From Mariniphaga sediminis (GTDB lineage: Bacteria > Bacteroidota > Bacteroidia > Bacteroidales > Prolixibacteraceae), in NCBI RefSeq assembly GCF_003573545.1, contig NZ_QWET01000007.1, positions 124,001 through 188,000 of the forward strand: a stretch of DNA of 64,000 bases. The letters are read 5' to 3'. A program made the position numbers and the translations under genes. How positions within the stretch are numbered: the stretch's first letter is position 1; every line of letters begins with the position of its first letter. This document shows positions 1-64,000 of this stretch, piece after piece. Under the pieces are notes generated by a model that saw only the letters and a program-made list of their open reading frames with translations, was not told the DNA's origin and did no database searches.

Positions 1-1
1 A

Positions 2-136
2 AACAGGTGTTCTTTGCTGCTTTTCGTGATTTGGATGGGCTCGGAAGGCTGGGGAAAGGTAACGGAGATGCCTGATTCTTTTGTGTTTGTGCTACAGGAA
101 AATAAGGTTCCTGTTAATGCAACTAAAAATATTTGA
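2..136 (+). other. possible 3' end of a plus-strand gene, cut by window edge
   Basis: One plus-strand frame stays open from base 2 to a TGA at 134-136 (44 residues) and no other gene covers these bases. No domain is recognisable, and an open frame this short may be chance. The stretch 137-360 between it and the sulfatase stop holds no gene or hairpin that I can support. Confidence 0.2.
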
Positions 137-360
137 AGAAGGGTTTGTCTATTTTTTTTCAATTTGTGAAGGAAAATCGGATAAAAAAAAAGTGTATAGT
201 TTTTAATCATTTTGATCATTTATTATTGGTTGGATGTACCAAAGATAGAATTTTTCTTTCTATTACTGCGGGGCTTTAGCACTCTGGCAGCGAAGAATGT
301 TGCGATAAATTACTGACCACACCTTTATATCCTGGCACAAGAATTAGTTTCAGGCGATTT

Positions 361-2151
361 TTATTGGCCGTTGGAAATGTCCTGCGGTAATACTTTTTCG
401 AGTTCTACCCATAACGGAAGAATGCGTCGCCCTTCCGTCGCATAAAAAGGAACGAGGTCGCATTTCATTTTAGGAAAGTAGATATCATTCATTTCAATTA
501 TATCTGTCGGAATATTTTTATTTTCAGCCCGGATGATGGCTGAACGGGTTTCAAGGAACATTGTTCCCGCCGACTCCAACGGTTGGATGAATTTAAAACG
601 GATGTTGTAATGCCCTTCCCTGATTTGCACCTTCCATAATCCGAATATTTCTTCCTGAGTCCAGATTCCCCGGGGGCCGCCAGCATCATTTCGGTTGAGG
701 TAAACCGGGTTTTCCTGTTCGCTTCCTATTATAATCCGTGGTGGCTCCAGTAAATGTGGAGCGCTTGTTATTTCGAAAAGCAAACGATCCAGTTCTGCTT
801 TCATTTCAACCGCCAATGTTTTGTTTGATGCAAGGATATTGTGCTGTTCATATTCATCTTCCCGGATATTGAAAAGTTCGAATCTTTCAACAGAAGCGTT
901 GTATCCGGTATGCCCCACCAGTTTGAAGGGGCCTTTTTGCAGGGCTATGTTGTTGTATCGTTCGGGGTAGCGTCGTGTCCAGTAAAAAAACAGTGGTCTG
1001 TTTTCAAAAGTTTCGATTGATTCTCCGTTTAGTACAGGAAGAAGGCTTTTCCCATCGATAATCCGGTTTCCCGGTAAGTCGGCATGGCATAATTCCGAAA
1101 GTGTTGGTAATATGTCAATGTGGGCAGCAGGTACTTCAATGTCCCGGTTTCCTTTAAACAGGGCGGGTAACCTGAAATAAAAGGGTACGCGCACCCCGCC
1201 TCTGAAAACACTTCCCTTGCGGCCTCTCATGCCGGCAATGTACCGTCGTTGCTGCGGACCATTGTCGGTCATAAAAATAACGAGAGTATTTTCTGTAATG
1301 CGGAGTTCGTCGAGTTTTTGCAGCAGTTTACCCACGTTGTCATCGATATTGGAAACCATGGCATATACCTTTCGAGCATCTTCCCTGTCTTTTTCATTCA
1401 TTTCCGGAAAGGGGCGGCTGTCATTTTGAAAGCCACTTTCCGGGTCGATGTTTTTGTACCTGTTGTAATATTCTTCCGGAACCTGCAACGGCGTGTGCGG
1501 AGCGTTAAAAGACAGGTAACAGAAAAACGGTTTCTGGTAGTTTTTTTCGATATACCCGATAGCTTCCCGGGCAAAAATATCGGAACAATAACCCCTGTAA
1601 GCTTTTTGTTTCCCATTGTGCCAGAGTAGGGGATCAAAATAGCTGCTGTCGCGTTTATAAAAGGTGGTAAAATCTCCGGGCTGGCCCATGCCGCCGGAAA
1701 GATGGATAAGCGATTCTTCGAATCCCTGGTCGCCGGGTCGGGAAGGGTAGTTATCGCCCAGGTGCCATTTGCCAAAGATTCCGGTAGTGTAGCCTTTTTG
1801 TTTTAACATTTCTGCAATGGTGACCTCCTCAGTTGCCATCATGGCGCCTCCATTGTATGTGTCGCGTATTCCGGTTCGCAGCGAATAGCGCCCAGTCATC
1901 AGGCTGGAGCGGGTAGGGGCGCAAACCGGTGAAACATAAAACTGGTTGAAACGGATGCTTTCGCGGGCAAAATTGTCGAGCACCGGCGTTTTTACATGTG
2001 GGTTGCCTGTAATTCCCAAATCACCGTATCCCTGGTCGTCCGTAATGATAATTATGACATTGGGATGTTGTTTTTTGTGCATTGAGTTCTGCCCCAATGC
2101 AGCTATTACCAGAAACGAGAGAGCAAGAATGATTTTACCGGTTTTAATCAT
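361..2151 (-). CDS. secreted sulfatase (arylsulfatase family, Cys-type)
   Basis: Hydrolyses sulfate esters, most likely on a sulfated polysaccharide, in the periplasm or at the cell surface. A hydrophobic signal peptide (residues 5-20) precedes the sulfatase fold. The DDQGYGD metal-binding motif lies near residue 38 and the CAPTR motif near residue 77; its Cys is the residue matured to formylglycine in S1 sulfatases. GKWHLGD and a C-terminal substrate region follow. Of two possible starts I chose the ATG at 2151, which leaves MIKTGK as a normal signal-peptide start (596 residues). This ATG overlaps the TGA of an upstream gene stub as ATGA, so translation is probably coupled. No sulfatase-maturing enzyme is in the window. 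The substrate cannot be told from sequence. It faces the same way as the glycan locus at 20-33 kb but is separated from it by the cassette array. Confidence 0.93.
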   Translation of the reverse strand: MIKTGKIILALSFLVIAALGQNSMHKKQHPNVIIIITDDQGYGDLGITGNPHVKTPVLDNFARESIRFNQFYVSPVCAPTRSSLMTGRYSLRTGIRDTYNGGAMMATEEVTIAEMLKQKGYTTGIFGKWHLGDNYPSRPGDQGFEESLIHLSGGMGQPGDFTTFYKRDSSYFDPLLWHNGKQKAYRGYCSDIFAREAIGYIEKNYQKPFFCYLSFNAPHTPLQVPEEYYNRYKNIDPESGFQNDSRPFPEMNEKDREDARKVYAMVSNIDDNVGKLLQKLDELRITENTLVIFMTDNGPQQRRYIAGMRGRKGSVFRGGVRVPFYFRLPALFKGNRDIEVPAAHIDILPTLSELCHADLPGNRIIDGKSLLPVLNGESIETFENRPLFFYWTRRYPERYNNIALQKGPFKLVGHTGYNASVERFELFNIREDEYEQHNILASNKTLAVEMKAELDRLLFEITSAPHLLEPPRIIIGSEQENPVYLNRNDAGGPRGIWTQEEIFGLWKVQIREGHYNIRFKFIQPLESAGTMFLETRSAIIRAENKNIPTDIIEMNDIYFPKMKCDLVPFYATEGRRILPLWVELEKVLPQDISNGQ

Positions 2152-2312
2152 AACATACATTTTTGTTCTTCTTCAACAATCATTCTTGCTATTTCAAAAT
2201 AGGTCTGAACCATTGTTTTGTTTACTGTTTGAACAACAGTGTTTTGAATAAGTTTTAAAAGTTCTGCAACTCTATTGTAAAGATTTTTAGGATTATGTTT
2301 GATTCCGGTCAT
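2148..2312 (-). pseudogene. 5' stub of a DUF1016 (YhcG/PDDEXK-type) nuclease gene
   Basis: An ATG at 2312 opens a 54-residue frame ending at the TGA 2150-2148. Residues 15-50 (AELLKLIQNT, then VNKTMVQTYFEIARMIVEEE) match the helical N-terminal domain of DUF1016 proteins, where an Arg/Val-Asn helix leads to a YWEIG-like motif. Those proteins normally run past 300 residues with a C-terminal PDDEXK nuclease domain; here homology stops at EEEQ and the sulfatase begins. A TAAATTTG box at 2343-2336 with ATTG 22 bases upstream is a good Bacteroidota promoter. I infer a deletion or rearrangement that joined a cut nuclease gene to the sulfatase, leaving the stub as its transcribed leader. Confidence 0.6.
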
Positions 2313-2335
2313 TTGCAATAATTTCAGTTATTACA

Positions 2336-2343
2336 CAAATTTA
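2336..2343 (-). promoter_or_regulatory. promoter -7 box of the DUF1016 stub / sulfatase
   Basis: Reverse complement reads TAAATTTG (consensus TAnnTTTG), with ATTG 22 bases upstream. It lies about 25 bases before the stub ATG at 2312. It is the only promoter-like match seen upstream of the sulfatase. Confidence 0.5.
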
Positions 2344-2390
2344 GTTTTTTAATTTTCATCTTCATCAATCAGTAAATCTCATTTTTCGTC

Positions 2391-2530
2391 TCATATTTAC
2401 GTTAGCAATAGTATTTTATCAGCTCCAGTGAAATAGATAATTTACATTAATCTATTTAAGAAGTACTTATGTGATGAATTAAAACTAACGCACTGCGCTG
2501 ACCCTGCAATGCATTTATAATTTGTTAGTG
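2391..2530 (-). repeat. left border of cassette array: attC remnant and short attC-like site
   Basis: At 2485-2530 ACTAACG and GTTAGTGG enclose a short arm pair (GCACTGC / GCAATGC), giving a compact site of about 45 bp next to the stop of the DUF6994-like gene. At 2391-2406 CATATTTACGTTAGC resembles the right half of the site at 14207-14329. The 80 bases between them hold no gene. This is the last (3'-most) end of the array as read on the minus strand. Confidence 0.45.
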
Positions 2531-2554
2531 GCTGGCTTTTTTATATTCATTCTC

Positions 2555-3244
2555 TCAGAAACTTTCTAAAATTCTTTTGTTACGACTATTCACCAAATCT
2601 ATTGTTTGAGTTTTATATTTTTTATATTCATCAACTGTTTGAGGTAATGGTGATCGATTAAAGCTGTCAAATGGCAAAGAAAAATTTATTTGCCCTTTTT
2701 TACCAACAAAATCCTGCAACATAAAAAAATCAACATAGCCACTAAAATCAACAAATAAATCAAAAAAATCTTTGTATCTCATAAGTGTATCATAAAGTGG
2801 ACTTTTTTCTTCTTGATAAAAGCGTCTAATGCATTCCAAAGTCAAATCAAACCTGTCGCAAATTATCCTGTTTATACCCCTTGCTTGATTTATAGTAAAA
2901 CCATTCTTATTGTGAGCAGGAAAAATTATATGACCTCCAATAGTACGAACTTTATATTTTAATTCTTCTCTCTCCAAATCAGACAACCAACCATCAAATT
3001 TACCTTTATATTTTCCGTCAAAATGTGGACACATTCTATCGCTAGATAAATTATCGCCTAAGTTGTTTTTTATAAGTAATCTGCCATAGTTGTTGCGTAT
3101 AATTTCCAAATCAAGAGTTTTTCCACACGGCAACGTTTTATTCCATAATAGTTTATGTGCTTTATACAATTTTTGACTGTCAGTATCAGGATCTCCACAA
3201 TTACTATCTTTCCGAAAATCAAAATCGATATTAATTTTATTCAT
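2555..3244 (-). CDS. DUF6994-like protein, unknown function
   Basis: A 229-residue soluble protein. The start at 3244 (MNKINIDFDF) is preferred over an upstream in-frame ATG at 3328 because the family begins with an FDFR segment. FDFRKDSNCGDPDTDS, then a lysine-rich HKLLWNKTLPCG segment, then DRMCPHF near residue 80 match my memory of the DUF6994 family, found singly in many bacteria. No catalytic motif, signal peptide or membrane helix is visible. It lies alone at the distal end of the cassette array with low-GC composition like its neighbours. The family assignment is from memory of the N-terminal pattern and should be treated as moderate; no function is known to me. Confidence 0.6.
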   Translation of the reverse strand: MNKINIDFDFRKDSNCGDPDTDSQKLYKAHKLLWNKTLPCGKTLDLEIIRNNYGRLLIKNNLGDNLSSDRMCPHFDGKYKGKFDGWLSDLEREELKYKVRTIGGHIIFPAHNKNGFTINQARGINRIICDRFDLTLECIRRFYQEEKSPLYDTLMRYKDFFDLFVDFSGYVDFFMLQDFVGKKGQINFSLPFDSFNRSPLPQTVDEYKKYKTQTIDLVNSRNKRILESF

Positions 3245-3374
3245 GTTAAAAATTCGTAGGTTAAAACCTGTCAAGCTTGCCTGTGACTGTTTGGCTATGA
3301 AGCGTAGCTTGTATTGTGCCTGCTGCAAACTATGCTTTATGAGCCTTTTTTAAGCACTGGCTTTTATTATTTAT

Positions 3375-4046
3375 TCATTCAGTAATCACTGATATTCCCA
3401 TTCCATGAATCGAAAATTCTGGATATTCAGTTATTACTGAATCAGGAATATACTCGTTGTAATATTGTTTTTCGAGCAAATGAAACTTCTCAATTTCATA
3501 TCTTCTTGTCGTCTTTCCAAATTGGTCAAGAAAGTTGCTGATTTTTTGTTCAAGCCAGGAGTTCATTAAAAACTCATTTAGCTCTTCGTGCTTAATATTC
3601 TGCTGTCCAAACTGATTGATATAGTCCAGCGAGAGTTCAGTTGTCAAGTCTTTATAAAAAATTGGTGGTTCAAAATAAAGTGAACGGAGATTATCCATGT
3701 CAAAGTCTTCTTTAATCAGGGGTAAGCACTGATTTATCCTGTTAATTGTAGAGGCAAAAAGAGTTGGTTTTTGATTAAATACTCGTAGCTGAACAGAACT
3801 ATCTCTAACATATTCAGTAAGCCCGATGCCAAGATCAAGAGTATCTTGTCCGACTATCCAACAGTAGGTATACGATTTTGAATAGAATCCAATTTCATAT
3901 GACTTGTCAATTTTGTTTTCGATTTTCACCAGAACTGTGTCTTGAGCAGTTTTAACAGTTTCAGAGTCAGTCGACTCTTTGGACTGATTAGAATTATGGC
4001 AGGACAATAATACCAAAGTGATTATGAATGAAATTATCTGTTTCAT
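3375..4046 (-). CDS. putative lipoprotein, unknown
   Basis: A 223-residue protein whose start at 4046 gives a lipoprotein signal peptide: MKQIISFIITLVLLSC with the lipid-attachment Cys at 16, followed by a Ser/Asn/Lys-rich linker. An upstream in-frame ATG at 4115 would bury the signal and is rejected. The mature part is mixed alpha/beta with no motif I recognise. A 130 bp gap separates it from the DUF6994-like gene. A 60 bp segment upstream (4077-4136) resembles the one upstream of the AraC gene at 35.6 kb, suggesting shared control. Confidence 0.7.
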   Translation of the reverse strand: MKQIISFIITLVLLSCHNSNQSKESTDSETVKTAQDTVLVKIENKIDKSYEIGFYSKSYTYCWIVGQDTLDLGIGLTEYVRDSSVQLRVFNQKPTLFASTINRINQCLPLIKEDFDMDNLRSLYFEPPIFYKDLTTELSLDYINQFGQQNIKHEELNEFLMNSWLEQKISNFLDQFGKTTRRYEIEKFHLLEKQYYNEYIPDSVITEYPEFSIHGMGISVITE

Positions 4047-4076
4047 TTTTTTTAGTATGGTACACAATAGATGGGT

Positions 4077-4136
4077 ATATGAAACATTTGACATTTCAAC
4101 GCGATTTTCTATCAAACCGTTACAAAGTTTATTAAA
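4077..4136 (-). repeat. 60 bp element shared with 35643-35702
   Basis: Begins ATATGAAAC and ends TCAAACCGTTACAAAG plus TTTATTAAA. The second copy differs at about ten positions and by one indel. Each copy lies shortly upstream of a minus-strand gene, so a shared promoter or operator is possible. Confidence 0.45.
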
Positions 4137-4208
4137 TGTACTGCCCTTAAAATTAGTGCTTTCAGCTAAATCTGGCCGAGAGCGATGGGAAGATGTGCGG
4201 CTGGAGTC

Positions 4209-5207
4209 TCAATTTAATTCAAAACTATAATTATAGTCAATCAACTTTCTTTCTGCGTTATTATCAATCCAGGCTTTTTCTTTATGACTGATTTCAATAA
4301 TCTCGTTTGTTGATGTGTTTTTAAATCTTTCTGCAACCGACTCTAATATTTGCAATTCATTTTCAGTAAACAATTCCTTGTCAAAAGTCTTGTTTGGATT
4401 TGTTTTAAATTGTTCTCCTGTACCACCATCGGCAAAATTGGTATAATAAATATCCAATTCGTCTTTGTTGGCTAAATATTCAAAAATACTATTGAAATTA
4501 TTAGGTACAGGCCCCATTGGAATGGCTCGATACTGAACTCCACTCATTGAAAATCCTGATTGTTTATGCATGATAAAATCAGCATAGAATAACAGCTTAT
4601 TTAACTTGGTTTTCCATGGTTCAAGTTTCTCGGTAAAAAACACAACCATTTCAGAAAACTTCCTAAAATCTGGTGTTTTAAATCCTGTTAAATTATTGGG
4701 ACGGCATGTGCCAAAGAAGTAATTCTCCAATTGCTTTTCAAACTTGTTCTTCTTTTGCTCTTCCAATAAATTATCTATTGTCTTATGTGTTTTTTCTATA
4801 AATTTCTGGTCAAGTGTTGTGCAGTAATTAACCAGTTTTTTGAACTCATGTGGGTCGTCGGCCAACTGGATTAATTTTGCGTTTGACTGGTTTGGCACTT
4901 CGCCTCCTTCGTATTGACGATATCCGTTTGTGCCAAAACCCAATATCTCGGACATCTTTGCTGCCGAAAGATTGTATTTTTCTCGAATTGAAATAATTTG
5001 TTCCGGAAAGGGGATGCTGTATTTTACCCTGTATTGATTTACTAATTGATTGTAATTCAATTGGGCAAATGCATCATCTTCAAACTGCTCGCCTGTATCT
5101 TCGCATTTGTACGAATGAAATAACACCTTGAATTCGTCTTTGCGAAAACTCATGGTTCTCCACTCTTTTACAATGCTCATTTCTTTACCTGTAAATGGAC
5201 TTTTCAT
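4209..5207 (-). CDS. MqsA-like antitoxin with HTH and C-terminal Panacea (SocA/DUF4065) domain
   Basis: Predicted antitoxin of 332 residues. The N-terminus (MKSPFTGKEM ... YKCEDTGEQF) resembles the MqsA zinc-ribbon fold but with most Cys ligands replaced. An Xre-type helix-turn-helix follows at about 75-115 (LSAAKMSEILGFG..GYRQYEGG). The C-terminal half (about 185-310: KLNKLLFYADF, then YRAIPMGPVP) is the Panacea/SocA domain, known to act as a toxin-neutralising module joined to many toxin types. The start at 5207 is chosen because the longer frame overlaps the toxin gene. It follows the toxin gene by 5 bp, toxin first, as in mqsRA. The HTH probably autorepresses through the two AACTTTAAAGTT palindromes upstream of the toxin. 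Confidence 0.85.
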   Translation of the reverse strand: MKSPFTGKEMSIVKEWRTMSFRKDEFKVLFHSYKCEDTGEQFEDDAFAQLNYNQLVNQYRVKYSIPFPEQIISIREKYNLSAAKMSEILGFGTNGYRQYEGGEVPNQSNAKLIQLADDPHEFKKLVNYCTTLDQKFIEKTHKTIDNLLEEQKKNKFEKQLENYFFGTCRPNNLTGFKTPDFRKFSEMVVFFTEKLEPWKTKLNKLLFYADFIMHKQSGFSMSGVQYRAIPMGPVPNNFNSIFEYLANKDELDIYYTNFADGGTGEQFKTNPNKTFDKELFTENELQILESVAERFKNTSTNEIIEISHKEKAWIDNNAERKLIDYNYSFELN

Positions 5208-5212
5208 GATGT

Positions 5213-5563
5213 TTATTTTTTTAATGGATAATTCATAGGGTGTTCGGCAATATGAAAAGAAATACAAACTGCTCCGTTGTTTTCAATTCCCATACTTACT
5301 TTGATGTACACTTCTTTCTTTTTTACCTGTTTGCCAAAAACCCACATAGGCAATATGCCACGCATTTTTTCGTCTAAAGGACCTTGTGAATAATCTTCAG
5401 CCTTTAACGAACTTATAATTTCTTTACGTTTGGCAGGTGAAATTTCTAAATCGTGCAGCGTTTGTTGATTCTTGCCGCGGTCATCAAGAAACAGTATGCC
5501 GAAAATTTCCATTTTCACCTTTAGTTCCTTTAAGTATTTTTCAACTTCTTGTTTGGATGCCAT
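5213..5563 (-). CDS. MqsR-like toxin (predicted ribonuclease)
   Basis: A 116-residue protein encoded just upstream of the antitoxin. The pattern LHDLEIS...KRKEIISSLK, DYSQGPLDE, MWVFGKQVKKKEVYIKV and CISFHIAEHPM matches the MqsR-like toxins that partner SocA/Panacea antitoxins; MqsR proteins have a RelE-type fold and cut mRNA. Size fits (about 98-120 residues). Catalytic residues cannot be assigned by eye, so activity is inferred from family and gene order. The start MASKQ at 5563 lies about 20 bases downstream of a TATCTTTA -7 box. Confidence 0.75.
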   Translation of the reverse strand: MASKQEVEKYLKELKVKMEIFGILFLDDRGKNQQTLHDLEISPAKRKEIISSLKAEDYSQGPLDEKMRGILPMWVFGKQVKKKEVYIKVSMGIENNGAVCISFHIAEHPMNYPLKK

Positions 5564-5582
5564 ATATAAATTAAAATCGATG

Positions 5583-5664
5583 TAAAGATACGGTGTGTCT
5601 TTGTGTTTTGCAACTTTAAAGTTGATAAAATGTTACTGAATACATTCTGTTGAACTTTAAAGTT
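5583..5664 (-). promoter_or_regulatory. promoter and twin palindromic operators of the toxin-antitoxin operon
   Basis: Two AACTTTAAAGTT palindromes lie at 5612-5623 and 5653-5664, centres 41 bp apart (about four helical turns). The -7 box TATCTTTA is at 5590-5583 (minus), and a TTG inside the proximal palindrome sits 20 bases upstream of it. The sequence is close to the known MqsA operator (AACCT-TTT-AGGTT). Repression by occlusion of the -33 element is inferred. Confidence 0.6.
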
Positions 5665-5707
5665 GGTTTTAACAAATTAAATCTCATTTCAAAATACTTA
5701 ACCATTG

Positions 5708-5831
5708 AACAATGTAGGCGGGTTGACAAAAAAGCATGTGTGTGGTTGTGAAGGGCAGTCAAATTCTTGCTTTTGTGTGCTGGTATTTCCAACAGAAATC
5801 CCACCCGACCCGCAGGAGGTGACAATTTGTT
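5708..5831 (-). repeat. attC-like site (degenerate)
   Basis: Left arm AACAATGTAGGCGGGTTG pairs imperfectly with a right arm containing CGACCCGC and ACAATTTGTT. The right-hand box GTTGTGTTG matches the box at the far end of the next cassette (CAATACAAG at 6558-6566) at 7 of 9 positions. Confidence 0.5.
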
Positions 5832-5845
5832 GTGTTGCGTTTTTT

Positions 5846-6424
5846 TTAATTTAAAAATTTAATTGATGGAAAATATTTCACTTTCCCTTTTCTGTAGACA
5901 ATAATTGTATTTAAAATAATCAATAAAATATTATATAAATATAATCCTCCGTATATAAAAAGTATGGAGCCAAATCCAAACGGAATCAGTGAAACACGTA
6001 AAATCACACTTAGGGTTGGTAAAATGAAGACAATAAATAGTATTATCGTCCATGTAATCTGAAAGTTCAGGATGGATTTGCCAATAGAATCTACATTTCT
6101 AATTTTGTCCTTTTTAATAACCCAAATGGCCAATGGAATTATTGTTCCGAGCAATGGAAATGCTAAAAATCCTAACTGAGATAAATTGAGCATTGTTAGT
6201 ATATTCTTATCTTCTTGTACTCTCCATTCAATTACATCATCTGGTGATACTTTTAATGCTACAGCTAATCTTTTCAGAGTATCGCCTCGTGGAACAGATT
6301 CTCCATTTTCAATACGTTGAATAGTTCTCAGACTTAATCCTGTCTTGTCCGCAAGCTCCTCTTGGGATAGTCCTTGCTTAATTCTTAAATCTTTTACTCT
6401 TTTTTGTAATTCTAAATTTTTCAT
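5846..6424 (-). CDS. Xre-family HTH protein with DUF4870-like membrane domain
   Basis: A 192-residue membrane-bound putative regulator. Residues 8-62 form a clear Xre/Cro helix-turn-helix (LRIKQGLSQEELADKTGLS, then RTIQRIENG). Residues 75-185 hold four hydrophobic segments in the DUF4870 pattern, including PLAIWVIKKDK, a GKSILNFQ motif and a final hydrophobic hairpin. This domain pairing is frequent in Bacteroidota; its target and signal are unknown. It occupies its own cassette between attC-like sites at 5708 and 6564, and no partner gene is adjacent. Confidence 0.85.
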   Translation of the reverse strand: MKNLELQKRVKDLRIKQGLSQEELADKTGLSLRTIQRIENGESVPRGDTLKRLAVALKVSPDDVIEWRVQEDKNILTMLNLSQLGFLAFPLLGTIIPLAIWVIKKDKIRNVDSIGKSILNFQITWTIILFIVFILPTLSVILRVSLIPFGFGSILFIYGGLYLYNILLIILNTIIVYRKGKVKYFPSIKFLN

Positions 6425-6563
6425 TGCTCATGAATTTTAAATTATTGAGTAAAAGTATATTGTCTCAATAGTCAGTTTAACGTCGAGTTTACGACTTTTA
6501 TATGCCAACTTTGTCATTAGACCAAATTTCAGTTATTAGTACCAGTTTGTCAATATGCAATAC

Positions 6564-6675
6564 AAGGGTTGGCATAAGTTTTTATAGCGGATTTCCGGAG
6601 CGACTTTCTGGCGGACAGAACGGAAAATAGTGCGGGAATGTCCCACTGCACCCGCCATAAAATTTATACATTGTT
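6564..6675 (-). repeat. attC-like site
   Basis: Stem arms CATAAGTTTTTATAGCGG and CCGCCATAAAATTTATAC pair well. The right box GTTAGCTTTA is exactly complementary, over ten bases, to the box TAAAGCTAAC at the far end of the adjoining cassette (7302-7311). The left edge reads AAG instead of AAC, so this end looks decayed. Confidence 0.7.
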
Positions 6676-7284
6676 AGCTTTAGTTTTTTTATGTTTGTCA
6701 GTGCGGTACTCCAATTGCTTCCTGGTTATAAATTTATAGACACGTTTTGATTCCGATAAAGAAAAAATGAAAAGAATTGTCACAATTATAAATTCTCCAA
6801 TAATGCCAAATTTTAGCCAGTTATTATTAAACTCCACAAATACTTTATTAAAGACAATGATGAAAAACATTGAAACTAATATCATGATTGATATTATAAT
6901 CCAATAAAAAATACTTCTTGGTTTGAAAATGTAATTATTTACTATCTCTTTCTCCCAAAGACTTATGTTTTCATTACAGTAACTGTTGATTTTTTCTTCA
7001 AGTTTGATAATATAACCGCTATGAATATTTTGCACGCACATTTGAGAAATTGCATATAATACAAAAACAACTGCGAGCTGCGATAAAATTAATAAAATAA
7101 GGACTCTTGTTTGTTCGTGTTTAATTATATTCTCGTCCCAATATATCCCAAGTGCAAAAAGTAATATTGTCAGAAGAACAAAAATAGATTTTTGCATACC
7201 TTGTTCAAAAAGTATAATTTCTTTTCTGAGTTCATTCTTTTCGCTAAGAATTATATCTATCTTCTTGTCAACAGAAATTTTCAT
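6664..7284 (-). CDS. membrane protein, unknown
   Basis: A 206-residue protein. The start at 7284 (MKISVDKK) is preferred; the longer frame to 7377 would translate the attC site. Four hydrophobic segments are visible, at about 37-54, 60-80, 130-150 and 160-180, with a charged N-terminus and C-terminus. No family is recognised. The reading frame runs through the recombination box GCTAAC into the attC stem and stops at 6664, so its last residues (KANNV) are encoded by the attC itself. It is the only gene of a cassette whose end boxes match perfectly, the cleanest single-gene cassette here. Confidence 0.7.
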   Translation of the reverse strand: MKISVDKKIDIILSEKNELRKEIILFEQGMQKSIFVLLTILLFALGIYWDENIIKHEQTRVLILLILSQLAVVFVLYAISQMCVQNIHSGYIIKLEEKINSYCNENISLWEKEIVNNYIFKPRSIFYWIIISIMILVSMFFIIVFNKVFVEFNNNWLKFGIIGEFIIVTILFIFSLSESKRVYKFITRKQLEYRTDKHKKTKANNV

Positions 7285-7308
7285 AGTAGTAAATTCAAAA
7301 TTAAAGCT

Positions 7309-7432
7309 AACGGTCACTTGTAAGTTGTCGCTGCGAATTGCGGGTGATTGGCCGTCCGCAGGACGAAAGACAATCATGCGGGAATCCGAGGAGACAATCT
7401 ACACCAAACACAGTAATGCAATTTACAAAACC
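7309..7432 (-). repeat. attC-like site
   Basis: Left end GCTAACGGTCACTTGTAAG is nearly identical to the sites at 10.67 and 17.1 kb. The right arm (CAATTTACAAAAC) is diverged and lacks a clean GTT box, so this side is probably decayed. Confidence 0.6.
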
Positions 7433-7444
7433 TATGTGTAGGTT

Positions 7445-8080
7445 TTATTCCATTTCATCAATAAATGTTTGTAATTTATCAATATATTTTCCAACGTGAA
7501 ATCCATCTATAAGTGAATGATTTGCCTGTACCGAAAAAGGCAACAATGTCTTTTCTCCTTGTTTATAATATTTTCCCCATGATATTCTCGGAACCGAATC
7601 GTTTTTATTCAATGATATAGTATGGGAGATATGGGTAAAAGAAATCCAGGGAATACAGGTAATGTATATCAAATCATCTCTTCCAATTAGTTTGTCCAGT
7701 CCAAAATAATCCTTTTGATTTTTACTTGTTTGATTAGCTGTTTTTTCAAACTCACAAATATCATCGGTTAACTCTACTGTTACCATTTTGAACAAATCAT
7801 CTTCTTTGTTTTTGTTCATGTCGGTAAAAGAAGGATGTATCTTATCGTGTAACACGACTTTATCATCCCGTATCCGGTATTTAAAGTTTTCAATCTGGTT
7901 TATTACTGTCGTGGCAGCAAATACCATTGAATAATAAAACGACAATCCTTTTTGTTTGGTAAACTTCATAAAATTGGAGACATCTATATCCATACAAATA
8001 TTGAATTGCGGATAATCCATTCTGTGAAAAAACTCATAGTGTTCTTTTCGTTTCCAATTTTCTAAATCAATAAATTTCAT
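7445..8080 (-). CDS. chloramphenicol acetyltransferase (CatA)-like acyltransferase
   Basis: A 211-residue protein, within 10 of the usual CatA length. The C-terminal motif NHSLIDGFHVGKYIDKLQ aligns with the CatA HHAVCDGFH signature and keeps the catalytic His and the Asp-Gly. WKRKEHYEFF at the N-terminus and PWISFTHISH are also family features. The first His of the HH pair is Asn and the Cys is Ile, as in several uncharacterised CatA homologues, so chloramphenicol resistance should not be assumed. It is the only gene of its cassette. The acetyl-CoA-dependent transfer reaction is established for the family; the substrate here is unknown. Confidence 0.8.
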   Translation of the reverse strand: MKFIDLENWKRKEHYEFFHRMDYPQFNICMDIDVSNFMKFTKQKGLSFYYSMVFAATTVINQIENFKYRIRDDKVVLHDKIHPSFTDMNKNKEDDLFKMVTVELTDDICEFEKTANQTSKNQKDYFGLDKLIGRDDLIYITCIPWISFTHISHTISLNKNDSVPRISWGKYYKQGEKTLLPFSVQANHSLIDGFHVGKYIDKLQTFIDEME

Positions 8081-8131
8081 TTTTTTTTGTCTGTCAATTG
8101 TACAATGCTGTGTTCTTTTTTGCTTCTGACT

Positions 8132-8223
8132 AACGTAAAAATAAACATCAGATTATCAGTCGTTTGCTTTTTTGATGTTTTGCTCATTTTCATCTGTTCT
8201 ACTCCTTCAATTTTACATTAGCA
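8132..8223 (-). repeat. diverged copy of the attC-like cassette leader
   Basis: Starts GACTAACGT and ends ACATTAGCA, with shared inner words (TGTTTTGCT, TTCATC), resembling the 128 bp leader at 13.4, 17.0 and 18.1 kb. It separates the CatA-like gene from the Imm63 gene. Confidence 0.4.
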
Positions 8224-8236
8224 TAAAAAGTCATTG

Positions 8237-8761
8237 CTAGCAGTTGTTTTTCCCATTTTCAGGATACTTTTCAAATGCTAATTTTTCAATTTCTTCTTCT
8301 GGCAATCCTTTTTCTTTTAACTCTCTGTAATATGTTGCCCTGAGTCCAGCTAAGTCATCGAACGGATGACTTTCTAGAATTTGCAAATGCTCCTCATGCT
8401 CTTTTCTACTCCAATTTTCGTTAAGAACAGAAAGAAGTTCTATTTGCTTGTCAAAGGCTATTCTTCTGCAATCTTTGTCCTCAATTCTATTTTTTAGTTC
8501 ATATTTAAAAGCCATTGAGGTGGTAATACCTGAAAAAATCCAGTATAAAAGTTCATCAAGATTTTCAGTTGTTCTTCTTTCAAATTCTGCTCCTCTCTCA
8601 ATTAGCACATAATGAAGTCTCCCTTGTTTGTCTATTTCAATAAGTGGTAGCGCGTCTCCAGATGAGAATCTATGTGTCGGTAACAAATTGGCAGGTGCAT
8701 CAATCTTTTTCGCCAATTCTTCGACTTTTTTTCTAATATGTCGATACCCAATTTTTGCCAT
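8237..8761 (-). CDS. Imm63-family immunity protein
   Basis: A 174-residue soluble protein. The core YVLIERGAEFERRTTENLDE, then LLYWIFSGIT, then DKDCRRIAFDKQIELL and a Trp about eight residues on, matches the Imm63 family of predicted immunity proteins that protect against polymorphic toxins. No toxin gene is next to it. It starts one base after the stop of the barstar gene, so the two are almost certainly cotranscribed and perhaps translationally coupled. The target toxin is unknown. The stop TAG at 8239-8237 lies beside a diverged attC-like leader. Confidence 0.75.
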   Translation of the reverse strand: MAKIGYRHIRKKVEELAKKIDAPANLLPTHRFSSGDALPLIEIDKQGRLHYVLIERGAEFERRTTENLDELLYWIFSGITTSMAFKYELKNRIEDKDCRRIAFDKQIELLSVLNENWSRKEHEEHLQILESHPFDDLAGLRATYYRELKEKGLPEEEIEKLAFEKYPENGKNNC

Positions 8762-8762
8762 T

Positions 8763-9065
8763 TTAATCTATTATTTGAAATTCAATATGGTCATGTTTTC
8801 TTATTATGCCTGTCAATACCGAAATAAGTTCATCGCCCAAATTTTTCCTGCTTTTTGTAAAGTTTGTCCAGATAAGTTTTAGTGTTTCATTGTAACTGAA
8901 AACTCCAAAATCTCCACATAGAATATCATTAAAAGCGTCCAGGTTATGACCCGTTTTAACGTTTATATCTTTTGTTAGAACTCTGTCCACCTCGTCATAG
9001 AATGTTTCAAGGTCAGAAAAATTATCTCCGTCAATTATTGCAATTTTCTGTTCCATTTGCTTCAT
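8763..9065 (-). CDS. barstar-family ribonuclease inhibitor
   Basis: A 100-residue acidic protein. IDGDNFSDLETFYDEVDRVL followed by GHNLDAFNDILCGDFG is the barstar signature (a helix supplying the Asp/Gly segment that plugs the barnase active site). No barnase-like RNase gene is visible nearby, so it is an orphan immunity gene. Its 5' end overlaps the 3' end of the serine hydrolase gene by 35 bp, and Imm63 follows by one base: a tight three-gene cassette. A start at 9056 (MEQKIAI) is also possible. Confidence 0.85.
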   Translation of the reverse strand: MKQMEQKIAIIDGDNFSDLETFYDEVDRVLTKDINVKTGHNLDAFNDILCGDFGVFSYNETLKLIWTNFTKSRKNLGDELISVLTGIIRKHDHIEFQIID

Positions 9066-10524
9066 TTAGAATAACCGATAACGGCTTGTTATTTATTTGT
9101 TCGTCATCAATTTTTATAAATCTAATAATATTTCCTCTCTTTTGTTTTATCAAGAGTTCTTCAATTTTTCCGCTTCCATTCCTTTCAAAAATGAAGTCTC
9201 CTAAGAGTAGTTTTGAAGAATTAAATTCGTCAGGTTTACCTTCAATTGGTTTAAGAAGTATTTTCTCAATTGAATTTTCTGCGAATAAAGAATCTGTTTG
9301 TTCGTGGATTCGGTAGGTTATTAAAAGTTCAGTATTTAAATATATTCCATTGAAATCATTTAAGCCTTTCTGATAAACCAACTTTGTATTATCCTCTTTT
9401 TTTTCGGATTCTTCTCTGAATAAATTTTTGTATTTATTTATTTGTTCTCTTGGGACAGAGTCTTTTACAAACATTTCAGCAACAGAAAATGCGGAGCGCA
9501 TAATATAACTTGAACCTGAATTGCTCAGTAAAACCAAACCAATATTGTGTTCTGGATACAATATTGTTAGATTTCTAAAACCCTGAAATACACCATCGTG
9601 CCAGTAACAATCATTTCCTCTTTTCATTAAACCATAAGCGTAAGGCACTTCTTTTCCAGTATTCAGGGTATCTGTTTCTAGCATTTGAATGATTAATGGA
9701 TTTTTTCTAGAGTATTCGGATAATAAATATTTTGTCCAAGTAGTCATATCGATAAGATTGGAGTAGACAGAGCCTGTTCCTTGAGGGCTTATGTTATCAC
9801 TTGTTCGGTTATACCTGTAATTTTCATACAAATATCCGTAAGCTCTATTATTTATCAGGTCTGCACTGCTTCTTTGGAAAACAGTTTCAGTCAGACCTGC
9901 TGGCTTAAATACATTTTGGTTTATCCAGTCAAAATAACTTGTGTCAGTCACGTTAGTTATTAATTGTCCTAGCAAAACATAATTTGATGAGCAATATTGA
10001 AATTTATTACCTGTCAGAAAATTCAGATTCGATTGACTCTTGATTATTTTGTAGATATTTTGATGTGTTGCAACATTGTTGAAAGTTTGTCCAGATGCAA
10101 GAAATATATACGGCCAATCCCAAATTCCACTAGTATGATGGATTAAATTTCTAACCTGTATAGATTCCCAAAGTTTATTCTCATTTTGAATATAATTTGC
10201 AACTTCAAGACTTGGATTAATCCTTTTTTCTTGGATTAATTTTGAAATACCATAGCCAGTAAATTGTTTCGACACCGAAGCTAAACCAAAGAGAGTTGAA
10301 CTTGTAATTGGTATCTTATGCTCTAAGTCAGATAATCCAAAACAATTCTGGTAAACAATCTTTCCCTCTTTCACAACAGCAATTGCACAACCAGGTCTTT
10401 CCGATTCATTAAATACAGAATATAGACTATCTATTATTACATCATAATTCTTAATGGAATTCTGCGCACTTAAACCAATTGTAAGAAGAGAAAAGAGAAT
10501 CAGTAATTTCAGTTTTGCTATCAT
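9031..10524 (-). CDS. serine hydrolase, beta-lactamase/class C family
   Basis: A 497-residue exported protein. A signal peptide (MIAKLKLLILFSLLTIGLSA) precedes a PBP4*/AmpC-type domain: the catalytic S-x-x-K as SVSK in GLASVSKQFTG near residue 84, the Tyr motif as YCSSNYVLLG near 177, and a WHDG segment near 308 in the place of the KTG/HxG box. The C-terminal 130 residues form an extra domain common in this group. Members act as D-aminopeptidases, esterases or DD-peptidases rather than true lactamases. It leads the operon with the barstar and Imm63 genes; a functional link to them is not evident. Confidence 0.88.
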   Translation of the reverse strand: MIAKLKLLILFSLLTIGLSAQNSIKNYDVIIDSLYSVFNESERPGCAIAVVKEGKIVYQNCFGLSDLEHKIPITSSTLFGLASVSKQFTGYGISKLIQEKRINPSLEVANYIQNENKLWESIQVRNLIHHTSGIWDWPYIFLASGQTFNNVATHQNIYKIIKSQSNLNFLTGNKFQYCSSNYVLLGQLITNVTDTSYFDWINQNVFKPAGLTETVFQRSSADLINNRAYGYLYENYRYNRTSDNISPQGTGSVYSNLIDMTTWTKYLLSEYSRKNPLIIQMLETDTLNTGKEVPYAYGLMKRGNDCYWHDGVFQGFRNLTILYPEHNIGLVLLSNSGSSYIMRSAFSVAEMFVKDSVPREQINKYKNLFREESEKKEDNTKLVYQKGLNDFNGIYLNTELLITYRIHEQTDSLFAENSIEKILLKPIEGKPDEFNSSKLLLGDFIFERNGSGKIEELLIKQKRGNIIRFIKIDDEQINNKPLSVILNEANGTENCNN

Positions 10525-10553
10525 TTTCGTTGTCTTGTCTTCAATAATAAACG

Positions 10554-10793
10554 CTAACGGCAGTCTGTCTAAAAAGTAAAATTAAGCCGCCGAGATTTCA
10601 ATATTTCATTCTTTTCAAAGTTAGTTACCCGAATAATTACTCCTTATAAAAGGTTTTTAGACAGTTTGACGGTCACTTGTAAGTTGTCGTTGCGGATTTC
10701 GGCGCGCGTTCCTGTCCGAAGGACACGGAACTACGAAACGAGAATCCGCAGTTGGCGAACCAGCGAACCCCGCCCTGCAATGTGTTCTTTGTT
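10554..10793 (-). repeat. attC-like site interrupted by a MITE
   Basis: The site begins GCTAACGG at 10553-10560, is broken by 108 bp plus a 4 bp target duplication, and resumes at 10669 as ACGGTCACTTGTAAGTTGTC. It then runs through TGCGGATTTCGG, a CGTGTCC-type loop, ATCCGCAGTTGG and CCCCGCCCTGCAATG to GTTACC at 10791. Removing the insert restores the sequence seen at 17.1 kb. Confidence 0.75.
10561..10668. mobile_element. 108 bp MITE inserted in an attC site
   Basis: Ends read CAGTCTGTCTAAAAA and, inverted, CAAACTGTCTAAAAA, i.e. 15 bp terminal inverted repeats with two mismatches. ACGG is duplicated on both sides (10557-10560 and 10669-10672). There is no reading frame inside, so it must have moved with a transposase supplied elsewhere. 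No parental insertion sequence is in the window. Confidence 0.75.
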
Positions 10794-10801
10794 ACCATTA
10801 G

Positions 10802-11353
10802 TTATTTATAATATTTTTCCCAGATTTCATCCAATTCTTTTCCTGTCCGTCCATATTTCTTAATATAGTATGCTGCACCTTTATACCTTGCTTTAATATC
10901 TTCTCTTTCCTCATAAACATTGGAATAAGATTCTATAATTGGTTTATCTAACAATATTTTGGAGTATTTAAATTTGTTTTCCCCTTCTAAAGTTACGAGT
11001 GTTTTATATTTCAGTCCAATTATTGCTTTTTCAAAGTCTTCGCTGTCAAAGTCAAATGATTGACTCTCTAGTTTTATTATGCTGTCATTATATTGGATAT
11101 CAATAACCAGAAAATAGTGGTGGATTCTGTTACTCTCAGTCTCATATTTATAAGTTAATCTGCATTCAACTTCTGTTCCGTATTTTTTTATCGTTTCTCG
11201 TGCATTCTCTCTTGACTTATCTGCAATTTGTCCTAAATATGAAATTCCAATAATCATTGCAATGGCAATAATAGAAAGTATTATTCCGGCAGATTTCATA
11301 GAGATTTTTGGCGAATTTTTCTTGTTATTATTTAACTTTTTCTTAGTCGTCAT
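10802..11353 (-). CDS. small membrane-anchored protein, unknown
   Basis: A 183-residue protein. A Lys/Asn-rich cytoplasmic N-terminus (1-18) is followed by one membrane helix (about 20-42, AGIILSIIAIAMIIGISYLG) and a 140-residue charged domain, predicted outside the membrane, with beta-rich and then helical character ending in a Tyr/Lys-rich tail. No family recognised. It lies 45 bp downstream of the Fic gene and just before an attC site, so both genes probably form one cassette. Confidence 0.65.
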   Translation of the reverse strand: MTTKKKLNNNKKNSPKISMKSAGIILSIIAIAMIIGISYLGQIADKSRENARETIKKYGTEVECRLTYKYETESNRIHHYFLVIDIQYNDSIIKLESQSFDFDSEDFEKAIIGLKYKTLVTLEGENKFKYSKILLDKPIIESYSNVYEEREDIKARYKGAAYYIKKYGRTGKELDEIWEKYYK

Positions 11354-11398
11354 ATCAGTTAAATCTGGTTTTTGTTACAGACTGGGTTTTAATTTTTA

Positions 11399-12520
11399 CT
11401 ATTCTATATCTACCAATTCATAACTTGTACTTCGTCCGCCTCCTTCAGTTTTTCTCAAAATATTTTTATTTATTAAGTCCTGAATATCTCTCAAAGCAGT
11501 ATCTGTTGAGCATTTGGTAATTTTTGCCCATTTCGATGAAGTCAATTTTCCATCAAATCCATCAAGTAATTTATTAAGAAGTAATTTTTGCCTGTCATTC
11601 TGAAGTTTCGTTGCATTTAAATTCCAGAATTTGTGTTTGTAAATTACTTTCCCCAGAACTTGGTTTGAAGAATTTAGCGCATTGAATAAGCACATTAAAA
11701 ACCATTCCAGCCAATTTGTAATTTCTACAGTTCCTTTTTGTGTTTTTTCAAGATTATTGTAGTACTGCTTCCTTTCTCTGCTTATTTGTGCAGACATGCT
11801 ATAAAATCGTTGTGATATTCCGTCCGACTTTGCTAATTGCATATCAGTTATTGCTCTGGCTATTCTACCATTTCCGTCTTCAAAAGGGTGAATAGTGACA
11901 AACCACAAATGCGCAATTCCTGCTTTAATAACAGGGTCTTGTCCTTCATTTTTGTTGAACCATTCTAAAAATTGGTTTATTTCATTCTCAATAGTTGAAG
12001 CGTCCGGAGCCTGATAGTGAACTTTTTCTTTTCCCAAAGCACCGGAAACGACTTGCATTGGGCCTGTTGAGTCGTCTCTCCAGTTTCCAACAATCATTTT
12101 ATACATTCCACTTCTTCCAGTTGGGAATAGGGCAGCATGCCAATCAAAAAGTCTTTCTTTTGTTAGTGGTAGAGAATAATTTTGTGTGGCATCCAACATC
12201 ATTTCTACAACTCCTTCAACATCTCTGTCGGATGGAATTAATCCTGAAATTTCCATTCCCAGACGACGAGCCAACGATGAGCGCACTTGCTCCCGATCTA
12301 AAATTTCTCCCTCAATTTCGTTTGATTTTATAACATCAAGAGTCAATGTTTCTAGTGTTGCTTCATTTCTAAGATCAAAACCCAGTGATTCCATTTTACC
12401 CACAAGCTTTCCTTGTAAGTTTCTTACTTTTCCTAACAACGAGAGCAGTTTTTCATTGTCCCATTTAAAGTTAGCCCAACCTTCTTTTTGATATATGTAA
12501 ATTTTTATTCTCCGCAACAT
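11399..12520 (-). CDS. Fic-family protein with DUF4172 N-terminus and winged helix
   Basis: Predicted AMP-transferase of 373 residues. The N-terminal DUF4172 region (IYIYQKEGWANFKWD, then LQGKLVGKMESLGF) is followed by the inhibitory helix motif S-x-x-x-E-G in KSNEIEGE, which blocks ATP gamma-phosphate binding in class II Fic proteins. The active-site loop HPFEDGNGRIAR near residue 215 is intact. The C-terminal 70 residues look like a winged helix (TKCSTDTALRDIQDLINKNIL), so it may bind DNA. The start at 12520 reads MLRRIKIYIYQ. Its first codons and upstream region hold a duplicated 54 bp unit of TGCGG-type half-sites, a plausible autoregulatory operator. Confidence 0.9.
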   Translation of the reverse strand: MLRRIKIYIYQKEGWANFKWDNEKLLSLLGKVRNLQGKLVGKMESLGFDLRNEATLETLTLDVIKSNEIEGEILDREQVRSSLARRLGMEISGLIPSDRDVEGVVEMMLDATQNYSLPLTKERLFDWHAALFPTGRSGMYKMIVGNWRDDSTGPMQVVSGALGKEKVHYQAPDASTIENEINQFLEWFNKNEGQDPVIKAGIAHLWFVTIHPFEDGNGRIARAITDMQLAKSDGISQRFYSMSAQISRERKQYYNNLEKTQKGTVEITNWLEWFLMCLFNALNSSNQVLGKVIYKHKFWNLNATKLQNDRQKLLLNKLLDGFDGKLTSSKWAKITKCSTDTALRDIQDLINKNILRKTEGGGRSTSYELVDIE

Positions 12521-12612
12521 TTGCGATAAATATACTACTTATTCTCCGCATATTCATTTTAATCGTCGCAGATTATGCGACAAATAAAGATATTAATCGC
12601 CGCATATTGTTT
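12505..12612 (-). promoter_or_regulatory. two 54 bp tandem units of TCCGCA/TCGCA half-sites upstream of fic
   Basis: On the plus strand TTATTCTCCGCA occurs at 12505 and 12539, and TTAATCGTCGCA / TTAATCGCCGCA at 12559 and 12593, so spacings are 34, 20 and 34 bp. In each unit the first half-site is followed by an inverted partner (TTGCGATAAA at 12521, ATGCGACAAA at 12575). Such ordered repeats usually bind a protein; the Fic winged helix is the obvious candidate. Confidence 0.5.
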
Positions 12613-12616
12613 TTTT

Positions 12617-12650
12617 AAACCCCGCCCTGCAATATGTACATTGTTATGGG
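12617..12650 (-). repeat. half attC-like site
   Basis: Only the right arm AACCCCGCCCTGCAATATG plus TACATTGTTATGGGC remains; the left arm is replaced by the fic upstream repeats. Its box GTTATGGGC is perfectly complementary to GCCCATAAC at 13500-13508, the other end of this cassette. Confidence 0.65.
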
Positions 12651-12657
12651 CTGGGTT

Positions 12658-13242
12658 TTATTTTAATCTGTAAGCAATACCTAAACTTAAACATATTGCT
12701 GTCATTTTCTGATTTCCGTCCTCCAACTTCGGATTTGAAATAAAGTAGTCACTACTAATCAATAAACACCATTTTTTTGCAAAATTATAACGAAATGACG
12801 CACCCAAATCAAATGAGATTCTGGTTCCTTCATTTTTTTCATATTCACTTAGGTCAGATGTCGCTGACACAAAACCAATCATTCCCTTCAAATCAAAATC
12901 AAGTTTTTCAATAACAGGAATTGATAACATTGGACCTCCCATCAAACCGCCATAGCTCCATATTGCATCAACTCCATTAATATTGGCAGAATAGGCAGCA
13001 CCAAACCAAGATGCAGAAATTCCAACGTATTGCCCAAAAATGTATCCAAAATTTATTGGGTTAAAATTGATTCCCCATTCAGCAAAACCAGCATTGACAT
13101 TACTAGGTGAATTATCAGCAAAATCACCAATGGGAAACGATGGTCCTAATGAAATACCAATTAAACCTTTTCTATCTAAACTTTGCGCAAATACATTGCC
13201 ACTCAGTACAACTAGGGATAAAATAATAATGAACTTTTTCAT
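12658..13242 (-). CDS. small outer-membrane beta-barrel protein
   Basis: A 194-residue exported protein. Signal peptide MKKFIIILSLVVLSGNVFAQ with cleavage after FAQ. The mature part is made of alternating-hydrophobic strands rich in Gly and aromatics, and it ends SLGIAYRLK, a typical beta-barrel C-terminal strand. Size suggests about eight strands (OmpA/OmpX-like outer membrane protein beta-barrel family). No transport or enzymatic role can be read. It is a single-gene cassette with matching ends and carries the shared 128 bp leader upstream of its start. Confidence 0.75.
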   Translation of the reverse strand: MKKFIIILSLVVLSGNVFAQSLDRKGLIGISLGPSFPIGDFADNSPSNVNAGFAEWGINFNPINFGYIFGQYVGISASWFGAAYSANINGVDAIWSYGGLMGGPMLSIPVIEKLDFDLKGMIGFVSATSDLSEYEKNEGTRISFDLGASFRYNFAKKWCLLISSDYFISNPKLEDGNQKMTAICLSLGIAYRLK

Positions 13243-13372
13243 TCGAATTCGTTTTAGCTTTATAATAGGTTGTCGTCTTGTTATATTATTATTTACTACT
13301 AAAAGTTAATTCTAAGATTTTTTTGATGGTAATTTTTGTTTGTCCGCTTGGGTTACTTCCTTTTTTAACCTT

Positions 13373-13500
13373 CCGACTAACGTCAAAGTTAATCTTTTGA
13401 TTTATTGACATTTAGTTGTTTTGCTTTTTCTCATTAAATAATGGCTAAAAAAAGACGTTAGCAAAAAAACTCAACTGTTTTACAACCAGTAGGAGGATTG
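13373..13500 (-). repeat. cassette leader repeat, copy 1
   Basis: This 128 bp copy differs from the copy at 18061-18188 by a single base (GACATTT versus GATATTT). It is bounded by GACTAACGTC and, inverted, GACGTTAGC, so it is itself attC-shaped. On the minus strand it ends TAACTTTGACGTTAG, containing a TAnnTTTG -7 box (13391-13384). Confidence 0.75.
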
Positions 13501-13505
13501 CCCAT

Positions 13506-13628
13506 AACGGTCACTTGTATGTGGTCGGGCGAGATTTCGAAAAGAAATCCAATCAGACCCGCAGGAAAGTGGGCAATTGGTCTGACCTGTCAGACCGCTA
13601 AAACCCCGCCTGCCATATACAATTTGTT
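13506..13628 (-). repeat. attC-like site
   Basis: Left arm AACGGTCACTTGTATG and right arm GCCATATACAATTTGTT frame an inner palindrome GGTCTGACCTGTCAGACC. The right box GTTAGCGGC pairs with GCCGCCAAC at 14201-14209 (8 of 9). Confidence 0.7.
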
Positions 13629-14145
13629 AGCGGCTGGTGTTATTTTTTTTATTCTTAATCTTTTTCCATTTTTCTTTAATATCTTTTTCACCATCGAAAT
13701 AGTTTACTTGTGAATCGTTTTTAAATATCTCCATTGTTGGTGCAATTAAAATTTTATTCGAATCAGGGTATACTGCAACATCGTATCCAATAAATGTCCT
13801 AACGTCCAGGAATATACAAACCTCACTGGTGTGATTATATAATTGGTGAGCACCCTTTTCCCCTTTCTCGAAGAAGATCAAATCTCCAGTATTTACAATT
13901 TCTAATCCTTGGGGAGTTCTCAATGTTGCAGAACCAGAAATTATCATAAAAAGCTCTTCTGCATACCGATGAAAATGGTAGGGAGCTGAGTATTGGTCGG
14001 GATTTAATTGTCTTAAATCAAAGTTTAAGTTTTCAGGATTAATTCCCTTATTTATTCTTGAAACATCTGTGAAAATCTTGTAATTGTCAGTTTTATTAGG
14101 TGTTTCTTGAAATTCTCTTTGGTCTGATTTCAAAATTTTTGCCAT
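13627..14145 (-). CDS. cupin-domain protein
   Basis: A 172-residue single-domain cupin. The metal-site pattern H-F-H-R-Y-A-E-E at about 56-63 (HFHRYAEELF), a GxxxxxTPxG strand and GDLIFFEKGEKGAHQLYN with the distal His form the two cupin motifs. Such proteins are isomerases, dioxygenases or sugar-binding proteins; the substrate cannot be read. The C-terminal Lys/Asn-rich tail (WKKIKNKKNN) ends at a TAA supplied by the attC recombination box (GCTAAC), so the stop depends on the cassette junction. Its cassette lacks the 128 bp leader. Confidence 0.8.
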   Translation of the reverse strand: MAKILKSDQREFQETPNKTDNYKIFTDVSRINKGINPENLNFDLRQLNPDQYSAPYHFHRYAEELFMIISGSATLRTPQGLEIVNTGDLIFFEKGEKGAHQLYNHTSEVCIFLDVRTFIGYDVAVYPDSNKILIAPTMEIFKNDSQVNYFDGEKDIKEKWKKIKNKKNNTSR

Positions 14146-14206
14146 AATCTAAAATCTTTTTAAAATCAAAACTATCAAGTTGCTTTATCGTTTTCCACTT
14201 GCCGCC

Positions 14207-14329
14207 AACGTGTTTGTATATGAAAAGTTGCGTTTATTTACACGCAACTTTTCGGTTTAATTCGGATCATAAATATATGAAAAAGCGAATGGATTAAGTA
14301 TTTGTCAGCCATTTTTTATATACGTTGTT
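14207..14329 (-). repeat. attC-like site with internal perfect hairpin
   Basis: Outer arms (TGTATATGAAAA and TTTTTTATATACG) carry AAC and GTT edges. Inside, GAAAAGTTGCG and CGCAACTTTTC form a perfect 11 bp stem at 14222-14253. The right box GTTAGCTGC matches GCCGCTAAC at 17102-17110 at 8 of 9 positions. Confidence 0.65.
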
Positions 14330-14359
14330 AGCTGCTGTGCTTTCGGTGAACATTGTTAA

Positions 14360-15283
14360 TCAGCAACAACCTGTTTCTCCGCTTGATTCCGTTCCGCAAC
14401 AACTTGCTTTTTCAGATGTAGTATTTTTTTCGCTTCCACAACATCCACTATCGGTCGTTTCGCAACAGCTACCTTCGTCTAATTTGTCCGCATAGATTGT
14501 TACGCTATAAATTCCTGAACCTGATTGTTTAAATTTATCCAATTCTTCTTGATTTAGGTATTTTAACAACAAGTCGTTTGGTAAGTCTATTTTTCGTTCT
14601 GTTTTAATTTGGATATTCTTAAATCCTGCCGATTTAATAATTCCTAAATATTCGCCTTTTTCACTTGCTCCTGCCACGCAACCTGAATATAACTCTGCTG
14701 CCTCCAAAATTCCTTTTGGAAGTGAACCAATATAAACAATATCGGAAATACTAAAATGCCCACCTGTTTTTAAAGTTCTGAAAACTTCGTTAAATGCTTT
14801 TGTCTTGTTAGGTACAAGGTTCATAACACAATTACTTATTACCACATCTGCTACGGAACTTGTAATATTCTGCATATCTTCGATTTCACCTAATACAAAT
14901 TCTACATTTTGATAGCCCAATTTTTGAGTGTTCTGCAAGGCTTTTATAACCATTTCGGGTGTCATATCAATCCCAATTACCTTTCCAGTTTCGCCTACAA
15001 TCCTACGAGCAATAAATGCATCATTTCCAGCACCAGAACCAAGGTCGATAACTGTGTCGCCTTCGTTAATATTTGCGATTTCCGTTGGAAGTCCACAACC
15101 CAATGATAAGTCTGAGTCTTTTTCATAGCCTTCTATGTTTTCATAGTTTTCAGCCATTGAAGTGCTAAACTCGTCTGTGGTGCAACATTCTGAATCTGTA
15201 GAACAGCAACCTACTTGAATATTGCCTTTCGCAATGTTTCCATAGGATTTTCTGATTTCTTCTTTAATTGTTTCTGTATACAT
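14360..15283 (-). CDS. arsM: arsenite S-adenosylmethionine methyltransferase
   Basis: Methylates As(III) with SAM to volatile or less toxic methylarsenicals in the cytoplasm. 307 residues. SAM-binding motif I is VIDLGSGAGNDAF near residue 78. The three conserved As(III)-binding Cys are present: LGCGLP near 63, ISNCVMN near 151 and YSGCVAG near 202. The Cys-pair-rich N-terminus (CCSTDSECC) and C-terminus (four further Cys pairs) may capture or hand over arsenic. It is the last gene of an operon with a SigZ-like sigma factor, a Cys-rich exported peptide and a PIG-L deacetylase, all in one cassette about 2.9 kb long. No arsR, arsB or arsC is in the window. Confidence 0.93.
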   Translation of the reverse strand: MYTETIKEEIRKSYGNIAKGNIQVGCCSTDSECCTTDEFSTSMAENYENIEGYEKDSDLSLGCGLPTEIANINEGDTVIDLGSGAGNDAFIARRIVGETGKVIGIDMTPEMVIKALQNTQKLGYQNVEFVLGEIEDMQNITSSVADVVISNCVMNLVPNKTKAFNEVFRTLKTGGHFSISDIVYIGSLPKGILEAAELYSGCVAGASEKGEYLGIIKSAGFKNIQIKTERKIDLPNDLLLKYLNQEELDKFKQSGSGIYSVTIYADKLDEGSCCETTDSGCCGSEKNTTSEKASCCGTESSGETGCC

Positions 15284-15295
15284 TCTTTTTGAAAT

Positions 15296-16015
15296 TTAAT
15301 TGTTTATTAATTCGGTTATTGATGAAAGCATTTTTGGATGCGTTTCATTTTCTAATTCAAAATAAGTTTTATCTCCAATTCTGTCAATTACATTAGTGGT
15401 CTTGACCATTTCTTGGTAGGTGTCGTAACAAAGCAAGGCCTCTTTCATTTTTTGAATATTGGCATTGCCCAATTTTTCGGTTACCATAATATCCTCTTTT
15501 TTCGTCCAAGTAACTCTTGGTATTCCGCCTTCAAAGAACATAGGAAGTCCAGTATCTATAACGGTGAAATATGCAAGTCGTTTCCAAAATTGTAATGTAT
15601 CTTTTTTGCCGAAAAAAAGCCTTTTGATGATATGATGCAGTGCAATATGGTCGTGATGTCCACTTCCACCGTGAACAGGATAGGTGATGACTACACTGGG
15701 TTGGTAGTGCTGCAACCAATTTAATATTTCGATTTCAAGATGAAAAGGATTGACTTTTGCAAGTCCACCATCTTGGTAATCTAAAATGGTCATTTCTGAA
15801 ATGCCTAAAGTCTTTTGCACTTTTTGCATTTCTTTTTCTCTTACTGCTCCCATTTCAGAAATGGACAAACCAAGGTTGTGTCTTACTTTGGTAGCTCCTC
15901 CTTTTGTAAGTGTCAGAAGAATAACCTCGTTTCCTTCTTTAATCTGTTTGTCGATTGCTCCAGCTGGTCCAAATGATTCGTCATCAGGATGTGGAACGAT
16001 GTACATGATTTCCAT
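15296..16015 (-). CDS. PIG-L/LmbE-family deacetylase
   Basis: A 239-residue protein. The zinc-site motif PHPDDE lies at residues 8-13 when started at the ATG 16015, the position usual for the family; an in-frame ATG at 16048 would add 11 residues. GGSGHHDH near 120 supplies the later His ligand. Members remove N-acetyl groups from GlcNAc conjugates (BshB, MshB, LmbE-like). In this arsenic-linked operon a role in a low-molecular-weight thiol such as bacillithiol is possible but not shown. It ends 12 bp before arsM. Confidence 0.88.
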   Translation of the reverse strand: MEIMYIVPHPDDESFGPAGAIDKQIKEGNEVILLTLTKGGATKVRHNLGLSISEMGAVREKEMQKVQKTLGISEMTILDYQDGGLAKVNPFHLEIEILNWLQHYQPSVVITYPVHGGSGHHDHIALHHIIKRLFFGKKDTLQFWKRLAYFTVIDTGLPMFFEGGIPRVTWTKKEDIMVTEKLGNANIQKMKEALLCYDTYQEMVKTTNVIDRIGDKTYFELENETHPKMLSSITELINN

Positions 16016-16069
16016 ATTGTCTTTTGATTTGTTTATATAAACACGCAAAACGGTTAAAAAAGACGCAAA

Positions 16070-16093
16070 AAAAAGCGAGCTACGGCTCGCTTT
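16070..16093 (-). terminator. rho-independent terminator after the Cys-rich peptide gene
   Basis: On the minus strand AGCGAGCC-GTA-GCTCGCT is followed by a run of T, directly after the stop at 16100. It would attenuate transcription between the sigma-factor/peptide pair and the deacetylase/arsM pair. Confidence 0.75.
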
Positions 16094-16099
16094 AGAAAA

Positions 16100-16273
16100 T
16101 TAGTCGCAACTTTTAGTGCAACAACTTTTTGTTTCCAAATCGGTCGGACAACATTTTGTTTTATCGCAACATTCGGTTTTTGTTTTTTCGGTTACTTTTT
16201 GGTCATTTATTCCTGCATACACTGCAAGTGAAGTAACAAAAGCAACCAAAACAATGATTACAATTTTTTTCAT
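16100..16273 (-). CDS. 57-residue Cys-rich exported peptide
   Basis: The ATG at 16273 opens MKKIVIIVLVAFVTSLAVYA, a signal peptide or membrane anchor, followed by a 37-residue tail with seven Cys in the pattern ECC, KCC, SCC, SC. The Cys pairs resemble the C-terminal tail of the neighbouring ArsM. It lies between the SigZ-like gene (75 bp upstream) and the deacetylase, and ends at a strong terminator. I do not recognise a named family. A periplasmic metal or arsenic chelator or sensor is inferred from composition and neighbours. Confidence 0.75.
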   Translation of the reverse strand: MKKIVIIVLVAFVTSLAVYAGINDQKVTEKTKTECCDKTKCCPTDLETKSCCTKSCD

Positions 16274-16347
16274 TGTTGTTAAAATTTTGGGATTCAGGCA
16301 ATATCACCCTTATGTATATGATGTAGAAATATAAAAAAGGCGCAAAA

Positions 16348-16908
16348 TTAGGAACAAGCGCAATTCTTATCTTCTGTGTCCCTCAAGTTTCCATAACTGT
16401 CGCTTGGATAATTGCAACAAGCTAATATGAGTTCTTTCAGTTTTTCTTTGCCTCTCTGAACTCTTGACTTTGCACCTGAATAGGAAATATTAAGCTGTTC
16501 CGCCAAATCTTTTTGACTGATATTTTCAAATTCCGATTTGGTCAATGCCACTTGGTATTTTTCTGGAAGTTGTTTGATGAAAGGTTTTATACAGCAATCT
16601 GCGATAGTAGCGTTTAAAGATTCGGTTTCCTCTTCGGAAATAAGCGTATAGTCGTTTTCAATGTTATTTTTTTTGTCAGATTTTCTAAAGTGGTCGATTG
16701 TAGTGTTACGTGCTATTCCATAAATATATTGCTGTACACTTTTAGCTTGTGCAATTTTGTCAGCATTATTTATTATTTTAAGAAATACATCCTGTAAAAT
16801 GTCATTGGCTATATTTTCGTCCTTTACTTTTTTTAGTATGAAGTTTTTTAATTCTATATGGAAATCATTCCAAATATTTTCGGTTATGTCGTTCATTAAA
16901 TTTGTCAA
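16348..16908 (-). CDS. sigZ: SigZ-like ECF RNA polymerase sigma factor
   Basis: A 186-residue sigma-70-family protein. Region 2 spans about 12-80 (DILQDVFLKI, SVQQYIYGIARNTTIDHFR) and region 4 about 112-160 (LPEKYQVALTKSEFENISQK, then LAEQLNISYSGAKSRVQRG). The C-terminal tail (ACCNYPSDSYGNLRDTEDKN, CACS) is Cys-rich with a YGN motif, as in SigZ proteins, and could sense metal or thiol state. No anti-sigma gene follows. It heads the Cys-rich peptide/deacetylase/arsM operon, which it may control. A start at 16896 (MNDITEN) is also possible. Confidence 0.88.
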   Translation of the reverse strand: MTNLMNDITENIWNDFHIELKNFILKKVKDENIANDILQDVFLKIINNADKIAQAKSVQQYIYGIARNTTIDHFRKSDKKNNIENDYTLISEEETESLNATIADCCIKPFIKQLPEKYQVALTKSEFENISQKDLAEQLNISYSGAKSRVQRGKEKLKELILACCNYPSDSYGNLRDTEDKNCACS

Positions 16909-16975
16909 TTTTGTTCCTTTCCTATACTAGGACGTAGAAAAGTTTAAAAGGACGCAAAATGTTTTTTCAGCATTT

Positions 16976-17102
16976 CGACTAACGTCAAAGTTAATCTTTT
17001 GATTTATTGATATTTAGTTGTTTTGCTTTTTCTCATTAAATAATGGCTAAAAAAAGACGTTAGCAAAAAAACTCAACTGTTTTACAACCAGTAGGAGGAT
17101 TG
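16976..17102 (-). repeat. cassette leader repeat, copy 2
   Basis: Same sequence as 18061-18188 from CGACTAACGTC onwards. It sits between the SigZ-like gene start (16908) and the attC at 17108. Its TAACTTTG box (minus, 16993-16986) would start transcription about 70 bases before the sigma-factor ATG. Confidence 0.75.
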
Positions 17103-17107
17103 CCGCT

Positions 17108-17233
17108 AACGGTCACTTGTAAGTTGTCATTGCTGATTTCGGAGAGTGTTCCTGTCCGAAAGATACGGAACTGCGAAACGAGAATCCGCAGTTGGCGTAC
17201 CACCAAACCCCGCCCTGCAATATGTACATTGTT
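17108..17233 (-). repeat. attC-like site
   Basis: AACGGTCACTTGTAAGTTG ... CCCCGCCCTGCAATATG TACATTGTT. The right box GTTATAGCC is perfectly complementary to GGCTATAAC at 18188-18196. The central part (TCCTGTCCGAAAGATACGGA and the ATCCGC stem) is shared with the sites at 10.7 and 18.2 kb. Confidence 0.8.
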
Positions 17234-17267
17234 ATAGCCAGTTTTTTATTTCATTTATCTCGTAATT

Positions 17268-17732
17268 TTACTTCTTATTCCAGTTTAGGTCAAACTTTTT
17301 AATTATATCCCCATTTTCGTTAATCGAATCATTTGGAATAGCAGGACTTAACGAATGAAATGGGGAATATCCTTCTTGTTTATGATACCAGTGTTTTTCG
17401 AGTTTTGAATATCTTCCACAGCATTCTAAAGAAAAATATGTGAATTTATCATCTGCATTTTCTATCTGAACATTTATCCATTCAGGGATTGCATATTCCA
17501 TCCACAATAAATCAATTACCTCTTCTGCTTCAATTGGTTTTGATGTTTGATTCAATTTTTCTACTTCTGGAAATGTAATCTCACCGTCTTCTAATCCATC
17601 TCTAAAGTTGGAACTTATTTTAACAATAAATTTAAATTGTTCTGGCAGTTTATTAATTACCATCTCCTTTGTGAAAGGGTAAACTTTATTTACTGCTTTT
17701 ATCAGATTATTATAGAATTCTTTTTTGTTCAT
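17268..17732 (-). CDS. hypothetical protein
   Basis: A 154-residue soluble protein without signal peptide. It begins MNKKEFYNNLIKAVNKVYPF and has an acidic middle (FRDGLEDGEITFPEVEKL), an aromatic segment (LLWMEYAIPEWINV) and a conserved-looking YFSLECCGRYSK. The layout resembles small immunity-type proteins, but I cannot place it in a family. It shares one cassette with the 80-residue gene upstream, 74 bp apart. Confidence 0.65.
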   Translation of the reverse strand: MNKKEFYNNLIKAVNKVYPFTKEMVINKLPEQFKFIVKISSNFRDGLEDGEITFPEVEKLNQTSKPIEAEEVIDLLWMEYAIPEWINVQIENADDKFTYFSLECCGRYSKLEKHWYHKQEGYSPFHSLSPAIPNDSINENGDIIKKFDLNWNKK

Positions 17733-17806
17733 TATTTATTATACATCGTTGAAACATATTTATCTCAAACTCTTTTTCAGTTGTTTTTACTTTCATAATG
17801 TTTAGG

Positions 17807-18049
17807 CTATTCACATTGAAAGTTTCTACCTATTTCTTTGTCGAATTCATTAATTAGTTTTTCCAGAATTTCCAATGGCAAATCAGTTCGGAATGTTGAA
17901 ATTTGAATCTTCTTTAAATTATCATTTCTAAAAATCTCGGCAACAATTTCATTTCTATCATTATCCCAAAGTTCAATGCCGAGTCCATCTCGGACAATGT
18001 CACTGGCAATTATTATTTTATAATTGATATTGTCAACTGTAATACTCAT
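17807..18049 (-). CDS. small hypothetical protein
   Basis: An 80-residue acidic protein: ASDIVRDGLGIELWD, then VAEIFRND and LPLEILEKLINEFDKEIG. The RDGLGIEL and EIFR words recur in small Bacteroidota proteins of unknown function that I recall only in general terms. The start at 18049 lies 12 bases from the 128 bp leader, whose -7 box would give a leader RNA of about 16 bases. It is the first gene of a two-gene cassette. Confidence 0.65.
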   Translation of the reverse strand: MSITVDNINYKIIIASDIVRDGLGIELWDNDRNEIVAEIFRNDNLKKIQISTFRTDLPLEILEKLINEFDKEIGRNFQCE

Positions 18050-18060
18050 CTTTTAAAATT

Positions 18061-18188
18061 CCGACTAACGTCAAAGTTAATCTTTTGATTTATTGATATT
18101 TAGTTGTTTTGCTTTTTCTCATTAAATAATGGCTAAAAAAAGACGTTAGCAAAAAAACTCAACTGTTTTACAACCAGTAGGAGGATTG
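18061..18188 (-). repeat. cassette leader repeat, copy 3
   Basis: 128 bp, from CCGACTAACGTC to CAGTAGGAGGATTG. Read on the minus strand it goes from the recombination box through GCTAACGTC to TAACTTTGACGTTAGTCGG just before the gene. No reading frame of note inside. Confidence 0.75.
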
Positions 18189-18193
18189 GCTAT

Positions 18194-18319
18194 AACGGTT
18201 GGTACATGTTGTCGGGGCGGATTTCGGAGAGCGTTCCTGTCCGGTAGGACACGGAACTGCGAAACGAGAATCCGCAGTTGGCGTACCACCGAACCCCGCC
18301 CTGCAATATGTACTGTGTT
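18194..18319 (-). repeat. attC-like site
   Basis: AACGGTTGGTACATGTTGTC pairs with GCCCTGCAATATGTAC. The right box GTTGTGTGTA is complementary over ten bases to TACACACAAC at 20110-20119, delimiting the 579-codon cassette. Confidence 0.8.
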
Positions 18320-18331
18320 GTGTGTAGTTTT

Positions 18332-20071
18332 TTATTTTTCATTTAACGAATTGCTTGTATTTCTCAGTCCTATATAAAGTTTATCATATATTTTTTCACA
18401 TGCTGTCAGATAGTTGCCGGTTATTTCGTTTGAGTCTATTCCTAAAGACTTAAAAGCTTTAATAAGTTTTTGGACTGAATTACTTCCTTCTTGATGTGAG
18501 TCTAATTGCCTTAAAATATTTAGTGCTTCCAAAAGTTTCATTAATTCCATTTCTTCATAGTCATTCACAAGTCGTGAATTTATTTCACCGGAATCATTTT
18601 TTAAGTCCAATCCAGTTTCATTTGAGATTCTGATATAATTGAGAATGAGATTTAACAGTTTGATGCTTCTAAACTGTTCAGAAGGTGACTTTTTGAAATT
18701 ATCGAGGTCAACTCTTATAATATTTTTTAGAATATTTCGCAATTCTTTCTCTACCAGATTTTCTACAAGAAATAAATGTAATTTCTTCTGTCGGACAAGG
18801 AATGCATCTTTTGATAATGTATGCGCTAGATGGTGCGTGATTGGTTTTATGCTGGCATTATTATACCAAGCGTAATAATTCAGGTCTTTTCTATTTATTT
18901 TTATTAAATCCTGGCTTGAGAGTTTTAATCCAAAATTGTCGTTTAAAATCGTCGCTAGAAGTTCGCCAAAACGAAGATAACTGAATACTAGTTTTTTTGA
19001 CCTTTCTGCTATATTTTCTTTGGTTTCATCAATCTTGGATTTATCCACCTGATATTTATTCCAATAGGATATAACTTCATTAGGAGTTCCTTCATATAAT
19101 TTAAAAAGTTCGATTTCAATGTGATTTCTTCCAATTCGATTACATCTTGTGACAGACCATTGATTTTTATAGCTCACGCCACCAGTTTCAGGGCAGACGC
19201 TATAATTCTCGTCTTGTTCATATTTTCCAAGGACTTCATCCGAAACGTAAACATAATCCCAATGTTTTGCATTTAATCGGGTAATTTTATCCTTATACCC
19301 TGACCAGTAGTGAGCTTTTTCTTTTCTGTCCCATTTGCTGAAAGGAATATTATTTCCAAGCTTTATTTGCCTAAAACCCGTTACCTCAGTGAAAATCTCA
19401 TTTTCGGAAATTTTATTGATTCGAAAATGGCTAAATTTTGTAGTTTTTTCGAAAAATCTATTCTGTCCGAGTAGCCCTTCGAGTTCGGTATTCAGTGGTA
19501 ATATTCTTGTTTCACAATAAACTTGGATTAGCGTTTTCTTTTTTAGCATCAAATAATCCTGTAAATAATCTTTACGGATTTTGACATAGCTTTTTGAATA
19601 AATTGGAAAATCATAAACAGATTTGGGAATGGACTGCACAACATCCATCTGCGGTTTACTTAAATCATCCCAATTTATATTTGTTTCTGTCAATCTTGGG
19701 GTTAAACCATAAGTCAATAAAAAGTATGGGTCAATCTGGAAGGTGATATTATTCGCAGATTCCCAAGATATAACAAGAGGTTTTACCTTGTCAAGTCCTT
19801 CTACTCTTGTAACAAAAACAGTTGATTCTCCTTCATACTCGTAATTCTCGTCATATGCTGGACGCACTGAGCTATCCGATGTTTGATTTATTTCATCGGG
19901 TTTTATATGTTCTATTAGTTCAGGGTTAATCAGTAAAGTTTGATAATCTCGTGTAGAATTTATTCCAGATTGCAATTCATGTGTATTTAATTCACTAACA
20001 TAAATGTATTCTCTTTCTATAGGAGAAAAATTTTTTACGTCGGCAAATATGTCGGGGAACCAATTTTCCAT
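18332..20071 (-). CDS. large protein of unknown function, sole cargo of a cassette
   Basis: A 579-residue soluble protein with no signal peptide or membrane helix; far longer than usual cassette cargo. The N-terminal third is mixed (VFVTRVEGLDKVKPLVISWE, then a YFLLTYGLTPR segment and YVKIRKDYLQDYLMLKKKTL). The middle is rich in Trp/Tyr (AHYWSGYKDK, WDYVYVSDEV) with CPETGG. The C-terminal 250 residues are mostly helical (HHLAHTLSKDAFL, LLEALNILRQL). I see no nuclease, ATPase, HEPN or peptidase signature. Large lone cassette genes are often defence-related, but nothing in the sequence proves that. It is the first gene of the array as read on the minus strand. Confidence 0.8.
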   Translation of the reverse strand: MENWFPDIFADVKNFSPIEREYIYVSELNTHELQSGINSTRDYQTLLINPELIEHIKPDEINQTSDSSVRPAYDENYEYEGESTVFVTRVEGLDKVKPLVISWESANNITFQIDPYFLLTYGLTPRLTETNINWDDLSKPQMDVVQSIPKSVYDFPIYSKSYVKIRKDYLQDYLMLKKKTLIQVYCETRILPLNTELEGLLGQNRFFEKTTKFSHFRINKISENEIFTEVTGFRQIKLGNNIPFSKWDRKEKAHYWSGYKDKITRLNAKHWDYVYVSDEVLGKYEQDENYSVCPETGGVSYKNQWSVTRCNRIGRNHIEIELFKLYEGTPNEVISYWNKYQVDKSKIDETKENIAERSKKLVFSYLRFGELLATILNDNFGLKLSSQDLIKINRKDLNYYAWYNNASIKPITHHLAHTLSKDAFLVRQKKLHLFLVENLVEKELRNILKNIIRVDLDNFKKSPSEQFRSIKLLNLILNYIRISNETGLDLKNDSGEINSRLVNDYEEMELMKLLEALNILRQLDSHQEGSNSVQKLIKAFKSLGIDSNEITGNYLTACEKIYDKLYIGLRNTSNSLNEK

Positions 20072-20109
20072 TTAATTATCTTATCTCAATGTTCGTTCTA
20101 TTTTAAAAT

Positions 20110-20155
20110 TACACACAACGACTGTATATATGTACTTCCCTCCCTGCACTGTGAT
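20110..20155 (-). repeat. right border of cassette array (half attC-like)
   Basis: TACACACAACGACTGTATA followed by CCCTGCACTGTG keeps the AAC box and fragments of both arms but not a full stem. Beyond it begins the glycan locus with a different GC content. Confidence 0.55.
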
Positions 20156-20203
20156 AAAAAGGGGAAGTCCGGTTTTATCGTTTTGTTCGGAATAAAACCG
20201 GAT
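20155..20203 (-). terminator. rho-independent terminator of the glycan locus
   Basis: On the minus strand TCCGGTTTTAT-loop-ATAAAACCGGA (20202-20168) is followed by CTTCCCCTTTTTATC. It lies just after the oxidoreductase stop at 20220 and closes the long minus-strand transcription unit. Confidence 0.8.
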
Positions 20204-20219
20204 TTGCCGGAAGCTGATT

Positions 20220-21626
20220 TTACGAGCAATTTCCTCTTGTAGGATGCGGCTTAATGTCTGTCAGCTCCTCGATTCTTACCGGCCGTTTTTCATCGATAGA
20301 TTTTCGTGCAGCAATTCCAATCAGGCACGACATAGCGCCATCCCGTGTGCCAGCCGCATGTTTTAAGGGATCGGACATATCCGGATAACGGAAAATTTTA
20401 TCCTGCAAACGGGAATCGCCTCCGCCGTGTCCACCTTGTCCGGCTCTGATTTTTAAAATTTGATGTTCACGATCGAAGTTATTCATCACAAAAATTTCAT
20501 CATGGTCGATTTCCCCCTGATCTTCCTGATTCATCTCTGCCGCATGCAGGGTTGCCTGGTTAATTTTTTCCTGCCTGCGCCAGGGGATTCCGCTCCACGA
20601 CTCCACGCGCCCTTCTTTCCCGTTAAATGCAATGCGCCAGCCTTCGTAAGGAGAATAGGTTGTAAGCGAATAATTGACAACGATATCGTTTGCATATTTA
20701 ATTTGAAGAGACATTTTATCATAAATGTCAATTTGCTCCCGCCACAGGCAATTATCCCGGATGTAACCATCGTATTTTTCGTTTGCCACATAGAGTTCCA
20801 TCGACCGTTTGTCTTTTGTAATATCCCAGTAGTACTGGCATTTATCGGTGTACGCACAGTTTCGGCAATTTGCCCCTCTGAATGAATTGTTTTTTCCGTA
20901 ATGTTCCAATGCGCCGTAAGCTGTAATTTCAACCGGGTCGGAATCGATAAACCAGTTCAGTATATCAAAATGGTGCGTGGCCTTATGGACCAGAAGGGTA
21001 CCTCCCTTGTCGCGCTCTCCGTGCCACCTTCTGAAGTAAGATGCGCCATGGTACACATTAAGATACCAGTGGAAATCAACGGAAGTAATTTTTCCTACCG
21101 GTTTTTTAACCAGAAATTCTTTTAATGCAGTGGGAAGGGTGGCATACCGCATATTAAAACCGACAATACATTTTTTGCCTGTCCGTTTTTCAGCATCCAG
21201 AATGGCCTGTAGTTTTGTTTCATCGGTGGTAATGGGTTTTTCCGTCAATACATCCACCCCCAGTTCCATACTTCTGATAATAAACTCATGGTGATTGGAG
21301 TCCATGGTGGTTACCATAACCAGGTCGGGCTTTGTTTCGGCTATCATTTTGTCGAAATCAGTATAAACCGGACAATCGACACCCATGTACTTTTTGGCCA
21401 GTTCCAGTCTCCCGGGATTGATGTCGCACAGCCCGACAAAAGCGACCAGATCACTGTAGTTGTCCACAATCCGTTTTCCCCAGAAGCTTGTTCCCCGGCT
21501 TCCGGTACCTACCAAAACGACCTTTTTTTTATTGTTCCCGGCAACGGCAGCACCTACCGGATTTGAAAGAATTGAAGTGCCGGCAGCAATTCCGGCCGAA
21601 GCAGCAATAAAGTTTCTACGTTTCAT
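20220..21626 (-). CDS. exported Gfo/Idh/MocA-family oxidoreductase
   Basis: NAD(P)-dependent sugar oxidoreductase of 468 residues. A Tat-like signal (MKRRNFIAASAGIAAG) precedes the Rossmann fold (VVLVGTGSRGTSFWGKRIV, about 36-54) and the EKPITTDETKL segment near 133, the family's EKP motif. A Cys cluster (CRNCAYTDKCQYYW) near 258-271 is an unusual insert. Members of this exported group oxidise or reduce sugars at C3. It is the last gene of the sulfatase/DUF1080/SusCD locus and follows the sulfatase by about 70 bp. Confidence 0.9.
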   Translation of the reverse strand: MKRRNFIAASAGIAAGTSILSNPVGAAVAGNNKKKVVLVGTGSRGTSFWGKRIVDNYSDLVAFVGLCDINPGRLELAKKYMGVDCPVYTDFDKMIAETKPDLVMVTTMDSNHHEFIIRSMELGVDVLTEKPITTDETKLQAILDAEKRTGKKCIVGFNMRYATLPTALKEFLVKKPVGKITSVDFHWYLNVYHGASYFRRWHGERDKGGTLLVHKATHHFDILNWFIDSDPVEITAYGALEHYGKNNSFRGANCRNCAYTDKCQYYWDITKDKRSMELYVANEKYDGYIRDNCLWREQIDIYDKMSLQIKYANDIVVNYSLTTYSPYEGWRIAFNGKEGRVESWSGIPWRRQEKINQATLHAAEMNQEDQGEIDHDEIFVMNNFDREHQILKIRAGQGGHGGGDSRLQDKIFRYPDMSDPLKHAAGTRDGAMSCLIGIAARKSIDEKRPVRIEELTDIKPHPTRGNCS

Positions 21627-21696
21627 GATATTGGTTTAAAATTTCCTGACGATAAAAGTAGCAAAATAACTATGCTGAAAGCTCCTGAAAACACGG

Positions 21697-23268
21697 CTAT
21701 TTTCCTCGTATATGGCCTTTTTCAATTATTTCATTCATGAGCGAAGACAATTCAGCTACTTTTTCAGGATGCTGAAAGTATATATTATTGTTTTCAACAA
21801 CATCTTCCTTCATATTATAAAGCTGGCCGGAAGGTCCTTTTTTAACCGGCGGTAGTTTGGTGGGATAGGAAAAACCGCCGGATCCAAGGCCGTCAATGAA
21901 CTTCCAGTTTCCCATGCGGATGCCATAGAACCCGTCCGATGAATGGTGCACCATGGATTCACGAACCACTTTTTCTGTTTCGCCATTTAAAACATGCCAA
22001 AAACTGAAACTGTCTTCAGCCTGGTTGGCTTCCGGTTTTTGCCCGGTGAGGTGGCAAAAGGTGGCAAAAAAATCAGTGAGGCTTACAAGTTGCTTGCAGG
22101 ATGCCGCTTTTTTTATTTTTTCCGGCCATGAGATAATCAATGGAATCCGATGGCCTCCGTCCCACACATCCCCTTTTTGTCCTTTGCGGCCCTGATTGGA
22201 GTCGTGGGCATAGAGCTCAATCTCTTCCTGCGGCCAGTAAGCCCCGTTGTCGCTTGAAAAAATAAGCATTGTATTTTTTGTTATCCCGTTACGAATGAGC
22301 GCCTGTTTAATTTGTTCCACGGTATGGTCAACATCCAGCACAAAGTCGCCGTAAAGTCCCACCGATGATTTTCCCCTTGACTGCTCCGACGGCATCCAGG
22401 GAGTGTGTGGCGCAGTTAGCGGCAGATAAAGAAAAAAGGGTTTGTCCGGATTTTCGTCAACCTGTTTTTCAATAAATCTCACTCCTTCTTTCGTAATTTC
22501 AGAAAGACAGTTTTCTACCCTGAATGACCGGGACATTTCGCCCTGCCGCCACCAAACGCCTTTTTCCCAGTAAACCGCCAAATCGTTGGTATGCTTTTTA
22601 TCCCAGGCATATTCGGTATTTTCCAATCGGGCGGGGTAGTGGTCAGTGGTTAAAATCATATCGGCATCAACTGCTTTATGGTTCCGGAGAAAAACGTAAG
22701 GCGGAATGTCGAGAGAGGCCGGATGGATGAATGAGTAATCAAATCCATAATCATTGGGGCCGCTGGTTACTTCCTTGCTGAAATCCACGTTTGACCAGCC
22801 TGTTTCCCAATCCATTCCCGGATTTTTCCCGTTGTTGGTTTGCCAGCCCAGTCCCAGATGCCATTTGCCAATACAGGCAGTAGTATAACCCGCATTTTTC
22901 AACAGGGTCGCCAGGGTTTTCCGTTCCGGTTCAATTACCGGTGGGGTGAACCCTCCGATGCCATGGGCTGCGTGCTCCGACCGAAAAGCATATCTCCCGG
23001 TAAGCAGTCCGTACCGCGACGGTGTACAAACCGATGCACTGGCATGCGCTTCAGTAAAAGTAATTCCTTCATCGACCAGTTTGTCTATGGCCGGTGTTTG
23101 CGTTCGCGCTGCCGGATTCAGGGCGCTCACGTCGCCGTACCCCATGTCGTCTGCAAAAATGATAACGATGTTGGGTAACGGCGAGTTACCCGAGGCTGAA
23201 GCATTGCAAAGTGAAAACAAGTATAGAATGCTGGCAAAAAATGAGATAGTAACCCAGGATAGCTTCAT
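21697..23268 (-). CDS. secreted sulfatase (Cys-type)
   Basis: Hydrolyses sulfate esters on the locus's glycan. The start at 23268 (MKLSWVTISFF) gives a normal signal peptide. FADDMGYGD supplies metal ligands near residue 40 and the active-site motif CTPSR (ASVCTPSRYGLLTGRY) places the formylglycine Cys near 81; GKWHLG follows. Length (523 residues) is normal for family S1. It differs clearly from the sulfatase at 361-2151, so the two probably act on different sulfate positions. Confidence 0.92.
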   Translation of the reverse strand: MKLSWVTISFFASILYLFSLCNASASGNSPLPNIVIIFADDMGYGDVSALNPAARTQTPAIDKLVDEGITFTEAHASASVCTPSRYGLLTGRYAFRSEHAAHGIGGFTPPVIEPERKTLATLLKNAGYTTACIGKWHLGLGWQTNNGKNPGMDWETGWSNVDFSKEVTSGPNDYGFDYSFIHPASLDIPPYVFLRNHKAVDADMILTTDHYPARLENTEYAWDKKHTNDLAVYWEKGVWWRQGEMSRSFRVENCLSEITKEGVRFIEKQVDENPDKPFFLYLPLTAPHTPWMPSEQSRGKSSVGLYGDFVLDVDHTVEQIKQALIRNGITKNTMLIFSSDNGAYWPQEEIELYAHDSNQGRKGQKGDVWDGGHRIPLIISWPEKIKKAASCKQLVSLTDFFATFCHLTGQKPEANQAEDSFSFWHVLNGETEKVVRESMVHHSSDGFYGIRMGNWKFIDGLGSGGFSYPTKLPPVKKGPSGQLYNMKEDVVENNNIYFQHPEKVAELSSLMNEIIEKGHIRGK

Positions 23269-23503
23269 GATAATCAAGTTTAATTACGAAATATTAAAGA
23301 TATTAGGTAATTCGTTATCAGTCAAGTTTTCAACCCGGTTTTTGCTCCTTGCTCTGTCCATTCCGGCAACACCTCCTTAATGCCTGTAAACAACCAGTTT
23401 ATTGCTGAATCAGTTGGAAATACCTCTCTGAATAGTATTTCAGAAGTTCATTTGCGCCCGAAATTTTTATTTGCTCCAACTTGTATTATATAAGTACCAA
23501 TAC

Positions 23504-23552
23504 GAATCAAGTGTTGAATTTCTGATAATCAGCTAATATCAACTCTTGATTC
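23504..23552. terminator. inverted repeat between DUF1080 and sulfatase genes
   Basis: GAATCAAGTGTTGA (23504-23517) and TCAACTCTTGATTC (23539-23552) pair at 13 of 14 positions with a 21-base loop. There is no T-run, so it may be an operator or RNA-stability hairpin instead. The rest of the 373 bp gap shows no gene. Confidence 0.4.
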
Positions 23553-23649
23553 GCATTACTAAGCAAAATCCATTTTCCGTTTAGAGAAACCGATATGAGT
23601 ACTTTAGCGTTTCCCGATAACCAATGATTATGTAAATATAAGGAGCATT

Positions 23650-24903
23650 TTAAAGTTCCCGGATTTTCAAATTTTTAAACCAGACGGTATATCCATGATC
23701 CTGAAGTCCAATGTAACCTTCTTTTGAAACACCTTCGATAAAACCCGGAAAGTTTTTGAATTTACTGTTTTGAACAAGCTCATCCCATTCCTTTGTCCAT
23801 AACGTATACTCAACAACTTTTCTTCCGTTCATCGTATGACTTACTTTCCCGTCCTGAACTTTAATAACTACCGTATTCCAGAAGCCTGCAGGATTAACAG
23901 TTCCCGGGTCGGCAGCAATCATGTCGTATAACGAACCAGCCAGGTGGGAGTCTATTTTATTGTCTGTTGCATTTTCATTATCTAAAACTTGTATCTCAGG
24001 GGCGGCATAATAAATTTTTTTGCCCGGTGTTTCCCGAATATTGTAGAAAATTCCTGAATTTGCCATTTCACCGGCTTTCCAGTCGATGGAAAGTTCAAAG
24101 TTCTTGAATTTTTTATCGCCAAATATAATGTCTCCGTTGGCGCCTTGTCCGGGCTTTTTCCCTTTCCCTAAATGTACTTTCATTGTTTCATCTTCAATAA
24201 CCCAGTTCTCAGGCATTTTTGTTCCGTCGTATTGCCTCCATCCATTAAAGTTTTTGCCGTTAAACAGTAATTTCCATCCTGATTCTTTTTCTTGTTTTGA
24301 AAGGCTGTTATCTTTCTTCAGGTTTTTGTAATATAGTTCTTTTGCCTCGATTTTCATTCCGGGGTTGTGTCCCTGAATGGCAAAATACCCGGATTGGTAT
24401 TCATCATCTTCATATTTCATAACCAATTCATCATTAATCCAAAAGGTTATATTATTCCCAACCGCTTTAATTTTGTATGAAAACCACTCTCCGTCTTTTG
24501 TTATTAGCTTTTCGGCTTTACCGGTAGGTGTTCCCGGTTTCCACAACCATCCGGTATGAGCGTCCTGGTTATGACAGATTTGGGCTTCGTATCCCCTGGG
24601 AAATCCATCGGGATTATTTTCCGGTGGAACTGCCCTGAAATAAAATCCGCTGTTTGTTTTTTCACCGGTGATACGGAACATTCCTTTGAATTCAAAATCA
24701 GAGGCTGTGGTGTAGGTGTAAATGTGGCCCATGCCACCTTCGCCAACAAGCACTCCATTTTGAACTGCCCACGTTGCTTTGCCCCGGATAAACCATCCTG
24801 TTAAATCTTTGCCGTTAAACAGGGAAACCCAATCAGACTGAGCATATATGGCACCGGAGTTTAAAAAAGAGACCGTAAAGAATAACAATAAAAGTTTTTT
24901 CAT
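23650..24903 (-). CDS. tandem DUF1080 (3-keto-disaccharide hydrolase) protein
   Basis: A 417-residue exported protein with signal peptide MKKLLLLFFTVSFLNSGAIY. Two DUF1080 domains are visible, each opening LFNGKDLTGW (about 28-195) and LFNGKNFNGWRQYDG (about 209-417). DUF1080 (Pfam PF06439) is a concanavalin-like fold now named 3-keto-disaccharide hydrolase; it cleaves glycosides already oxidised at C3. With two exported Gfo/Idh/MocA oxidoreductases next to it, an oxidise-then-cleave route is likely. The order of the two domains and which one is active cannot be judged by eye. Confidence 0.88.
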   Translation of the reverse strand: MKKLLLLFFTVSFLNSGAIYAQSDWVSLFNGKDLTGWFIRGKATWAVQNGVLVGEGGMGHIYTYTTASDFEFKGMFRITGEKTNSGFYFRAVPPENNPDGFPRGYEAQICHNQDAHTGWLWKPGTPTGKAEKLITKDGEWFSYKIKAVGNNITFWINDELVMKYEDDEYQSGYFAIQGHNPGMKIEAKELYYKNLKKDNSLSKQEKESGWKLLFNGKNFNGWRQYDGTKMPENWVIEDETMKVHLGKGKKPGQGANGDIIFGDKKFKNFELSIDWKAGEMANSGIFYNIRETPGKKIYYAAPEIQVLDNENATDNKIDSHLAGSLYDMIAADPGTVNPAGFWNTVVIKVQDGKVSHTMNGRKVVEYTLWTKEWDELVQNSKFKNFPGFIEGVSKEGYIGLQDHGYTVWFKNLKIREL

Positions 24904-25021
24904 GATTCAAAATTTAATTATTTAGGTTTTACAAAGTAATAAATTAATGACTGTTTGAGATTTTTTAGACTAAAAAGTTTAAACCCCAAACAGTCATTAT
25001 AAGAAAAGGGCAATTACTTAT

Positions 25022-26494
25022 TTAAGAAGGCATATCAGGAAGAGACCACCCTTCGCGATACGTATGTTTGATCAAATCTTCCGCAAATGCCCTGGCGTTA
25101 ATAGGTTCGCTCCAGACTTTGTTAAATCGTGGATGTCCGTCAATTATTTCCAGTCCATCATCAATACAGAATTTGAACTCTTCATTGTCGCGGATATTCG
25201 TGAATTGCATATTGAGTCCATCCCAATGCAATTCTTTATTCAAATCCTGCAGGCGAACCGCGAGAACTCCCATAACCACCATTTCGTTAAACGGTCCGGC
25301 TTCTGAGAATGGAGAAGCTGTTTCAACCCGGTTTTCCGGGGTTTCTTTACAGGCTCTAATCCAGTCTTGTTCATGACTTATTTCGATACGCGGAATGGAT
25401 TGGGCCACGTTGGGTACCCGGCCCGACAGCAGCCATGGTTTCCGTCCGTAACAACCGCATATCAGCTTATCTTTTGTGCCATGAAATAGGACACCTCCTC
25501 CATGGTAATTCATATCGCGCCCTTCGGGCCAGTCAGATGGTTTCATGGGGCGCATTCCGCCATCCATCCAGGTTACTTCTACTTCGGGAAGGTCTATTTT
25601 TATGCCGCGTTCCTTTGGTCTTTCAGGAAAGATAAGTTTTACTGTTTCGCTGTCAGGTGCGGAGTCTGTCATTAACAGTGTGGATACTCCCTGTACCCTG
25701 GTAGGATAGCCCAGCTTAAGCCCCATAAATACGGGGTGAAGTATATGGCAGGCCATATCGCCAAGGGCACCGGTTCCAAAATCCCACCACCCTCTGAAAG
25801 TCCAGGGGGTGTACATTCTGTGATATGGACGAAATTTGGCAGGGCCGATAAACAAATCCCAGTTCATGGTTTCCGGCGGCCACATTCCTGTTTTAGGAGC
25901 AGCCAGTCCCTGGGGCCATAGCGGACGATCTGTAAAAGCTTCCACTTTGGTTACTTCACCTATTTCATTATTCCACAGCCACTCCTGTATTAAGCGAACC
26001 CCTTCTTCCGAAGAACCCTGGTTTCCCATAGAAGTGGCTACTTTGTACTTTTCTGCCAGTTTGGTCAGAAGCCTTGATTCATATACCGAATGGGTTAAAG
26101 GTTTCTGAACAAAAACATGTTTGTTCAGGGTCATGGCGTGGGCTGCAACAATAGCATGGTTATGGTCTGCTGTAGCCACCAGCACGGCATCTATTGACTT
26201 CCCCATTTCATCGTACATTTTTCGCCAGTCCCAGTATTTTTTTGCTTTTGGGAAATAATCAAAACATCGTTTGCTGTGAGCCCAGTCAACATCGCACAAG
26301 GCAACAATATTCTCCGTTTCCATTTGCTTGAGGTTCCCAAAACCCATCCCGCCAATACCAACTCCGGCGATGTTCAGTTTGTCGCTGGGCGCTTTATGGC
26401 CCAGGCCTGCTACCACATTGCTTGGGACGATTGAGAAACCGGCTGCTGCTGTGGCTGTGGTTGTGATGAAATTCCTTCGGTTAATATTTTCCAT
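25022..26494 (-). CDS. exported Gfo/Idh/MocA-family oxidoreductase
   Basis: A 490-residue protein. Tat-like signal (INRRNFITTTATAAAG) then Rossmann motif IAGVGIGGMGFGNLKQ near 42-57 and VQKPLTHSVYESR near 129-141 in the EKP position. TWFRGW-type aromatic motifs and a DFGTGALGDMACHILHPVF segment mark the subgroup found with sulfatases and DUF1080 proteins. It is unlike its relative at 20220-21626 beyond the family core, so the two enzymes probably use different sugars or run in opposite directions. Confidence 0.9.
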   Translation of the reverse strand: MENINRRNFITTTATAAAGFSIVPSNVVAGLGHKAPSDKLNIAGVGIGGMGFGNLKQMETENIVALCDVDWAHSKRCFDYFPKAKKYWDWRKMYDEMGKSIDAVLVATADHNHAIVAAHAMTLNKHVFVQKPLTHSVYESRLLTKLAEKYKVATSMGNQGSSEEGVRLIQEWLWNNEIGEVTKVEAFTDRPLWPQGLAAPKTGMWPPETMNWDLFIGPAKFRPYHRMYTPWTFRGWWDFGTGALGDMACHILHPVFMGLKLGYPTRVQGVSTLLMTDSAPDSETVKLIFPERPKERGIKIDLPEVEVTWMDGGMRPMKPSDWPEGRDMNYHGGGVLFHGTKDKLICGCYGRKPWLLSGRVPNVAQSIPRIEISHEQDWIRACKETPENRVETASPFSEAGPFNEMVVMGVLAVRLQDLNKELHWDGLNMQFTNIRDNEEFKFCIDDGLEIIDGHPRFNKVWSEPINARAFAEDLIKHTYREGWSLPDMPS

Positions 26495-26561
26495 GGTAAA
26501 TAGTTTTAAAAAAATTGGCGGAATAGTACATAAGCTTATTCCGCCAATGGTGTAAAGAGAT

Positions 26562-27011
26562 TTAGTTGGCCTCTTTTAAAACAATTTCAATAATTCCTGA
26601 ATCCGTTTTTCCGGAAAATACAATCGTTACAGCATCGCCCACTTCAAGCAATTTGGCTTCTTGCCTGGAGTAGGTAACCGAGGTTTTGTGGTCTTCGCCC
26701 ACCGTAATACTTTTTTCAGTACCCGACACAGGAAGCAGTTGCTCGGCACCCCCCGGATCCCAGGAAGGTACCTGTTGCATCAGCACCGTAGAAACCATTG
26801 TGTCGCCCGGCTTTGCATTGGGGAAATAACAATTTATGGTGAAAGAATCATCCGCAATAGTAACTTCATCTGCAGTAACTTCTGAGATTTCGGAAATAAT
26901 TACGTTTCCGTTTTCATCGTATGGAATGTCAAAGTATGGTTGCTCTGTGCAGCTCATCAATAAAGCTGTAACAACGATTAACGATAGCGATATGATAATT
27001 TTTGTCTTCAT
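26562..27011 (-). CDS. small lipoprotein of the SusCD locus
   Basis: A 149-residue protein with a lipoprotein signal (IISLSLIVVTALLMSC, Cys 21) and a mature beta-rich domain. It lies 35 bp downstream of the SusD-like gene. Position and size suit a surface accessory protein, possibly glycan-binding, but I recognise no family. Confidence 0.7.
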   Translation of the reverse strand: MKTKIIISLSLIVVTALLMSCTEQPYFDIPYDENGNVIISEISEVTADEVTIADDSFTINCYFPNAKPGDTMVSTVLMQQVPSWDPGGAEQLLPVSGTEKSITVGEDHKTSVTYSRQEAKLLEVGDAVTIVFSGKTDSGIIEIVLKEAN

Positions 27012-27046
27012 CTTTTTAAAATTTAAATTTTGAAAGTCACAACAAA

Positions 27047-28657
27047 TTAGTTTGGCAAATACCCAAAGTTTTGCTGTATAATGCCATTATTATTCATCTC
27101 ATCGCCCGGTATAGGTGAGAGCAAATGCTGGGGAGTAAACGAAAAGTTGAATAGTTGAGGTTTATGCCCAATGAAATTTTCCATAGCCGATATTTCATGG
27201 TCGCCATAAACCAGGCATTTCCTGGTGCGCCGCTGATCCCATAGCATTTTGTTTTCAAAAATCAACTCCCACGCCCTTTCACTCAAAATATCTTTCAGTG
27301 TCAGGTTCGCTGCCGATATTGGAGCAAGTTCTGCTCTTTCCCGGATTTCGTTAATCCCTTTTTCAATATCGTCATCAGATACCGATTGCCCTAATTGCTT
27401 TAACGCCCAGTTGACTTCGGTAAGCATTAATAAAATTTCGCCATAGCGATAATGGGTCCAGTTTAATCCGGAACCATTTACGGATTTAACAGCTGCTGCA
27501 TCATAGTATTTCCATAAATGTGGAATAAACCTCACAGTATCTAAAACATCGTCAATGTTTGTATCCCAGGTAAAGAAAAACTGGCGTTCCTGTGCCCGTT
27601 TGTCATTGGCACCATATGAGCTTGTGTAACCCACCCAGGGAGTAAATGAACCGTTTTCATCCGATTTCGAGATTTTTGTCAACAGCGGAAGCGCTTTTTG
27701 AATGATTTCATTGTTGTAATCTGACTCTGTTGAGTATTGAACCTGAAAGATGGCTTCGCCCTTATTGTTCATTGCCGGATTGTTAAAATCATTGTATGTG
27801 CCCAGCTCATATTTTCCGTACAAGGCATCCAGTTGTGTTTTTGCCTTTTGTAAAAAGTTGAGGCCGCCAGCAACCGGATAATCCTGCATCGACCATGAAC
27901 CACTTGTACACCAGCTATTGCTTGGGTTTGTTGCAACTTCCTGGTATGGGTAACCCGCAGCAGTTAAGTATACATCTGCCAAAATGGCCCTGGCAACATC
28001 CTGCGTAACACGTCCATCGGTCGATTTTCCGGCAGGAAGCCTGTTTATGGCACCTTCAAGATCCGGAATAATTATTTCATCGTAAATGGTTTTAAGGCTT
28101 GTCCGTTCCATTTCCGCTGCAAATACATCACTCACAGGTTCTGTTATCATAATGGCATCGCCCCAGTACCTGACAATACAGAAATAGAAGAAGGCCCTCA
28201 ATGTTCGAACTTCTGCATCAAATCGGTTAAACTCCTCATCTGTAAGTTCGATGGTAGGTAATTGCTGTATGGCAAGGTTGCAGTCCTGTACACCATGATA
28301 CCAGTTACTCCATTGGTTATTGAAATTATCCAGTAAATCCCCGGTGACCTGGTTTGTTTGGTATTTGTCAAACTGAGAGTGTGGTTCGATTGTATATGCT
28401 CCACCAGTAGGGAACTCAAGTGTATTGGGCAGGTTATTTCCCCAATCCCTTGCTCCGTGTGTCCAGGTTCTTAACATTCTGTATGAACCTATGGCAAAAG
28501 CTTCACCATATTCTTTTCCGGTGATATCTGCAGAAGTTGTAAGTTCTCCGGTTGGTACCTCTTCCAAAAAATTCTCACAACCATTTAATGTAAGTAAGAT
28601 TGCCACTAAAAGTGTAGTGAACCTTAATGTTTTATTATATTTTATTTTGGTGTTCAT
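27047..28657 (-). CDS. SusD-like outer-membrane glycan-binding lipoprotein
   Basis: Surface lipoprotein that captures oligosaccharides and closes as a lid over SusC. 536 residues; lipobox LLTLNGC with Cys 27. TPR-like helical region around 95-260 (FNRFDAEVRTLRAFFYFCIV is the family's RALRAFFY segment), and a C-terminal SusD region with YRYGEILLMLTEVNWALKQL and INEIRERAEL. Gene follows SusC by 18 bp as is usual. Confidence 0.95.
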   Translation of the reverse strand: MNTKIKYNKTLRFTTLLVAILLTLNGCENFLEEVPTGELTTSADITGKEYGEAFAIGSYRMLRTWTHGARDWGNNLPNTLEFPTGGAYTIEPHSQFDKYQTNQVTGDLLDNFNNQWSNWYHGVQDCNLAIQQLPTIELTDEEFNRFDAEVRTLRAFFYFCIVRYWGDAIMITEPVSDVFAAEMERTSLKTIYDEIIIPDLEGAINRLPAGKSTDGRVTQDVARAILADVYLTAAGYPYQEVATNPSNSWCTSGSWSMQDYPVAGGLNFLQKAKTQLDALYGKYELGTYNDFNNPAMNNKGEAIFQVQYSTESDYNNEIIQKALPLLTKISKSDENGSFTPWVGYTSSYGANDKRAQERQFFFTWDTNIDDVLDTVRFIPHLWKYYDAAAVKSVNGSGLNWTHYRYGEILLMLTEVNWALKQLGQSVSDDDIEKGINEIRERAELAPISAANLTLKDILSERAWELIFENKMLWDQRRTRKCLVYGDHEISAMENFIGHKPQLFNFSFTPQHLLSPIPGDEMNNNGIIQQNFGYLPN

Positions 28658-28675
28658 AATATTATCATTTTAAGA

Positions 28676-31600
28676 TTAGAAACTTACATTAACCCCTAAG
28701 CTGAAATTGGTAGGCGTAGGATACTGATACTTATCAATATTCGGGATATTGGCACGCTGCTTATCCTGTGAGCTGCCTTCAGGATCATAACCTTCCAGTT
28801 TTTGTCCGGTTATCAGGAAGAAATTTTCCATAGCATAGAAAACCCGCATTCGTTTAAGCCCGAATTTATTTACAAAGGTATATCCCAAAGATGCCGACTG
28901 GCCCCTGATAAATGAACCGTCGTACATTTGGTGGGTATCTGTATAGGAGTCGTAACGGGCCCCGGCATTTCCTGCACGTACCTGAGCAACCATTGTTCCC
29001 GTCTGATGGTCGGGCCGCCAGGCATTTAAAACCCTGTTAACCATGCCGGAAACAAACTGACGGTCTTCGGCCGATTCGTGAACGATTGATTTATTTACAC
29101 CGTAAACGAACTGAATATTGATATTGGCATCAAAGTTTTTGTAACTAAATGAATTAATCAGGCCTCCGTATCCCTTTGGGTAGGCGTGACCAATAATATC
29201 ACCATCGGTAATAAGCTCAATTTTGCCGTCCTGGTTAACATCTTCAAACTTAAGATCGCCAGGCAGCCTTCCATAGCGGGCAGCCTCTACGGCTTCCTCG
29301 GTGCCCCAAACTCCCATACGGTTTAGTCCAAAGAATGAACCAATTGGTTCCCCAACCCGATAGACAGAAGTGGCATTTCCTGCTCCAGTATCAACATAAA
29401 CATCAGCATTTGTCGGTCCAAGTTCAAGTACTTTGTTTCTGTTGTTGGTAAGGGTGAGGGTCGTTGTCCAGCTAAAATCGTTTCTGTCAATATTCCGGGT
29501 GGTCAATTCAATTTCAAAACCTTTGTTCTCTACTGCACCATAGTTTACCCAGGCGGTTCCGCTTGTGGTTGACTCGGGTAACGGAAGCTCAAATAGCATG
29601 TCAGTCGTTTTCTTGTAGTAAAAATCCAACACAAGGTTTATTCTGTTTTGAAATAACCCAAGGTCAAGACCCAAATCATACTGGGTTGTGGTTTCCCATT
29701 TCAGGTTAGGGTTACCGGTTGAACCGGGATAAAGACCTGCATATTTACCATTGCCAAACATAACGGTAGCGTTATTAATGTACTGTTGTGTTACATAACT
29801 ACCAATTTCCTGGTTCCCTGTTTGACCGGCACTGGCACGTAATTTTAAATTGGAAATGGCCTCAGAGTCAGACATGAATCCTTCCTCGGAGATCCTCCAT
29901 GCACCCCCAATTGACGGAAAGAAAGCGTACTTGTTGTTTTCGCCAAATTTGGAAGAACCGTCGTATCTCCCAGTTACCGTTAACATATATCTTCCCAGGT
30001 AGCTGTAGTTGAAACGGGCAAAGTAGGAGTTCAATGCACTTCTTGTACTTGAAGAATGAGCTTGTGGAGTATCGGCCCCTGCATTCAGGTTATTGTGCAA
30101 ATAAAAGTTTGACGTAAAATTGTATGCCCTGGCTTCAACCCAGTCATACATATCTTCCGACCACGAAAGCCCTAACATACCCATAATGTTGTGGTTCCCT
30201 ATTGTTTTGTTGTAGTTAAAGTAGTTTTGGTTTTGCCAATAGAACCATCTGGCATTGCTTCCTCTAGCATCGGATTTCCTTGTTCCCTGGAAATCTCCGT
30301 TGAACCACCTGCTATCTTCACTTCTGTTATCAACAGAAAAGTCGGTTTTAAAACTTAAGTCAGGTGTAATTTGGGCATTCAGAATAGCTCCGCCCCTAAA
30401 TTGTGTGTCGATATAATATCCGTCTCTTTGATCCATTACATACACAATATTTCTCCAGTTTTCCCCTACGGCGAAGTCCCTTCCGGTACTGTACAATCCT
30501 GCATAAATGCCGTACGTATCCGGATCGTCAGGATATTTCACCGGTAAGATAGGCCATGTTTCAGCTACCGTTCTGGTTTGGTCGTCACCCCTTGTTTTTT
30601 TGGATCTGGAGAACGCCATATTGGCACTTAAGTCCAGCCAGTCGTTAATCTGAACATCTGCGGTGGTGGATGCATTGGTACGTTTATAATACGATTCCAA
30701 CATGAGACCATCCTGGTCGATGTGCCCGAGAGACAGGGAGAGTCTTGCTTTTTCTGAACCACCACTTACATCTACATAATGGTCGTGTGACCAGGCCGGG
30801 TTAAAAGCATAGTCTTCCCAATCTGAATAGAATCTCGGCTTGTAATACTTTCCATCGTTCCCCATAAAATCAAGCCCGGGCAGGTATTGTCCCTGACCCA
30901 CTTCTTCGAACAGATGGGGCATTTCTGACCAGGAAAGTCCTGTACCTCTGCCGCCGCGAAAATCTTTGGATAAATCGAGAGTTCCGTATTTTGGCGTATT
31001 GTTAAAAGCCTGCTCGTAGAGATACATAAACTGGTCGGCAGTTACGGTATAATTGTGCCTTGTCATTATACTGTATGATACAGAACCACTGTAATTAACC
31101 TGAATATCTCCTGCCGCACCTCTTTTGGTTTGAATAATGATTACCCCATTTGCTCCCCGGGTACCATATATTGCAGTTGCAGAGGCATCTTTTAAAACAT
31201 CAATACTTTCTATGTCATTTGGGTTCAGATTATGCAGTGCATTTTTTACACCCACAATTCCATCCACAACAAAAAGAGGATCGCTGTTTGTATTTATGGA
31301 GTTTGTACCCCTGATACGAATCTGAGGACGTGAACCCGGTTCCCCAGCAGCCATTTTGATAACCTGGACACCTGAAATTTTATTCTGCAGGGCCTGACCA
31401 ATATTTGTAACAGGCCTGTCAATCAGTTTTTCAGGTGTGACACTGGCTACGGAACCGGTAAGATCACTTTTTTTCATGGTGCCATAACCCACTGCAACAA
31501 TCTCTTCAATGCCAATATAATCGGCTTCCATCTTCACATTAATTTGTGATTGCCCATTTACCTGAATTTCCTGAGAAATCATTCCTACAAACGAAAATAT

Positions 31601-32161
31601 AAGTGTAGCGTCCTCCGGAATATTGGATAAAGAATAGTTCCCGTCGGTGTCAGTCACTGTACCTTTTGTGGTTCCTTTAACGACAACCGTAACGCCAGGT
31701 AAAGGGTGGTCGGTGGCATCCGTTACTGTTCCGAAAACAGATTGTTGCTGGGCTGACATATTTCGCCCTGCTGAAGGCAGAAAGTCATTGCCAAATCCAG
31801 CCCCGGTTTTTCTCACTACAATATATCTGTCTATGACAGTATAATCGAAGTTAGTCCCTTTAGTTGCCCGGTCAAGTATTTCCATTACCGTGGCATTTTG
31901 GGCTTCCATGGTAAGGTTATCCAGCAATGTAAGCTCTTCTTTTTGGTAATAGAACAAGAATTCGCTTTTTGCTTCAATTTGTTTGATGAGTTCAACCATG
32001 TTCCCATCTTTTAATGAGATGTTCAGGCGGGTGTTTTGTGAATAAGTTGAAGCCGAAGCCCCCGCCAGGAAGAGAAGTATGAGCATTAACGTTAGTTTCA
32101 TTTTTAATAATAATTCTCTCAAAAGTCGGTTTAAACCGACTTGGGTTTCATGATTTTCCAT
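28676..32161 (-). CDS. SusC-like TonB-dependent transporter with STN domain
   Basis: Outer-membrane importer of 1161 residues. Signal segment about 20-42, then an STN domain (about 47-117, LNISLKDGNMVELIKQIEAK) that signals to FecR, a carboxypeptidase-like domain (FGTVTDATDHPLPGVTVVVK), a plug opening VAVGYGTMKKSDLTGSV near 222, and a 22-strand barrel ending SLGVNVSF. The STN domain means substrate binding should control expression through the FecR gene 244 bp upstream. The leader contains a TATATTTG box (32261-32254) and a stable hairpin. Confidence 0.96.
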   Translation of the reverse strand: MENHETQVGLNRLLRELLLKMKLTLMLILLFLAGASASTYSQNTRLNISLKDGNMVELIKQIEAKSEFLFYYQKEELTLLDNLTMEAQNATVMEILDRATKGTNFDYTVIDRYIVVRKTGAGFGNDFLPSAGRNMSAQQQSVFGTVTDATDHPLPGVTVVVKGTTKGTVTDTDGNYSLSNIPEDATLIFSFVGMISQEIQVNGQSQINVKMEADYIGIEEIVAVGYGTMKKSDLTGSVASVTPEKLIDRPVTNIGQALQNKISGVQVIKMAAGEPGSRPQIRIRGTNSINTNSDPLFVVDGIVGVKNALHNLNPNDIESIDVLKDASATAIYGTRGANGVIIIQTKRGAAGDIQVNYSGSVSYSIMTRHNYTVTADQFMYLYEQAFNNTPKYGTLDLSKDFRGGRGTGLSWSEMPHLFEEVGQGQYLPGLDFMGNDGKYYKPRFYSDWEDYAFNPAWSHDHYVDVSGGSEKARLSLSLGHIDQDGLMLESYYKRTNASTTADVQINDWLDLSANMAFSRSKKTRGDDQTRTVAETWPILPVKYPDDPDTYGIYAGLYSTGRDFAVGENWRNIVYVMDQRDGYYIDTQFRGGAILNAQITPDLSFKTDFSVDNRSEDSRWFNGDFQGTRKSDARGSNARWFYWQNQNYFNYNKTIGNHNIMGMLGLSWSEDMYDWVEARAYNFTSNFYLHNNLNAGADTPQAHSSSTRSALNSYFARFNYSYLGRYMLTVTGRYDGSSKFGENNKYAFFPSIGGAWRISEEGFMSDSEAISNLKLRASAGQTGNQEIGSYVTQQYINNATVMFGNGKYAGLYPGSTGNPNLKWETTTQYDLGLDLGLFQNRINLVLDFYYKKTTDMLFELPLPESTTSGTAWVNYGAVENKGFEIELTTRNIDRNDFSWTTTLTLTNNRNKVLELGPTNADVYVDTGAGNATSVYRVGEPIGSFFGLNRMGVWGTEEAVEAARYGRLPGDLKFEDVNQDGKIELITDGDIIGHAYPKGYGGLINSFSYKNFDANINIQFVYGVNKSIVHESAEDRQFVSGMVNRVLNAWRPDHQTGTMVAQVRAGNAGARYDSYTDTHQMYDGSFIRGQSASLGYTFVNKFGLKRMRVFYAMENFFLITGQKLEGYDPEGSSQDKQRANIPNIDKYQYPTPTNFSLGVNVSF

Positions 32162-32210
32162 AACTTTACGCAGTTTTAATGATTATTACACTTAGTTTTA
32201 GTCACAACGG

Positions 32211-32261
32211 TGGGCATGTGGGGCATGCCCATCGCTTTTTTATTTGCTTTCAACAAATATA
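32211..32261 (-). promoter_or_regulatory. susC promoter and leader hairpin
   Basis: On the minus strand TATATTTG at 32261-32254 fits TAnnTTTG. Twenty-odd bases on, TGGGCATG-CCCCA-CATGCCCA (32231-32211) forms a perfect 8 bp stem, with no T-run after it. It may be a stabilising or regulatory leader structure. Confidence 0.5.
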
Positions 32262-32404
32262 CTTTTCGCAGTAACCCCTGCAGGTTAATCCCGATTTAGA
32301 TGATTTATTCCATTATTAATTGGCATTAGGGAATCTTAGTCGGGGTTCATTGGTGTAGAATCTCTCACACCTTGTTTAGGATCATAGTTTTACTTCATAG
32401 GCAT

Positions 32405-33409
32405 TTATTTTTTTGAAATGATTATTATGTCTTTTGTATCCAGGTTTCTTACAAATTCCGCTTCAACAGATAAAAGCATACAGATCGCTTTCATTGACTG
32501 ATCTATAGGTTTATTTTTGAGAACGGTTCCAGTAAACCGAATGTTCTTTGCCTCATCGCTGGTAAACCGGATTTCCACGTTGTACCATCGTTCCATCCTG
32601 CGGGCAACTTCGGCCAGGCATTTACCGTCAAATTTGATTTCTCCTTTTATCCAACTTTCATAAAAGGTGGTATTTACTTCCGCGGTTTTAATTTTTTTTG
32701 TCGGATCATCAGGTAAGGTTATTTGCTGCCTTGGATTAAGCTGCTTTAATGATCTTCCTTTAAAATCATTTAATTGTACAGAACCTTCAACCAGGGTTAC
32801 CTGGCTGAACCTTTCGTCGGGATAGGCGATGGCGGCAAACTTTGTTCCCAGCACTTCTACCTCGTTATTTTTTATTTGTACCTTAAACGGAATTTCATCT
32901 TTTTTTACTTCGAAAAAAGCTTCACCGTCCAGTTTTACTTTCCTGTCATTTTCTCCAAAATTATTGGCATAGCGCAGTGTAGTACCCGAATTGAGCCACA
33001 CATGGGTGCCGTCACTGAGGGTTAATTCCGACATTTGTCCAAGGGGTACAAAAATTTTGGTATAGCCGATTGACCTTTTTTGAAAAGGCTTCCAATCTAT
33101 TTGAAGAAGGGTGCCAATACTAATAGCCAGAATAATAATGGCGGCGTATTTGGTAATGTTAAGGTACAGTTTAGTGTTCTTGTTTTTAAAGTTAAGAGTT
33201 ATTCTTTGCCACGAATGTCTTTCTGAACTTTGGGCTAAGGGTTTTGTTTCGGAGAGGTTCCCGTGGAGGTTATTTACCACATTATAAATTTTCCGGTTTT
33301 CGGGATGCTTCAAAAGTTCTTCCAATTCCATTTTTTCTTTGTCGTTAGCTTCATTGTGAACTTTTGAAGCGCAGAGCTCCCATATTTTATCCTGGTTTGT
33401 TTTTTCCAT
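32405..33409 (-). CDS. FecR-family anti-sigma factor
   Basis: Inner-membrane anti-sigma regulator of 334 residues. A cytoplasmic N-terminus (1-80), one helix (about 84-104, YAAIIILAISIGTLL), the FecR domain (VPLGQMSELTLSDGTHVWLN near 120-139) and a C-terminal DUF4974 (about 258-330, IKGEIKFDGKCLAEVARRM) that meets the SusC STN domain. The ECF sigma gene normally lies directly upstream; the 488 bp there hold no gene. Confidence 0.93.
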   Translation of the reverse strand: MEKTNQDKIWELCASKVHNEANDKEKMELEELLKHPENRKIYNVVNNLHGNLSETKPLAQSSERHSWQRITLNFKNKNTKLYLNITKYAAIIILAISIGTLLQIDWKPFQKRSIGYTKIFVPLGQMSELTLSDGTHVWLNSGTTLRYANNFGENDRKVKLDGEAFFEVKKDEIPFKVQIKNNEVEVLGTKFAAIAYPDERFSQVTLVEGSVQLNDFKGRSLKQLNPRQQITLPDDPTKKIKTAEVNTTFYESWIKGEIKFDGKCLAEVARRMERWYNVEIRFTSDEAKNIRFTGTVLKNKPIDQSMKAICMLLSVEAEFVRNLDTKDIIIISKK

Positions 33410-33430
33410 TTATTATATCATTTATCTTTT

Positions 33431-33469
33431 GCTAAAGAACGACCAGAAGTTCCAGCCGTTCTTTTTAGC
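33431..33469. promoter_or_regulatory. hairpin 22 bp upstream of fecR
   Basis: GCTAAAGAACG and CGTTCTTTTTAGC pair around a GAAGTTC inner palindrome. It could be an attenuator or the terminator of a gene that once lay upstream. Confidence 0.35.
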
Positions 33470-33660
33470 CTAAACTATGAACAACCGGATGTGGTTTATC
33501 AGTTGCCATTTGCAAAAAGACGGAAAATTGAATGGGGGAGGGTGACAGAAAAGCAAATTATTTTTAATAAAATTTAAGGTTGGATAGATTCTGGTTGATT
33601 TGCAGTGTGTTGGTAAGGGTGATTGTTTAGAATAATATTTAAATTTTGGAAGAATGAGAA

Positions 33661-33780
33661 AACCGCCTTGTCTTCATGCTCGTACCTCAAATGAATCCAC
33701 TCCCCGTCTGACAGCACAGCCGGGCAGTTCCTGCCAGGAAGAGTGGATTTTTGTTGTGAGGGTGTTTATGTAGTTTAAAA
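33661..33780. repeat. structured direct repeat, copy 1
   Basis: About 120 bp, matched at 35717-35840; the first 70 bases (AACCGCCTTGTCTTCATGCT onwards) are the best conserved. It contains AATCCACTC ... GAGTGGATTTTT, a terminator-like stem with an inner GGCAG-TTCC-TGCC. It fills part of the 488 bp gene-free gap before fecR; the rest (33470-33660, 33781-33896) shows nothing. Confidence 0.6.
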
Positions 33781-33896
33781 ATCTGCTAAAAGTGTCTGTT
33801 TTAAATCAGGTTATAATAAATATGAGATTTTCAGTGCAATCTTCTATATGTGTAAAACACAGTTTCAATGGCGCAAATAATGATTGATATTTTAAG

Positions 33897-34556
33897 TTAG
33901 CTAATGTTATGTTTGTTTCTTAAAAAGGAAAAACCAATAGGTATTAGCGCAAACGATATCACTACCGAAGCGATTAAGGAGAGCAAATCGATATCAGGGT
34001 TGAAGAACAATAATGACCCGGCAATAAGTGCAATACTCTGCCACGTTGGGATAATGTTGGTTTTTAAAAAACCGATACCAGCCAAAATCATGGCTACAGG
34101 AATAAACAGATATAGTTGTGCCAGCCACATATAGCCTTTGTATTGTATCATAGCTTCAAGGCCTGGTGTTAGCACGGCAAACTGCTCATCGGGAAGGGTA
34201 TTAAAGGCAGAAGGTACCAGGGCCAAAGCACCTTTGTCAACGCCAAGCATAAAGCTTCCGAAAATCCCAAAAATTAGCACCCCAAAACTAAGAACCGGAC
34301 TTTTGTCTCGGAGCATTTTGTAAAAACCAGACATGATTCCGATGAATAAGAATCCTGAGAACATCACACCAATGTGCCCCACTTCGAGTAAATGGTTATT
34401 TCGGAATTCATTGGCAAAATCTTGTCCTTTGTCCATTACGTCCAAAGACAGTAATTTGGGATGAGCTGCAAAACCAATAATGAGCAATATAGACACTAAA
34501 AAAAACGAAAGGCCAATGATTGTGCGTTTTAAGAAATCGGTTTTGTTCATATCCAA
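33897..34556 (-). CDS. integral membrane protein, DUF4386-like
   Basis: A 219-residue protein with six hydrophobic helices, opening MDMNKTDFLKRTIIGLSFFL. Between helices one and two lies FANEFRNNHLLEVGHIGVMF. The layout resembles DUF4386 membrane proteins but the match is loose. It lies 88 bp downstream of the AraC-type gene in the same direction, so it is probably that regulator's target or partner. Function unknown. Confidence 0.65.
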   Translation of the reverse strand: MDMNKTDFLKRTIIGLSFFLVSILLIIGFAAHPKLLSLDVMDKGQDFANEFRNNHLLEVGHIGVMFSGFLFIGIMSGFYKMLRDKSPVLSFGVLIFGIFGSFMLGVDKGALALVPSAFNTLPDEQFAVLTPGLEAMIQYKGYMWLAQLYLFIPVAMILAGIGFLKTNIIPTWQSIALIAGSLLFFNPDIDLLSLIASVVISFALIPIGFSFLRNKHNIS

Positions 34557-34644
34557 ATGTTTTAAAAGTATGCCCCAAAACTAAAATCAAGGCATATCGT
34601 TATTTTAACGATTCTTGCATTTCACTTAACATTTCTTGCGAATT

Positions 34645-35568
34645 TTATTCCGGAATGATAGCAAGGTAAAATTGATAAGTCGTTTCGTTTGATTTTATTG
34701 GATTAAAATTTCCTGAGTGTATTAAAACAGCAGGTGTATGGTTTATTTTATACCCACTTTGAGGCAACCAATTATTTACTACATTGGAAACGGCCTGAAT
34801 CATTTCAGGTAATCCACCATCATAACTAAACCTTGCATATATTCTTGATGGGACTTCCAGGTAATTGACTTCTCCGGATAGAGGAGGCTTAATGTCTACT
34901 GTCATGCAGGTTTGTATCCTACACTTGTCGAGTGGTGTGAAAATCGGATAATCCAATATCAGGGCAAAGGTTTCTGTGCTTTTTGTTACTAAATTATGTC
35001 CATTAGCCCAGTTCGTGACTCTTTGAAAACTATTGGCTATTGCATCTGAATCTTTCAAATATGCATTCAAAAAAATCACTTTTTTGGGAGGTAATTTTAC
35101 AACTTCTACATCGAAGCGCTTTGCTTTGACATTGTTTTCGGGAGCTGTAAAATGTTCTTTCTTTAATATGCTTTGGTCAGAAAAAGACATGACTGATTGT
35201 AGGATAGTAATTTTTTCCTGACCATTTTTATTCCTAAACGCATCAGGGCTTACTTTATAATAGTTCTTAAAAGCCCTGGAAAAAGATTCCAGGGAATTAA
35301 AGCCGTATTTAATAGCCACTTCAAGTATCGAAGTATGTGGCTCAACGGCCATCATATGAGCAGCCGCTTCGAGTCTGATTCGCTGTATATACTGTTTGGG
35401 GGTTTCGCCCACAACCGATTTGAAAATTCGTTGAAAATGGAAAGTGGAAAAATTTGCAACGAAGGCTAATTTCGATAGAGTAAGTTTTTGCTCTAAATTT
35501 TGCTCAATAAAATGCTTGACCTTGTTTATGCGTTTTATATGTAGTTTTTGAGTCAAATTGGGTTTCAC
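34645..35568 (-). CDS. AraC-family regulator with GyrI-like effector domain
   Basis: A 307-residue transcription factor. The AraC double HTH is N-terminal (about 14-112: LTLSKLAFVANFSTFHFQRI, ILEVAIKYGFNSLESFSRAF). Residues 150-307 form a GyrI-like (Rob/SoxS-type) small-molecule-binding domain ending YQFYLAIIPE. Such proteins respond to drugs or small hydrophobic ligands and often control an adjacent membrane protein, here the gene at 33897-34556. A TATATTTG box lies about 75 bases upstream. Confidence 0.9.
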   Translation of the reverse strand: MKPNLTQKLHIKRINKVKHFIEQNLEQKLTLSKLAFVANFSTFHFQRIFKSVVGETPKQYIQRIRLEAAAHMMAVEPHTSILEVAIKYGFNSLESFSRAFKNYYKVSPDAFRNKNGQEKITILQSVMSFSDQSILKKEHFTAPENNVKAKRFDVEVVKLPPKKVIFLNAYLKDSDAIANSFQRVTNWANGHNLVTKSTETFALILDYPIFTPLDKCRIQTCMTVDIKPPLSGEVNYLEVPSRIYARFSYDGGLPEMIQAVSNVVNNWLPQSGYKINHTPAVLIHSGNFNPIKSNETTYQFYLAIIPE

Positions 35569-35642
35569 TATTCTATTTTGAAGATGTTGTGTAGAGTAAA
35601 TGGAATTTTTGTGTCATACCGTCTGACCGTAAACAGGCAAAT

Positions 35643-35702
35643 ATATGAAACGTTTGTTTTTTTAAAGCGATTTTTATCAAACAGTTGCAAGGTTTATTAA
35701 AA
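35643..35702 (-). repeat. second copy of the 60 bp element at 4077-4136
   Basis: ATATGAAACGTTTG ... ATCAAACAGTTGCAAGG TTTATTAAA. Its end overlaps a TATATTTG -7 box of the AraC gene on the minus strand. Confidence 0.45.
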
Positions 35703-35716
35703 TGAGTAGCTTAATG

Positions 35717-35840
35717 AACCACCTTGTTTTCATGCTCGTACCTCGCATGAATCCACTCCCCGTCTGACTGTGCAGCCGGGCAGGTTTTTGCCAGGAGGAG
35801 AAATTTCTGCTTTGGGCATGTTTTTGTTTAGGTTTAAAAT
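35717..35840. repeat. structured direct repeat, copy 2
   Basis: Same element as 33661-33780 (shared CATGCTCGTACCTC and ATGAATCCACTCCCCGTCTG). The 3' part is diverged and the closing arm of the long stem is weaker here. The two copies bracket the AraC/membrane-protein gene pair. Confidence 0.6.
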
Positions 35841-35868
35841 TATAGCAAAGTTTCCGGCTGTTCCTTTT

Positions 35869-35924
35869 CCCCTCCTGACTTTGTTAGGAGGGGACATCCG
35901 GTCAAAGGTTCGAAAGGCCGGATG
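35869..35924. repeat. double-hairpin repeat
   Basis: CCCCTCCT/AGGAGGGG (35869-35876, 35886-35893) and CATCCGG/CCGGATG (35895-35901, 35918-35924) form two adjacent stems. This resembles the palindromic intergenic elements common in Bacteroidota genomes and may also end the transcript from 36353. Confidence 0.5.
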
Positions 35925-36008
35925 GGGTGGTTCCTACTAGTACCTGAAATAATAAATGAGAAATGAACAGCTACCTCTTCGTGATTAACGGAGCTACTCT
36001 TCTGATTT

Positions 36009-36353
36009 TTATCCCCCGGATTGTTTCACTTTGTACCCTTCCTGTTGAAGGAGCGCTATTATTTTTGATCGAAAATCCCCCTGAACCAAAATTTCTCCGT
36101 CCTTCACACTGCCACCAACCCCACACTTGGTTTTCAGTAGCTTGCCCAAAGCTTTCAATTCCTCTTCTTTTCCCACAAAACCGGTAATCAGCGTAACACT
36201 TTTTCCTTTGCGTTTTTTACGGTCGAGACTTACAATCAGATTCTGTTGTTGCGGCGGAAGCGTATCCTCTTCCTTTCCGGTTTCCTTTTCAAACTCAAAA
36301 TCGGGATTGGTGGAATACACAACTCCAAGTCTTTCTTTCCAGTCATTCGACAT
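36009..36353 (-). CDS. eIF1/SUI1-like translation factor (YciH family)
   Basis: A 114-residue basic protein. The start at 36353 (MSNDWKERLGVVYSTNPDF) is typical; a longer frame to 36470 has no support. The SUI1 core is GKSVTLITGFVGKEEELKAL followed by KCGVGGSVKDGEILVQGDFR. It binds the small ribosomal subunit near the P site; its bacterial role in start-codon fidelity is only partly known. Confidence 0.9.
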   Translation of the reverse strand: MSNDWKERLGVVYSTNPDFEFEKETGKEEDTLPPQQQNLIVSLDRKKRKGKSVTLITGFVGKEEELKALGKLLKTKCGVGGSVKDGEILVQGDFRSKIIALLQQEGYKVKQSGG

Positions 36354-36627
36354 ATTTTTCCTCCCAATATTTTTTGTGCAAATATCAATCAACTTAAAAC
36401 TACGCCGAAAATACGAATTCTTGAGATACCACAAAAGCACGCATTTACAAAAGCCATTCACGGCTGGCATTCAGGTTTAAATTATTCAGTGAAATTTTGT
36501 GCAGGAGATTTTCAACTCTATAAAATTTGGGGGGCAGATTGATATTTCAAATGCAAACAAAGAAAATGGTATCGTTCAATATCATATAATTTTTTGTACC
36601 TTTTTTGACAAATCAATACTTCAAAAA

Positions 36628-37488
36628 ATGAAAACAATACTTCTTTTTATAATAGCAGAAATTCTGTTTGGGGTTCTGGTAAAAGGTCAGTATCAGGAGG
36701 AGTCACCTATTACCATTGAAAAAATATCGGATAATCTTTTTCAGCTTATTGGCGGTCGGGGGGCTAATGCTGGTATGTATATTGGTGACAATGCAGTGTT
36801 GATTATTGACGCCAAAATGGATGAAAAATCAGTGGAGGGAATTTTTACGGCAGTTAAAAGTTTTACGGATAAACCTGTTAAATACCTTGTAAATACTCAT
36901 AGCGATGGCGACCATGTGAAGGGGAATGAGTTTTTTCCGGAAGAGGTAGTTATTGTAGCCCATAAAAATTGCCGGAAAGAGTTTTTTCATCCCGGCCGCG
37001 ACGGGACTCCTTCCAGATGGGCCGATGCAAAATTATTTCCATTTATTCCGCAGGTAACCTTTGACAATCAGATGCAAATTCATCTCGGAAGTAAAACAGT
37101 CGAACTTTATTATTTTGGTGTGGGGCATACAACAGGTGATATTGTAGTCTATTTCCCGGAAGAAAAAACGGCCTTTATTGGTGACCAGGTGTTTTTTGGG
37201 AGGCCACAACTCATTCATTCTTATAAAGGAGGCAACTCTTTTGAACATGTAAAAACTGTTGAAAAAATGCTGGAAGCACTGGATGCTCTCCGGTTTTGCA
37301 GTGGACATGCCGAAATGAAAACCCGGGAGGATATTGAAATTCACCTGGAAGAAATAAAAAGGTTTCAGCAAAAAGTAAAAGCATTGATTAACGAAGGGAA
37401 AAAACTGGAACAGGTTCAGAGCGAATTTACCACCGAAGAAAGTAGGTTGGCAGAATCGGTGTACAACGAAATTAAGGCGATACGTTAG
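36628..37488 (+). CDS. exported metallo-beta-lactamase-fold hydrolase
   Basis: A 286-residue protein with a signal peptide (MKTILLFIIAEILFGVLVKG). The start at 36628 is chosen for this; the frame is open upstream but without a signal. The metal motif is THSDGDH near 92-98 (HxDxDH instead of the usual HxHxDH), followed by GVGHTTGD near 171 and CSGHAEM near 234. This variant occurs in a subgroup of uncharacterised hydrolases; substrate unknown. It is monocistronic and converges on the DUF1846 gene. Confidence 0.87.
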   Translation: MKTILLFIIAEILFGVLVKGQYQEESPITIEKISDNLFQLIGGRGANAGMYIGDNAVLIIDAKMDEKSVEGIFTAVKSFTDKPVKYLVNTHSDGDHVKGNEFFPEEVVIVAHKNCRKEFFHPGRDGTPSRWADAKLFPFIPQVTFDNQMQIHLGSKTVELYYFGVGHTTGDIVVYFPEEKTAFIGDQVFFGRPQLIHSYKGGNSFEHVKTVEKMLEALDALRFCSGHAEMKTREDIEIHLEEIKRFQQKVKALINEGKKLEQVQSEFTTEESRLAESVYNEIKAIR

Positions 37489-37510
37489 GTCTCACTCTGT
37501 GTTAAAGTTG

Positions 37511-37599
37511 ACATATTCTTTTTGCAGTCCTAATCTCCGCGCAAATAATCTGTTGCGCAGCTTTATTTTGGGAGATATCAGAGCGCAGAAAGAATATGT
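37511..37599. terminator. nested inverted repeat between convergent genes
   Basis: ACATATTCTTT (37511-37521) and AAAGAATATGT (37589-37599) form an 11 bp outer stem, with ATCTCC/GGGAGAT and GCGCAA/TTGCGC stems inside. It probably ends transcription from both sides. Confidence 0.5.
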
Positions 37600-37634
37600 G
37601 TTATTCTCTGTTTGAGTCGATGAGTTTTTGGCTA

Positions 37635-39161
37635 TCAGCCATTTACAAAAAGCCTTTTACTGGAATATTGCGGATCACAAGTCAGGTTTACCTTCAATTT
37701 TCGTAATCCTGCTTCGTCCCCCGGCGTTGGAATGTGGGTAAGGTGAACTTCGCAGTCACGCAGCCATTTCAGGTTTTCAAGCGCCATTTGTGCTGCCGGA
37801 TTCGACAAGGCGCTTATCCCAAGCACAATCAACGTCTCATCTAAATCCAGGCTAACCATTTTGCCATGCAGTATGTTCTTTTTCAAATGAGTGACCGAGT
37901 CAATGATGTTCTGGGGCAAGAGGTGCATACTATCGGGAAGGCCGGCCAAATGCTTGGTAGCGTTCAGAATGAGGCTCGAAGCGGCATGCATCAGCGGAGA
38001 GTTTTTGCCGGTTATAATTGTCCCGTCATGCAGTTCAACCGAGGCTCCGCAATAAATTCCTGCGTTTCCTTTTCCGGTTTCCTCTGCATTGGCAGCTGCT
38101 TTCCGGGCAGGCACAACCACATTGCGGTCTTCCGGTATGGCACCTGCTTTTTGCATAATTTCATCAATCCGGTTGAGTGTTTCTTTTTCGGTTAACCCCA
38201 GGGCATATTCCACTGCGCACCTGAAATACCGCCTGATGATTTCCTGATGCGACGCTTCCGCAATAATCCGGTCATTTACAATCCCTGCACTTGCCCGGTT
38301 TACACCCATGTCGGTCGGGGATTGGTACATAGATGCACTGCCCGTTATTTTTTCAATAATTCTTTTGAGCAGATGAAATGCTTCGATATCGCGGTTATAA
38401 TTCACCACCTTTTTATTATAAGCTTTTAAATGATGCTCATCTATCAGTACTTCATCTTTTAAATCGACAGTAGCCGCTTCATAAGCAACATTAACCTTAT
38501 GATCTACAGGCAGGTCCCAGATGGGAAATGTTTCGAATTTTGCATAACCAGCCTGCATGCCGCTTTTGTATTCGTGATAAAGGTTGCAAAGGCAGGTGGC
38601 CAGTTTCCCGCTTCCGGGGCCCGGCCCTGTGACTACCACAATCGGTTTTTCTGTTTTGATGTATTCGTTTGCACCGTATCCTTCATCGCTTACAATCAGG
38701 TCGACATCGGTTGGATACCCTTTGGTGGGATAATGCAAATAGACTTTTATCCCCCTCATTTCGAGTTTGTTTTTGAAGGCTTTTGCCGGAAGTTGATTCT
38801 GGTAACGGGTAATCACCACTGCCGTAATTTCAATTCCCCATTCCCTGAAATCATCAATGGTTTTCAGGGAATCAACGTCGTAAGTAATACCAAAGTCGGC
38901 ACGTACTTTTTTTCGCTCTATATCACCTGCATGGATACAAAGAATTACGTCTATTTTGTCTTTTAACAATTGCAAAAGCCGCATCTTCACGTTCGGATCA
39001 AAACCCGGAAGTACCCGCGCTGCATGATAGTCGTACAGAATTTTACCTCCAAATTCAAGGTAAAGCCTGTGATTAAATCTTTCCACCCGTTCAAGAATAG
39101 CAGCGGTCTGCTCTCTGAGGTATTTTTCGTTGTCGAATCCGATACGGTTTTTGTCTTCCAT
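37635..39161 (-). CDS. DUF1846-family protein
   Basis: A 508-residue cytoplasmic protein matching DUF1846 along its length: opens IGFDNEKYLREQTAAILERV, has LYLEFGGKILYDYHAARVLPG, TGPGPGSGKLATCLCNLYHE near 177 (P-loop-like), and a C-terminal SLILNATKHLAG. Normal family length is about 500. Crystal structures exist for members but I know of no firmly established reaction. It lies 83 bp downstream of the GntP gene in the same direction. Confidence 0.93.
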   Translation of the reverse strand: MEDKNRIGFDNEKYLREQTAAILERVERFNHRLYLEFGGKILYDYHAARVLPGFDPNVKMRLLQLLKDKIDVILCIHAGDIERKKVRADFGITYDVDSLKTIDDFREWGIEITAVVITRYQNQLPAKAFKNKLEMRGIKVYLHYPTKGYPTDVDLIVSDEGYGANEYIKTEKPIVVVTGPGPGSGKLATCLCNLYHEYKSGMQAGYAKFETFPIWDLPVDHKVNVAYEAATVDLKDEVLIDEHHLKAYNKKVVNYNRDIEAFHLLKRIIEKITGSASMYQSPTDMGVNRASAGIVNDRIIAEASHQEIIRRYFRCAVEYALGLTEKETLNRIDEIMQKAGAIPEDRNVVVPARKAAANAEETGKGNAGIYCGASVELHDGTIITGKNSPLMHAASSLILNATKHLAGLPDSMHLLPQNIIDSVTHLKKNILHGKMVSLDLDETLIVLGISALSNPAAQMALENLKWLRDCEVHLTHIPTPGDEAGLRKLKVNLTCDPQYSSKRLFVNG

Positions 39162-39244
39162 TTTTACTCCTTCAAGATAATATTACCTGTTTTTTTTGAA
39201 GCCACAATATTAGTAAAATCCCGCTAAGTAGTTCCAAATATATC

Positions 39245-40591
39245 TCAGGGAAAAAGCAAACTCAACACAAAAATAAAGGCCATGGCTGTGGTTCCCTGGA
39301 TAAGCGTTGCCATCGTATGCGTTTTGTAACCTGTTTTCACATCCATTCCTGAAAATTGTGTAACCACCCAAAAAAAGCTGTCGTTGGCATGGGAGATGGT
39401 CATGGCGCCGGCTCCCGTAGCCATTACGGCCAGCACTTTACCATTGAGCGAGTCGAGGCCAATAGTGGAAAGCAGTGGAGCGATGAGCGCAGAAGTGGCA
39501 ACCAGCGAAACAGTAGAAGACCCTTGGGCAGTTTTAAATGCTGCTGCAATAATGAATGGCAGAAAAATGCCAAGCTGGTAATCTGCCAGCATGTTTCCGA
39601 TGGTTTCGCCAATTTGTGTTTCTTTCAGAATGGAACCAAAAGCGCCGCCTGCCCCGGTTATCAGGAGTATGGGAGCCGCTGCACTGATACCGTCGCCAAT
39701 CCATCCTGTCAGGGTTTCCTTGTTAAAAGCGGGAAACAGTAAAAATGCCAGCAATAATCCAATGAGCAGGGCATTAACCGGTTGACCGGCAAAATCTACA
39801 AAGGTGAAAAAGAAACCACTCCCCAAAGGCCTGGATGGGTAAGTTGCAACCGAACGAACAGCAATAAGCAGAATCGGGGCAATGATGGGCATTAGCGATT
39901 TGGTGGCAGAAGGAAGCTGTATATTTTCAGGAAGGGTTTGTATTGCTTTTTCATCGTCGTCGCTGGTTTTGTATCTTTTCCCTGCAAAAGAAGCCCAGAA
40001 ATAACCGGCAAACATGGCAAATAATGCCACGGCCAGGCCAAAAAGAATCACCACACCCAACTGATCGTCAAGGCCAAGGTTGCCTGCCGCAGCAATGGGA
40101 CCGGGAGTGGGTGGAATAAAAGTGTGGGCTGCATATAATCCGGTAGCCAGCGAAATGGAAAGTGCCACCGACGATTTCCCGGTTTTTTGTACCAGCGATT
40201 TTTTTAACGATGAAAGAATAACATACGCCGAATCGCAAAATACCGGGATAGAAACAATGTACCCGATGATGGACATTGCCAGACCGGGAAACCTTTTCCC
40301 CACCAGCTTCAATACCAGTTCTGCCAGTTTGATGGCCGCATTGGATTTTTCCAAAATGGTACCGATAATCGTTCCCAAAACGATAACAATGCCAATATAG
40401 GCCATGATATCACCAAATCCGCGGGAAATAGTAACGGCAATATTTCCCACAGGCAGCCCGGCCAGCGCCCCGGCCAGATAAGAAGCCAGCAGCAATACAA
40501 TAAAAGGGTGCAGTTTTAGTCGGGTGGTTCCCAGGATTATGAACAGTACAGAAATAAAAAGAACAGTTATAAGCCAAAGTCCTTCGGGCAT
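39245..40591 (-). CDS. GntP-family gluconate:H+ symporter
   Basis: Inner-membrane permease of 448 residues with about 12-14 helices. GntP features: GFGDIMAYIGIVIVLGTIIG, SIPVFCDSAYVILSSLKK and HTFIPPTPGPIAAAG near 155-170. It imports gluconate or related sugar acids with protons. No gluconate kinase is next to it; the downstream DUF1846 gene may share its transcript. Confidence 0.93.
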   Translation of the reverse strand: MPEGLWLITVLFISVLFIILGTTRLKLHPFIVLLLASYLAGALAGLPVGNIAVTISRGFGDIMAYIGIVIVLGTIIGTILEKSNAAIKLAELVLKLVGKRFPGLAMSIIGYIVSIPVFCDSAYVILSSLKKSLVQKTGKSSVALSISLATGLYAAHTFIPPTPGPIAAAGNLGLDDQLGVVILFGLAVALFAMFAGYFWASFAGKRYKTSDDDEKAIQTLPENIQLPSATKSLMPIIAPILLIAVRSVATYPSRPLGSGFFFTFVDFAGQPVNALLIGLLLAFLLFPAFNKETLTGWIGDGISAAAPILLITGAGGAFGSILKETQIGETIGNMLADYQLGIFLPFIIAAAFKTAQGSSTVSLVATSALIAPLLSTIGLDSLNGKVLAVMATGAGAMTISHANDSFFWVVTQFSGMDVKTGYKTHTMATLIQGTTAMAFIFVLSLLFP

Positions 40592-40747
40592 AATTTATAT
40601 ATTTATTCGGTTTACAATATTTTTTGGTGTGGTTCCTTTTTGGGGACAAAGATTAATGCAAATATTAAACGGAACAACAGGGTGATAATTTTCGTTCTCA
40701 TGATGATTTATAGCTGATATGCGCTAAAAATAGCTGATTTTTTTGGT

Positions 40748-42151
40748 ATGAAAAAAATAAAACTGCGAGGGAAAGAGGTAAAGCGTCTCGGTTATGCTAA
40801 CGACCGCGCTATTTCACTTGCCATTCATTTGGCTGGAAGGCATTTTAAACGATCTGAAAAAATGGAAGTTTTGGAAACGCTGGAGAAAATCAACCTGGCT
40901 CCGGAAAGCTACCTGAACGATTCCCTTTGGGGCGAACTGGCGCAATTTCTGACTCAAAAATCCGGAAAAATTCAACATAAAAAGAAACCGAAAGGGAGTA
41001 AATCCGCCCTGGATTTTAAAATTTATGGCGAAGAAAATATCGATCCGGAAGCGGTTCGCCAAATGGAAACAGCCATGAAACTTCCCATTTCGGTAAAAGG
41101 GGCGCTGATGGCTGATGCTCATGTTGGATATGGTCTGCCCATCGGTGGTGTGCTGGCTGCCTATAATGCGGTGATCCCTTACGGCGTGGGAATGGATATC
41201 GGTTGTCGCATGTGTCTTTCTGTATTCTCTTCCTCTCCCCAAAAAATAGACGGGGAACGCGACCGGATTAAAAATGCTTTAATGAATGAAACCCGCTTTG
41301 GGCTGGCAGAGTTTAAGGATGAACGTGAGCATGAGATATTGGAGCGTAAGGAATTTCAGGAGATTAAATTTCTCAAAAAGTTCCATAAAAAGTTTGCCAA
41401 CCAACTGGGTACTTCCGGGCATGGAAATCATTTTGTGGATGTGGGGGTAGTGAAAATTTCGGAGTTTTCACAACGGCTCCATTTAGAGCCGGGTGAATAT
41501 TTTGCCGTGTTGAGCCATTCAGGCTCCCGTAATTTTGGAGCGGAGGTGTGCAAACATTACACACGTATTGCCAGAGAAAAGCTGGAACTCTCGGGTGAAG
41601 CCGCCCGGTTGGCCTGGTTGGATCTCGATTCGGAAGAAGGGCAGGAGTATTGGGCTGCCATGCAACTGGCCGGCGACTATTCGCATGCCAATCACCGGAT
41701 TATTCACCGGCGGCTGGCAAAGGCGCTGGGCGAAAAAACAGTTGCCATCATCGAAAATCACCATAACTTTGCCTGGAAGGAAAAGCTGGATACGGGGGAA
41801 GAAATTATTATCCATCGGAAAGGAGCTACCCCGGCAGGCACGGAAAATATCGGGATCATTCCCGGTACTATGGCATCTCCGGCATTTATTGTCTCCGGCA
41901 GGGGAAACGAGGATGCCCTGCAGTCGGCCTCGCATGGCGCCGGTCGTTTGATGTCGCGCAACCAGGCCAAACAGACTTTTACCGAAAGCCAGTTGAAAAA
42001 ACATCTCGCAGCAAAGAGAGTGGAACTCCTGGGAGGTGGAATCGACGAATCACCTTTCGCATACAAAGATATTTATGAGGTAATGAGGGCCCAGGAGGAC
42101 CTGGTGGATATACTTGGTGTGTTTTATCCTAAAATTGTCCGGATGGAATGA
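40748..42151 (+). CDS. rtcB: RtcB-like RNA ligase
   Basis: 3'-phosphate/5'-hydroxyl RNA ligase, Mn- and GTP-dependent, for RNA repair. 467 residues. Conserved metal ligands appear in DAHVGYGLPIGG, in the Cys of GVGMDIGCRM near 158, and in GTSGHGNHFVDVG. HSGSRNFG and the GTP-linked His in SHGAGRLMSR near 399 are intact. The protein is of the second RtcB group, with a 95-residue N-terminal extension. It is divergent from gntP; no rtcR or archease is adjacent. Confidence 0.94.
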   Translation: MKKIKLRGKEVKRLGYANDRAISLAIHLAGRHFKRSEKMEVLETLEKINLAPESYLNDSLWGELAQFLTQKSGKIQHKKKPKGSKSALDFKIYGEENIDPEAVRQMETAMKLPISVKGALMADAHVGYGLPIGGVLAAYNAVIPYGVGMDIGCRMCLSVFSSSPQKIDGERDRIKNALMNETRFGLAEFKDEREHEILERKEFQEIKFLKKFHKKFANQLGTSGHGNHFVDVGVVKISEFSQRLHLEPGEYFAVLSHSGSRNFGAEVCKHYTRIAREKLELSGEAARLAWLDLDSEEGQEYWAAMQLAGDYSHANHRIIHRRLAKALGEKTVAIIENHHNFAWKEKLDTGEEIIIHRKGATPAGTENIGIIPGTMASPAFIVSGRGNEDALQSASHGAGRLMSRNQAKQTFTESQLKKHLAAKRVELLGGGIDESPFAYKDIYEVMRAQEDLVDILGVFYPKIVRME

Positions 42152-42231
42152 GTGTGTGAGTAAGATGATAAATAAATCAATCTCTATATAATAATGTTGT
42201 GGTTCATTTTGCCCAGAGACTTCGGAAATGG

Positions 42232-42273
42232 TTTTGTAAATTGAAACAAATAATTATCTTTGACGTTAGTAAT
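42232..42273 (+). promoter_or_regulatory. higBA promoter joined to a GTTAG recombination-like box
   Basis: TTTTG (42232-42236), 18-base spacer, TATCTTTG (42255-42262), then ACGTTAGTAATG. The string CTTTGACGTTAGT is also the end of the 128 bp cassette leader. Confidence 0.6.
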
Positions 42274-42286
42274 GTAAGACGACAGC

Positions 42287-42562
42287 ATGATTGTTTCGTT
42301 TGGCTCAAAGGATACAGAAAAGATTTGGAATGGGGATCGAGTTAAAAGGATTCCTTTTGAAATTCAGCAGATTGGACGGAGGAAATTGAGAATGATTAAT
42401 AACTCGCAAAATTGGTCTGATTTGAGAATTCCACCTTCTAATCGACTTGAGAAATTACAAGACTCAGATTTTTGCAGTATCAGGATTAATAACCAATGGA
42501 GAATTGTGTTTCGCTGGACTGACAATAATGCACATGATGTTGAGATAATGGACTATCATTAA
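42287..42562 (+). CDS. higB: HigB-type toxin (RelE superfamily)
   Basis: Ribosome-dependent mRNA interferase of 91 residues. FEIQQIGRRKLRMINNSQNW, then LRIPPSNRLEKLQD and the closing RINNQWRIVFRWTD...VEIMDYH are the HigB signature, including the C-terminal Tyr-His. Toxin precedes antitoxin, as in higBA, with 17 bp between. Confidence 0.94.
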   Translation: MIVSFGSKDTEKIWNGDRVKRIPFEIQQIGRRKLRMINNSQNWSDLRIPPSNRLEKLQDSDFCSIRINNQWRIVFRWTDNNAHDVEIMDYH

Positions 42563-42579
42563 AAATTGGAGGATAAAAA

Positions 42580-42882
42580 ATGGACAGATTAGCAAATATT
42601 CACCCAGGAGAGATTTTATTAGAGGAATTTTTACATCCTCTTGGGATAACAGCATATAGATTGTCAAAAGACACAGACATTCCACAGACAAGGATTTCTC
42701 AGATAATTAAAGGGAAAAGAAGAATTACAGCTGATACTGCCTTGAGATTAGGCTCTTATTTTGGAACAACTGCAAAATTCTGGCTTGGATTACAAGATGA
42801 TTATGATATCGAAGAAGAAAAAGAGCATAAAAGAGAAATCCTGATTAGAATAAAGAAAAACGCACCACAACACGTGGTATAA
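42580..42882 (+). CDS. higA: HigA-type antitoxin
   Basis: A 100-residue Xre-family antitoxin. NIHPGEILLEEFLHPLGITA starts the HigA fold; HTH at about 23-60 (TRISQIIKGKRRITADTALR), and the FWLGLQDDYDIE tail is typical. It neutralises HigB and represses the pair's promoter. Codons run to CAACACGTGG, the start of a palindrome resembling an attC. Confidence 0.94.
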   Translation: MDRLANIHPGEILLEEFLHPLGITAYRLSKDTDIPQTRISQIIKGKRRITADTALRLGSYFGTTAKFWLGLQDDYDIEEEKEHKREILIRIKKNAPQHVV

Positions 42883-42995
42883 GTCATGGCTGGAATTGGC
42901 TCGATTAGACACAGTCGAATCTCGTGCCTGCCCCAGTTTCGGTCGGACCACTCAGACTTGTCTGACCGCCATTACCTCATACCACCAACGGTATC
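42868..42995 (+). repeat. attC-like palindrome after higA
   Basis: GTGGTATAAGTCATGG (42875-42890) pairs with CCATTACCTCATACCAC (right arm ending about 42987). An inner stem GGTCGGAC/GTCTGACC resembles the inner palindrome of the array site at 13506. The right edge reads CCAACGG with no clean GTT box. Confidence 0.45.
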
Positions 42996-43130
42996 CCTGC
43001 TTTTAATCGGAAGAGACTGAAATAAAACGTTCCGCATGTTTTTACATTCTTTTCGGCCCAACTTTTTGTTTGAGGTTTACAAATTCAGCAACACAATAAA
43101 TGCAGAAAACCACAATCCTTTTAAAGGATA

Positions 43131-43841
43131 TTAAAAGGCAATTCCCAGGCTTATTCCAACCCTGAAACCTGGGAAAAAGAAAGGTAACCACGTGGTCAGG
43201 TTGTCGTCGTTTACTTCATGTTCCAGCCTTTTATGCAGGTAGTTAATATCTTTAAAAACATTGCTCACATCTTCGGTAATGGACCCATAATCGAACCCTG
43301 CTTCCGGTTGTCTGAGCTGGTACTTGAGGGTTACAGAGTGATGGTCGATTCCGGCGCCAAAAAAGTAGAGATCCAGTGTAAATCTTTCTTCGATAATTAA
43401 CTGGTACCCCAGTTGAGCCCCTATTCCAACGGAATTTAGCCGCGTGTCAACTGTGTGTGCCCTGTCATCAATTTCATCGGAAAATTTCATTTTCTGATTA
43501 CTATAACGGGCATACGGGGCAATATAAAGTCCTTGCAGCGGTTCCTTTCCGGTGACGTAGAAACGGTATTCCAAAGAGGTGTTAATCCCGCCCTTACTTT
43601 CCTCCAGCGTATAAGCCGAAGGGGTAATTGTCTTTTCATTGAAAAAGGGACTGAGGGTGGGTTCCATATATCCTAACTTTAGAAGAATCGATTGCTTTTG
43701 ATTTGCCTTCCATTCATAGTTGAGATTGAAATGGCCCAGGAATGCATCTGAAAAACCGGCTTTGATTACATTATTTTGAGCAATAGCCGGGGTACAGAAC
43801 AGCAACAGTAACCCGGTTAAAATTTTGGTATGTTTTTTCAT
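43131..43841 (-). CDS. DUF3575-like outer-membrane protein
   Basis: A 236-residue exported beta-barrel. Signal peptide MKKHTKILTGLLLLFCTPAIAQ. The pattern NLNYEW, then YRFYVTGKEPLQGLYIAPY, and LGYQLIIEERFTLDLYFGAG-like strands match DUF3575 proteins. It ends FRVGISLGIAF. Function unknown; outer-membrane location inferred. Confidence 0.75.
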   Translation of the reverse strand: MKKHTKILTGLLLLFCTPAIAQNNVIKAGFSDAFLGHFNLNYEWKANQKQSILLKLGYMEPTLSPFFNEKTITPSAYTLEESKGGINTSLEYRFYVTGKEPLQGLYIAPYARYSNQKMKFSDEIDDRAHTVDTRLNSVGIGAQLGYQLIIEERFTLDLYFFGAGIDHHSVTLKYQLRQPEAGFDYGSITEDVSNVFKDINYLHKRLEHEVNDDNLTTWLPFFFPGFRVGISLGIAF

Positions 43842-44086
43842 CGTATATGGGTTTTAAAAAGTAAGTTCAATTTATGGATTTTCTACCAATCATCCTTTTT
43901 TTTAGATAAAAAGTTCTAATAAGATATTTTTGTGTTTATTCTTTTTTGTGGAAATATTCTACAACAGAAATGTGTAATCCCCGAGCGGAAAGATTGCGGT
44001 ATTGCCTTGTTTTTTTGTGAGAATAAGGTCGCTTCTGTTTGTTTATCAGTTGGTTTCAGTAATGGTTGTTTCCTGATTTTCTTTTC

Positions 44087-44102
44087 TGGCACGGTTATTC
44101 CA
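44087..44102 (+). promoter_or_regulatory. candidate sigma-54 promoter
   Basis: TGGCACGGTTATTCCA matches TGGCACRNNNNTTGCW at all fixed positions except one (C for G at 14). It lies 56 bases before the ATG at 44158; a sigma-54 activator gene is the next gene downstream. The rest of the 317 bp gap 43842-44157 shows no gene. Confidence 0.5.
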
Positions 44103-44157
44103 AATACCATTGTCAAGCGAGTAATTTATTAAATGTTGAATTAAAATGTTTAGAGCT

Positions 44158-44496
44158 ATGAAAAAGAGAATGGTAATGTCAATCGGATTATTGTTGATGG
44201 GTTTAGGAATAACAACAACTGTAATTGCTGCCGCACCGGAACAGCCAATGGTGGTGATGCAGGAAGAAGTAACGTTCAAGGAAATTCAAAAGGAAGAACT
44301 TCCTGAAACCGTAACGGCTGCAATTCAGGATGCGTATGCTGACTACACCTTGTCAAAAGCGTATGTGGGAAGTGATAGTTCTTATAAAGTAGAACTTACC
44401 CAGGGAGATGAAAACATCGCGGTATTTTTTAATGCCAATGGTGAGTTTTTGAAAGTTGAAAGAGCAGATAAGGGAGGCACTGAAGAGCCGCAATAA
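44158..44496 (+). CDS. small exported protein, PepSY-like
   Basis: A 112-residue protein started at 44158 (MKKRMVMSIGLLLMGLGITT), with a signal peptide ending near TVIAAAP. The mature part (FKEIQKEELPETVTAAIQDA, then YTLSKAYVG and YKVELTQGDENIAVFFNANGEF) has the helix-strand-strand pattern of the small periplasmic PepSY-like proteins. It sits between a sigma-54 promoter candidate and a sigma-54 activator gene, so control by that regulator is likely. Ligand unknown. Confidence 0.75.
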   Translation: MKKRMVMSIGLLLMGLGITTTVIAAAPEQPMVVMQEEVTFKEIQKEELPETVTAAIQDAYADYTLSKAYVGSDSSYKVELTQGDENIAVFFNANGEFLKVERADKGGTEEPQ

Positions 44497-44706
44497 TAAA
44501 GTCAAAAATTTAATACACACAAATATCAATATTTCATTTCTCAAAAAAGAAGCTGATCATTTAGTATTACTTCTTTGCTGCAAGAATGAGATTTAAGTGC
44601 CTGAAACCTCTGTCATCAAGAAATATCTTTTTGGCAGGGGTTCTTTCGTGTGTTTGTCGCTGTTAAAAAGTTACAATAATTAATACAGAAGGTCGTTTTT
44701 ATTGGT

Positions 44707-46080
44707 ATGAATAAATTGAACGGGCGCGAATCTCATTCTATGGCAAGTATTCTGATTATAGATGACGATGTTACATTTTGTATGATGCTGAAAACGCTGC
44801 TTGAAAAAAGCGGCTACCAGGTTACAAGCGTCTTTTCGCCTGTAGAAGCGAAACGGATCATTGAATCCCGCAGGTTCGACATCGTTTTTACCGACCTTCG
44901 GATGCCCGACATCAGCGGGATGGAATTAATCCGGCTTATTAAAAATAAAGAGCCAAAAACCCAGATTATTATGATGACGGGATATGCTGATATCTCGACA
45001 GCCATCGAATCAATAAAAAAGGGTGCTTTTAATTATATCCCCAAACCGCTTAACCGCGATGAGGTTTTGAATATTGTTCAGGAAGCCCTAGAGCAAGTCA
45101 ATGACGAACCTTTGGAAAAAGGGACAACGCATTGGAATGCCTCAGCATATCTTGAGGGAATTGGCCGGCCATCGCAGCGGCTGAAAGAGTATATTGAACT
45201 GGTGGCCCCAACGCCTATGTCGGTTTTGCTGGTGGGGGAGAGTGGTACCGGGAAAGAATATGCAGCGCGGTTTATTCATGAAAAAAGTAAACGGGCCCGG
45301 CGTCCTTTTGTGGCAGTCGATTGCGGAGCCATTCCTTCGGAACTGGTTGCCAGCGAATTTTTTGGTCATGTAAAAGGATCGTTTACCGGCGCCATATCCG
45401 ATAAAACAGGCTACTTTGAAGCAGCCAGCGGGGGAACTCTGTTTTTAGACGAAGTGGGGAACTTATCTTATAATACCCAAATACAGTTGCTGCGGGTTTT
45501 GCAGGAGAAGTCAGTGAAACCGGTAGGAAGTAACCGTGAGGTGCCGGTGGATGTACGGATAATTGCAGCTACCAACGAAAACCTTCAGGAGGCTCAGGAT
45601 AAAGGGGATTTTAGAAATGATTTATATCACCGGCTAAACGAATTTCAGATAAACGTGCCTCCTCTGCGGGAAAGGAAGTCTGACATTATGGTATTTGCAA
45701 ATTTCTTTCTGGAACAGGCAAATGAGTACCTCGATAAGTCGGTTGCCGGTTTTGAAAAAGATGTGGAGCAGGTTTTTCTGGATTATCCCTGGCCCGGGAA
45801 TTTGCGCGAAATGAAAAACATGGTTAAGCGGGCTACTTTACTGGCACGGGGGGAAATGATTACATGGAAGGAAATTCCTGAAGAATTATATACGCGTAAA
45901 TCGATTGATGGTGAATTTGCCCTGTTTAACAAAGAAGATGAAACCCAAGCCATTCAGAAGGCCCTGGAGGCAGCTGATTATAATAAAAGTGAAGCCGCAC
46001 GCCTGCTTAAAATTGACCGGAAAACCCTGTATAATAAACTAAAACTTTACAATATAAACGTTCCCGGTAAAGATATGTGA
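44707..46080 (+). CDS. sigma-54-dependent response regulator (NtrC family)
   Basis: A 457-residue regulator. Receiver domain about 12-130 (ILIIDDDV; phosphoacceptor Asp in IVFTDLRMPD), AAA+ domain about 150-380 with Walker A GESGTGKE, sigma-54 contact loop GSFTGA (Ser for Ala in GAFTGA), Walker B GGTLFLDEVG, arginine-finger region, and a Fis-type HTH at the C-terminus (NKSEAARLLKIDRKTLYNKL). A start at 44740 (MASILIIDDD) is equally plausible. Its 3' end overlaps the convergent kinase gene by 34 bp. Confidence 0.95.
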   Translation: MNKLNGRESHSMASILIIDDDVTFCMMLKTLLEKSGYQVTSVFSPVEAKRIIESRRFDIVFTDLRMPDISGMELIRLIKNKEPKTQIIMMTGYADISTAIESIKKGAFNYIPKPLNRDEVLNIVQEALEQVNDEPLEKGTTHWNASAYLEGIGRPSQRLKEYIELVAPTPMSVLLVGESGTGKEYAARFIHEKSKRARRPFVAVDCGAIPSELVASEFFGHVKGSFTGAISDKTGYFEAASGGTLFLDEVGNLSYNTQIQLLRVLQEKSVKPVGSNREVPVDVRIIAATNENLQEAQDKGDFRNDLYHRLNEFQINVPPLRERKSDIMVFANFFLEQANEYLDKSVAGFEKDVEQVFLDYPWPGNLREMKNMVKRATLLARGEMITWKEIPEELYTRKSIDGEFALFNKEDETQAIQKALEAADYNKSEAARLLKIDRKTLYNKLKLYNINVPGKDM

Positions 46081-48590
46081 TGATCTTTTCCAATTTTTTT
46101 CATAATGGTTTCAACCATGGAAAGGGCTAATTCGCCTGTTGCGAGCCATTCCTCTTTCCTTTCTTTTCCGTAATCATTCCGTTCCAGTTTTTCCAGTGGC
46201 CTTATCACTTTTTTGGCTTCCAGCTGCCTGAACATTGGAAGCATTTTATGGGCCAGTTCGGTAAGCGACTCAAAATCGCTGTTGTGAAGATGTTGCCTGA
46301 ATAGCTGGATGTTTTGAGCAGTTGATTCAATAAAGGAAGCGAGAATGTCACGGGTAGTTTCCGGATCGTCAGAAGCAAAAGCTTTTATTGCATCAATGTT
46401 GTAATCACTGTTTGTTTTGGTATGATTGTTTGGTATCTGGCGAAGGCCGGCCTTTTCCCTGTTCATAACAAGGGCAACCTGTTTTAAAAGTTCTTCGGGA
46501 CGAAAGGGTTTTTGAAGAAAGGTGGAAAATCCTGCATTCTCATATACCTGTTTTCTCGGCAATTCTCCTGATACAGCAATGGCTCGTGCCTTTCCGCTGG
46601 AATTTTTTCTGAAAAAGTACAACAATTCAAATCCGCTCATGCGGGGCATCCTGATGTCTGTAATGAGCAGATCGAATGATTCTTTTCGTATGGCCTTCAG
46701 CGCTTCCCGTGGTTCTGAAAAGGCATTTACACGGAGCCGGGCAGCCCGGAGTACGGTAGCTGTCATGTCAAGTAAAACAGAATCGTCATCTACCAGCAAA
46801 ACCTTTTCTCCGTTAAACGAAAATTGATTGATATCGGGAATGGGGGGCATTGTTGCCATTCGTTGTTTTCCGGATGTATAAGCAGGCAGAGGCTGCAAAG
46901 GAAACATTACTGTAAAATGACTGCCCTTTCTGTGTTGACTTTTGAAGGTAATCGATCCGTTCATCAATTCAACAAGGCGTTTTGTGATGGTAAGCCCCAG
47001 CCCTGTCCCTTCATATTGGCGCCCTTCTTCCGAAGAAACCTGCGAGAATTCTTCAAAAATAAGCGGGGCATTCTCTGCAACGATACCGATTCCGGTGTCA
47101 ATCACATCAAACTGTATCCAATCTGTCTGGTCTTCTGTTTTTTGTACAATTCCTTTCACGGTAACTTTTCCGCTATCGGTAAATTTAATAGCATTGGAAA
47201 TCAAGTTTCCCAAAATCTGTTTTATCCTTATGGGATCGGAAGTGTAAACAGTATCGGGCCGCAGTTGATTTTGCCATTCCAGTTCGAGTTTTTTTTCTGC
47301 TGCGAGAGGGTAAAAACCGGAAATGACCTCATCTGTAAGATCGTTCAGGTTAAATCGTATGTTTTCAAATTTAAATTTTCCTGTCTGAAGCCGGGCAAAA
47401 TCCATCAGGTCGTTAATCAGCCTGAGAATATATTCTGCCGACTGTTGGATATTTTCGAGGTAGCTTTTCTGTTGTGTTGTTGCATTTTCCCTCTCCGTGA
47501 GTTGCGCGTAGCCAATGATTGAACTTAACGGGGATTTGAGATCGTGGGTAATGCTTAGCATAAACTGTTCTTTGCTTTTCAGGAGCATTTCCGAGTAGGC
47601 TTTCTCTTTTTCGAGATTTTGACGGTAGTGCTGGCTTCGGGAAATATCCTGTAAAATGAGTATAAGAAATCCTGTAATCACAAGCAAAGCAATAATGCCG
47701 AGCAAAATGATAATGTTGGTCATGTCTGCAATCCGCTCTTGTTGTATTTCAACTTTTCTTATTGAACTAATAAGTTCTTCATTTTCGAACTTCGAGAGCA
47801 TCTGCCTGATTTGGAGCGTAATGGTTTTGTCGTTATCTGCAATATCCTGCTCTTTTTTTACCAGCTTTTTTTCATAAGCCACACTTTCTTCCCTGATGTC
47901 TTCAATGACAGAAGATAAAAATTGCCGGACAGAATCTGCCGGGTTGAATGCGTTTAAAATACTATCGACCTTCATCGATTGATTCACTACTACTTTGAGT
48001 GTTGTGTCGGGTTTTTCATGGGGTGAAAATACATGAACAAGCCGCTCAAAAAACTTTTTCTTTTTTTGTTTTATAATAACGCTGTCTTTTCGGGTAGATA
48101 CTGTTTTATAAATACTTAGAAGTTGGTTTATGGAATCTTCGTTACTGGTTAAGCGCAGCATGGCTTTTTCATACATTTTTTCAGACGAGCCGGCATTTTT
48201 TATGGCAACCAGTTCTTTCAGGTTTTGCCTTTTTTTTGCCAGCAATTTTCCAATACTGTCGGCGTGCATTTGCTGCAGCGGACTCCCGGCAATTTTTCCA
48301 AGCGAGTCGATTTGGACGGAGATTGAATCCATTAACACATTATATGCTTTGTGGTGACCCCTTTTTCCGGTTTGTAAATAACTCCTTTCCAGCCCTTCCG
48401 CTTCATATAAATTGGTTAATATTGAATTGGTAATAAGTATCTTATCATTTACCGGGCTGATGTCCACCTGGTTTTTATACAGCTCCAGCGTTTCATTGTA
48501 AATCAGCCATACCGTAGCCGATGCAATGATTACAAGAGTTATATATCCCAAAAAGATGTTGATTTTAACCGATTTCAAGCGTTTGGCCAT
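46047..48590 (-). CDS. hybrid sensor histidine kinase with receiver and Hpt domains
   Basis: An 847-residue inner-membrane kinase. Two helices (about 10-30 and 293-315) flank a largely helical periplasmic domain with a Lys-rich stretch. HisKA has the phospho-His in SITHDLKSPLSSIIGYAQL near 350, HATPase motifs are NLISNAIKF, DTGIGI and GTGLGL, a receiver domain (VLLVDDDSVLLD, LLITDIRMPR) spans about 605-715, and an Hpt-like tail has ELAHKMLPMFRQLEA near 790. The convergent sigma-54 regulator is its likely output partner. Confidence 0.93.
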   Translation of the reverse strand: MAKRLKSVKINIFLGYITLVIIASATVWLIYNETLELYKNQVDISPVNDKILITNSILTNLYEAEGLERSYLQTGKRGHHKAYNVLMDSISVQIDSLGKIAGSPLQQMHADSIGKLLAKKRQNLKELVAIKNAGSSEKMYEKAMLRLTSNEDSINQLLSIYKTVSTRKDSVIIKQKKKKFFERLVHVFSPHEKPDTTLKVVVNQSMKVDSILNAFNPADSVRQFLSSVIEDIREESVAYEKKLVKKEQDIADNDKTITLQIRQMLSKFENEELISSIRKVEIQQERIADMTNIIILLGIIALLVITGFLILILQDISRSQHYRQNLEKEKAYSEMLLKSKEQFMLSITHDLKSPLSSIIGYAQLTERENATTQQKSYLENIQQSAEYILRLINDLMDFARLQTGKFKFENIRFNLNDLTDEVISGFYPLAAEKKLELEWQNQLRPDTVYTSDPIRIKQILGNLISNAIKFTDSGKVTVKGIVQKTEDQTDWIQFDVIDTGIGIVAENAPLIFEEFSQVSSEEGRQYEGTGLGLTITKRLVELMNGSITFKSQHRKGSHFTVMFPLQPLPAYTSGKQRMATMPPIPDINQFSFNGEKVLLVDDDSVLLDMTATVLRAARLRVNAFSEPREALKAIRKESFDLLITDIRMPRMSGFELLYFFRKNSSGKARAIAVSGELPRKQVYENAGFSTFLQKPFRPEELLKQVALVMNREKAGLRQIPNNHTKTNSDYNIDAIKAFASDDPETTRDILASFIESTAQNIQLFRQHLHNSDFESLTELAHKMLPMFRQLEAKKVIRPLEKLERNDYGKERKEEWLATGELALSMVETIMKKIGKDHHISLPGTFIL

Positions 48591-48707
48591 AAAATAAGCA
48601 TTATGTGTTTTATCATCATAAAACGATAGGAAATAAGTGAAGTTGTGTAAAGGAAATAAAATTACGCAATCTCAATTTTAATTTTTTGAAAAAAAAGCTT
48701 GAAATGG

Positions 48708-48812
48708 TTTGTTCTTTGCTCAAAATTAGTACTTTTGCGTGCCGTTTTTCAGGGGGAAACTGTATTTTACTTCTGGAAATCATGGTTTTTATTGAAATTT
48801 AACATACTTTTG
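48708..48812 (+). promoter_or_regulatory. two promoters of the ribosomal operon
   Basis: TACTTTTG at 48730-48737 with TTTG 18 bases upstream (48708-48711), and TACTTTTG at 48805-48812. Both fit TAnnTTTG and are followed by GC. They lie 123 and 48 bases before the rpsL ATG. Confidence 0.7.
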
Positions 48813-48859
48813 CAGTCCATTTTTTGGATTGATATTAACAAATAAAAAAACAGGTATTT

Positions 48860-49234
48860 ATGCCAACGATTCAACAGTTAGTTAGAAAAGGAAGACAAAA
48901 CAAGGTGGAGAAAAGTAAATCTCCGGCTCTTGACTCGTGTCCGCAGCGTCGCGGTGTGTGTGTGCGTGTTTACACTACTACTCCGAAGAAGCCGAATTCA
49001 GCTATGCGTAAAGTAGCCAGGGTAAGGCTTACCAACGGGAAAGAAGTGAATGCATATATTCCGGGTGAAGGACACAACCTACAGGAACACTCCATCGTTT
49101 TAGTGCGTGGAGGCAGGGTAAAAGACCTTCCCGGTGTACGTTATCACCTGGTACGTGGTGCCCTTGATACTGCCGGCGTGGAAGGACGTTTGCAAAGACG
49201 TTCGAAATACGGTGCAAAGAAACCGAAGAAATAA
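48860..49234 (+). CDS. rpsL: 30S ribosomal protein S12
   Basis: Decoding-centre protein of 124 residues. [20 protein letters not shown] near 41-60 and [19 protein letters not shown] near 84-102 hold the lysines where streptomycin resistance arises; both are wild-type. First gene of the operon. Confidence 0.98.
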
Positions 49235-49363
49235 TAGATAAAATTAATTGTAAATTCGTTATTTACAGTGGTTTGGTTGAGTAAGCGAATCTCTCAAGTC
49301 TTCCGGAGATAAACTGAAGGCCGCCTTAGGGCAACCGATTTAAATAACACTAAAAATTTAGAA
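49235..49363 (+). promoter_or_regulatory. rpsL-rpsG spacer, possible regulatory leader
   Basis: The 129 bp spacer is unusually long for this operon. It holds TCTTCCGGAGATAAACTGAA and GGCCGCCTTAGGGCAACC, short complementary G/C segments that could fold. Control by S7, known in enterobacteria at this junction, is possible but not shown. Confidence 0.25.
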
Positions 49364-49840
49364 ATGAGAAAGACAAAACCAAAGAAGCGAATTCTTCTGC
49401 CGGACCCTAAGTTCAATGATACTTTGGTAACCCGGTTTGTCAATGATTTAATGAAAGATGGGAAAAAGTCTGTGGCTTATTCCATTTTCTACGATACACT
49501 GGAACTCGTAGAGAAACGTGTGAAGGAAACGGAGCTTTCTCCGCTTGAAGTTTGGAAAAAAGCACTTGAAAATGTAACCCCGGCTGTGGAAGTAAAAAGT
49601 CGCCGTGTAGGGGGTGCTACTTTTCAGGTACCAATGGAAATCAGGGAAGCCAGGAAAGTTTCAATCAGTATTAAAAACCTGATTTTGTTTGCCCGTAAAC
49701 GTTCCGGAAAATCCATGGCAGATAAACTGTCTGCTGAAATTGTTGCTGCCTTCAACAATGAAGGAGGCGCTTACAAGCGTAAAGAGGATACCCATCGTAT
49801 GGCGGAAGCAAACCGTGCATTCGCGCATTTCAGATTTTAG
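49364..49840 (+). CDS. rpsG: 30S ribosomal protein S7
   Basis: Nucleates assembly of the 30S head on the 16S 3' domain. 158 residues. [20 protein letters not shown] opening, [15 protein letters not shown], and the C-terminal [20 protein letters not shown]. Confidence 0.98.
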
Positions 49841-49897
49841 TCTAGTCGTAGAAAATGGTTTAATGGTACGGATTAGAAAAATGGTTTAAAAAAGGTT

Positions 49898-52009
49898 ATG
49901 GCTAAACAAGATCTGAAATATACAAGAAATATAGGCATCATGGCGCACATCGATGCGGGTAAAACAACTACCACGGAACGGATTTTATTCTATACCGGGT
50001 TAACGCATCGGCTGGGTGAAACACATGATGGCTCTGCTACAATGGACTGGATGGAGCAGGAGCAGGAAAGGGGAATTACGATTACCTCGGCTGCTACTAC
50101 TACCTTCTGGAAATACAACGATCAGGAACATAAAATCAATATAATCGATACTCCCGGACACGTCGATTTTACCGTAGAAGTAGAACGCTCGCTGCGGATT
50201 CTGGACGGAACAGTTGCACTATTTTGTGCTGTGGGAGGTGTTGAAGCACAGTCGGAAACAGTTTGGCGTCAGGCTGAAAAGTATGGCGTTCCCCGAATAG
50301 CGTTCATTAATAAAATGGATCGTCAGGGGGCTGATTTCTATAATGTTTATAATGAAATTAAGGAAAAGCTAGGAGCCAATCCGGTTCCGATACAAATTCC
50401 AATCGGTGCAGAGGAAAAATTCGAAGGTGTGATTGACCTCATTGAGATGAAGGCAATTCGCTGGTTCGAAGATGAAACCATGGGCACAAACTACAGTCTC
50501 GAAGAGATTCCTGCTGATATGTTGGAACAGGCTGAAGAATGGCGTGGAAAACTGGTGGAATCTGTTGCCGAAGTAGATGATGAATTGCTCGAACGCTATT
50601 TTGAAGACCCGGAATCGATTACCACAGAGGAAATGCTGAAAGTAATCAGAAGGGCTACAATAGAAGGGATTATTATTCCTCTGATGTGTGGTTCGGCCTT
50701 CAAAAATAAAGGAGTTCAGCGTTTGCTCGATGCGGTTTGTTCTTTTCTGCCGAGCCCGCTTGATAATGGAGATGTTACAGGTGTGAATCCTGTTATTAAT
50801 AAAGAAGTTAAACGTACCGCTGATGTGGAAGAACCGCTTGCAGCCCTGGCGTTTAAAATTGCTACCGACCCGTTTGTTGGCCGATTGGCTTATATGCGTG
50901 TTTATTCCGGTAAGATTGAAGCCGGTTCGCAGGTACTCAATAGCCGAACTGGAAAGAAAGAACGTATCTCCCGGCTGTATCAGATGCACTCCAACAAACA
51001 AAACCCGAAAGAGGTAATTGAAGCCGGAGACATTTGTGCTGCTGTAGGATTTAAAGATATCCGTACCGGAGACACTCTTTGCGATGTAAAGCATCCTATT
51101 GAACTGGAAAGTATGGATTTTCCGGAACCTGTTATTGGAATTGCTGTTGAACCAAAATCACAGAAAGACCTTGACCGGTTATCTAACGGATTGTCGAAAC
51201 TCGCAGAAGAAGACCCGACATTTAAGGTTCAGACTGATCATGATTCGGGCCAGACTGTTATACGGGGAATGGGGGAATTGCACCTCGAAATTATTGTTGA
51301 TCGCCTGAGAAGAGAATTTAAGGTAGAATGTAACCAGGGTGCCCCGCAGGTGGCCTACAAAGAGGCTATCAGTAAGCCGGTTGATTTGCGTGAAGTATTC
51401 AAGAAACAAACCGGGGGCCGTGGTAAATTTGCCGATATTGTCGTTAAAATTGAACCGGCAGAAGAAGGAAAAGTTGGATTGGAATTTATTGATCAGGTAA
51501 AAGGAGGAAACATTCCGCGAGAATACATTCCTTCTGTTCAGAAAGGTTTTAATGAAGCTATGTCAAACGGTCCGCTTGCCGGATTCCCGGTTGACAGTTT
51601 AAAAGTTACCTTGCTCGATGGTTCATACCACGCAGTGGATTCCGATCAGTTGTCGTTTGAAATTTGCGCCCGGCAGGCATTCAGGCATGCAGCTTCTAAA
51701 GCTGGTCCCAAATTGCTCGAACCCATTATGAAACTGGAGATTGTTACTCCGGAAGAATATATGGGAGATATTATTGGTGACCTTAACCGTCGTCGTGGCG
51801 ATGTTTCCGGCATGATGTCAAAAGGGAATGCCCGGGTGATTCATGCAAAAGTTCCGCTTTCGGAACAATTTGGTTATGTTACAGTGTTACGTACTTTATC
51901 TTCCGGAAGGGCAACCTCCTCAATGGAGTTTAGCCACTACCAGGAAGTGCCGCGTAGTCTGGCTGAAAAAGTGCTGGAAAGTGTACAGGGAAAAGTTGAT
52001 TTATTATAA
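49898..52009 (+). CDS. fusA: elongation factor G
   Basis: Translocation GTPase of 703 residues. G1 [19 protein letters not shown], switch [14 protein letters not shown] at G4, then domains II-V ending with [12 protein letters not shown]. It is the EF-G1 type, as expected at this locus. Confidence 0.98.
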
Positions 52010-52032
52010 ATATTTTTAACAGAGTTCTCAAA

Positions 52033-52338
52033 ATGAGCCAAAAGATCAGAATTAAGCTGAAATCGTACGATCACAACCTGGTTGACAAGTCGGCTGAGAA
52101 GATCGTTAAAACGGTGAAAACCACAGGTGCAGTGGTAAGCGGTCCTATTCCGCTGCCCACTCATAAAAGGGTGTTTACCGTTTTGCGTTCTACCTTTGTA
52201 AATAAAAAATCAAGGGAACAGTTTCAGTTGTCATCTTACAAACGTTTGATCGACATTTACAGCTCAACGGCAAAAACAATTGACGCCCTGATGAAGCTGG
52301 AATTGCCCAGTGGCGTTGAAGTAGAAATTAAAGTTTGA
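52033..52338 (+). CDS. rpsJ: 30S ribosomal protein S10
   Basis: 101 residues; also the transcription factor Nus[21 protein letters not shown] opening and [17 protein letters not shown] middle with the loop that contacts NusB and NusG. It follows fusA by 23 bp, so str and S10 clusters form one unit here without tuf. Confidence 0.98.
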
Positions 52339-52358
52339 TAAATTAAAAAGTAGTCGAA

Positions 52359-52988
52359 ATGGCTGGTATTATTGGAAAAAAAATCGGAATGACATCCGTA
52401 TTCAGTGTTGAGGGGAAAAATATCCCATGCACTGTGATTGAAGCCGGTCCCTGTGTGGTTACACAGGTGAAGACCAAAGAGAAGGAAGGCTACGATGCGT
52501 TGCAACTTGCTTTCGGTGACAAAAAAGAAAAAAGATCGACCAAAGCTGAATTTGGTCACTTTAAAAAAGCCGGAACAACGCCAAAACGCGAAGTAGTTGA
52601 ATTTAAAAGCACCTACCAGGAAGATTATAAACTGGGAGACGAAGTTACAGTTGATATTTTTCATGAGCTGGACTACGTTGATGTAGTGGGTGTTTCAAAA
52701 GGGAAAGGCTTTCAGGGCGTAGTAAAGCGTCATAATTTTCGGGGGGTAAATGACCAAACCCATGGACAGCACAACAGGTTAAGAGCACCAGGTTCTATTG
52801 GTGCATCCTCTTGGCCAAGCCGCGTTTTTAAAGGAATGCGCATGGCCGGAAGAACCGGTAATGAAACCATTACCATCGAAAACCTGATGGTGATGAAAGT
52901 GGTTCCTGAAAAGAATTTGTTAGTGGTGAAAGGTTCAGTGCCTGGCGCCAAAGGTTCATATTTAATTATTAGGAAACAATGGAACTAA
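52359..52988 (+). CDS. rplC: 50S ribosomal protein L3
   Basis: 209 residues; reaches the peptidyl-transferase centre. [13 protein letters not shown] start, [20 protein letters not shown] near 130 (the Gln methylated in other bacteria). Its last 10 bases overlap rplD. Confidence 0.98.
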
Positions 52989-53608
52989 GTGTACTGAATA
53001 GAGAAGGAAAAGAAACGGGGAGAAAAGTAACTTTAAACGACCTGATTTTTGGAGTAGAACCCAACGACCATGCCATTTATCTTGATGTAAAACAATACAT
53101 GGCAAACAAGCGTCAGGGAACTCATAAATCGAAAGAGCGCAGCGAAGTTGCCGGAAGTACCCGTAAAATTAAGAGGCAAAAAGGAACCGGTACAGCACGT
53201 GCCGGCAGCATAAAATCGCCTGTATTCCGCGGTGGTGGTACTATTTTTGGACCACGTCCCAAAAGCTACGATTTCAAACTGAACAAAAAAGTGAAACAGT
53301 TGGCAAGGAAATCGGCGCTGACATACAAAGCCCGGGAAAACAATATTTTCGTTTTAGAAGATTTTAACCTGGAAGCTCCGAAAACAAAAGAAATGGTGAA
53401 CATTAAAAGTAATTTGCAAATTGCTGATAAAAAGTCACTTTTCGTTTTACCAGCCGAAAATAATAATATATATTTGTCGTCCAGAAATTTACAGGATGTT
53501 TCGGTTGTAATTGCTTCTGAGTTAAATACTTATCAGATTCTGAACGCAAAAACTATTGTTCTTCTCGAAGGTTCTGTGAAGAAAATAGAAGAAGCATTTA
53601 AACTTTAA
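52979..53608 (+). CDS. rplD: 50S ribosomal protein L4
   Basis: 209 residues lining the exit tunnel. The loop [20 protein letters not shown], then [20 protein letters not shown], is the tunnel arm where macrolide resistance maps. ATG lies inside the rplC stop region (10 bp overlap), implying coupling. E. coli L4 represses this operon; no S10 leader was recognised here. Confidence 0.98.
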
Positions 53609-53620
53609 GGCGATTTAAAA

Positions 53621-53911
53621 ATGGATATTTTAGTAAAACCATTGGTTACCGAAAAAATGAATGAGCAGGCTGAGCGGTTCAATCGTTATGGGTTTATCGT
53701 GGATAAAAAAGCTACCAAACCTCAGATAAAAAAAGCGGTGGAAGGGCTTTATAACGTTACGGTCGATTCTGTAAATACCATCGTGTATGGAGGAAAAGTA
53801 AAATCCCGGTATACTAAATCAGGCGTTATAACCGGGAGAACAGCTGCTTATAAAAAGGCCATTGTTACATTGGCCGAAGGAGATAGCATAGATTTTTACA
53901 GTAATATTTAA
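53621..53911 (+). CDS. rplW: 50S ribosomal protein L23
   Basis: 96 residues; docking site for trigger factor and SRP at the tunnel exit. [14 protein letters not shown] start and [20 protein letters not shown] loop. Confidence 0.97.
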
Positions 53912-53919
53912 TCATAGAA

Positions 53920-54744
53920 ATGGCAGTAAGAAAATTGAAACCAGTAACTCCGGGTCAAAGGCATAAGATTATTGGAGCCTTTGATACCATTACTGCATCT
54001 ACACCTGAAAAATCATTGTTGGAACCCCTGCGGAAAACTGGAGGAAGAAACAACCAGGGCCGCATGACAATGAGGTATAGAGGTGGGGGACACAAGCGCA
54101 AATACCGTATTATCGATTTTAAACGCGATAAAGACGGTGTTGTTGCTATTGTCGATTCCATTCAGTACGATCCGAACCGATCTGCCCGTATCGCCCTTTT
54201 GAAATATGAAGACGGCGAAAAAAGGTATATCGTAGCTCCAAACGGTTTGCAAGTTGGGCAAACTGTAAAAAGCGGTGGCGGGGTCGAACCTGAAATTGGA
54301 AATACGCTTCCCCTATCCGATATTCCTCTTGGAACATTGGTTCACAACATTGAACTCCATCCTGGACAGGGTGGTGTGATGGCACGTAGTGCAGGCGCTT
54401 ATGCGCAATTGACCTCTCGTGAAGGTAAATATGCAGTCTTGAAATTACCTTCAGGCGAATCTCGTATGATACTTACATCCTGCAGGGCTACTGTCGGAAC
54501 AGTTGGAAACACAGAGCACAACCTCGAACGCTCGGGAAAAGCCGGCCGTTCAAGGTGGTTGGGAAGAAGACCACGGGTACGTGGTGTTGCAATGAACCCG
54601 GTGGATCACCCAATGGGTGGTGGAGAAGGCCGCTCATCTGGCGGACATCCGCGCTCGCGTAAAGGCTTACTTGCGAAAGGGTATAAAACCCGTTCCAAAA
54701 AGAAAGCTTCCAGCAAATATATTATAGAACGTAGGAAAAAATAG
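53920..54744 (+). CDS. rplB: 50S ribosomal protein L2
   Basis: 274 residues; needed for subunit joining and peptidyl transfer. [20 protein letters not shown] and the key [20 protein letters not shown] near 225-244, with the conserved His. Confidence 0.98.
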
Positions 54745-54760
54745 TTAAAGAGAAAGAAGT

Positions 54761-55027
54761 ATGAGTCGTTCGTTAAAGAAAGGGCCTTTTATCGATTATA
54801 AGCTGGAAAGAAAAATTCTGGCCATGAATGATAGTGGAAAAAAATCGGTATTGAAAACATGGGCCAGGGCTTCAGTAATTTCTCCTGACTTTGTAGGTCA
54901 TACCATCGCCGTTCACAACGGTAATAAATTTATCCCGGTATATATTACCGAGAATATGGTAGGTCACCGTTTGGGTGAATTTGCACCTACACGTACCTTC
55001 AGGGGGCATGCTGGTAACAGGAAATAG
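54761..55027 (+). CDS. rpsS: 30S ribosomal protein S19
   Basis: 88 residues; pairs with S13 in the 30S head. [18 protein letters not shown] and [20 protein letters not shown]. Confidence 0.98.
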
Positions 55028-55061
55028 GCATAATGTCAGTAAAAATTAAAAAGAGAAAAGA

Positions 55062-55484
55062 ATGGGTGCCAGAAAAAGACTAGCAGCAGAAAGACGAAAA
55101 AAAGAGAAAAAACAACAATATTTTGCTGTTTTAAATAACTGCCCTACATCACCAAGAAAGATGAGGCTTGTAGCTGATTCTATCCGCGGCATGGAGGTGA
55201 ATAGAGCGTTGGATGTCCTCAAGTTTTCCTCAAAAGAGGCTTCACGCAGGGTAGAAAAACTCCTTTTATCGGCCATTGCCAACTGGCAGGCCAAAAACGA
55301 AGGAGTTCGTTTAGAGGAAAGTGATTTGTACGTAAAGAGAATCATGGTTGATTCAGGTCGTATTTTGAAAAGGTTACGTCCGGCTCCCCAGGGTCGTGCT
55401 CACCGTATCAGAAAACGTTCGAACCATGTTACTATTTATGTTGACCGAAAAGAAAGTGTTGTTGAAGAAAATCTTAATCAGTAG
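55062..55484 (+). CDS. rplV: 50S ribosomal protein L22
   Basis: 140 residues, longer than the 110 of E. coli as is normal in this phylum. [20 protein letters not shown] and the tunnel hairpin [20 protein letters not shown]. Confidence 0.97.
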
Positions 55485-55487
55485 TAC

Positions 55488-56201
55488 ATGGGACAGAAAG
55501 TAAATCCAATTTCAAATCGTTTGGGGTTCATTAAAGGATGGGACTCGAATTGGTTCGGTGGTGATGATTACGGCGACAAGCTGGCCGAAGACAACAAAAT
55601 ACGGGAATATTTGAATGCCCGTTTGGCCAAAGCTAGCATATCAAGGATCGTGATTGAACGTACCTTGAAGCTTATCACCATTACCGTGCATACTTCTCGC
55701 CCAGGTATTATTATTGGTAAAGGCGGACAGGAAGTTGACAAGTTGAAGGAAGAGCTGAAAAAAATTACCAGCAAAGAAGTTCAGATCAACATTTTTGAGA
55801 TTAAACGCCCGGAACTCGATGCCAAGATTGTTGCTACCAATATTGCGCGGCAAATCGAGGGTAAGGTTGCTTACCGCAGGGCAGTGAAAATGGCCATCGC
55901 TTCCACTATGAGAATGGGAGCCGAAGGGATTAAAGTATTGGTATCAGGAAGGCTGAATGGCGCCGAGATGGCTCGTTCAGAAATGTACAAAGACGGTCGT
56001 ACTCCGTTACATACCCTGAGAGCCGATATCGACTATGCCTTGGCAGAAGCGTTGACCAAGACCGGACTGGTAGGTGTTAAGGTCTGGATTTGTAAAGGGA
56101 TGATTTATGGAAACCGTGACCTCTCACCCAACGTGGGCCAAAAACAGGCCCGTGGAGGGAAAGGTGTAGGTGGCGGTAACCGTGGAAGAAGAAGAAAATA
56201 G
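55488..56201 (+). CDS. rpsC: 30S ribosomal protein S3
   Basis: 237 residues; part of the mRNA entry helicase. KH motif [20 protein letters not shown] near 71-90, then [14 protein letters not shown]. Gly/Arg-rich basic tail ([15 protein letters not shown]). Confidence 0.98.
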
Positions 56202-56229
56202 TGGTTTAACACTCAGAATGTTATAAAGG

Positions 56230-56652
56230 ATGTTACAGCCAAAAAAAGTAAAGTTTAGAAGAGTACAAAAAGGCCGGATGAAAGGTAATTCTCAACGTGG
56301 GAACCAACTCGCTTTCGGCTCATTTGGAATAAAATCGTTGGAGGAAGCGTGGATCACCGGACGCCAGATTGAGGCGGCAAGGGTTGCAGTTACGCGCCAT
56401 ATGCAACGACAAGGTCAAATTTGGATACGAATTTTCCCCGATAAACCCATTACCAAAAAACCCGCCGAAGTAAGGATGGGTAAAGGTAAAGGGGCTCCGG
56501 AAGCATTTGTTGCACCGGTAACGCCAGGGCGGATTATTATTGAAGCCGACGGCGTGCCATTTAAACTGGCTAAGGAGGCATTACGCCTTGCAGCCCAGAA
56601 ATTACCGGTTACTACAAAGTTTGTGATAAGGCGTGATTTTGTGGAAGAATAA
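56230..56652 (+). CDS. rplP: 50S ribosomal protein L16
   Basis: 140 residues; supports the A-site t[23 protein letters not shown] opening, [20 protein letters not shown] and [17 protein letters not shown]. Confidence 0.98.
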
Positions 56653-56666
56653 AAAGGTGAATAAAT

Positions 56667-56870
56667 ATGAAAACGTCTGAAATTAGAGAATTGACGACCA
56701 AAGAAATCGTCGAGAAAATACAGGTGGAAATGGATAATTTAATTCGCCTCCGTTTAAACCATGCAGTATCTCCGTTGGATAATCCCTTGAAAATTAAGGA
56801 TGCCAAGAGGAATGTTGCACGGCTAAAAACGGTTCTTCGTCAAAGAGAATTAAGTGATAATCAGAATTAA
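56667..56870 (+). CDS. rpmC: 50S ribosomal protein L29
   Basis: 67 residues, two-helix hairpin near the tunnel exit: [20 protein letters not shown] and [18 protein letters not shown]. Confidence 0.96.
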
Positions 56871-56877
56871 TTCAACG

Positions 56878-57144
56878 ATGGAAGAAAATAAAGTAAGAAA
56901 TCTCAGGAAAGAGCGCGTCGGGGTTGTTGTAAGCAATAAAATGAACAAAACCATTGTGGTAGCTGCCAAACGTAAAGTAAAGCATCCCATTTATGGTAAG
57001 TTTGTGAACAAAACAACAAAATTCTATGTCCACGACGAGAAAAATGACTGCAACATTGGCGATGTGGTAAGGATTATGGAAACCCGCCCGCTGAGCAAAA
57101 ACAAATGTTGGAGATTAGTTGAAATAACTGAAAGAGCGAAGTAA
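56878..57144 (+). CDS. rpsQ: 30S ribosomal protein S17
   Basis: 88 residues, OB fold binding 16S helices 7 and 11. The start at 56878 ([15 protein letters not shown]) is chosen; an upstream in-frame ATG at 56854 would overlap rpm[21 protein letters not shown] is diagnostic. Confidence 0.97.
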
Positions 57145-57146
57145 TC

Positions 57147-57512
57147 ATGATACAACAAGAAACAAGATGTTCGGTTGCCGACAACAGCGGGGCCAAAGAA
57201 GTGTTGTGTATCCGTGTACTTGGAGGTACGCGCAAGCGTTATGCCTCCCTGGGTGATACGGTAGTGGTATCGGTTAAAAGTGCCATACCGGGCAGCGATG
57301 TCAAAAAAGGGATTGTTTCCAAAGCTATTGTTGTGCGTACACGTAAAGAAGTGCGTCGTGCCGATGGTTCCTATATCCGGTTCGACGACAATGCCGTAGT
57401 ATTGCTCAATAACCTTGGTGAAATGCGTGGAACACGTATTTTTGGCCCTGTGGCTCGCGAACTGAGGGATAAGAACATGAAGATTATTTCCCTTGCACCA
57501 GAAGTACTGTAA
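57147..57512 (+). CDS. rplN: 50S ribosomal protein L14
   Basis: 121 residues. [20 protein letters not shown] opening; [20 protein letters not shown] and [16 protein letters not shown]. It binds the silencing factor RsfS in other bacteria. Confidence 0.98.
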
Positions 57513-57530
57513 ATTGAAAAAAGCTCGAAA

Positions 57531-57857
57531 ATGCAGAAAAAGTTACACATAAAAAAAGGTGACACAGTAATCGTGATTACCGGTAACTACAGGGGCCAGA
57601 AGGGCCGTGTACTGGAGGTAATCAGAAAAACTGACAGGGCAATTGTGGAAGGTGTGAACCTGATCAAAAAACATACAAAACCCAATGCGAAAAACCCGCA
57701 GGGAGGTATTGTTGAACAGGAAGCGCCCATCCATATCTCGAACCTGATGCTGGTCGATCCTAAAACAGGTGAACGTACCCGTATCGGCCGCAGGTTGGAT
57801 GATAGTAAAGGTAAATTAATTCGTTATTCCAAAAAATCAGGGGAGGAGATTAAGTAA
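57531..57857 (+). CDS. rplX: 50S ribosomal protein L24
   Basis: 108 residues; assembly initiator with a KOW motif ([20 protein letters not shown]). The stop TAA shares its final base with the rplE ATG (TAATG), implying coupling. Confidence 0.97.
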
Positions 57858-58414
57858 TGGCTTACGTACCGACTCTTAAAAAGAAATATCAGGAAGAAGT
57901 TGTACCTACTTTGAAAAAGGAGTTTAACTATTCTTCCGTGATGCAGGTTCCGAAATTGGAAAAAATTGTGCTCAACCAGGGAGTGGGAGCAGCTATTGCC
58001 GATAAAAAAATCATTGAAGTAGCCACACAGGAAATGACAATGATTGCCGGACAAAAAGCTGTTCAAACCGTTTCCAAAAAGGACATTTCCAATTTCAAAC
58101 TGAGAAGGAAAATGCCGATTGGGGTGCGCGTTACCCTGCGTCGGGAGAAAATGTATGAATTCCTAGATCGTCTTATTGCGGCAGCATTGCCACGTATCCG
58201 CGACTTTCGCGGAATCGAAAGCAAAATGGATGGACGCGGTAATTACACGTTGGGTGTTCCCGAGCAGATAGTGTTCCCCGAGATTGTGCTTGATAAAGTT
58301 AGCAAAATCAATGGAATGAATATTACCTTTGTTACTTCGGCAGAAACGGACGAAGAAGGTTTTGCCCTGCTGAAACATTTAGGTTTACCATTTAAAAACG
58401 TAAAAAAGAATTAA
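57857..58414 (+). CDS. rplE: 50S ribosomal protein L5
   Basis: 185 residues; anchors 5S rRNA and touches the P-site t[43 protein letters not shown] and [20 protein letters not shown]. Confidence 0.98.
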
Positions 58415-58417
58415 GCT

Positions 58418-58687
58418 ATGGCCAAAGAATCAATGAAAGCCCGGGAAATAAAAAGGGCGAAACTGGTTGAAAAATATGCTGAGAAAAGGGCCAGGCTGAA
58501 AGCCGAAGGAGACTGGGAAGGTTTGCAAAAATTGCCGAAAAATTCTTCCAGGGTACGTATGCACAATCGTTGCAAACTTACCGGAAGGCCAAAAGGTTAT
58601 ATGCGCCAGTTTGGAATCAGCAGGATTAATTTCCGCGAGATGGCTTCAAACGGTCTTATCCCAGGAGTTAAAAAGGCTAGTTGGTAA
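58418..58687 (+). CDS. rpsN: 30S ribosomal protein S14 (zinc-free form)
   Basis: 89 residues. [20 protein letters not shown], then [20 protein letters not shown]. Only one Cys, so it is the long C-minus type that does not bind zinc. Confidence 0.98.
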
Positions 58688-58705
58688 TTGTTAAAGACTT
58701 GAATA

Positions 58706-59113
58706 ATGAGTAAAGTATCAGATCCAATAGCAGATTATCTGACAAGGGTGCGGAATGCGATCCTTGCTAAACACCGGGTGGTCGATATCCCAGCTTCAAA
58801 CATTAAAAAAGAAATGACCAAAATCCTGATGGATAAAGGGTACATTTTGAATTATAAGTTTGAAGACGATTCAGATTTTCAGGGCAATATAAAAATTGCA
58901 TTGAAATACCATCCCGAAACAAAAGTATCTGCCATTAAAGGTTTAAAAAGAATCAGTAAACCAGGGTTACGTCAGTATTGTAACGGAGAAAGTATACCGC
59001 GCGTACTCAATGGTTTGGGAATTGCTATTATTTCTACCTCGAAAGGAGTGATTACCGACAAGGAAGCCCGTGAGCAGAATGTTGGTGGAGAAGTTTTATG
59101 TTACGTCTATTAA
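58706..59113 (+). CDS. rpsH: 30S ribosomal protein S8
   Basis: 135 residues; binds 16S helix 21 and in E. coli represses the spc operon. [20 protein letters not shown] and [20 protein letters not shown], ending GGEVLCYVY. Confidence 0.98.
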
Positions 59114-59128
59114 AAAAAGAAACAGGTC

Positions 59129-59686
59129 ATGTCAAGAATAGGTAGATTACCCATTGAAATACCATCAGGCGTCGAGGTTGCTATTAGCGAAAGCAATTTA
59201 GTTTCCGTTAAAGGCCCGCTTGGTGAGTTAAAACAACAGATAACACCTGAAATTGAGGTTGAAGTAAAAGAAACGCAGATCATCTTTAATCGGCCGGCTG
59301 AAACAAAACGACTGAAATCGTTGCATGGTCTTTCACGCTCATTGGTAAACAATATGGTGGAAGGTGTGTCGAAAGGGTTCGAAATTAAGTTGGAACTTGT
59401 TGGTGTTGGTTACCGGGCCGAACTGTTGCCTAATAATGTCCTCGACCTGGTTCTGGGATATTCGCACCATACTTACCTGCAACTTCCAACTGAGGTGAAG
59501 GTTGAAGCAGTATCAGACAAACGCAGCAATCCTATAATCACACTGAAATGTTCAGACAAACAGTTGATCGGACAGGTAGCTGCAAAAATCAGATCATTTC
59601 GTAAACCTGAGCCATATAAAGGCAAGGGTATTAAGTTTGTGGGCGAGGTGCTTAGGCGTAAAGCCGGTAAAGCCGCTGCTAAATAA
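59129..59686 (+). CDS. rplF: 50S ribosomal protein L6
   Basis: 185 residues near the GTPase centre. [20 protein letters not shown] opening and [20 protein letters not shown] close to the C-terminus. Confidence 0.98.
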
Positions 59687-59706
59687 TTTTTGAAAAATCA
59701 GGTATT

Positions 59707-60063
59707 ATGGCATTAACAAAATTAGAAAGGCGAAATAGGATAAAGCACCGGGTACGTAAAATTGTAACCGGTACAGCCGAACGTCCGCGTTTGAGCGTAT
59801 TCCGAAGCAATAAGCAAATATATGCTCAATTAATTGACGACGACAATGCAACCACACTCGTAGCAGCTTCTTCTTCTGAAAAAGAGGTGACAGAGCAGGG
59901 TGGTAACAAAAAGGAAAAAGCAGCTTTGGTTGGAAAACTCGTTGCCCAGAAAGCGCTTGCTGCCGGCATTGAAAATGTTGTATTCGACAGAAATGGTTAT
60001 TTATACCATGGGAGAGTTAAACAATTAGCTGATGCGGCCCGTGAAGGCGGCCTTAAATTCTAG
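59707..60063 (+). CDS. rplR: 50S ribosomal protein L18
   Basis: 118 residues; 5S rRNA binding. [40 protein letters not shown] and [20 protein letters not shown]. Confidence 0.98.
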
Positions 60064-60071
60064 ATAAGATT

Positions 60072-60587
60072 ATGGCGACATTAAGTAAAAAAGTTAAAAC
60101 TAGCGACCTCGATTTAAAAGACAGGTTGGTAGCCATTAACCGCGTTACCAAAGTAACAAAAGGTGGACGTACTTTTAGTTTCTCAGCTATTGTGGTTGTT
60201 GGAAACGAAGATGGTATAGTTGGCTGGGGGCTTGGGAAAGCCAGTGAAGTTACCACGGCTATTGCGAAAGGCGTTGAGGCAGCTAAGAAGAATTTAGTGA
60301 AGATTCCGGTTATTCACGGAACCATTCCACATGAGCAGGCTGCCAGGTATGGTGGCGCACATGTATTGCTCAAACCTGCATCATCCGGTACCGGAGTTAA
60401 AGCAGGGGGAGCTATGCGCGCTGTGCTCGAAAGTGTTGGAATTCATGATATTTTAGCTAAGTCTAAAGGCTCTTCCAACCCGCATAACCTGGTGAAAGCA
60501 ACTATGGAAGCCCTCCTTGAACTGAGGGACGCACGTGCAGTAGCCGAACAGAGAGGTGTTTCATTAGAAAAAGTTTTTAAAGGATAA
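60072..60587 (+). CDS. rpsE: 30S ribosomal protein S5
   Basis: 171 residues. [20 protein letters not shown] is the loop where spectinomycin resistance maps; [20 protein letters not shown] and [10 protein letters not shown] follow. Confidence 0.98.
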
Positions 60588-60596
60588 CTCGGAGTT

Positions 60597-60776
60597 ATGG
60601 CTAAGATAAAAATTACACAGGTAAAAAGTAGCATCGGTTCAACCAAAAGGCAGAAGGCAACGCTGGAAGCCCTGGGTTTACGTAAGCTAAACCAGACTGT
60701 TGAGCATGAAGCCACCCCACAAGTTATGGGTATGGCCCAAAAAGTGGGACATTTAGTTAGTGTTGAAGAAGTATAA
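60597..60776 (+). CDS. rpmD: 50S ribosomal protein L30
   Basis: 59 residues (MAKIKITQVKSSIGSTKRQK to HLVSVEEV), a single ferredoxin-like domain. GLRKLNQTVEHEATPQVMGM is the family core. It fills the gap between rpsE and rplO. Confidence 0.95.
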   Translation: MAKIKITQVKSSIGSTKRQKATLEALGLRKLNQTVEHEATPQVMGMAQKVGHLVSVEEV

Positions 60777-60797
60777 CAATATTTCAAAGAAGAAATT

Positions 60798-61244
60798 ATG
60801 GATTTAAGTCAATTAAAACCTGCATCGGGCTCTACCAAGAACAGGAAGCGTATCGGACGAGGACAAGGCTCAGGTCACGGCGGTACATCCACACGTGGGC
60901 ATAAGGGTCAGAAATCGAGATCAGGATATTCCAAAAAAGTTGGTTTCGAGGGTGGACAGATGCCATTGCAAAGGGTAGTACCAAAATCGGGTTTTAAAAA
61001 TTTTAACCGGGTTGAATACAAAGCAATCAACCTCGATGTATTACAACAACTTGCTGAAAAAAAGAACCTTACTTCTATTGATATAGCTGCCTTGGTTGGC
61101 GCCGGGATTGCATCGAAAAACGATAAGATTAAAATCCTTGGCGGTGGGTCATTAGACAAAAAGCTGGATGTAAAGGCACATGCCTTTTCTAAAAGCGCCA
61201 AAGAAGCTATCGAAAAACTGGAAGGAACAACTGAAATACTTTAA
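60798..61244 (+). CDS. rplO: 50S ribosomal protein L15
   Basis: 148 residues. Gly/Arg-rich N-terminal extension (NRKRIGRGQGSGHGGTSTRG, HKGQKSRSG) and FEGGQMPLQRVVPKSGFKN. Confidence 0.98.
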   Translation: MDLSQLKPASGSTKNRKRIGRGQGSGHGGTSTRGHKGQKSRSGYSKKVGFEGGQMPLQRVVPKSGFKNFNRVEYKAINLDVLQQLAEKKNLTSIDIAALVGAGIASKNDKIKILGGGSLDKKLDVKAHAFSKSAKEAIEKLEGTTEIL

Positions 61245-61250
61245 ACTATA

Positions 61251-62585
61251 ATGAAACGATTTATAGAAACCCTAAAGAATATTTACAAGATTGAGGATTT
61301 GAGGTTACGAATCGGTACTACCCTGTTTTTTATATTAATATACAGGTTAGGATCGTTTGTTTCTCTCCCGGGTGTGGATCCTGCTCAGTTGGAAAACCTG
61401 AAGAATCAAACTTCAGACGGGCTGCTTGGGCTTATCGACATGTTTTCAGGGGGAGCATTCTCTCAGGCTTCTATCTTCGCTTTAGGAATTATGCCGTACA
61501 TTTCCGCCTCCATTGTAATCCAGTTGCTTGGTATTGCAGTGCCCTATTTCCAGAGGTTGCAGAAAGAGGGAGAGTCGGGAAGAAGGAAAATCAACCAGAT
61601 TACGCGTTATCTGACCGTAATTATTCTGGTTTTCCAATCGCCGGCATATTTACAAAACCTGCTTTACCAATTGCCTGAGTCGGCTTTTGCATTGAAAGGC
61701 GCCATGTTTACCGTGTCGTCGGTCATCATTTTAACGGCTGGGTCAATGTTTGTGATGTGGTTGGGCGAGCGCATTACCGATAAAGGAATCGGTAACGGTA
61801 TATCGCTCATCATCATGATTGGTATTATAGCACGGTTACCTCAGTCGGTTGTCCAGGAGTTTGCCTCCCGGATTAACCAACAGGGCGGAGGACTTGTAAT
61901 GTTTCTAGTGGAGTTTGTTATTCTCTTTCTGGTGTTTATGGCATCTATCATGTTGGTTCAGGGAACCCGCAGGATCCCGGTGCAATATGCCAAACGAATT
62001 GTGGGTAACAAGCAATATGGTGGTGTACGGCAGTACATTCCACTAAAAGTGAACGCAGCGGGTGTAATGCCCATTATTTTTGCCCAGGCAATTATGATGG
62101 TTCCTATTACCATTGTTGGCGTTGCAAACTCTGAAAACCTTAGTGGTGTTGCGGCTGCTTTATCTAACATCACTGGTTTTTGGTATAATTTTGTGCAGTT
62201 CACGTTGGTAGTAGCCTTTACTTATTTTTATACGGCTATTACCGTCAATCCTACACAAATGGCAGAAGATATGAAGAAGAACGGTGGTTTTATACCCGGA
62301 GTAAAACCCGGGAAAAAGACTGTTGAATTTCTTGATACAATTATGTCGCGGATAACACTTCCCGGTTCAATTTTCCTGGGAATTATTACTATTCTGCCGG
62401 CATTTGCCATGCTTATGGGTATCAATCAGTCGTTCGCCTATTTTTACGGTGGAACCTCATTGCTTATCCTTGTCGGGGTTGTACTCGATACGCTGCAACA
62501 GATTGAAAGCCACCTGTTGATGCGCCATTATGATGGTCTGACTAAATCGGGCCGTATTAAGGGCCGTGCCGGTGGAGGAATTTAA
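61251..62585 (+). CDS. secY: SecY protein translocase channel
   Basis: Inner-membrane pore of 444 residues with ten helices. Plug and gate region near LIDMFSGGAFSQASIFALGI, cytoplasmic loop ending YFQRLQKEGESGRRKINQIT, and the C5 loop with RRIPVQYAKRIVG. Usually adk or map follows; here infA does, after 155 bp with its own promoter. Confidence 0.98.
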   Translation: MKRFIETLKNIYKIEDLRLRIGTTLFFILIYRLGSFVSLPGVDPAQLENLKNQTSDGLLGLIDMFSGGAFSQASIFALGIMPYISASIVIQLLGIAVPYFQRLQKEGESGRRKINQITRYLTVIILVFQSPAYLQNLLYQLPESAFALKGAMFTVSSVIILTAGSMFVMWLGERITDKGIGNGISLIIMIGIIARLPQSVVQEFASRINQQGGGLVMFLVEFVILFLVFMASIMLVQGTRRIPVQYAKRIVGNKQYGGVRQYIPLKVNAAGVMPIIFAQAIMMVPITIVGVANSENLSGVAAALSNITGFWYNFVQFTLVVAFTYFYTAITVNPTQMAEDMKKNGGFIPGVKPGKKTVEFLDTIMSRITLPGSIFLGIITILPAFAMLMGINQSFAYFYGGTSLLILVGVVLDTLQQIESHLLMRHYDGLTKSGRIKGRAGGGI

Positions 62586-62653
62586 CGTAAACTGTTGTTG
62601 TTCTTCTTTTTTAGGAGATGAAGTTGTAATTATGTAATGTGAAAAGCTTCTGT

Positions 62654-62661
62654 TATCTTTG
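62654..62661 (+). promoter_or_regulatory. internal promoter before infA
   Basis: TATCTTTG fits TAnnTTTG and is followed by CA; a TTG lies 27 bases upstream, slightly long. It is 80 bases before the infA ATG and would drive infA-rpmJ-rpsM-rpsK-rpsD. Confidence 0.6.
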
Positions 62662-62740
62662 CAATTTTAATTTAATAAGAAGTACAACAGAATTTTACAA
62701 CAATAAAAGAGGATAAAATTTTTAAAGAGGTTAATTTTTT

Positions 62741-62962
62741 ATGGCAAAACAGCCTTCGATTGAACAAGACGGAACAATTATAGAAGCATTGTCGAATGCA
62801 ATGTTTCGTGTTGAACTGGAAAACGGTCACGTTATTACGGCTCATATTTCCGGGAAAATGCGAATGCACTACATTAAAATTTTGCCGGGAGATAAAGTAA
62901 AAGTAGAAATGTCTCCTTATGATTTAACCAAAGGCAGGATTACGTTTCGGTACAAAAACTAA
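62741..62962 (+). CDS. infA: translation initiation factor IF-1
   Basis: 73 residues, one S1/OB domain covering the A site during initiation: [40 protein letters not shown], and [15 protein letters not shown]. Confidence 0.98.
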
Positions 62963-62973
62963 AGAACAAAAAA

Positions 62974-63090
62974 ATGAAAACGCGAGTTTCAGTAAAAAAG
63001 CGCAGTGCAGAATGTAAAATCGTTCGCCGGAAAGGGCGCTTGTATGTGATTAATAAAAAGAACCCGAAGTTTAAACAACGTCAGGGTTAA
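62974..63090 (+). CDS. rpmJ: 50S ribosomal protein L36 (zinc-free form)
   Basis: 38 residues, [38 protein letters not shown]. One of the four zinc ligands (Cys 14) remains; the others are Ser, Asn and Phe, so no zinc ribbon can form. Confidence 0.97.
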
Positions 63091-63117
63091 TTTGAATTTG
63101 TGAAAAATTAATTTTAT

Positions 63118-63495
63118 ATGGCACGTATTGTAGGTGTTGATATTCCTAATAATAAAAGAGGTGAGATTGCCCTCACCTATATTTACGGCATTGGCCGCAG
63201 CAGGGCAAATACCATCCTTAAAGAAGCCGAAGTTGATCCGGAAATCAAAGTGCAAGACTGGACAGATGATCAGTTTGGTGCTATCCGGAAAGTAATCAAT
63301 GACCAGTTTAAAGTGGAAGGTGAACTTCGGTCGGAAGTGCAGATGAACATTAAGAGGCTTATGGATATTGGTTGTTACCGTGGCATACGCCACCGTATTG
63401 GTTTGCCGGTAAGAGGGCAAAGTACCAAGAATAATGCCCGCACCCGCAAAGGAAAGCGTAAGACTGTTGCGAACAAAAAAATGGCCACTAAATAA
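63118..63495 (+). CDS. rpsM: 30S ribosomal protein S13
   Basis: 125 residues; 30S head bridge to the 50S subunit. [34 protein letters not shown], and [17 protein letters not shown] with a basic tail. Confidence 0.98.
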
Positions 63496-63507
63496 GGTAT
63501 TTGAGTT

Positions 63508-63897
63508 ATGGCAAAAAAGACAGGATCAAGTAAAAAGAGAGTGGTGGTGGTGGAAGCCAATGGTATGGCTCACGTGCACTCGTCTTTCAATAACATTATT
63601 ATTACGCTGACCAACATGAACGGCGAAGTCATTTCATGGTCTTCGGCTGGGAAAAAAGGTTTCCGTGGTTCCAAAAAGAACACACCTTATGCAGCTCAGG
63701 TAGCTTCAGAAGAGTGTGCCAAAACTGCGTATGACCTTGGATTAAGGAAAGTGAAAGTGTTTGTAAAAGGGCCGGGTAATGGTCGTGAATCGGCTATCAG
63801 GTCGCTTGCCACTGTGGGGCTTCAGGTAACTGAAATTGTTGACGTGACCCCATTGCCACACAATGGTTGCAGGCCACCTAAAAGACGACGTGTTTAA
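63508..63897 (+). CDS. rpsK: 30S ribosomal protein S11
   Basis: 129 residues on the platform. [40 protein letters not shown] and the final [15 protein letters not shown]. Confidence 0.98.
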
Positions 63898-63915
63898 TTT
63901 TAAAACGAAAAGGTA

Positions 63916-64000
63916 ATGGCGAGATACAGAGGACCAAAATCTAAAATTGCCCGTAAATTCGGTGAACCTATTTTCGGCCCCGATAAAGTTTTTGAACATA
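63916..64000 (+). CDS. rpsD: 30S ribosomal protein S4, cut by window edge
   Basis: Only the first 28 codons are present: [20 protein letters not shown] and GPDKVFEH. It initiates 30S assembly and often represses the alpha operon. No stop is seen because the window ends. Confidence 0.93.

What the first reader, a model, noticed from the sequence alone, without database searches (positions are those of the whole stretch)
2391..20155. Integrase-less integron cassette array (CALIN) of about 17.7 kb in a Bacteroidota chromosome
About ten imperfect palindromes with AAC...GTT edges separate minus-strand gene units. The box at one end of a unit is the reverse complement of the box at its other end: 6673/7311 (10 of 10), 12643/13508 (9 of 9), 17231/18196 (9 of 9), 18317/20119 (10 of 10), and 8 of 9 for two more. 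This is the rule for attC R'' and R' boxes. Cargo is mostly toxin-antitoxin, immunity and unknown genes. No tyrosine recombinase is in the window. Cassette arrays are well described in Vibrio and Pseudomonas and much less so in this phylum.
Basis: partly seen in the sequence, partly recalled or inferred. Interest (0 to 1): 0.7.

Follow-up and report, generated by a model that had tools for sequence, protein, structure and literature searches.

The report
Gene cassettes of an unrecognised integron type
A stretch of swappable genes in this Bacteroidota bacterium belongs to a gene-capture system that works like an integron but uses a different recombinase and differently built recombination sites, and it occurs in about two thirds of the Bacteroidia genomes sampled, where surveys for the classic integrase report almost none.

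Summary
The array is real. Seven sites match a covariance model, all on the gene strand, and the box rule holds at the stated coordinates. It is absent from a same-genus genome, where the flanking genes lie 123 bp apart. Several of its genes sit in other arrays elsewhere. The window has no recombinase, but the genome has one: a 374-aa tyrosine recombinase on contig C3, directly upstream of an attI-like palindrome and its own cassette array (50 sites genome-wide).

Relatives of this recombinase start such arrays, usually 35-133 bp from the stop codon, in 40 loci across the phylum. They are related to integron integrases (IntI) but lack the IntI-specific insertion. Most carry an N-terminal HARP-like domain instead (weak evidence). 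The sites share the R-box core (AACA...CGTT) with attC, but have no extrahelical bases in L''. They carry conserved A.C mismatches, which become G.T wobbles on the other strand. Strand choice by these wobbles, and activity itself, are inferred.

Sites occur in 43 of 62 sampled Bacteroidia genomes; canonical IntI in 1 of 62. "CALIN" is right locally but misleading: this is a satellite array of a distinct integron type. I found no report of it in the open literature searched.

The parts
20111..20150 (-). attI-like half site at the 5' end of the array (AGTACATATATACAGTC|GTT)
   Evidence: 18 of 20 bases equal to the right half of the attI-like palindrome next to the recombinase on C3 (L007:9522-9590); box pairs with 18317
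18317..20119 (-). cassette: 579-aa protein of unknown function
   Evidence: box GTTGTGTGT / ACACACAAC; ORF 18332-20071
18191..18322 (-). attC-like site
   Evidence: R2 90.7 bits, E 4e-21 (in the training set); fold z -4.25 on the + strand
17231..18196 (-). cassette: shared leader + 80-aa and 154-aa ORFs
   Evidence: boxes 9/9 complementary; ORFs
17105..17236 (-). attC-like site
   Evidence: R2 E 1.2e-9, not in training set
14325..17108 (-). cassette: shared leader + SigZ-like sigma factor, small ORF, PIG-L deacetylase, ArsM-like arsenite methyltransferase
   Evidence: box GTTAGCTGC vs GCCGCTAAC, about 8 of 9 (sequence); families
14204..14332 (-). attC-like site
   Evidence: R2 E 1.9e-15, not in training set
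13626..14218 (-). cassette: cupin protein
   Evidence: 80% identical copies in L223 and L224; match starts at 13624-13625, at the box
13503..13631 (-). attC-like site
   Evidence: R2 E 2.3e-16 (in the training set)
12643..13508 (-). cassette: shared leader + outer-membrane beta-barrel protein
   Evidence: boxes GTTATGGGC / GCCCATAAC 9/9
12617..12652 (-). truncated attC-like site (R''-L'' half only)
   Evidence: homologous to the left half of other sites (D3); copies of the Fic block in L217 and L218 end exactly at 12617
11389..12616 (-). Fic gene block (SoFic-like)
   Evidence: 91-92% identical blocks in other genomes, L217/L218; PADLOC SoFic 149 bits
10790..11388 (-). cassette: 183-aa protein
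   Evidence: 86% copy in L222, next to a weak R2 match
10668..10796 (-). attC-like site
   Evidence: R1 112 bits (in R1 training); R2 E 1.5e-5 at 10683-10781
7445..10524 (-). cargo block: CAT-like acetyltransferase, Imm63, Barstar, beta-lactamase-fold protein
   Evidence: Pfam; Imm63 alone lies between two sites in L226
7306..7442 (-). attC-like site (degenerate R'')
   Evidence: R2 E 1e-8
6673..7311 (-). cassette: 237-aa membrane-type protein
   Evidence: boxes GTTAGCTTT / AAAGCTAAC 9/9
6561..6678 (-). attC-like site
   Evidence: R2 E 7.6e-10
2555..6424 (-). cargo block: DUF6994, 246-aa ORF, SocA/MqsA-type antitoxin with 116-aa partner, HTH-DUF4870
   Evidence: Pfam; SocA/MqsA unit 87-93% identical in L215/L216, DUF6994 84-85% in L219/L220
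2484..2530 (-). truncated site at the distal end
   Evidence: CACTAACAAATTATAAATGCATTGCAGGG...GCGTTAG in cassette orientation; not reported by R2

Best explanation
The array is a satellite cassette array of a Bacteroidota-type integron. Each cassette carries its gene(s) plus one about 122-137 nt attC-like site. A tyrosine recombinase encoded elsewhere in the genome (C3:27419-28540) most likely inserts, excises and exchanges cassettes at the invariant CGTT. One DNA strand, probably the one opposite the genes, folds into a hairpin in which the two R boxes and two L boxes pair. New cassettes enter at an attI-like palindrome just behind the recombinase gene; the window array keeps half of such a palindrome at its 5' end. 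Shown here: sites, box rule, covariation, conserved A.C mismatches, adjacency to the recombinase, absence of the IntI insertion, presence/absence between strains. Inferred: catalysis by this recombinase, single-strand folding in vivo, choice of strand through G.T wobbles instead of extrahelical bases, service of the window array in trans, and hairpin recognition by the N-terminal HARP-like domain.
For: Box rule 100 of 124 site pairs at 6/6; for 58 earlier pairs, 1.2% with boxes paired at random. Stem covariation on 60 sites: 97.1% paired vs 66.6% shuffled, 14 of 14 L-stem pairs change on both sides, score 0.684 vs 0.141, and at most 0.08 when slid. A.C at three fixed positions, 60/60, 60/60 (conditioned) and 58/60; in 158 sites found by the box rule alone, A after AAC 153/158, C before GTT 156/158, and A.C in 108 of 131 L boxes. 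In 40 loci the first cassette starts 35-133 bp (378 in this genome) behind the recombinase stop, after a palindrome. Recombinase and sites co-occur: odds ratio 11 over 248 phylum genomes, 14 within Bacteroidia, where canonical IntI is over cut-off in 1 of 62. Catalytic R-K-H-R-H-Y invariant in 30 of 30. IntI4 (2a3v) aligns in two pieces, its residues 181-235 without counterpart. Own genome: 50 sites, the longest run starting at the recombinase. Empty site in a same-genus genome and shared cassettes in other arrays.
Against: No recombination was observed; all evidence is comparative. In the window array two sites are truncated and one has a degenerate R'' box, so this array may be partly inactive. 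The bottom strand's greater fold stability (137 of 147) partly follows from A.C becoming G.T. Several sampled families have a short recombinase without the N-terminal domain, so that domain is not essential to the system. Nine of 43 site-positive Bacteroidia genomes lack a recombinase at the threshold used. The empty-site comparison cannot tell gain from loss.
Confidence: 0.85

Rival explanations
1. Canonical CALIN: ordinary attC sites left after loss of, or served by, a classic IntI integrase.
For: Same box rule and the same R-box core AACA...CGTT as attC; canonical IntI exists in other classes of the phylum (70 of 248).
Against: No IntI over cut-off in this genome and 1 of 62 in Bacteroidia. 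Arrays next to canonical IntI in the same phylum have L'' one to three bases longer than L' (extrahelical bases), and R2 finds none of them in 15 of 16 phylum loci or in two plasmid loci. A different recombinase sits at the head of the arrays.
Confidence: 0.06
2. Relic: the system is as described, but this particular array is a dead remnant that no longer exchanges cassettes.
For: Truncated sites at 2484, 12617 and 20111; several genes now share one unit (7445-10524, 2555-6424) without sites between them; no recombinase nearby.
Against: The four right-hand sites are intact, with boxes matching 8-9 of 9; the genome keeps a full-length recombinase and many near-identical sites; 80-93% identical cassettes in other genomes point to recent exchange somewhere.
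Confidence: 0.3
3. The sites are recombined as double-stranded DNA or cruciforms, not as one folded strand.
For: The attI-like sites are palindromes; the palindrome of the circular cassette extends past the R boxes (+9 to +11).
Against: Fixed A.C polarity in almost every site breaks dyad symmetry in a strand-specific way that a duplex substrate would not need.
Confidence: 0.15
4. Intergenic palindromic repeats (terminators, MITE or REP-like) unrelated to cassettes.
For: Imperfect palindromes between genes, related to one another.
Against: A repeat family does not make the two ends of each gene unit complementary with a different box for every unit, nor start behind a recombinase gene; chains of 4 or more were seen in 0 of 168 shuffles.
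Confidence: 0.01

Closest known systems
Integrons with IntI (class 1, Vibrio superintegron, Salinibacter ruber)
   Same: Recombinase gene, attI-like site, one-way cassette array, sites with R and L boxes, complementary R''/R' across each cassette, AACA...CGTT core
   Different: Recombinase without the IntI insertion; usual form has an N-terminal domain and lies in the same direction as the cassettes; L'' has no extrahelical bases, but conserved A.C mismatches; attI-like site is a palindrome behind the gene; complementarity extends 9-11 nt beyond GTT
CALIN (clusters of attC lacking integron integrases, IntegronFinder)
   Same: Cassette array without a recombinase beside it, neighbouring sites under 4 kb apart
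   Different: Sites are of the variant type and the genome carries the likely cognate recombinase elsewhere
XerA / XerC / XerD simple tyrosine recombinases
   Same: Same fold; archaeal XerA (4a8e, 5hxy) is the best structural and sequence match; NF040815 just over cut-off (220.7 vs 220)
   Different: Array-associated, separate from this genome's own XerC/D-like genes on C1 and C34; groups with IntI, not with these two, in the tree
HARP domain of SMARCAL1 (fork and branched-DNA recognition) and DUF5710
   Same: N-terminal 80 residues: best two PDB fold matches are 4o66; hhalign P 1.9e-4; DUF5710 in 8 of 30 members, best 2.4e-4
   Different: Fold match not significant (E 0.25); never described on a tyrosine recombinase to my knowledge

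Membership tests
Integron (canonical) | IntI integrase with the integron-specific additional domain | tested here: not met
   Best hit in the genome 137 bits as one piece (211 bits as a whole protein) against a cut-off of 265; insertion absent
Integron (canonical) | attI insertion point next to the integrase gene | tested here: met
   Palindrome plus first box 378 bp behind the recombinase on C3; 35-133 bp in 39 other loci
Integron (canonical) | Cassette array whose R'' and R' boxes pair within each cassette | tested here: met
   100 of 124 pairs at 6/6; window pairs
Integron (canonical) | attC R-box core AAC...GTT | tested here: met
   AACA/CGTT 60 of 60
Integron (canonical) | Extrahelical bases in L'' | tested here: not met
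   L'' never longer than L' in 60 sites; 39 equal, 21 with one extra base in L'; A.C mismatches instead
Integron (canonical) | Match to the IntegronFinder attC model | not testable with these tools
   Model not held; Rfam gave no hit in the window
Integron (canonical) | Recombination of the folded bottom strand | not testable with these tools
   Bottom strand folds better in 137 of 147 sites, which partly follows from the mismatch pattern
CALIN | At least two attC within 4 kb of each other, no IntI nearby | tested here: inconclusive
   Met for the variant sites; canonical attC not shown
HARP domain proteins | Sequence or fold similarity to HARP | tested here: inconclusive
   Top rank but E 0.25; Pfam HARP E 0.12 in 2 of 30; hhalign P 1.9e-4

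The most novel reading that the evidence does not exclude
Bacteroidia carry their own widespread integron class, with a HARP-like-domain recombinase that needs no IntI insertion and hairpin sites in which strand choice is set by G.T wobbles rather than extrahelical bases. It may preserve a form of the system older than IntI, since IntI branches among these recombinases in the tree (rooting uncertain).
Probability: 0.5. Interest if true: 0.87.

Novelty: new variant of a known kind. Interest (0 to 1): 0.78.

Why it matters
The integron surveys that I could read define an integron by IntI with its extra domain, held necessary for activity (Messier and Roy 2001, as cited in PMC2426708). IntegronFinder 2 (PMC9024848) names only Salinibacter ruber as a Bacteroidetes genome with a complete integron. 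If the system described here is active, much cassette traffic of Bacteroidia (toxin-antitoxin, immunity, candidate defence, metal and drug-related genes) has been missed. It would also let two questions be tested: how an integron recombinase picks one folded strand without extrahelical bases, and where IntI came from.

Tried and rejected
Rfam search of the window: nothing. IntI by TIGR02249 in this genome: only sub-threshold hits. Folding single window sites: both strands fold better than shuffles in some sites, not a clear separator alone. Sequence search of the N-terminal domain in PDB: no real hit. A raw box scan alone is only mildly above chance in the window (20 hits), so it was replaced by site models and chains. 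A covariance model of canonical attC was considered and not built: too few clean sites were at hand, and MAFFT aligns such palindromes poorly. A clean empty site for the lone higBA unit was not obtained (G008 has other DNA there). Literature: eight searches of the open-access library gave no description of this system; subscription papers and preprints are not covered.
Full report
OBSERVATION. The region 2391-20155 was read and its ORFs and repeats listed. All main genes are on the minus strand. The scan for fully complementary boxes alone gives 20 pairs in 21 kb, so the boxes by themselves are weak evidence in the window. The sites are strong evidence. A covariance model (R2) of 60 sites from recombinase-linked arrays, of which two come from this window, finds seven sites in the region, all on the minus strand, five of them outside the training set. 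Three more boxes belong to truncated or half sites at 2484-2530, 12617-12652 and 20111-20150.

THE RECOMBINASE. TIGR02249 finds no integron integrase over its cut-off in the 5.83-Mb genome. The best hit, a 374-aa protein on contig C3 (L007:9917-11041), is a tyrosine recombinase just over the cut-off of NF040815. Its own locus explains it: directly behind its 3' end come an attI-like palindrome and cassettes separated by the same kind of site as in the window. A model search of the genome gives 50 sites at E up to 0.1. The longest run leads from the recombinase to the end of contig C3, with further groups on C1, C5, C12, C67 (this window) and several small contigs. So the window array is one of several satellite arrays.

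GENERALITY. Homologues in 30 loci of the same family and 80 named loci of the phylum (including Draconibacterium orientale, Marinilabilia, Winogradskyella, Aquimarina, Flavobacterium, Algoriphagus) were examined. Arrays lie behind the recombinase, in the same direction. A chain search that uses only the box rule finds runs of 3 to 12 cassettes; runs of 4 or more occur in 0 of 168 shuffles. In 40 loci the first cassette starts 35-133 bp behind the stop codon (378 bp in this genome), in most after a short palindrome. Over 124 site pairs, 100 obey the box rule at 6/6; for 58 earlier pairs the figure was 46, against 1.2% when boxes are paired at random.

THE SITES. In 60 diverse sites the stems covary (97.1% paired against 66.6% in shuffles; 14 of 14 L-stem pairs with changes on both sides). 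Three positions are A.C in 60, 60 and 58 of 60 sites; the middle one was a condition of the search, the other two were not. In 158 sites found without any structure condition, A follows AAC in 153, C precedes GTT in 156, and the central L-box pair is A.C in 108 of 131. On the other strand these are G.T wobbles. In the circular cassette the pairing continues past the boxes, with a further A.C at +8 in 78 of 104 and pairing again at +9 to +11. Canonical attC sites of IntI arrays in the same phylum have L'' one to three bases longer than L', that is, extrahelical bases, and R2 does not find them; only one IntI locus, L242, has R2 sites nearby, in a genome that also has the other recombinase. L'' is never longer than L' in the 60 sites here.

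THE PROTEIN. The catalytic residues R232, K257, H321, R324, H347 and Y356 are invariant in 30 homologues. IntI4 (2a3v) aligns in two pieces and its residues 181-235, the integron-specific insertion, have no counterpart. The N-terminal 80 residues form a confident small domain in the AlphaFold2 model. It is likely HARP/DUF5710-like: the two best PDB matches are the SMARCAL1 HARP domain, but at E 0.25; hhalign P is 1.9e-4; DUF5710 matches 8 of 30 members. A second form of about 280 aa lacks this domain and lies divergent from its arrays, as IntI does. In a tree, both forms group with IntI apart from this genome's two Xer-like proteins, IntI on a long branch beside the short form; the root is not established.

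DISTRIBUTION. Of 248 genomes of the phylum, 127 have R2 sites and 82 the recombinase at E up to 1e-70; 70 have both (odds ratio 11, p 8e-15). Within Bacteroidia (62 genomes) 43 have sites, 38 the recombinase and 34 both (odds ratio 14, p 3e-5). Canonical IntI is over cut-off in one of these 62 and common only in the other classes. The genomes are related, so these p-values are too small; the adjacency is the better evidence.

MOBILITY. In the same-genus genome G008 the two genes that flank the array lie 123 bp apart; whether the window genome gained the array or G008 lost it is open. Window genes recur at 79-93% identity in other genomes: the cupin cassette, with the match starting at the box (L223, L224); Imm63 between two sites (L226); the Fic block, ending exactly at 12617 (L217, L218); and the SocA/MqsA unit and DUF6994 gene (L215, L216, L219, L220).

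MECHANISM. Most likely cassettes are excised and inserted at CGTT by this recombinase acting on one folded strand, as in integrons; the invariant core does not tell the exact cut. The fixed polarity of the A.C mismatches suggests that the strand opposite the genes, with G.T wobbles, is the substrate. The joint absence of the IntI insertion and of extrahelical bases, which that insertion contacts in the IntI complex (established knowledge, entry 2a3v), fits a different mode of recognition. These steps are inferences.

LITERATURE. IntegronFinder 2 reports a complete integron in Bacteroidetes only for Salinibacter ruber (PMC9024848). Earlier surveys required the IntI additional domain (PMC2426708). 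Smyshlyaev et al. note the insertion as essential for integron function but not fully conserved in their integron-like subgroup (PMC8138268).

VERDICT. This is an array of a distinct integron type, common in Bacteroidia. I rate it a new variant of a known kind, with activity untested.

Noticed in passing
window 42197-42995: A lone cassette outside any array: higB/higA-like toxin-antitoxin pair with one intact attC-like site (R2 E 4e-7); boxes match 8 of 9 and the right junction reads CGGT, as if inserted at a secondary target. Absent at the same place in G008, which has other DNA there.
   Followed up: partly
window 13361-13500, 16963-17103, 18049-18190: The same about 140-bp leader starts three different cassettes, just upstream of the gene; it has a 9-bp inverted repeat (CTAACGTC...GACGTTAG) and TAACTTTG, which fits the Bacteroidetes -7 promoter motif. 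Only one more copy in the genome, in the C12 array. Perhaps a travelling promoter.
   Followed up: partly
L039 and L066 (genome G029): Two recombinases of one genome share a nearly identical N-terminal domain, although the whole proteins are only distantly related, as if that domain were swapped or homogenised within a genome.
   Followed up: no
L007:6468-8858: A cassette of the recombinase-led array on C3 encodes an AAA_13 ATPase that matches the PADLOC candidate defence family PDC-S06 (235 bits).
   Followed up: no
L242 (genome G124): An array of the new site type lies about 4 kb from a canonical IntI gene; the genome also has the Bacteroidota recombinase elsewhere.
   Followed up: no
L061 (genome G027): About ten near-identical 294-aa tyrosine recombinases repeated through one genome, of unknown role.
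   Followed up: no
window 361-2160 and 20220-24903: The array sits inside a sulfatase / Gfo-Idh oxidoreductase gene cluster whose order is kept without the array in G008.
   Followed up: yes

What the first reader, a model, noticed from the sequence alone, without database searches (positions are those of the whole stretch)
13373..18188. Same 128 bp attC-shaped leader at the head of three different cassettes
Copies at 13373-13500, 16976-17102 and 18061-18188 differ at one internal base while their cassettes carry unrelated genes. Each lies right after the matched recombination box and before the first gene. The element is bounded by GACTAACGTC and GACGTTAGC and ends, as read, in TAACTTTGACGTTAG, where a TAnnTTTG promoter box abuts a GTTAG box. 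It may be a gene-free promoter cassette spreading through the array. A diverged copy lies at 8132-8223.
Basis: partly seen in the sequence, partly recalled or inferred. Interest (0 to 1): 0.62.

Follow-up and report, generated by a model that had tools for sequence, protein, structure and literature searches.

The report
Miniature transposon targeting integron cassette junctions
The repeated 127-base leader is a tiny, gene-less relative of an IS110-type (RNA-guided family) jumping element that lands just inside integron-style gene cassettes, pointing a possible promoter at each cassette's gene; it is not a gene-free cassette itself.

Summary
In detail: three near-identical copies, 13373-13499, 16975-17101 and 18061-18187 (minus strand), a fourth on another contig, and a distant relative at 8126-8235. 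The interpretation changes. The leader is a 127-bp miniature, non-autonomous IS110-family element (MITE). Its left ~45 bp and right ~20 bp are the ends of 1.65-kb IS110 transposons in related Bacteroidota that encode a DEDD transposase and lie, like the leader, right after an attC R' box. An uninterrupted related cassette in the same genome gives the empty site: GTTATAGCC|AATTTT versus GTTATAGCC|[127 bp]|AATTTT. Cassette R'/R'' pairs match across leader plus gene, and differ between copies, so the leader sits inside gene cassettes and is not a cassette. The "attC shape" is the element's subterminal inverted repeat. Similar minis occur in at least eight other Bacteroidota genomes, always after GTTANNNNC|AA. 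The right end carries a conserved Bacteroidota -7-like box (TAACTTTG) aimed at the cassette gene, so a mobile-promoter role is plausible but unproven (no clear -33 box). attC-targeting IS are known; I found no report of attC-targeting IS110 MITEs. In passing: the host arrays follow a non-standard integrase lacking the IntI-specific domain (20 of 20 downstream, same strand).

The parts
13373..13499 (-). Mini-IS110 (MITE) copy 1, 127 bp, inserted between R' GTTATGGGC and the cassette of gene 12658-13242
   Evidence: Sequence and genome search; ends equal to IS110 ends in L057/L058
16975..17101 (-). Mini-IS110 copy 2, 127 bp, after R' GTTAGCGGC
18061..18187 (-). Mini-IS110 copy 3, 127 bp, after R' GTTATAGCC
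   Evidence: empty site in own genome at C41 (L080)
8126..8235 (-). Distant member with short left end (AATGACTTTTTATGCTAATG ... TTTTTACGTTAGTCAG), not after an attC
   Evidence: Joint inverted-repeat and right-end signature, 0 in 30 shuffled windows
13384..13391 (-). TAACTTTG, Bacteroidota -7-like box in the right end, copy 1
   Evidence: Sequence; conserved in most minis
16986..16993 (-). TAACTTTG, copy 2
   Evidence: Sequence
18072..18079 (-). TAACTTTG, copy 3
   Evidence: Sequence
13500..13632 (-). attC-like site upstream of copy 1; R' GTTATGGGC at 13500-13508
   Evidence: BLAST to attC set; hairpin fold z -3.3
17102..17240 (-). attC-like site upstream of copy 2; R' GTTAGCGGC at 17102-17110
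18188..18326 (-). attC-like site upstream of copy 3; R' GTTATAGCC at 18188-18196
   Evidence: fold z -4.5
17231..17239 (-). R'' GGCTATAAC ending the cassette that begins at copy 3 (matches its R')
13626..13634 (-). R'' GCCGCTAAC ending the cassette that begins at copy 2 (matches its R')
12643..12651 (-). R'' GCCCATAAC ending the cassette that begins at copy 1 (matches its R')
12658..13242 (-). Cassette gene after copy 1 (weak OMP_b-brl beta-barrel match, just below the Pfam cut-off)
16348..16908 (-). First gene after copy 2
17807..18049 (-). First gene after copy 3; ATG 11 nt after the element; 82% identical gene sits in the empty-site cassette

Best explanation
The leader is a 127-bp non-autonomous IS110-family element. 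It keeps the two ends that the transposase uses (left ~45 bp with a small hairpin and GCTAACG; right ~20 bp with CGTTAGT) and has lost the transposase gene and the guide-RNA region. An IS110-type transposase with its bridge/seek RNA, supplied in trans, inserted it in one orientation at GTTANNNNC|AA, the R' box of attC plus the first bases of the next cassette. Because the cut is 9 bp beyond the start of the GTT core, the attC crossover should stay intact and the mini is then carried as part of the downstream cassette. Its right end always faces the cassette gene, so its TAACTTTG box could start a transcript there. Shown: ends, target, empty site, cassette boundaries, copies in other genomes. 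Inferred: mobilisation in trans, a circular intermediate, continued attC function, promoter activity.
For: Partial copies in G012 and G024 are the left ends of 1.65-kb elements with the same right end (GACGTTAGTCGG|AA) and a protein that, for G012, matches DEDD_Tnp_IS110, Transposase_20 and NF033542 'IS110 family RNA-guided transposase'; the G024 protein is 80% identical to it. Both lie after attC R' boxes. Empty site in the same genome. Minis of 94-137 bp with conserved ends in at least eight other Bacteroidota genomes; all 12 follow GTTANNNNC|AA, and 19 of 28 left-end loci have GTTA there. R'/R'' match across mini plus gene: 5 exact of 14 loci, C12 8 of 9 bases. The mini's DNA fold lacks the attC hairpin. 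Published work moved artificial mini IS bounded by LE 29 bp and RE 16 bp with transposase and RNA supplied separately from the mini IS (PMC11187229), and a 22-bp IS621 donor with bridge RNA in trans (PMC11208160).
Against: No autonomous element with the same left end was found in this genome; the nearest is a cousin on contig C47 whose transposase is 60% identical to the G012 one. R'/R'' matches were not found for 8 of 14 loci, several of them on short contigs. The interior of the mini is not visibly derived from the full element. The guide pairing to attC could not be worked out convincingly. The empty site is a related cassette (82% identical), not the same cassette before insertion.
Confidence: 0.9

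Rival explanations
1. Gene-free integron cassette carrying a promoter, moved by the integron integrase.
For: Boundary boxes GCTAACGTC/GACGTTAGT resemble attC R''/R'; copies lie in cassette arrays. Gene-less cassettes with promoter activity are known in Vibrio (PMC11014356).
Against: R' boxes differ between copies and match the far attC of leader plus gene; no L boxes, and the fold does not join the two boxes; the same boxes bound 1.65-kb IS110 elements; an uninterrupted related cassette exists.
Confidence: 0.03
2. Ancestral 5' leader of a cassette family, inherited or spread by homologous recombination rather than by transposition.
For: Copies are nearly identical and always at the cassette start.
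Against: Cassette genes and R' boxes are unrelated; empty site; complete transposons with the same ends and site; diverged minis in other Bacteroidota at the same site.
Confidence: 0.04
3. The same mini-IS110 is now a dead relic: it moved in the past but no helper works on it now, and it has no effect on expression. (This qualifies the best explanation's activity, not its identity.)
For: No autonomous copy with the same left end in this genome; no clear -33 box near TAACTTTG.
Against: Four copies 97-99% identical imply recent spread; the right end with TAACTTTG is conserved in L055 although the interior has diverged.
Confidence: 0.35

Closest known systems
IS1111-attC group (ISKpn4, ISPst6, ISPa25 and relatives; Tetu and Holmes 2008, Post and Hall 2009, cited in PMC11187229)
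   Same: DEDD transposase elements with subterminal inverted repeats that insert at a fixed place and orientation in attC sites of gene cassettes
   Different: Those have the guide-RNA region downstream of the transposase; the Bacteroidota full elements have it upstream (IS110 arrangement). The leader is a transposase-less miniature.
IS110 family with bridge RNA (IS621, ISEc21)
   Same: Transposase domains, upstream non-coding region with hairpin loops, insertion without target duplication, orientation-specific
   Different: Target is the attC R' box; clear subterminal inverted repeats; miniature derivative lacks transposase and RNA
Prokaryotic MITEs (review PMC10969869)
   Same: Short, non-coding, ends of a larger transposon, multiple near-identical copies
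   Different: The review names no IS110-derived MITE; integron-linked MITEs described there flank whole class 1 integrons rather than target attC
Promoter-carrying gene-less cassettes of Vibrio superintegrons (PMC11014356)
   Same: Small gene-free unit in a cassette array that may drive the next gene
   Different: Those are true cassettes with their own attC; this is an insertion inside gene cassettes

Membership tests
IS110/IS1111 insertion sequences (as non-autonomous derivative) | Ends shared with an element that encodes a DEDD_Tnp_IS110 + Transposase_20 protein | tested here: met
   L057, L058 share left ~45 bp and right ~12-20 bp; Pfam and NCBIfam hits above cut-off for the L058/L006 protein
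IS110/IS1111 insertion sequences (as non-autonomous derivative) | Insertion at a fixed sequence in one orientation, no target duplication | tested here: met
   GTTANNNNC|AA in 12 of 12 minis; empty site
IS110/IS1111 insertion sequences (as non-autonomous derivative) | Guide (bridge/seek) RNA that pairs with target and donor | tested here: inconclusive
   Full elements have a conserved upstream non-coding region with apical hairpins of changing sequence; pairing not resolved; the mini lacks it
IS110/IS1111 insertion sequences (as non-autonomous derivative) | Circular intermediate and junction promoter | not testable with these tools
   Needs PCR or sequencing reads
IS1111-attC group | Targets attC of gene cassettes | tested here: met
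IS1111-attC group | Non-coding guide region downstream of tnp (IS1111 arrangement) | tested here: not met
   The long non-coding region lies upstream of tnp in L057 and L058; only a few tens of nt follow tnp
MITE | Short non-coding element with ends of an autonomous transposon, several copies | tested here: met
   127 bp, no substantial ORF, four copies in the genome
Gene-less integron cassette | Own attC, with the same R' in all copies matching its own R'' | tested here: not met
   Four different R' boxes matching distal attCs
Canonical integron (host array) | IntI above the TIGR02249 cut-off with the IntI-specific insertion | tested here: not met
   Own protein scores 211 bits against a cut-off of 265; profile positions about 180-238 are not matched

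The most novel reading that the evidence does not exclude
An RNA-guided mobile promoter for integron cassettes: attC-targeting IS110 machinery places a 127-bp promoter unit at cassette starts, always pointing at the gene, while leaving attC usable, so silent cassettes far from any array promoter are switched on and then carry their promoter along.
Probability: 0.25. Interest if true: 0.75.

Novelty: new variant of a known kind. Interest (0 to 1): 0.5.

Why it matters
attC-targeting IS and MITEs are known separately; a miniature attC-targeting IS110 element that does not disrupt the cassette would be a simple way for cassettes to gain promoters and travel with them. It also gives a natural example of IS110 ends stripped of transposase and guide RNA, useful for asking what the ends alone need. 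It corrects a plausible misreading: subterminal inverted repeats of these IS look like attC boxes.

Tried and rejected
Gene-free cassette or attC: rejected by R'/R'' pattern, fold and empty site. Known RNA family or riboswitch: no Rfam match in 8000-19000, nor in L057/L058 at E up to 1. Plasmid-borne relatives of the mini: none in PLSDB. Automatic R'' search upstream of each insertion: uninformative, since the R'' there belongs to the previous cassette. Reading guide segments of the bridge RNA against target and donor: only a weak trend (GC-AAT or GT-AAT in the 3' loop following the target's last base), not claimed. Small ORFs inside minis (e.g. MRKSKTTKYQ): present in several but not conserved; treated as chance. 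Tetu and Holmes 2008 is not held, so its insertion point was not compared base by base.

Full report
What is there. On the minus strand the three leaders read AATCCTCCTACTGGTTGTAAAACAGTTGAGTTTTTTTGCTAACG...GATTAACTTTGACGTTAGTCGG, 127 bp, at 18061-18187, 16975-17101 and 13373-13499. A genome search gives a fourth copy on contig C12 (L004) and nothing else at that similarity. Each copy follows the R' box of an attC-like site: GTTATAGCC, GTTAGCGGC, GTTATGGGC and, on C12, GTTATCTGC.

The ends are transposon ends. Among 60 relatives, one (G014) had a full-length copy at 78% identity and three had matches only to the left ~45 bp. Two of these (G012 = L006/L009/L058, G024 = L007/L010/L057) continue into a transposase gene; the L006 protein carries DEDD_Tnp_IS110 and Transposase_20 domains and scores 220 bits against NF033542, IS110 family RNA-guided transposase (cut-off 140); the G024 protein is 80% identical to it. 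It is weakly similar to the solved ISCro4 and IS621 transposases. Both elements end about 1,650 bp later in GACGTTAGTCGG|AA, like the leader, and both begin directly after an attC R' box.

A scan of 84,980 species genomes with the left-end pattern gave 23 loci, all in Bacteroidota. Some are truncated at contig ends but contain the start of the guide-RNA region of full elements; others (L046, L049, L050, L051, L052, L055, L061, with L031) are minis of 94-137 bp with variable AT-rich interiors. All 12 minis follow GTTANNNNC and are followed by AA; over all 28 left-end loci, 19 have GTTA at that place. Elements lacking GTTA (L041, L043, L044, L047, L059 and others) probably have other targets.

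Empty site. A cassette on contig C41 of the same genome carries a gene 82% identical to 17807-18049, and its start reads ...AAGTGACCGTTATAGCC|AATTTTGAAAAGATGG. Copy 3 reads ...CAACCGTTATAGCC|[127 bp]|AATTTTAAAAGATGAG. The insertion is therefore exactly 127 bp with no duplication beyond the shared AA(T).

It lies inside cassettes. A cassette's first bases (R') pair with the R'' of the attC at its own end (established integron knowledge). For copies 3, 2 and 1 the R'' complements of GTTATAGCC, GTTAGCGGC and GTTATGGGC head attC sites 948, 3467 and 848 bases after the start of the mini; G014 and L051 also match exactly, C12 in 8 of 9 bases. The mini travels with the gene; it is not a unit of its own.

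Not attC-shaped. In single-strand DNA folding, two of the neighbouring attCs form a long hairpin (z -4.5 and -3.3), the third only weakly (z about -2), whereas the mini's minimum-energy folds do not pair the two boundary boxes with each other. Those boxes are the subterminal inverted repeats GCTAACG/CGTTAGT, also present in relatives not at attC (L017, L018).

Promoter question. The right end holds TAACTTTG (TAnnTTTG type) in the window copies, L055, L031 and L049, with near variants in L046, L050, L052 and L061. In 10 of 12 minis an ORF of at least 60 codons starts on the same strand within 1-234 nt. No convincing -33 box lies at the usual distance in the window copies (read by eye). Junction promoters are known in ISEc11, ISEc21 and IS621. 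I rate promoter activity plausible, about 0.4.

How it would move. Published assays show that IS110-type transposase plus its RNA moves cargo bounded by very short ends (LE 29 bp, RE 16 bp), and that a 22-bp donor with RNA in trans suffices for IS621. The full elements here have an upstream non-coding region with conserved segments and two apical hairpins whose stems change sequence (read from the alignment); the mini has none of it. No full element with this left end is in the held assembly; the C47 element (L018) is a cousin.

Known or new. attC-targeting IS1111 elements are described. The Bacteroidota elements differ by having the guide region upstream of the transposase. A 2024 review of prokaryotic MITEs mentions IS1111 only as inserting into a MITE, and IS110 not at all. 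I found no report of an attC-targeting MITE within the held library of open papers. Hence: new variant of a known kind.

Noticed in passing
G000:C3 (L084: integrase about 9419-10540 minus, attC 8431-8559 and 5804-5931 minus); L085-L091 in relatives: The attC-like arrays of this family follow a ~374-aa tyrosine recombinase that lacks the IntI-specific insertion (TIGR02249 below cut-off, NF040815 XerA/integron integrase just above). In the family, 20 of 20 such genes with a listed attC within 40 kb on the same contig have it downstream on the same strand (coordinates typed in, best-scoring attCs only). Possibly a non-canonical Bacteroidota integron; IntegronFinder 2.0 reported complete integrons as very rare there.
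   Followed up: partly
window 8041-8235: A small ORF beginning inside the diverged mini (MKMSKTSKKQTTDN...) appears, read by eye, to run out of its right end and stop in an ATGA overlap with the start of the acetyltransferase-like gene 7445-8080, as if for translational coupling.
   Followed up: no
window 7445-20071: Cassette-like genes include a chloramphenicol acetyltransferase-family protein, Imm63 immunity protein, beta-lactamase-fold protein and a cupin, typical integron-array cargo.
   Followed up: no
window 12617-12651 and 10666-10800: An attC cut off after its first ~35 bp and one with a broken R' box (ACCGTCAAACTG), signs of decay in the array.
   Followed up: no
L041, L043, L059 versus L057, L058, L045, L056: In full elements the 3' loop of the presumed target-binding hairpin reads GT-AAT where the insertion site ends in T and GC-AAT where it ends in C, a weak hint of guide-target covariation; L060 is an exception.
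   Followed up: partly
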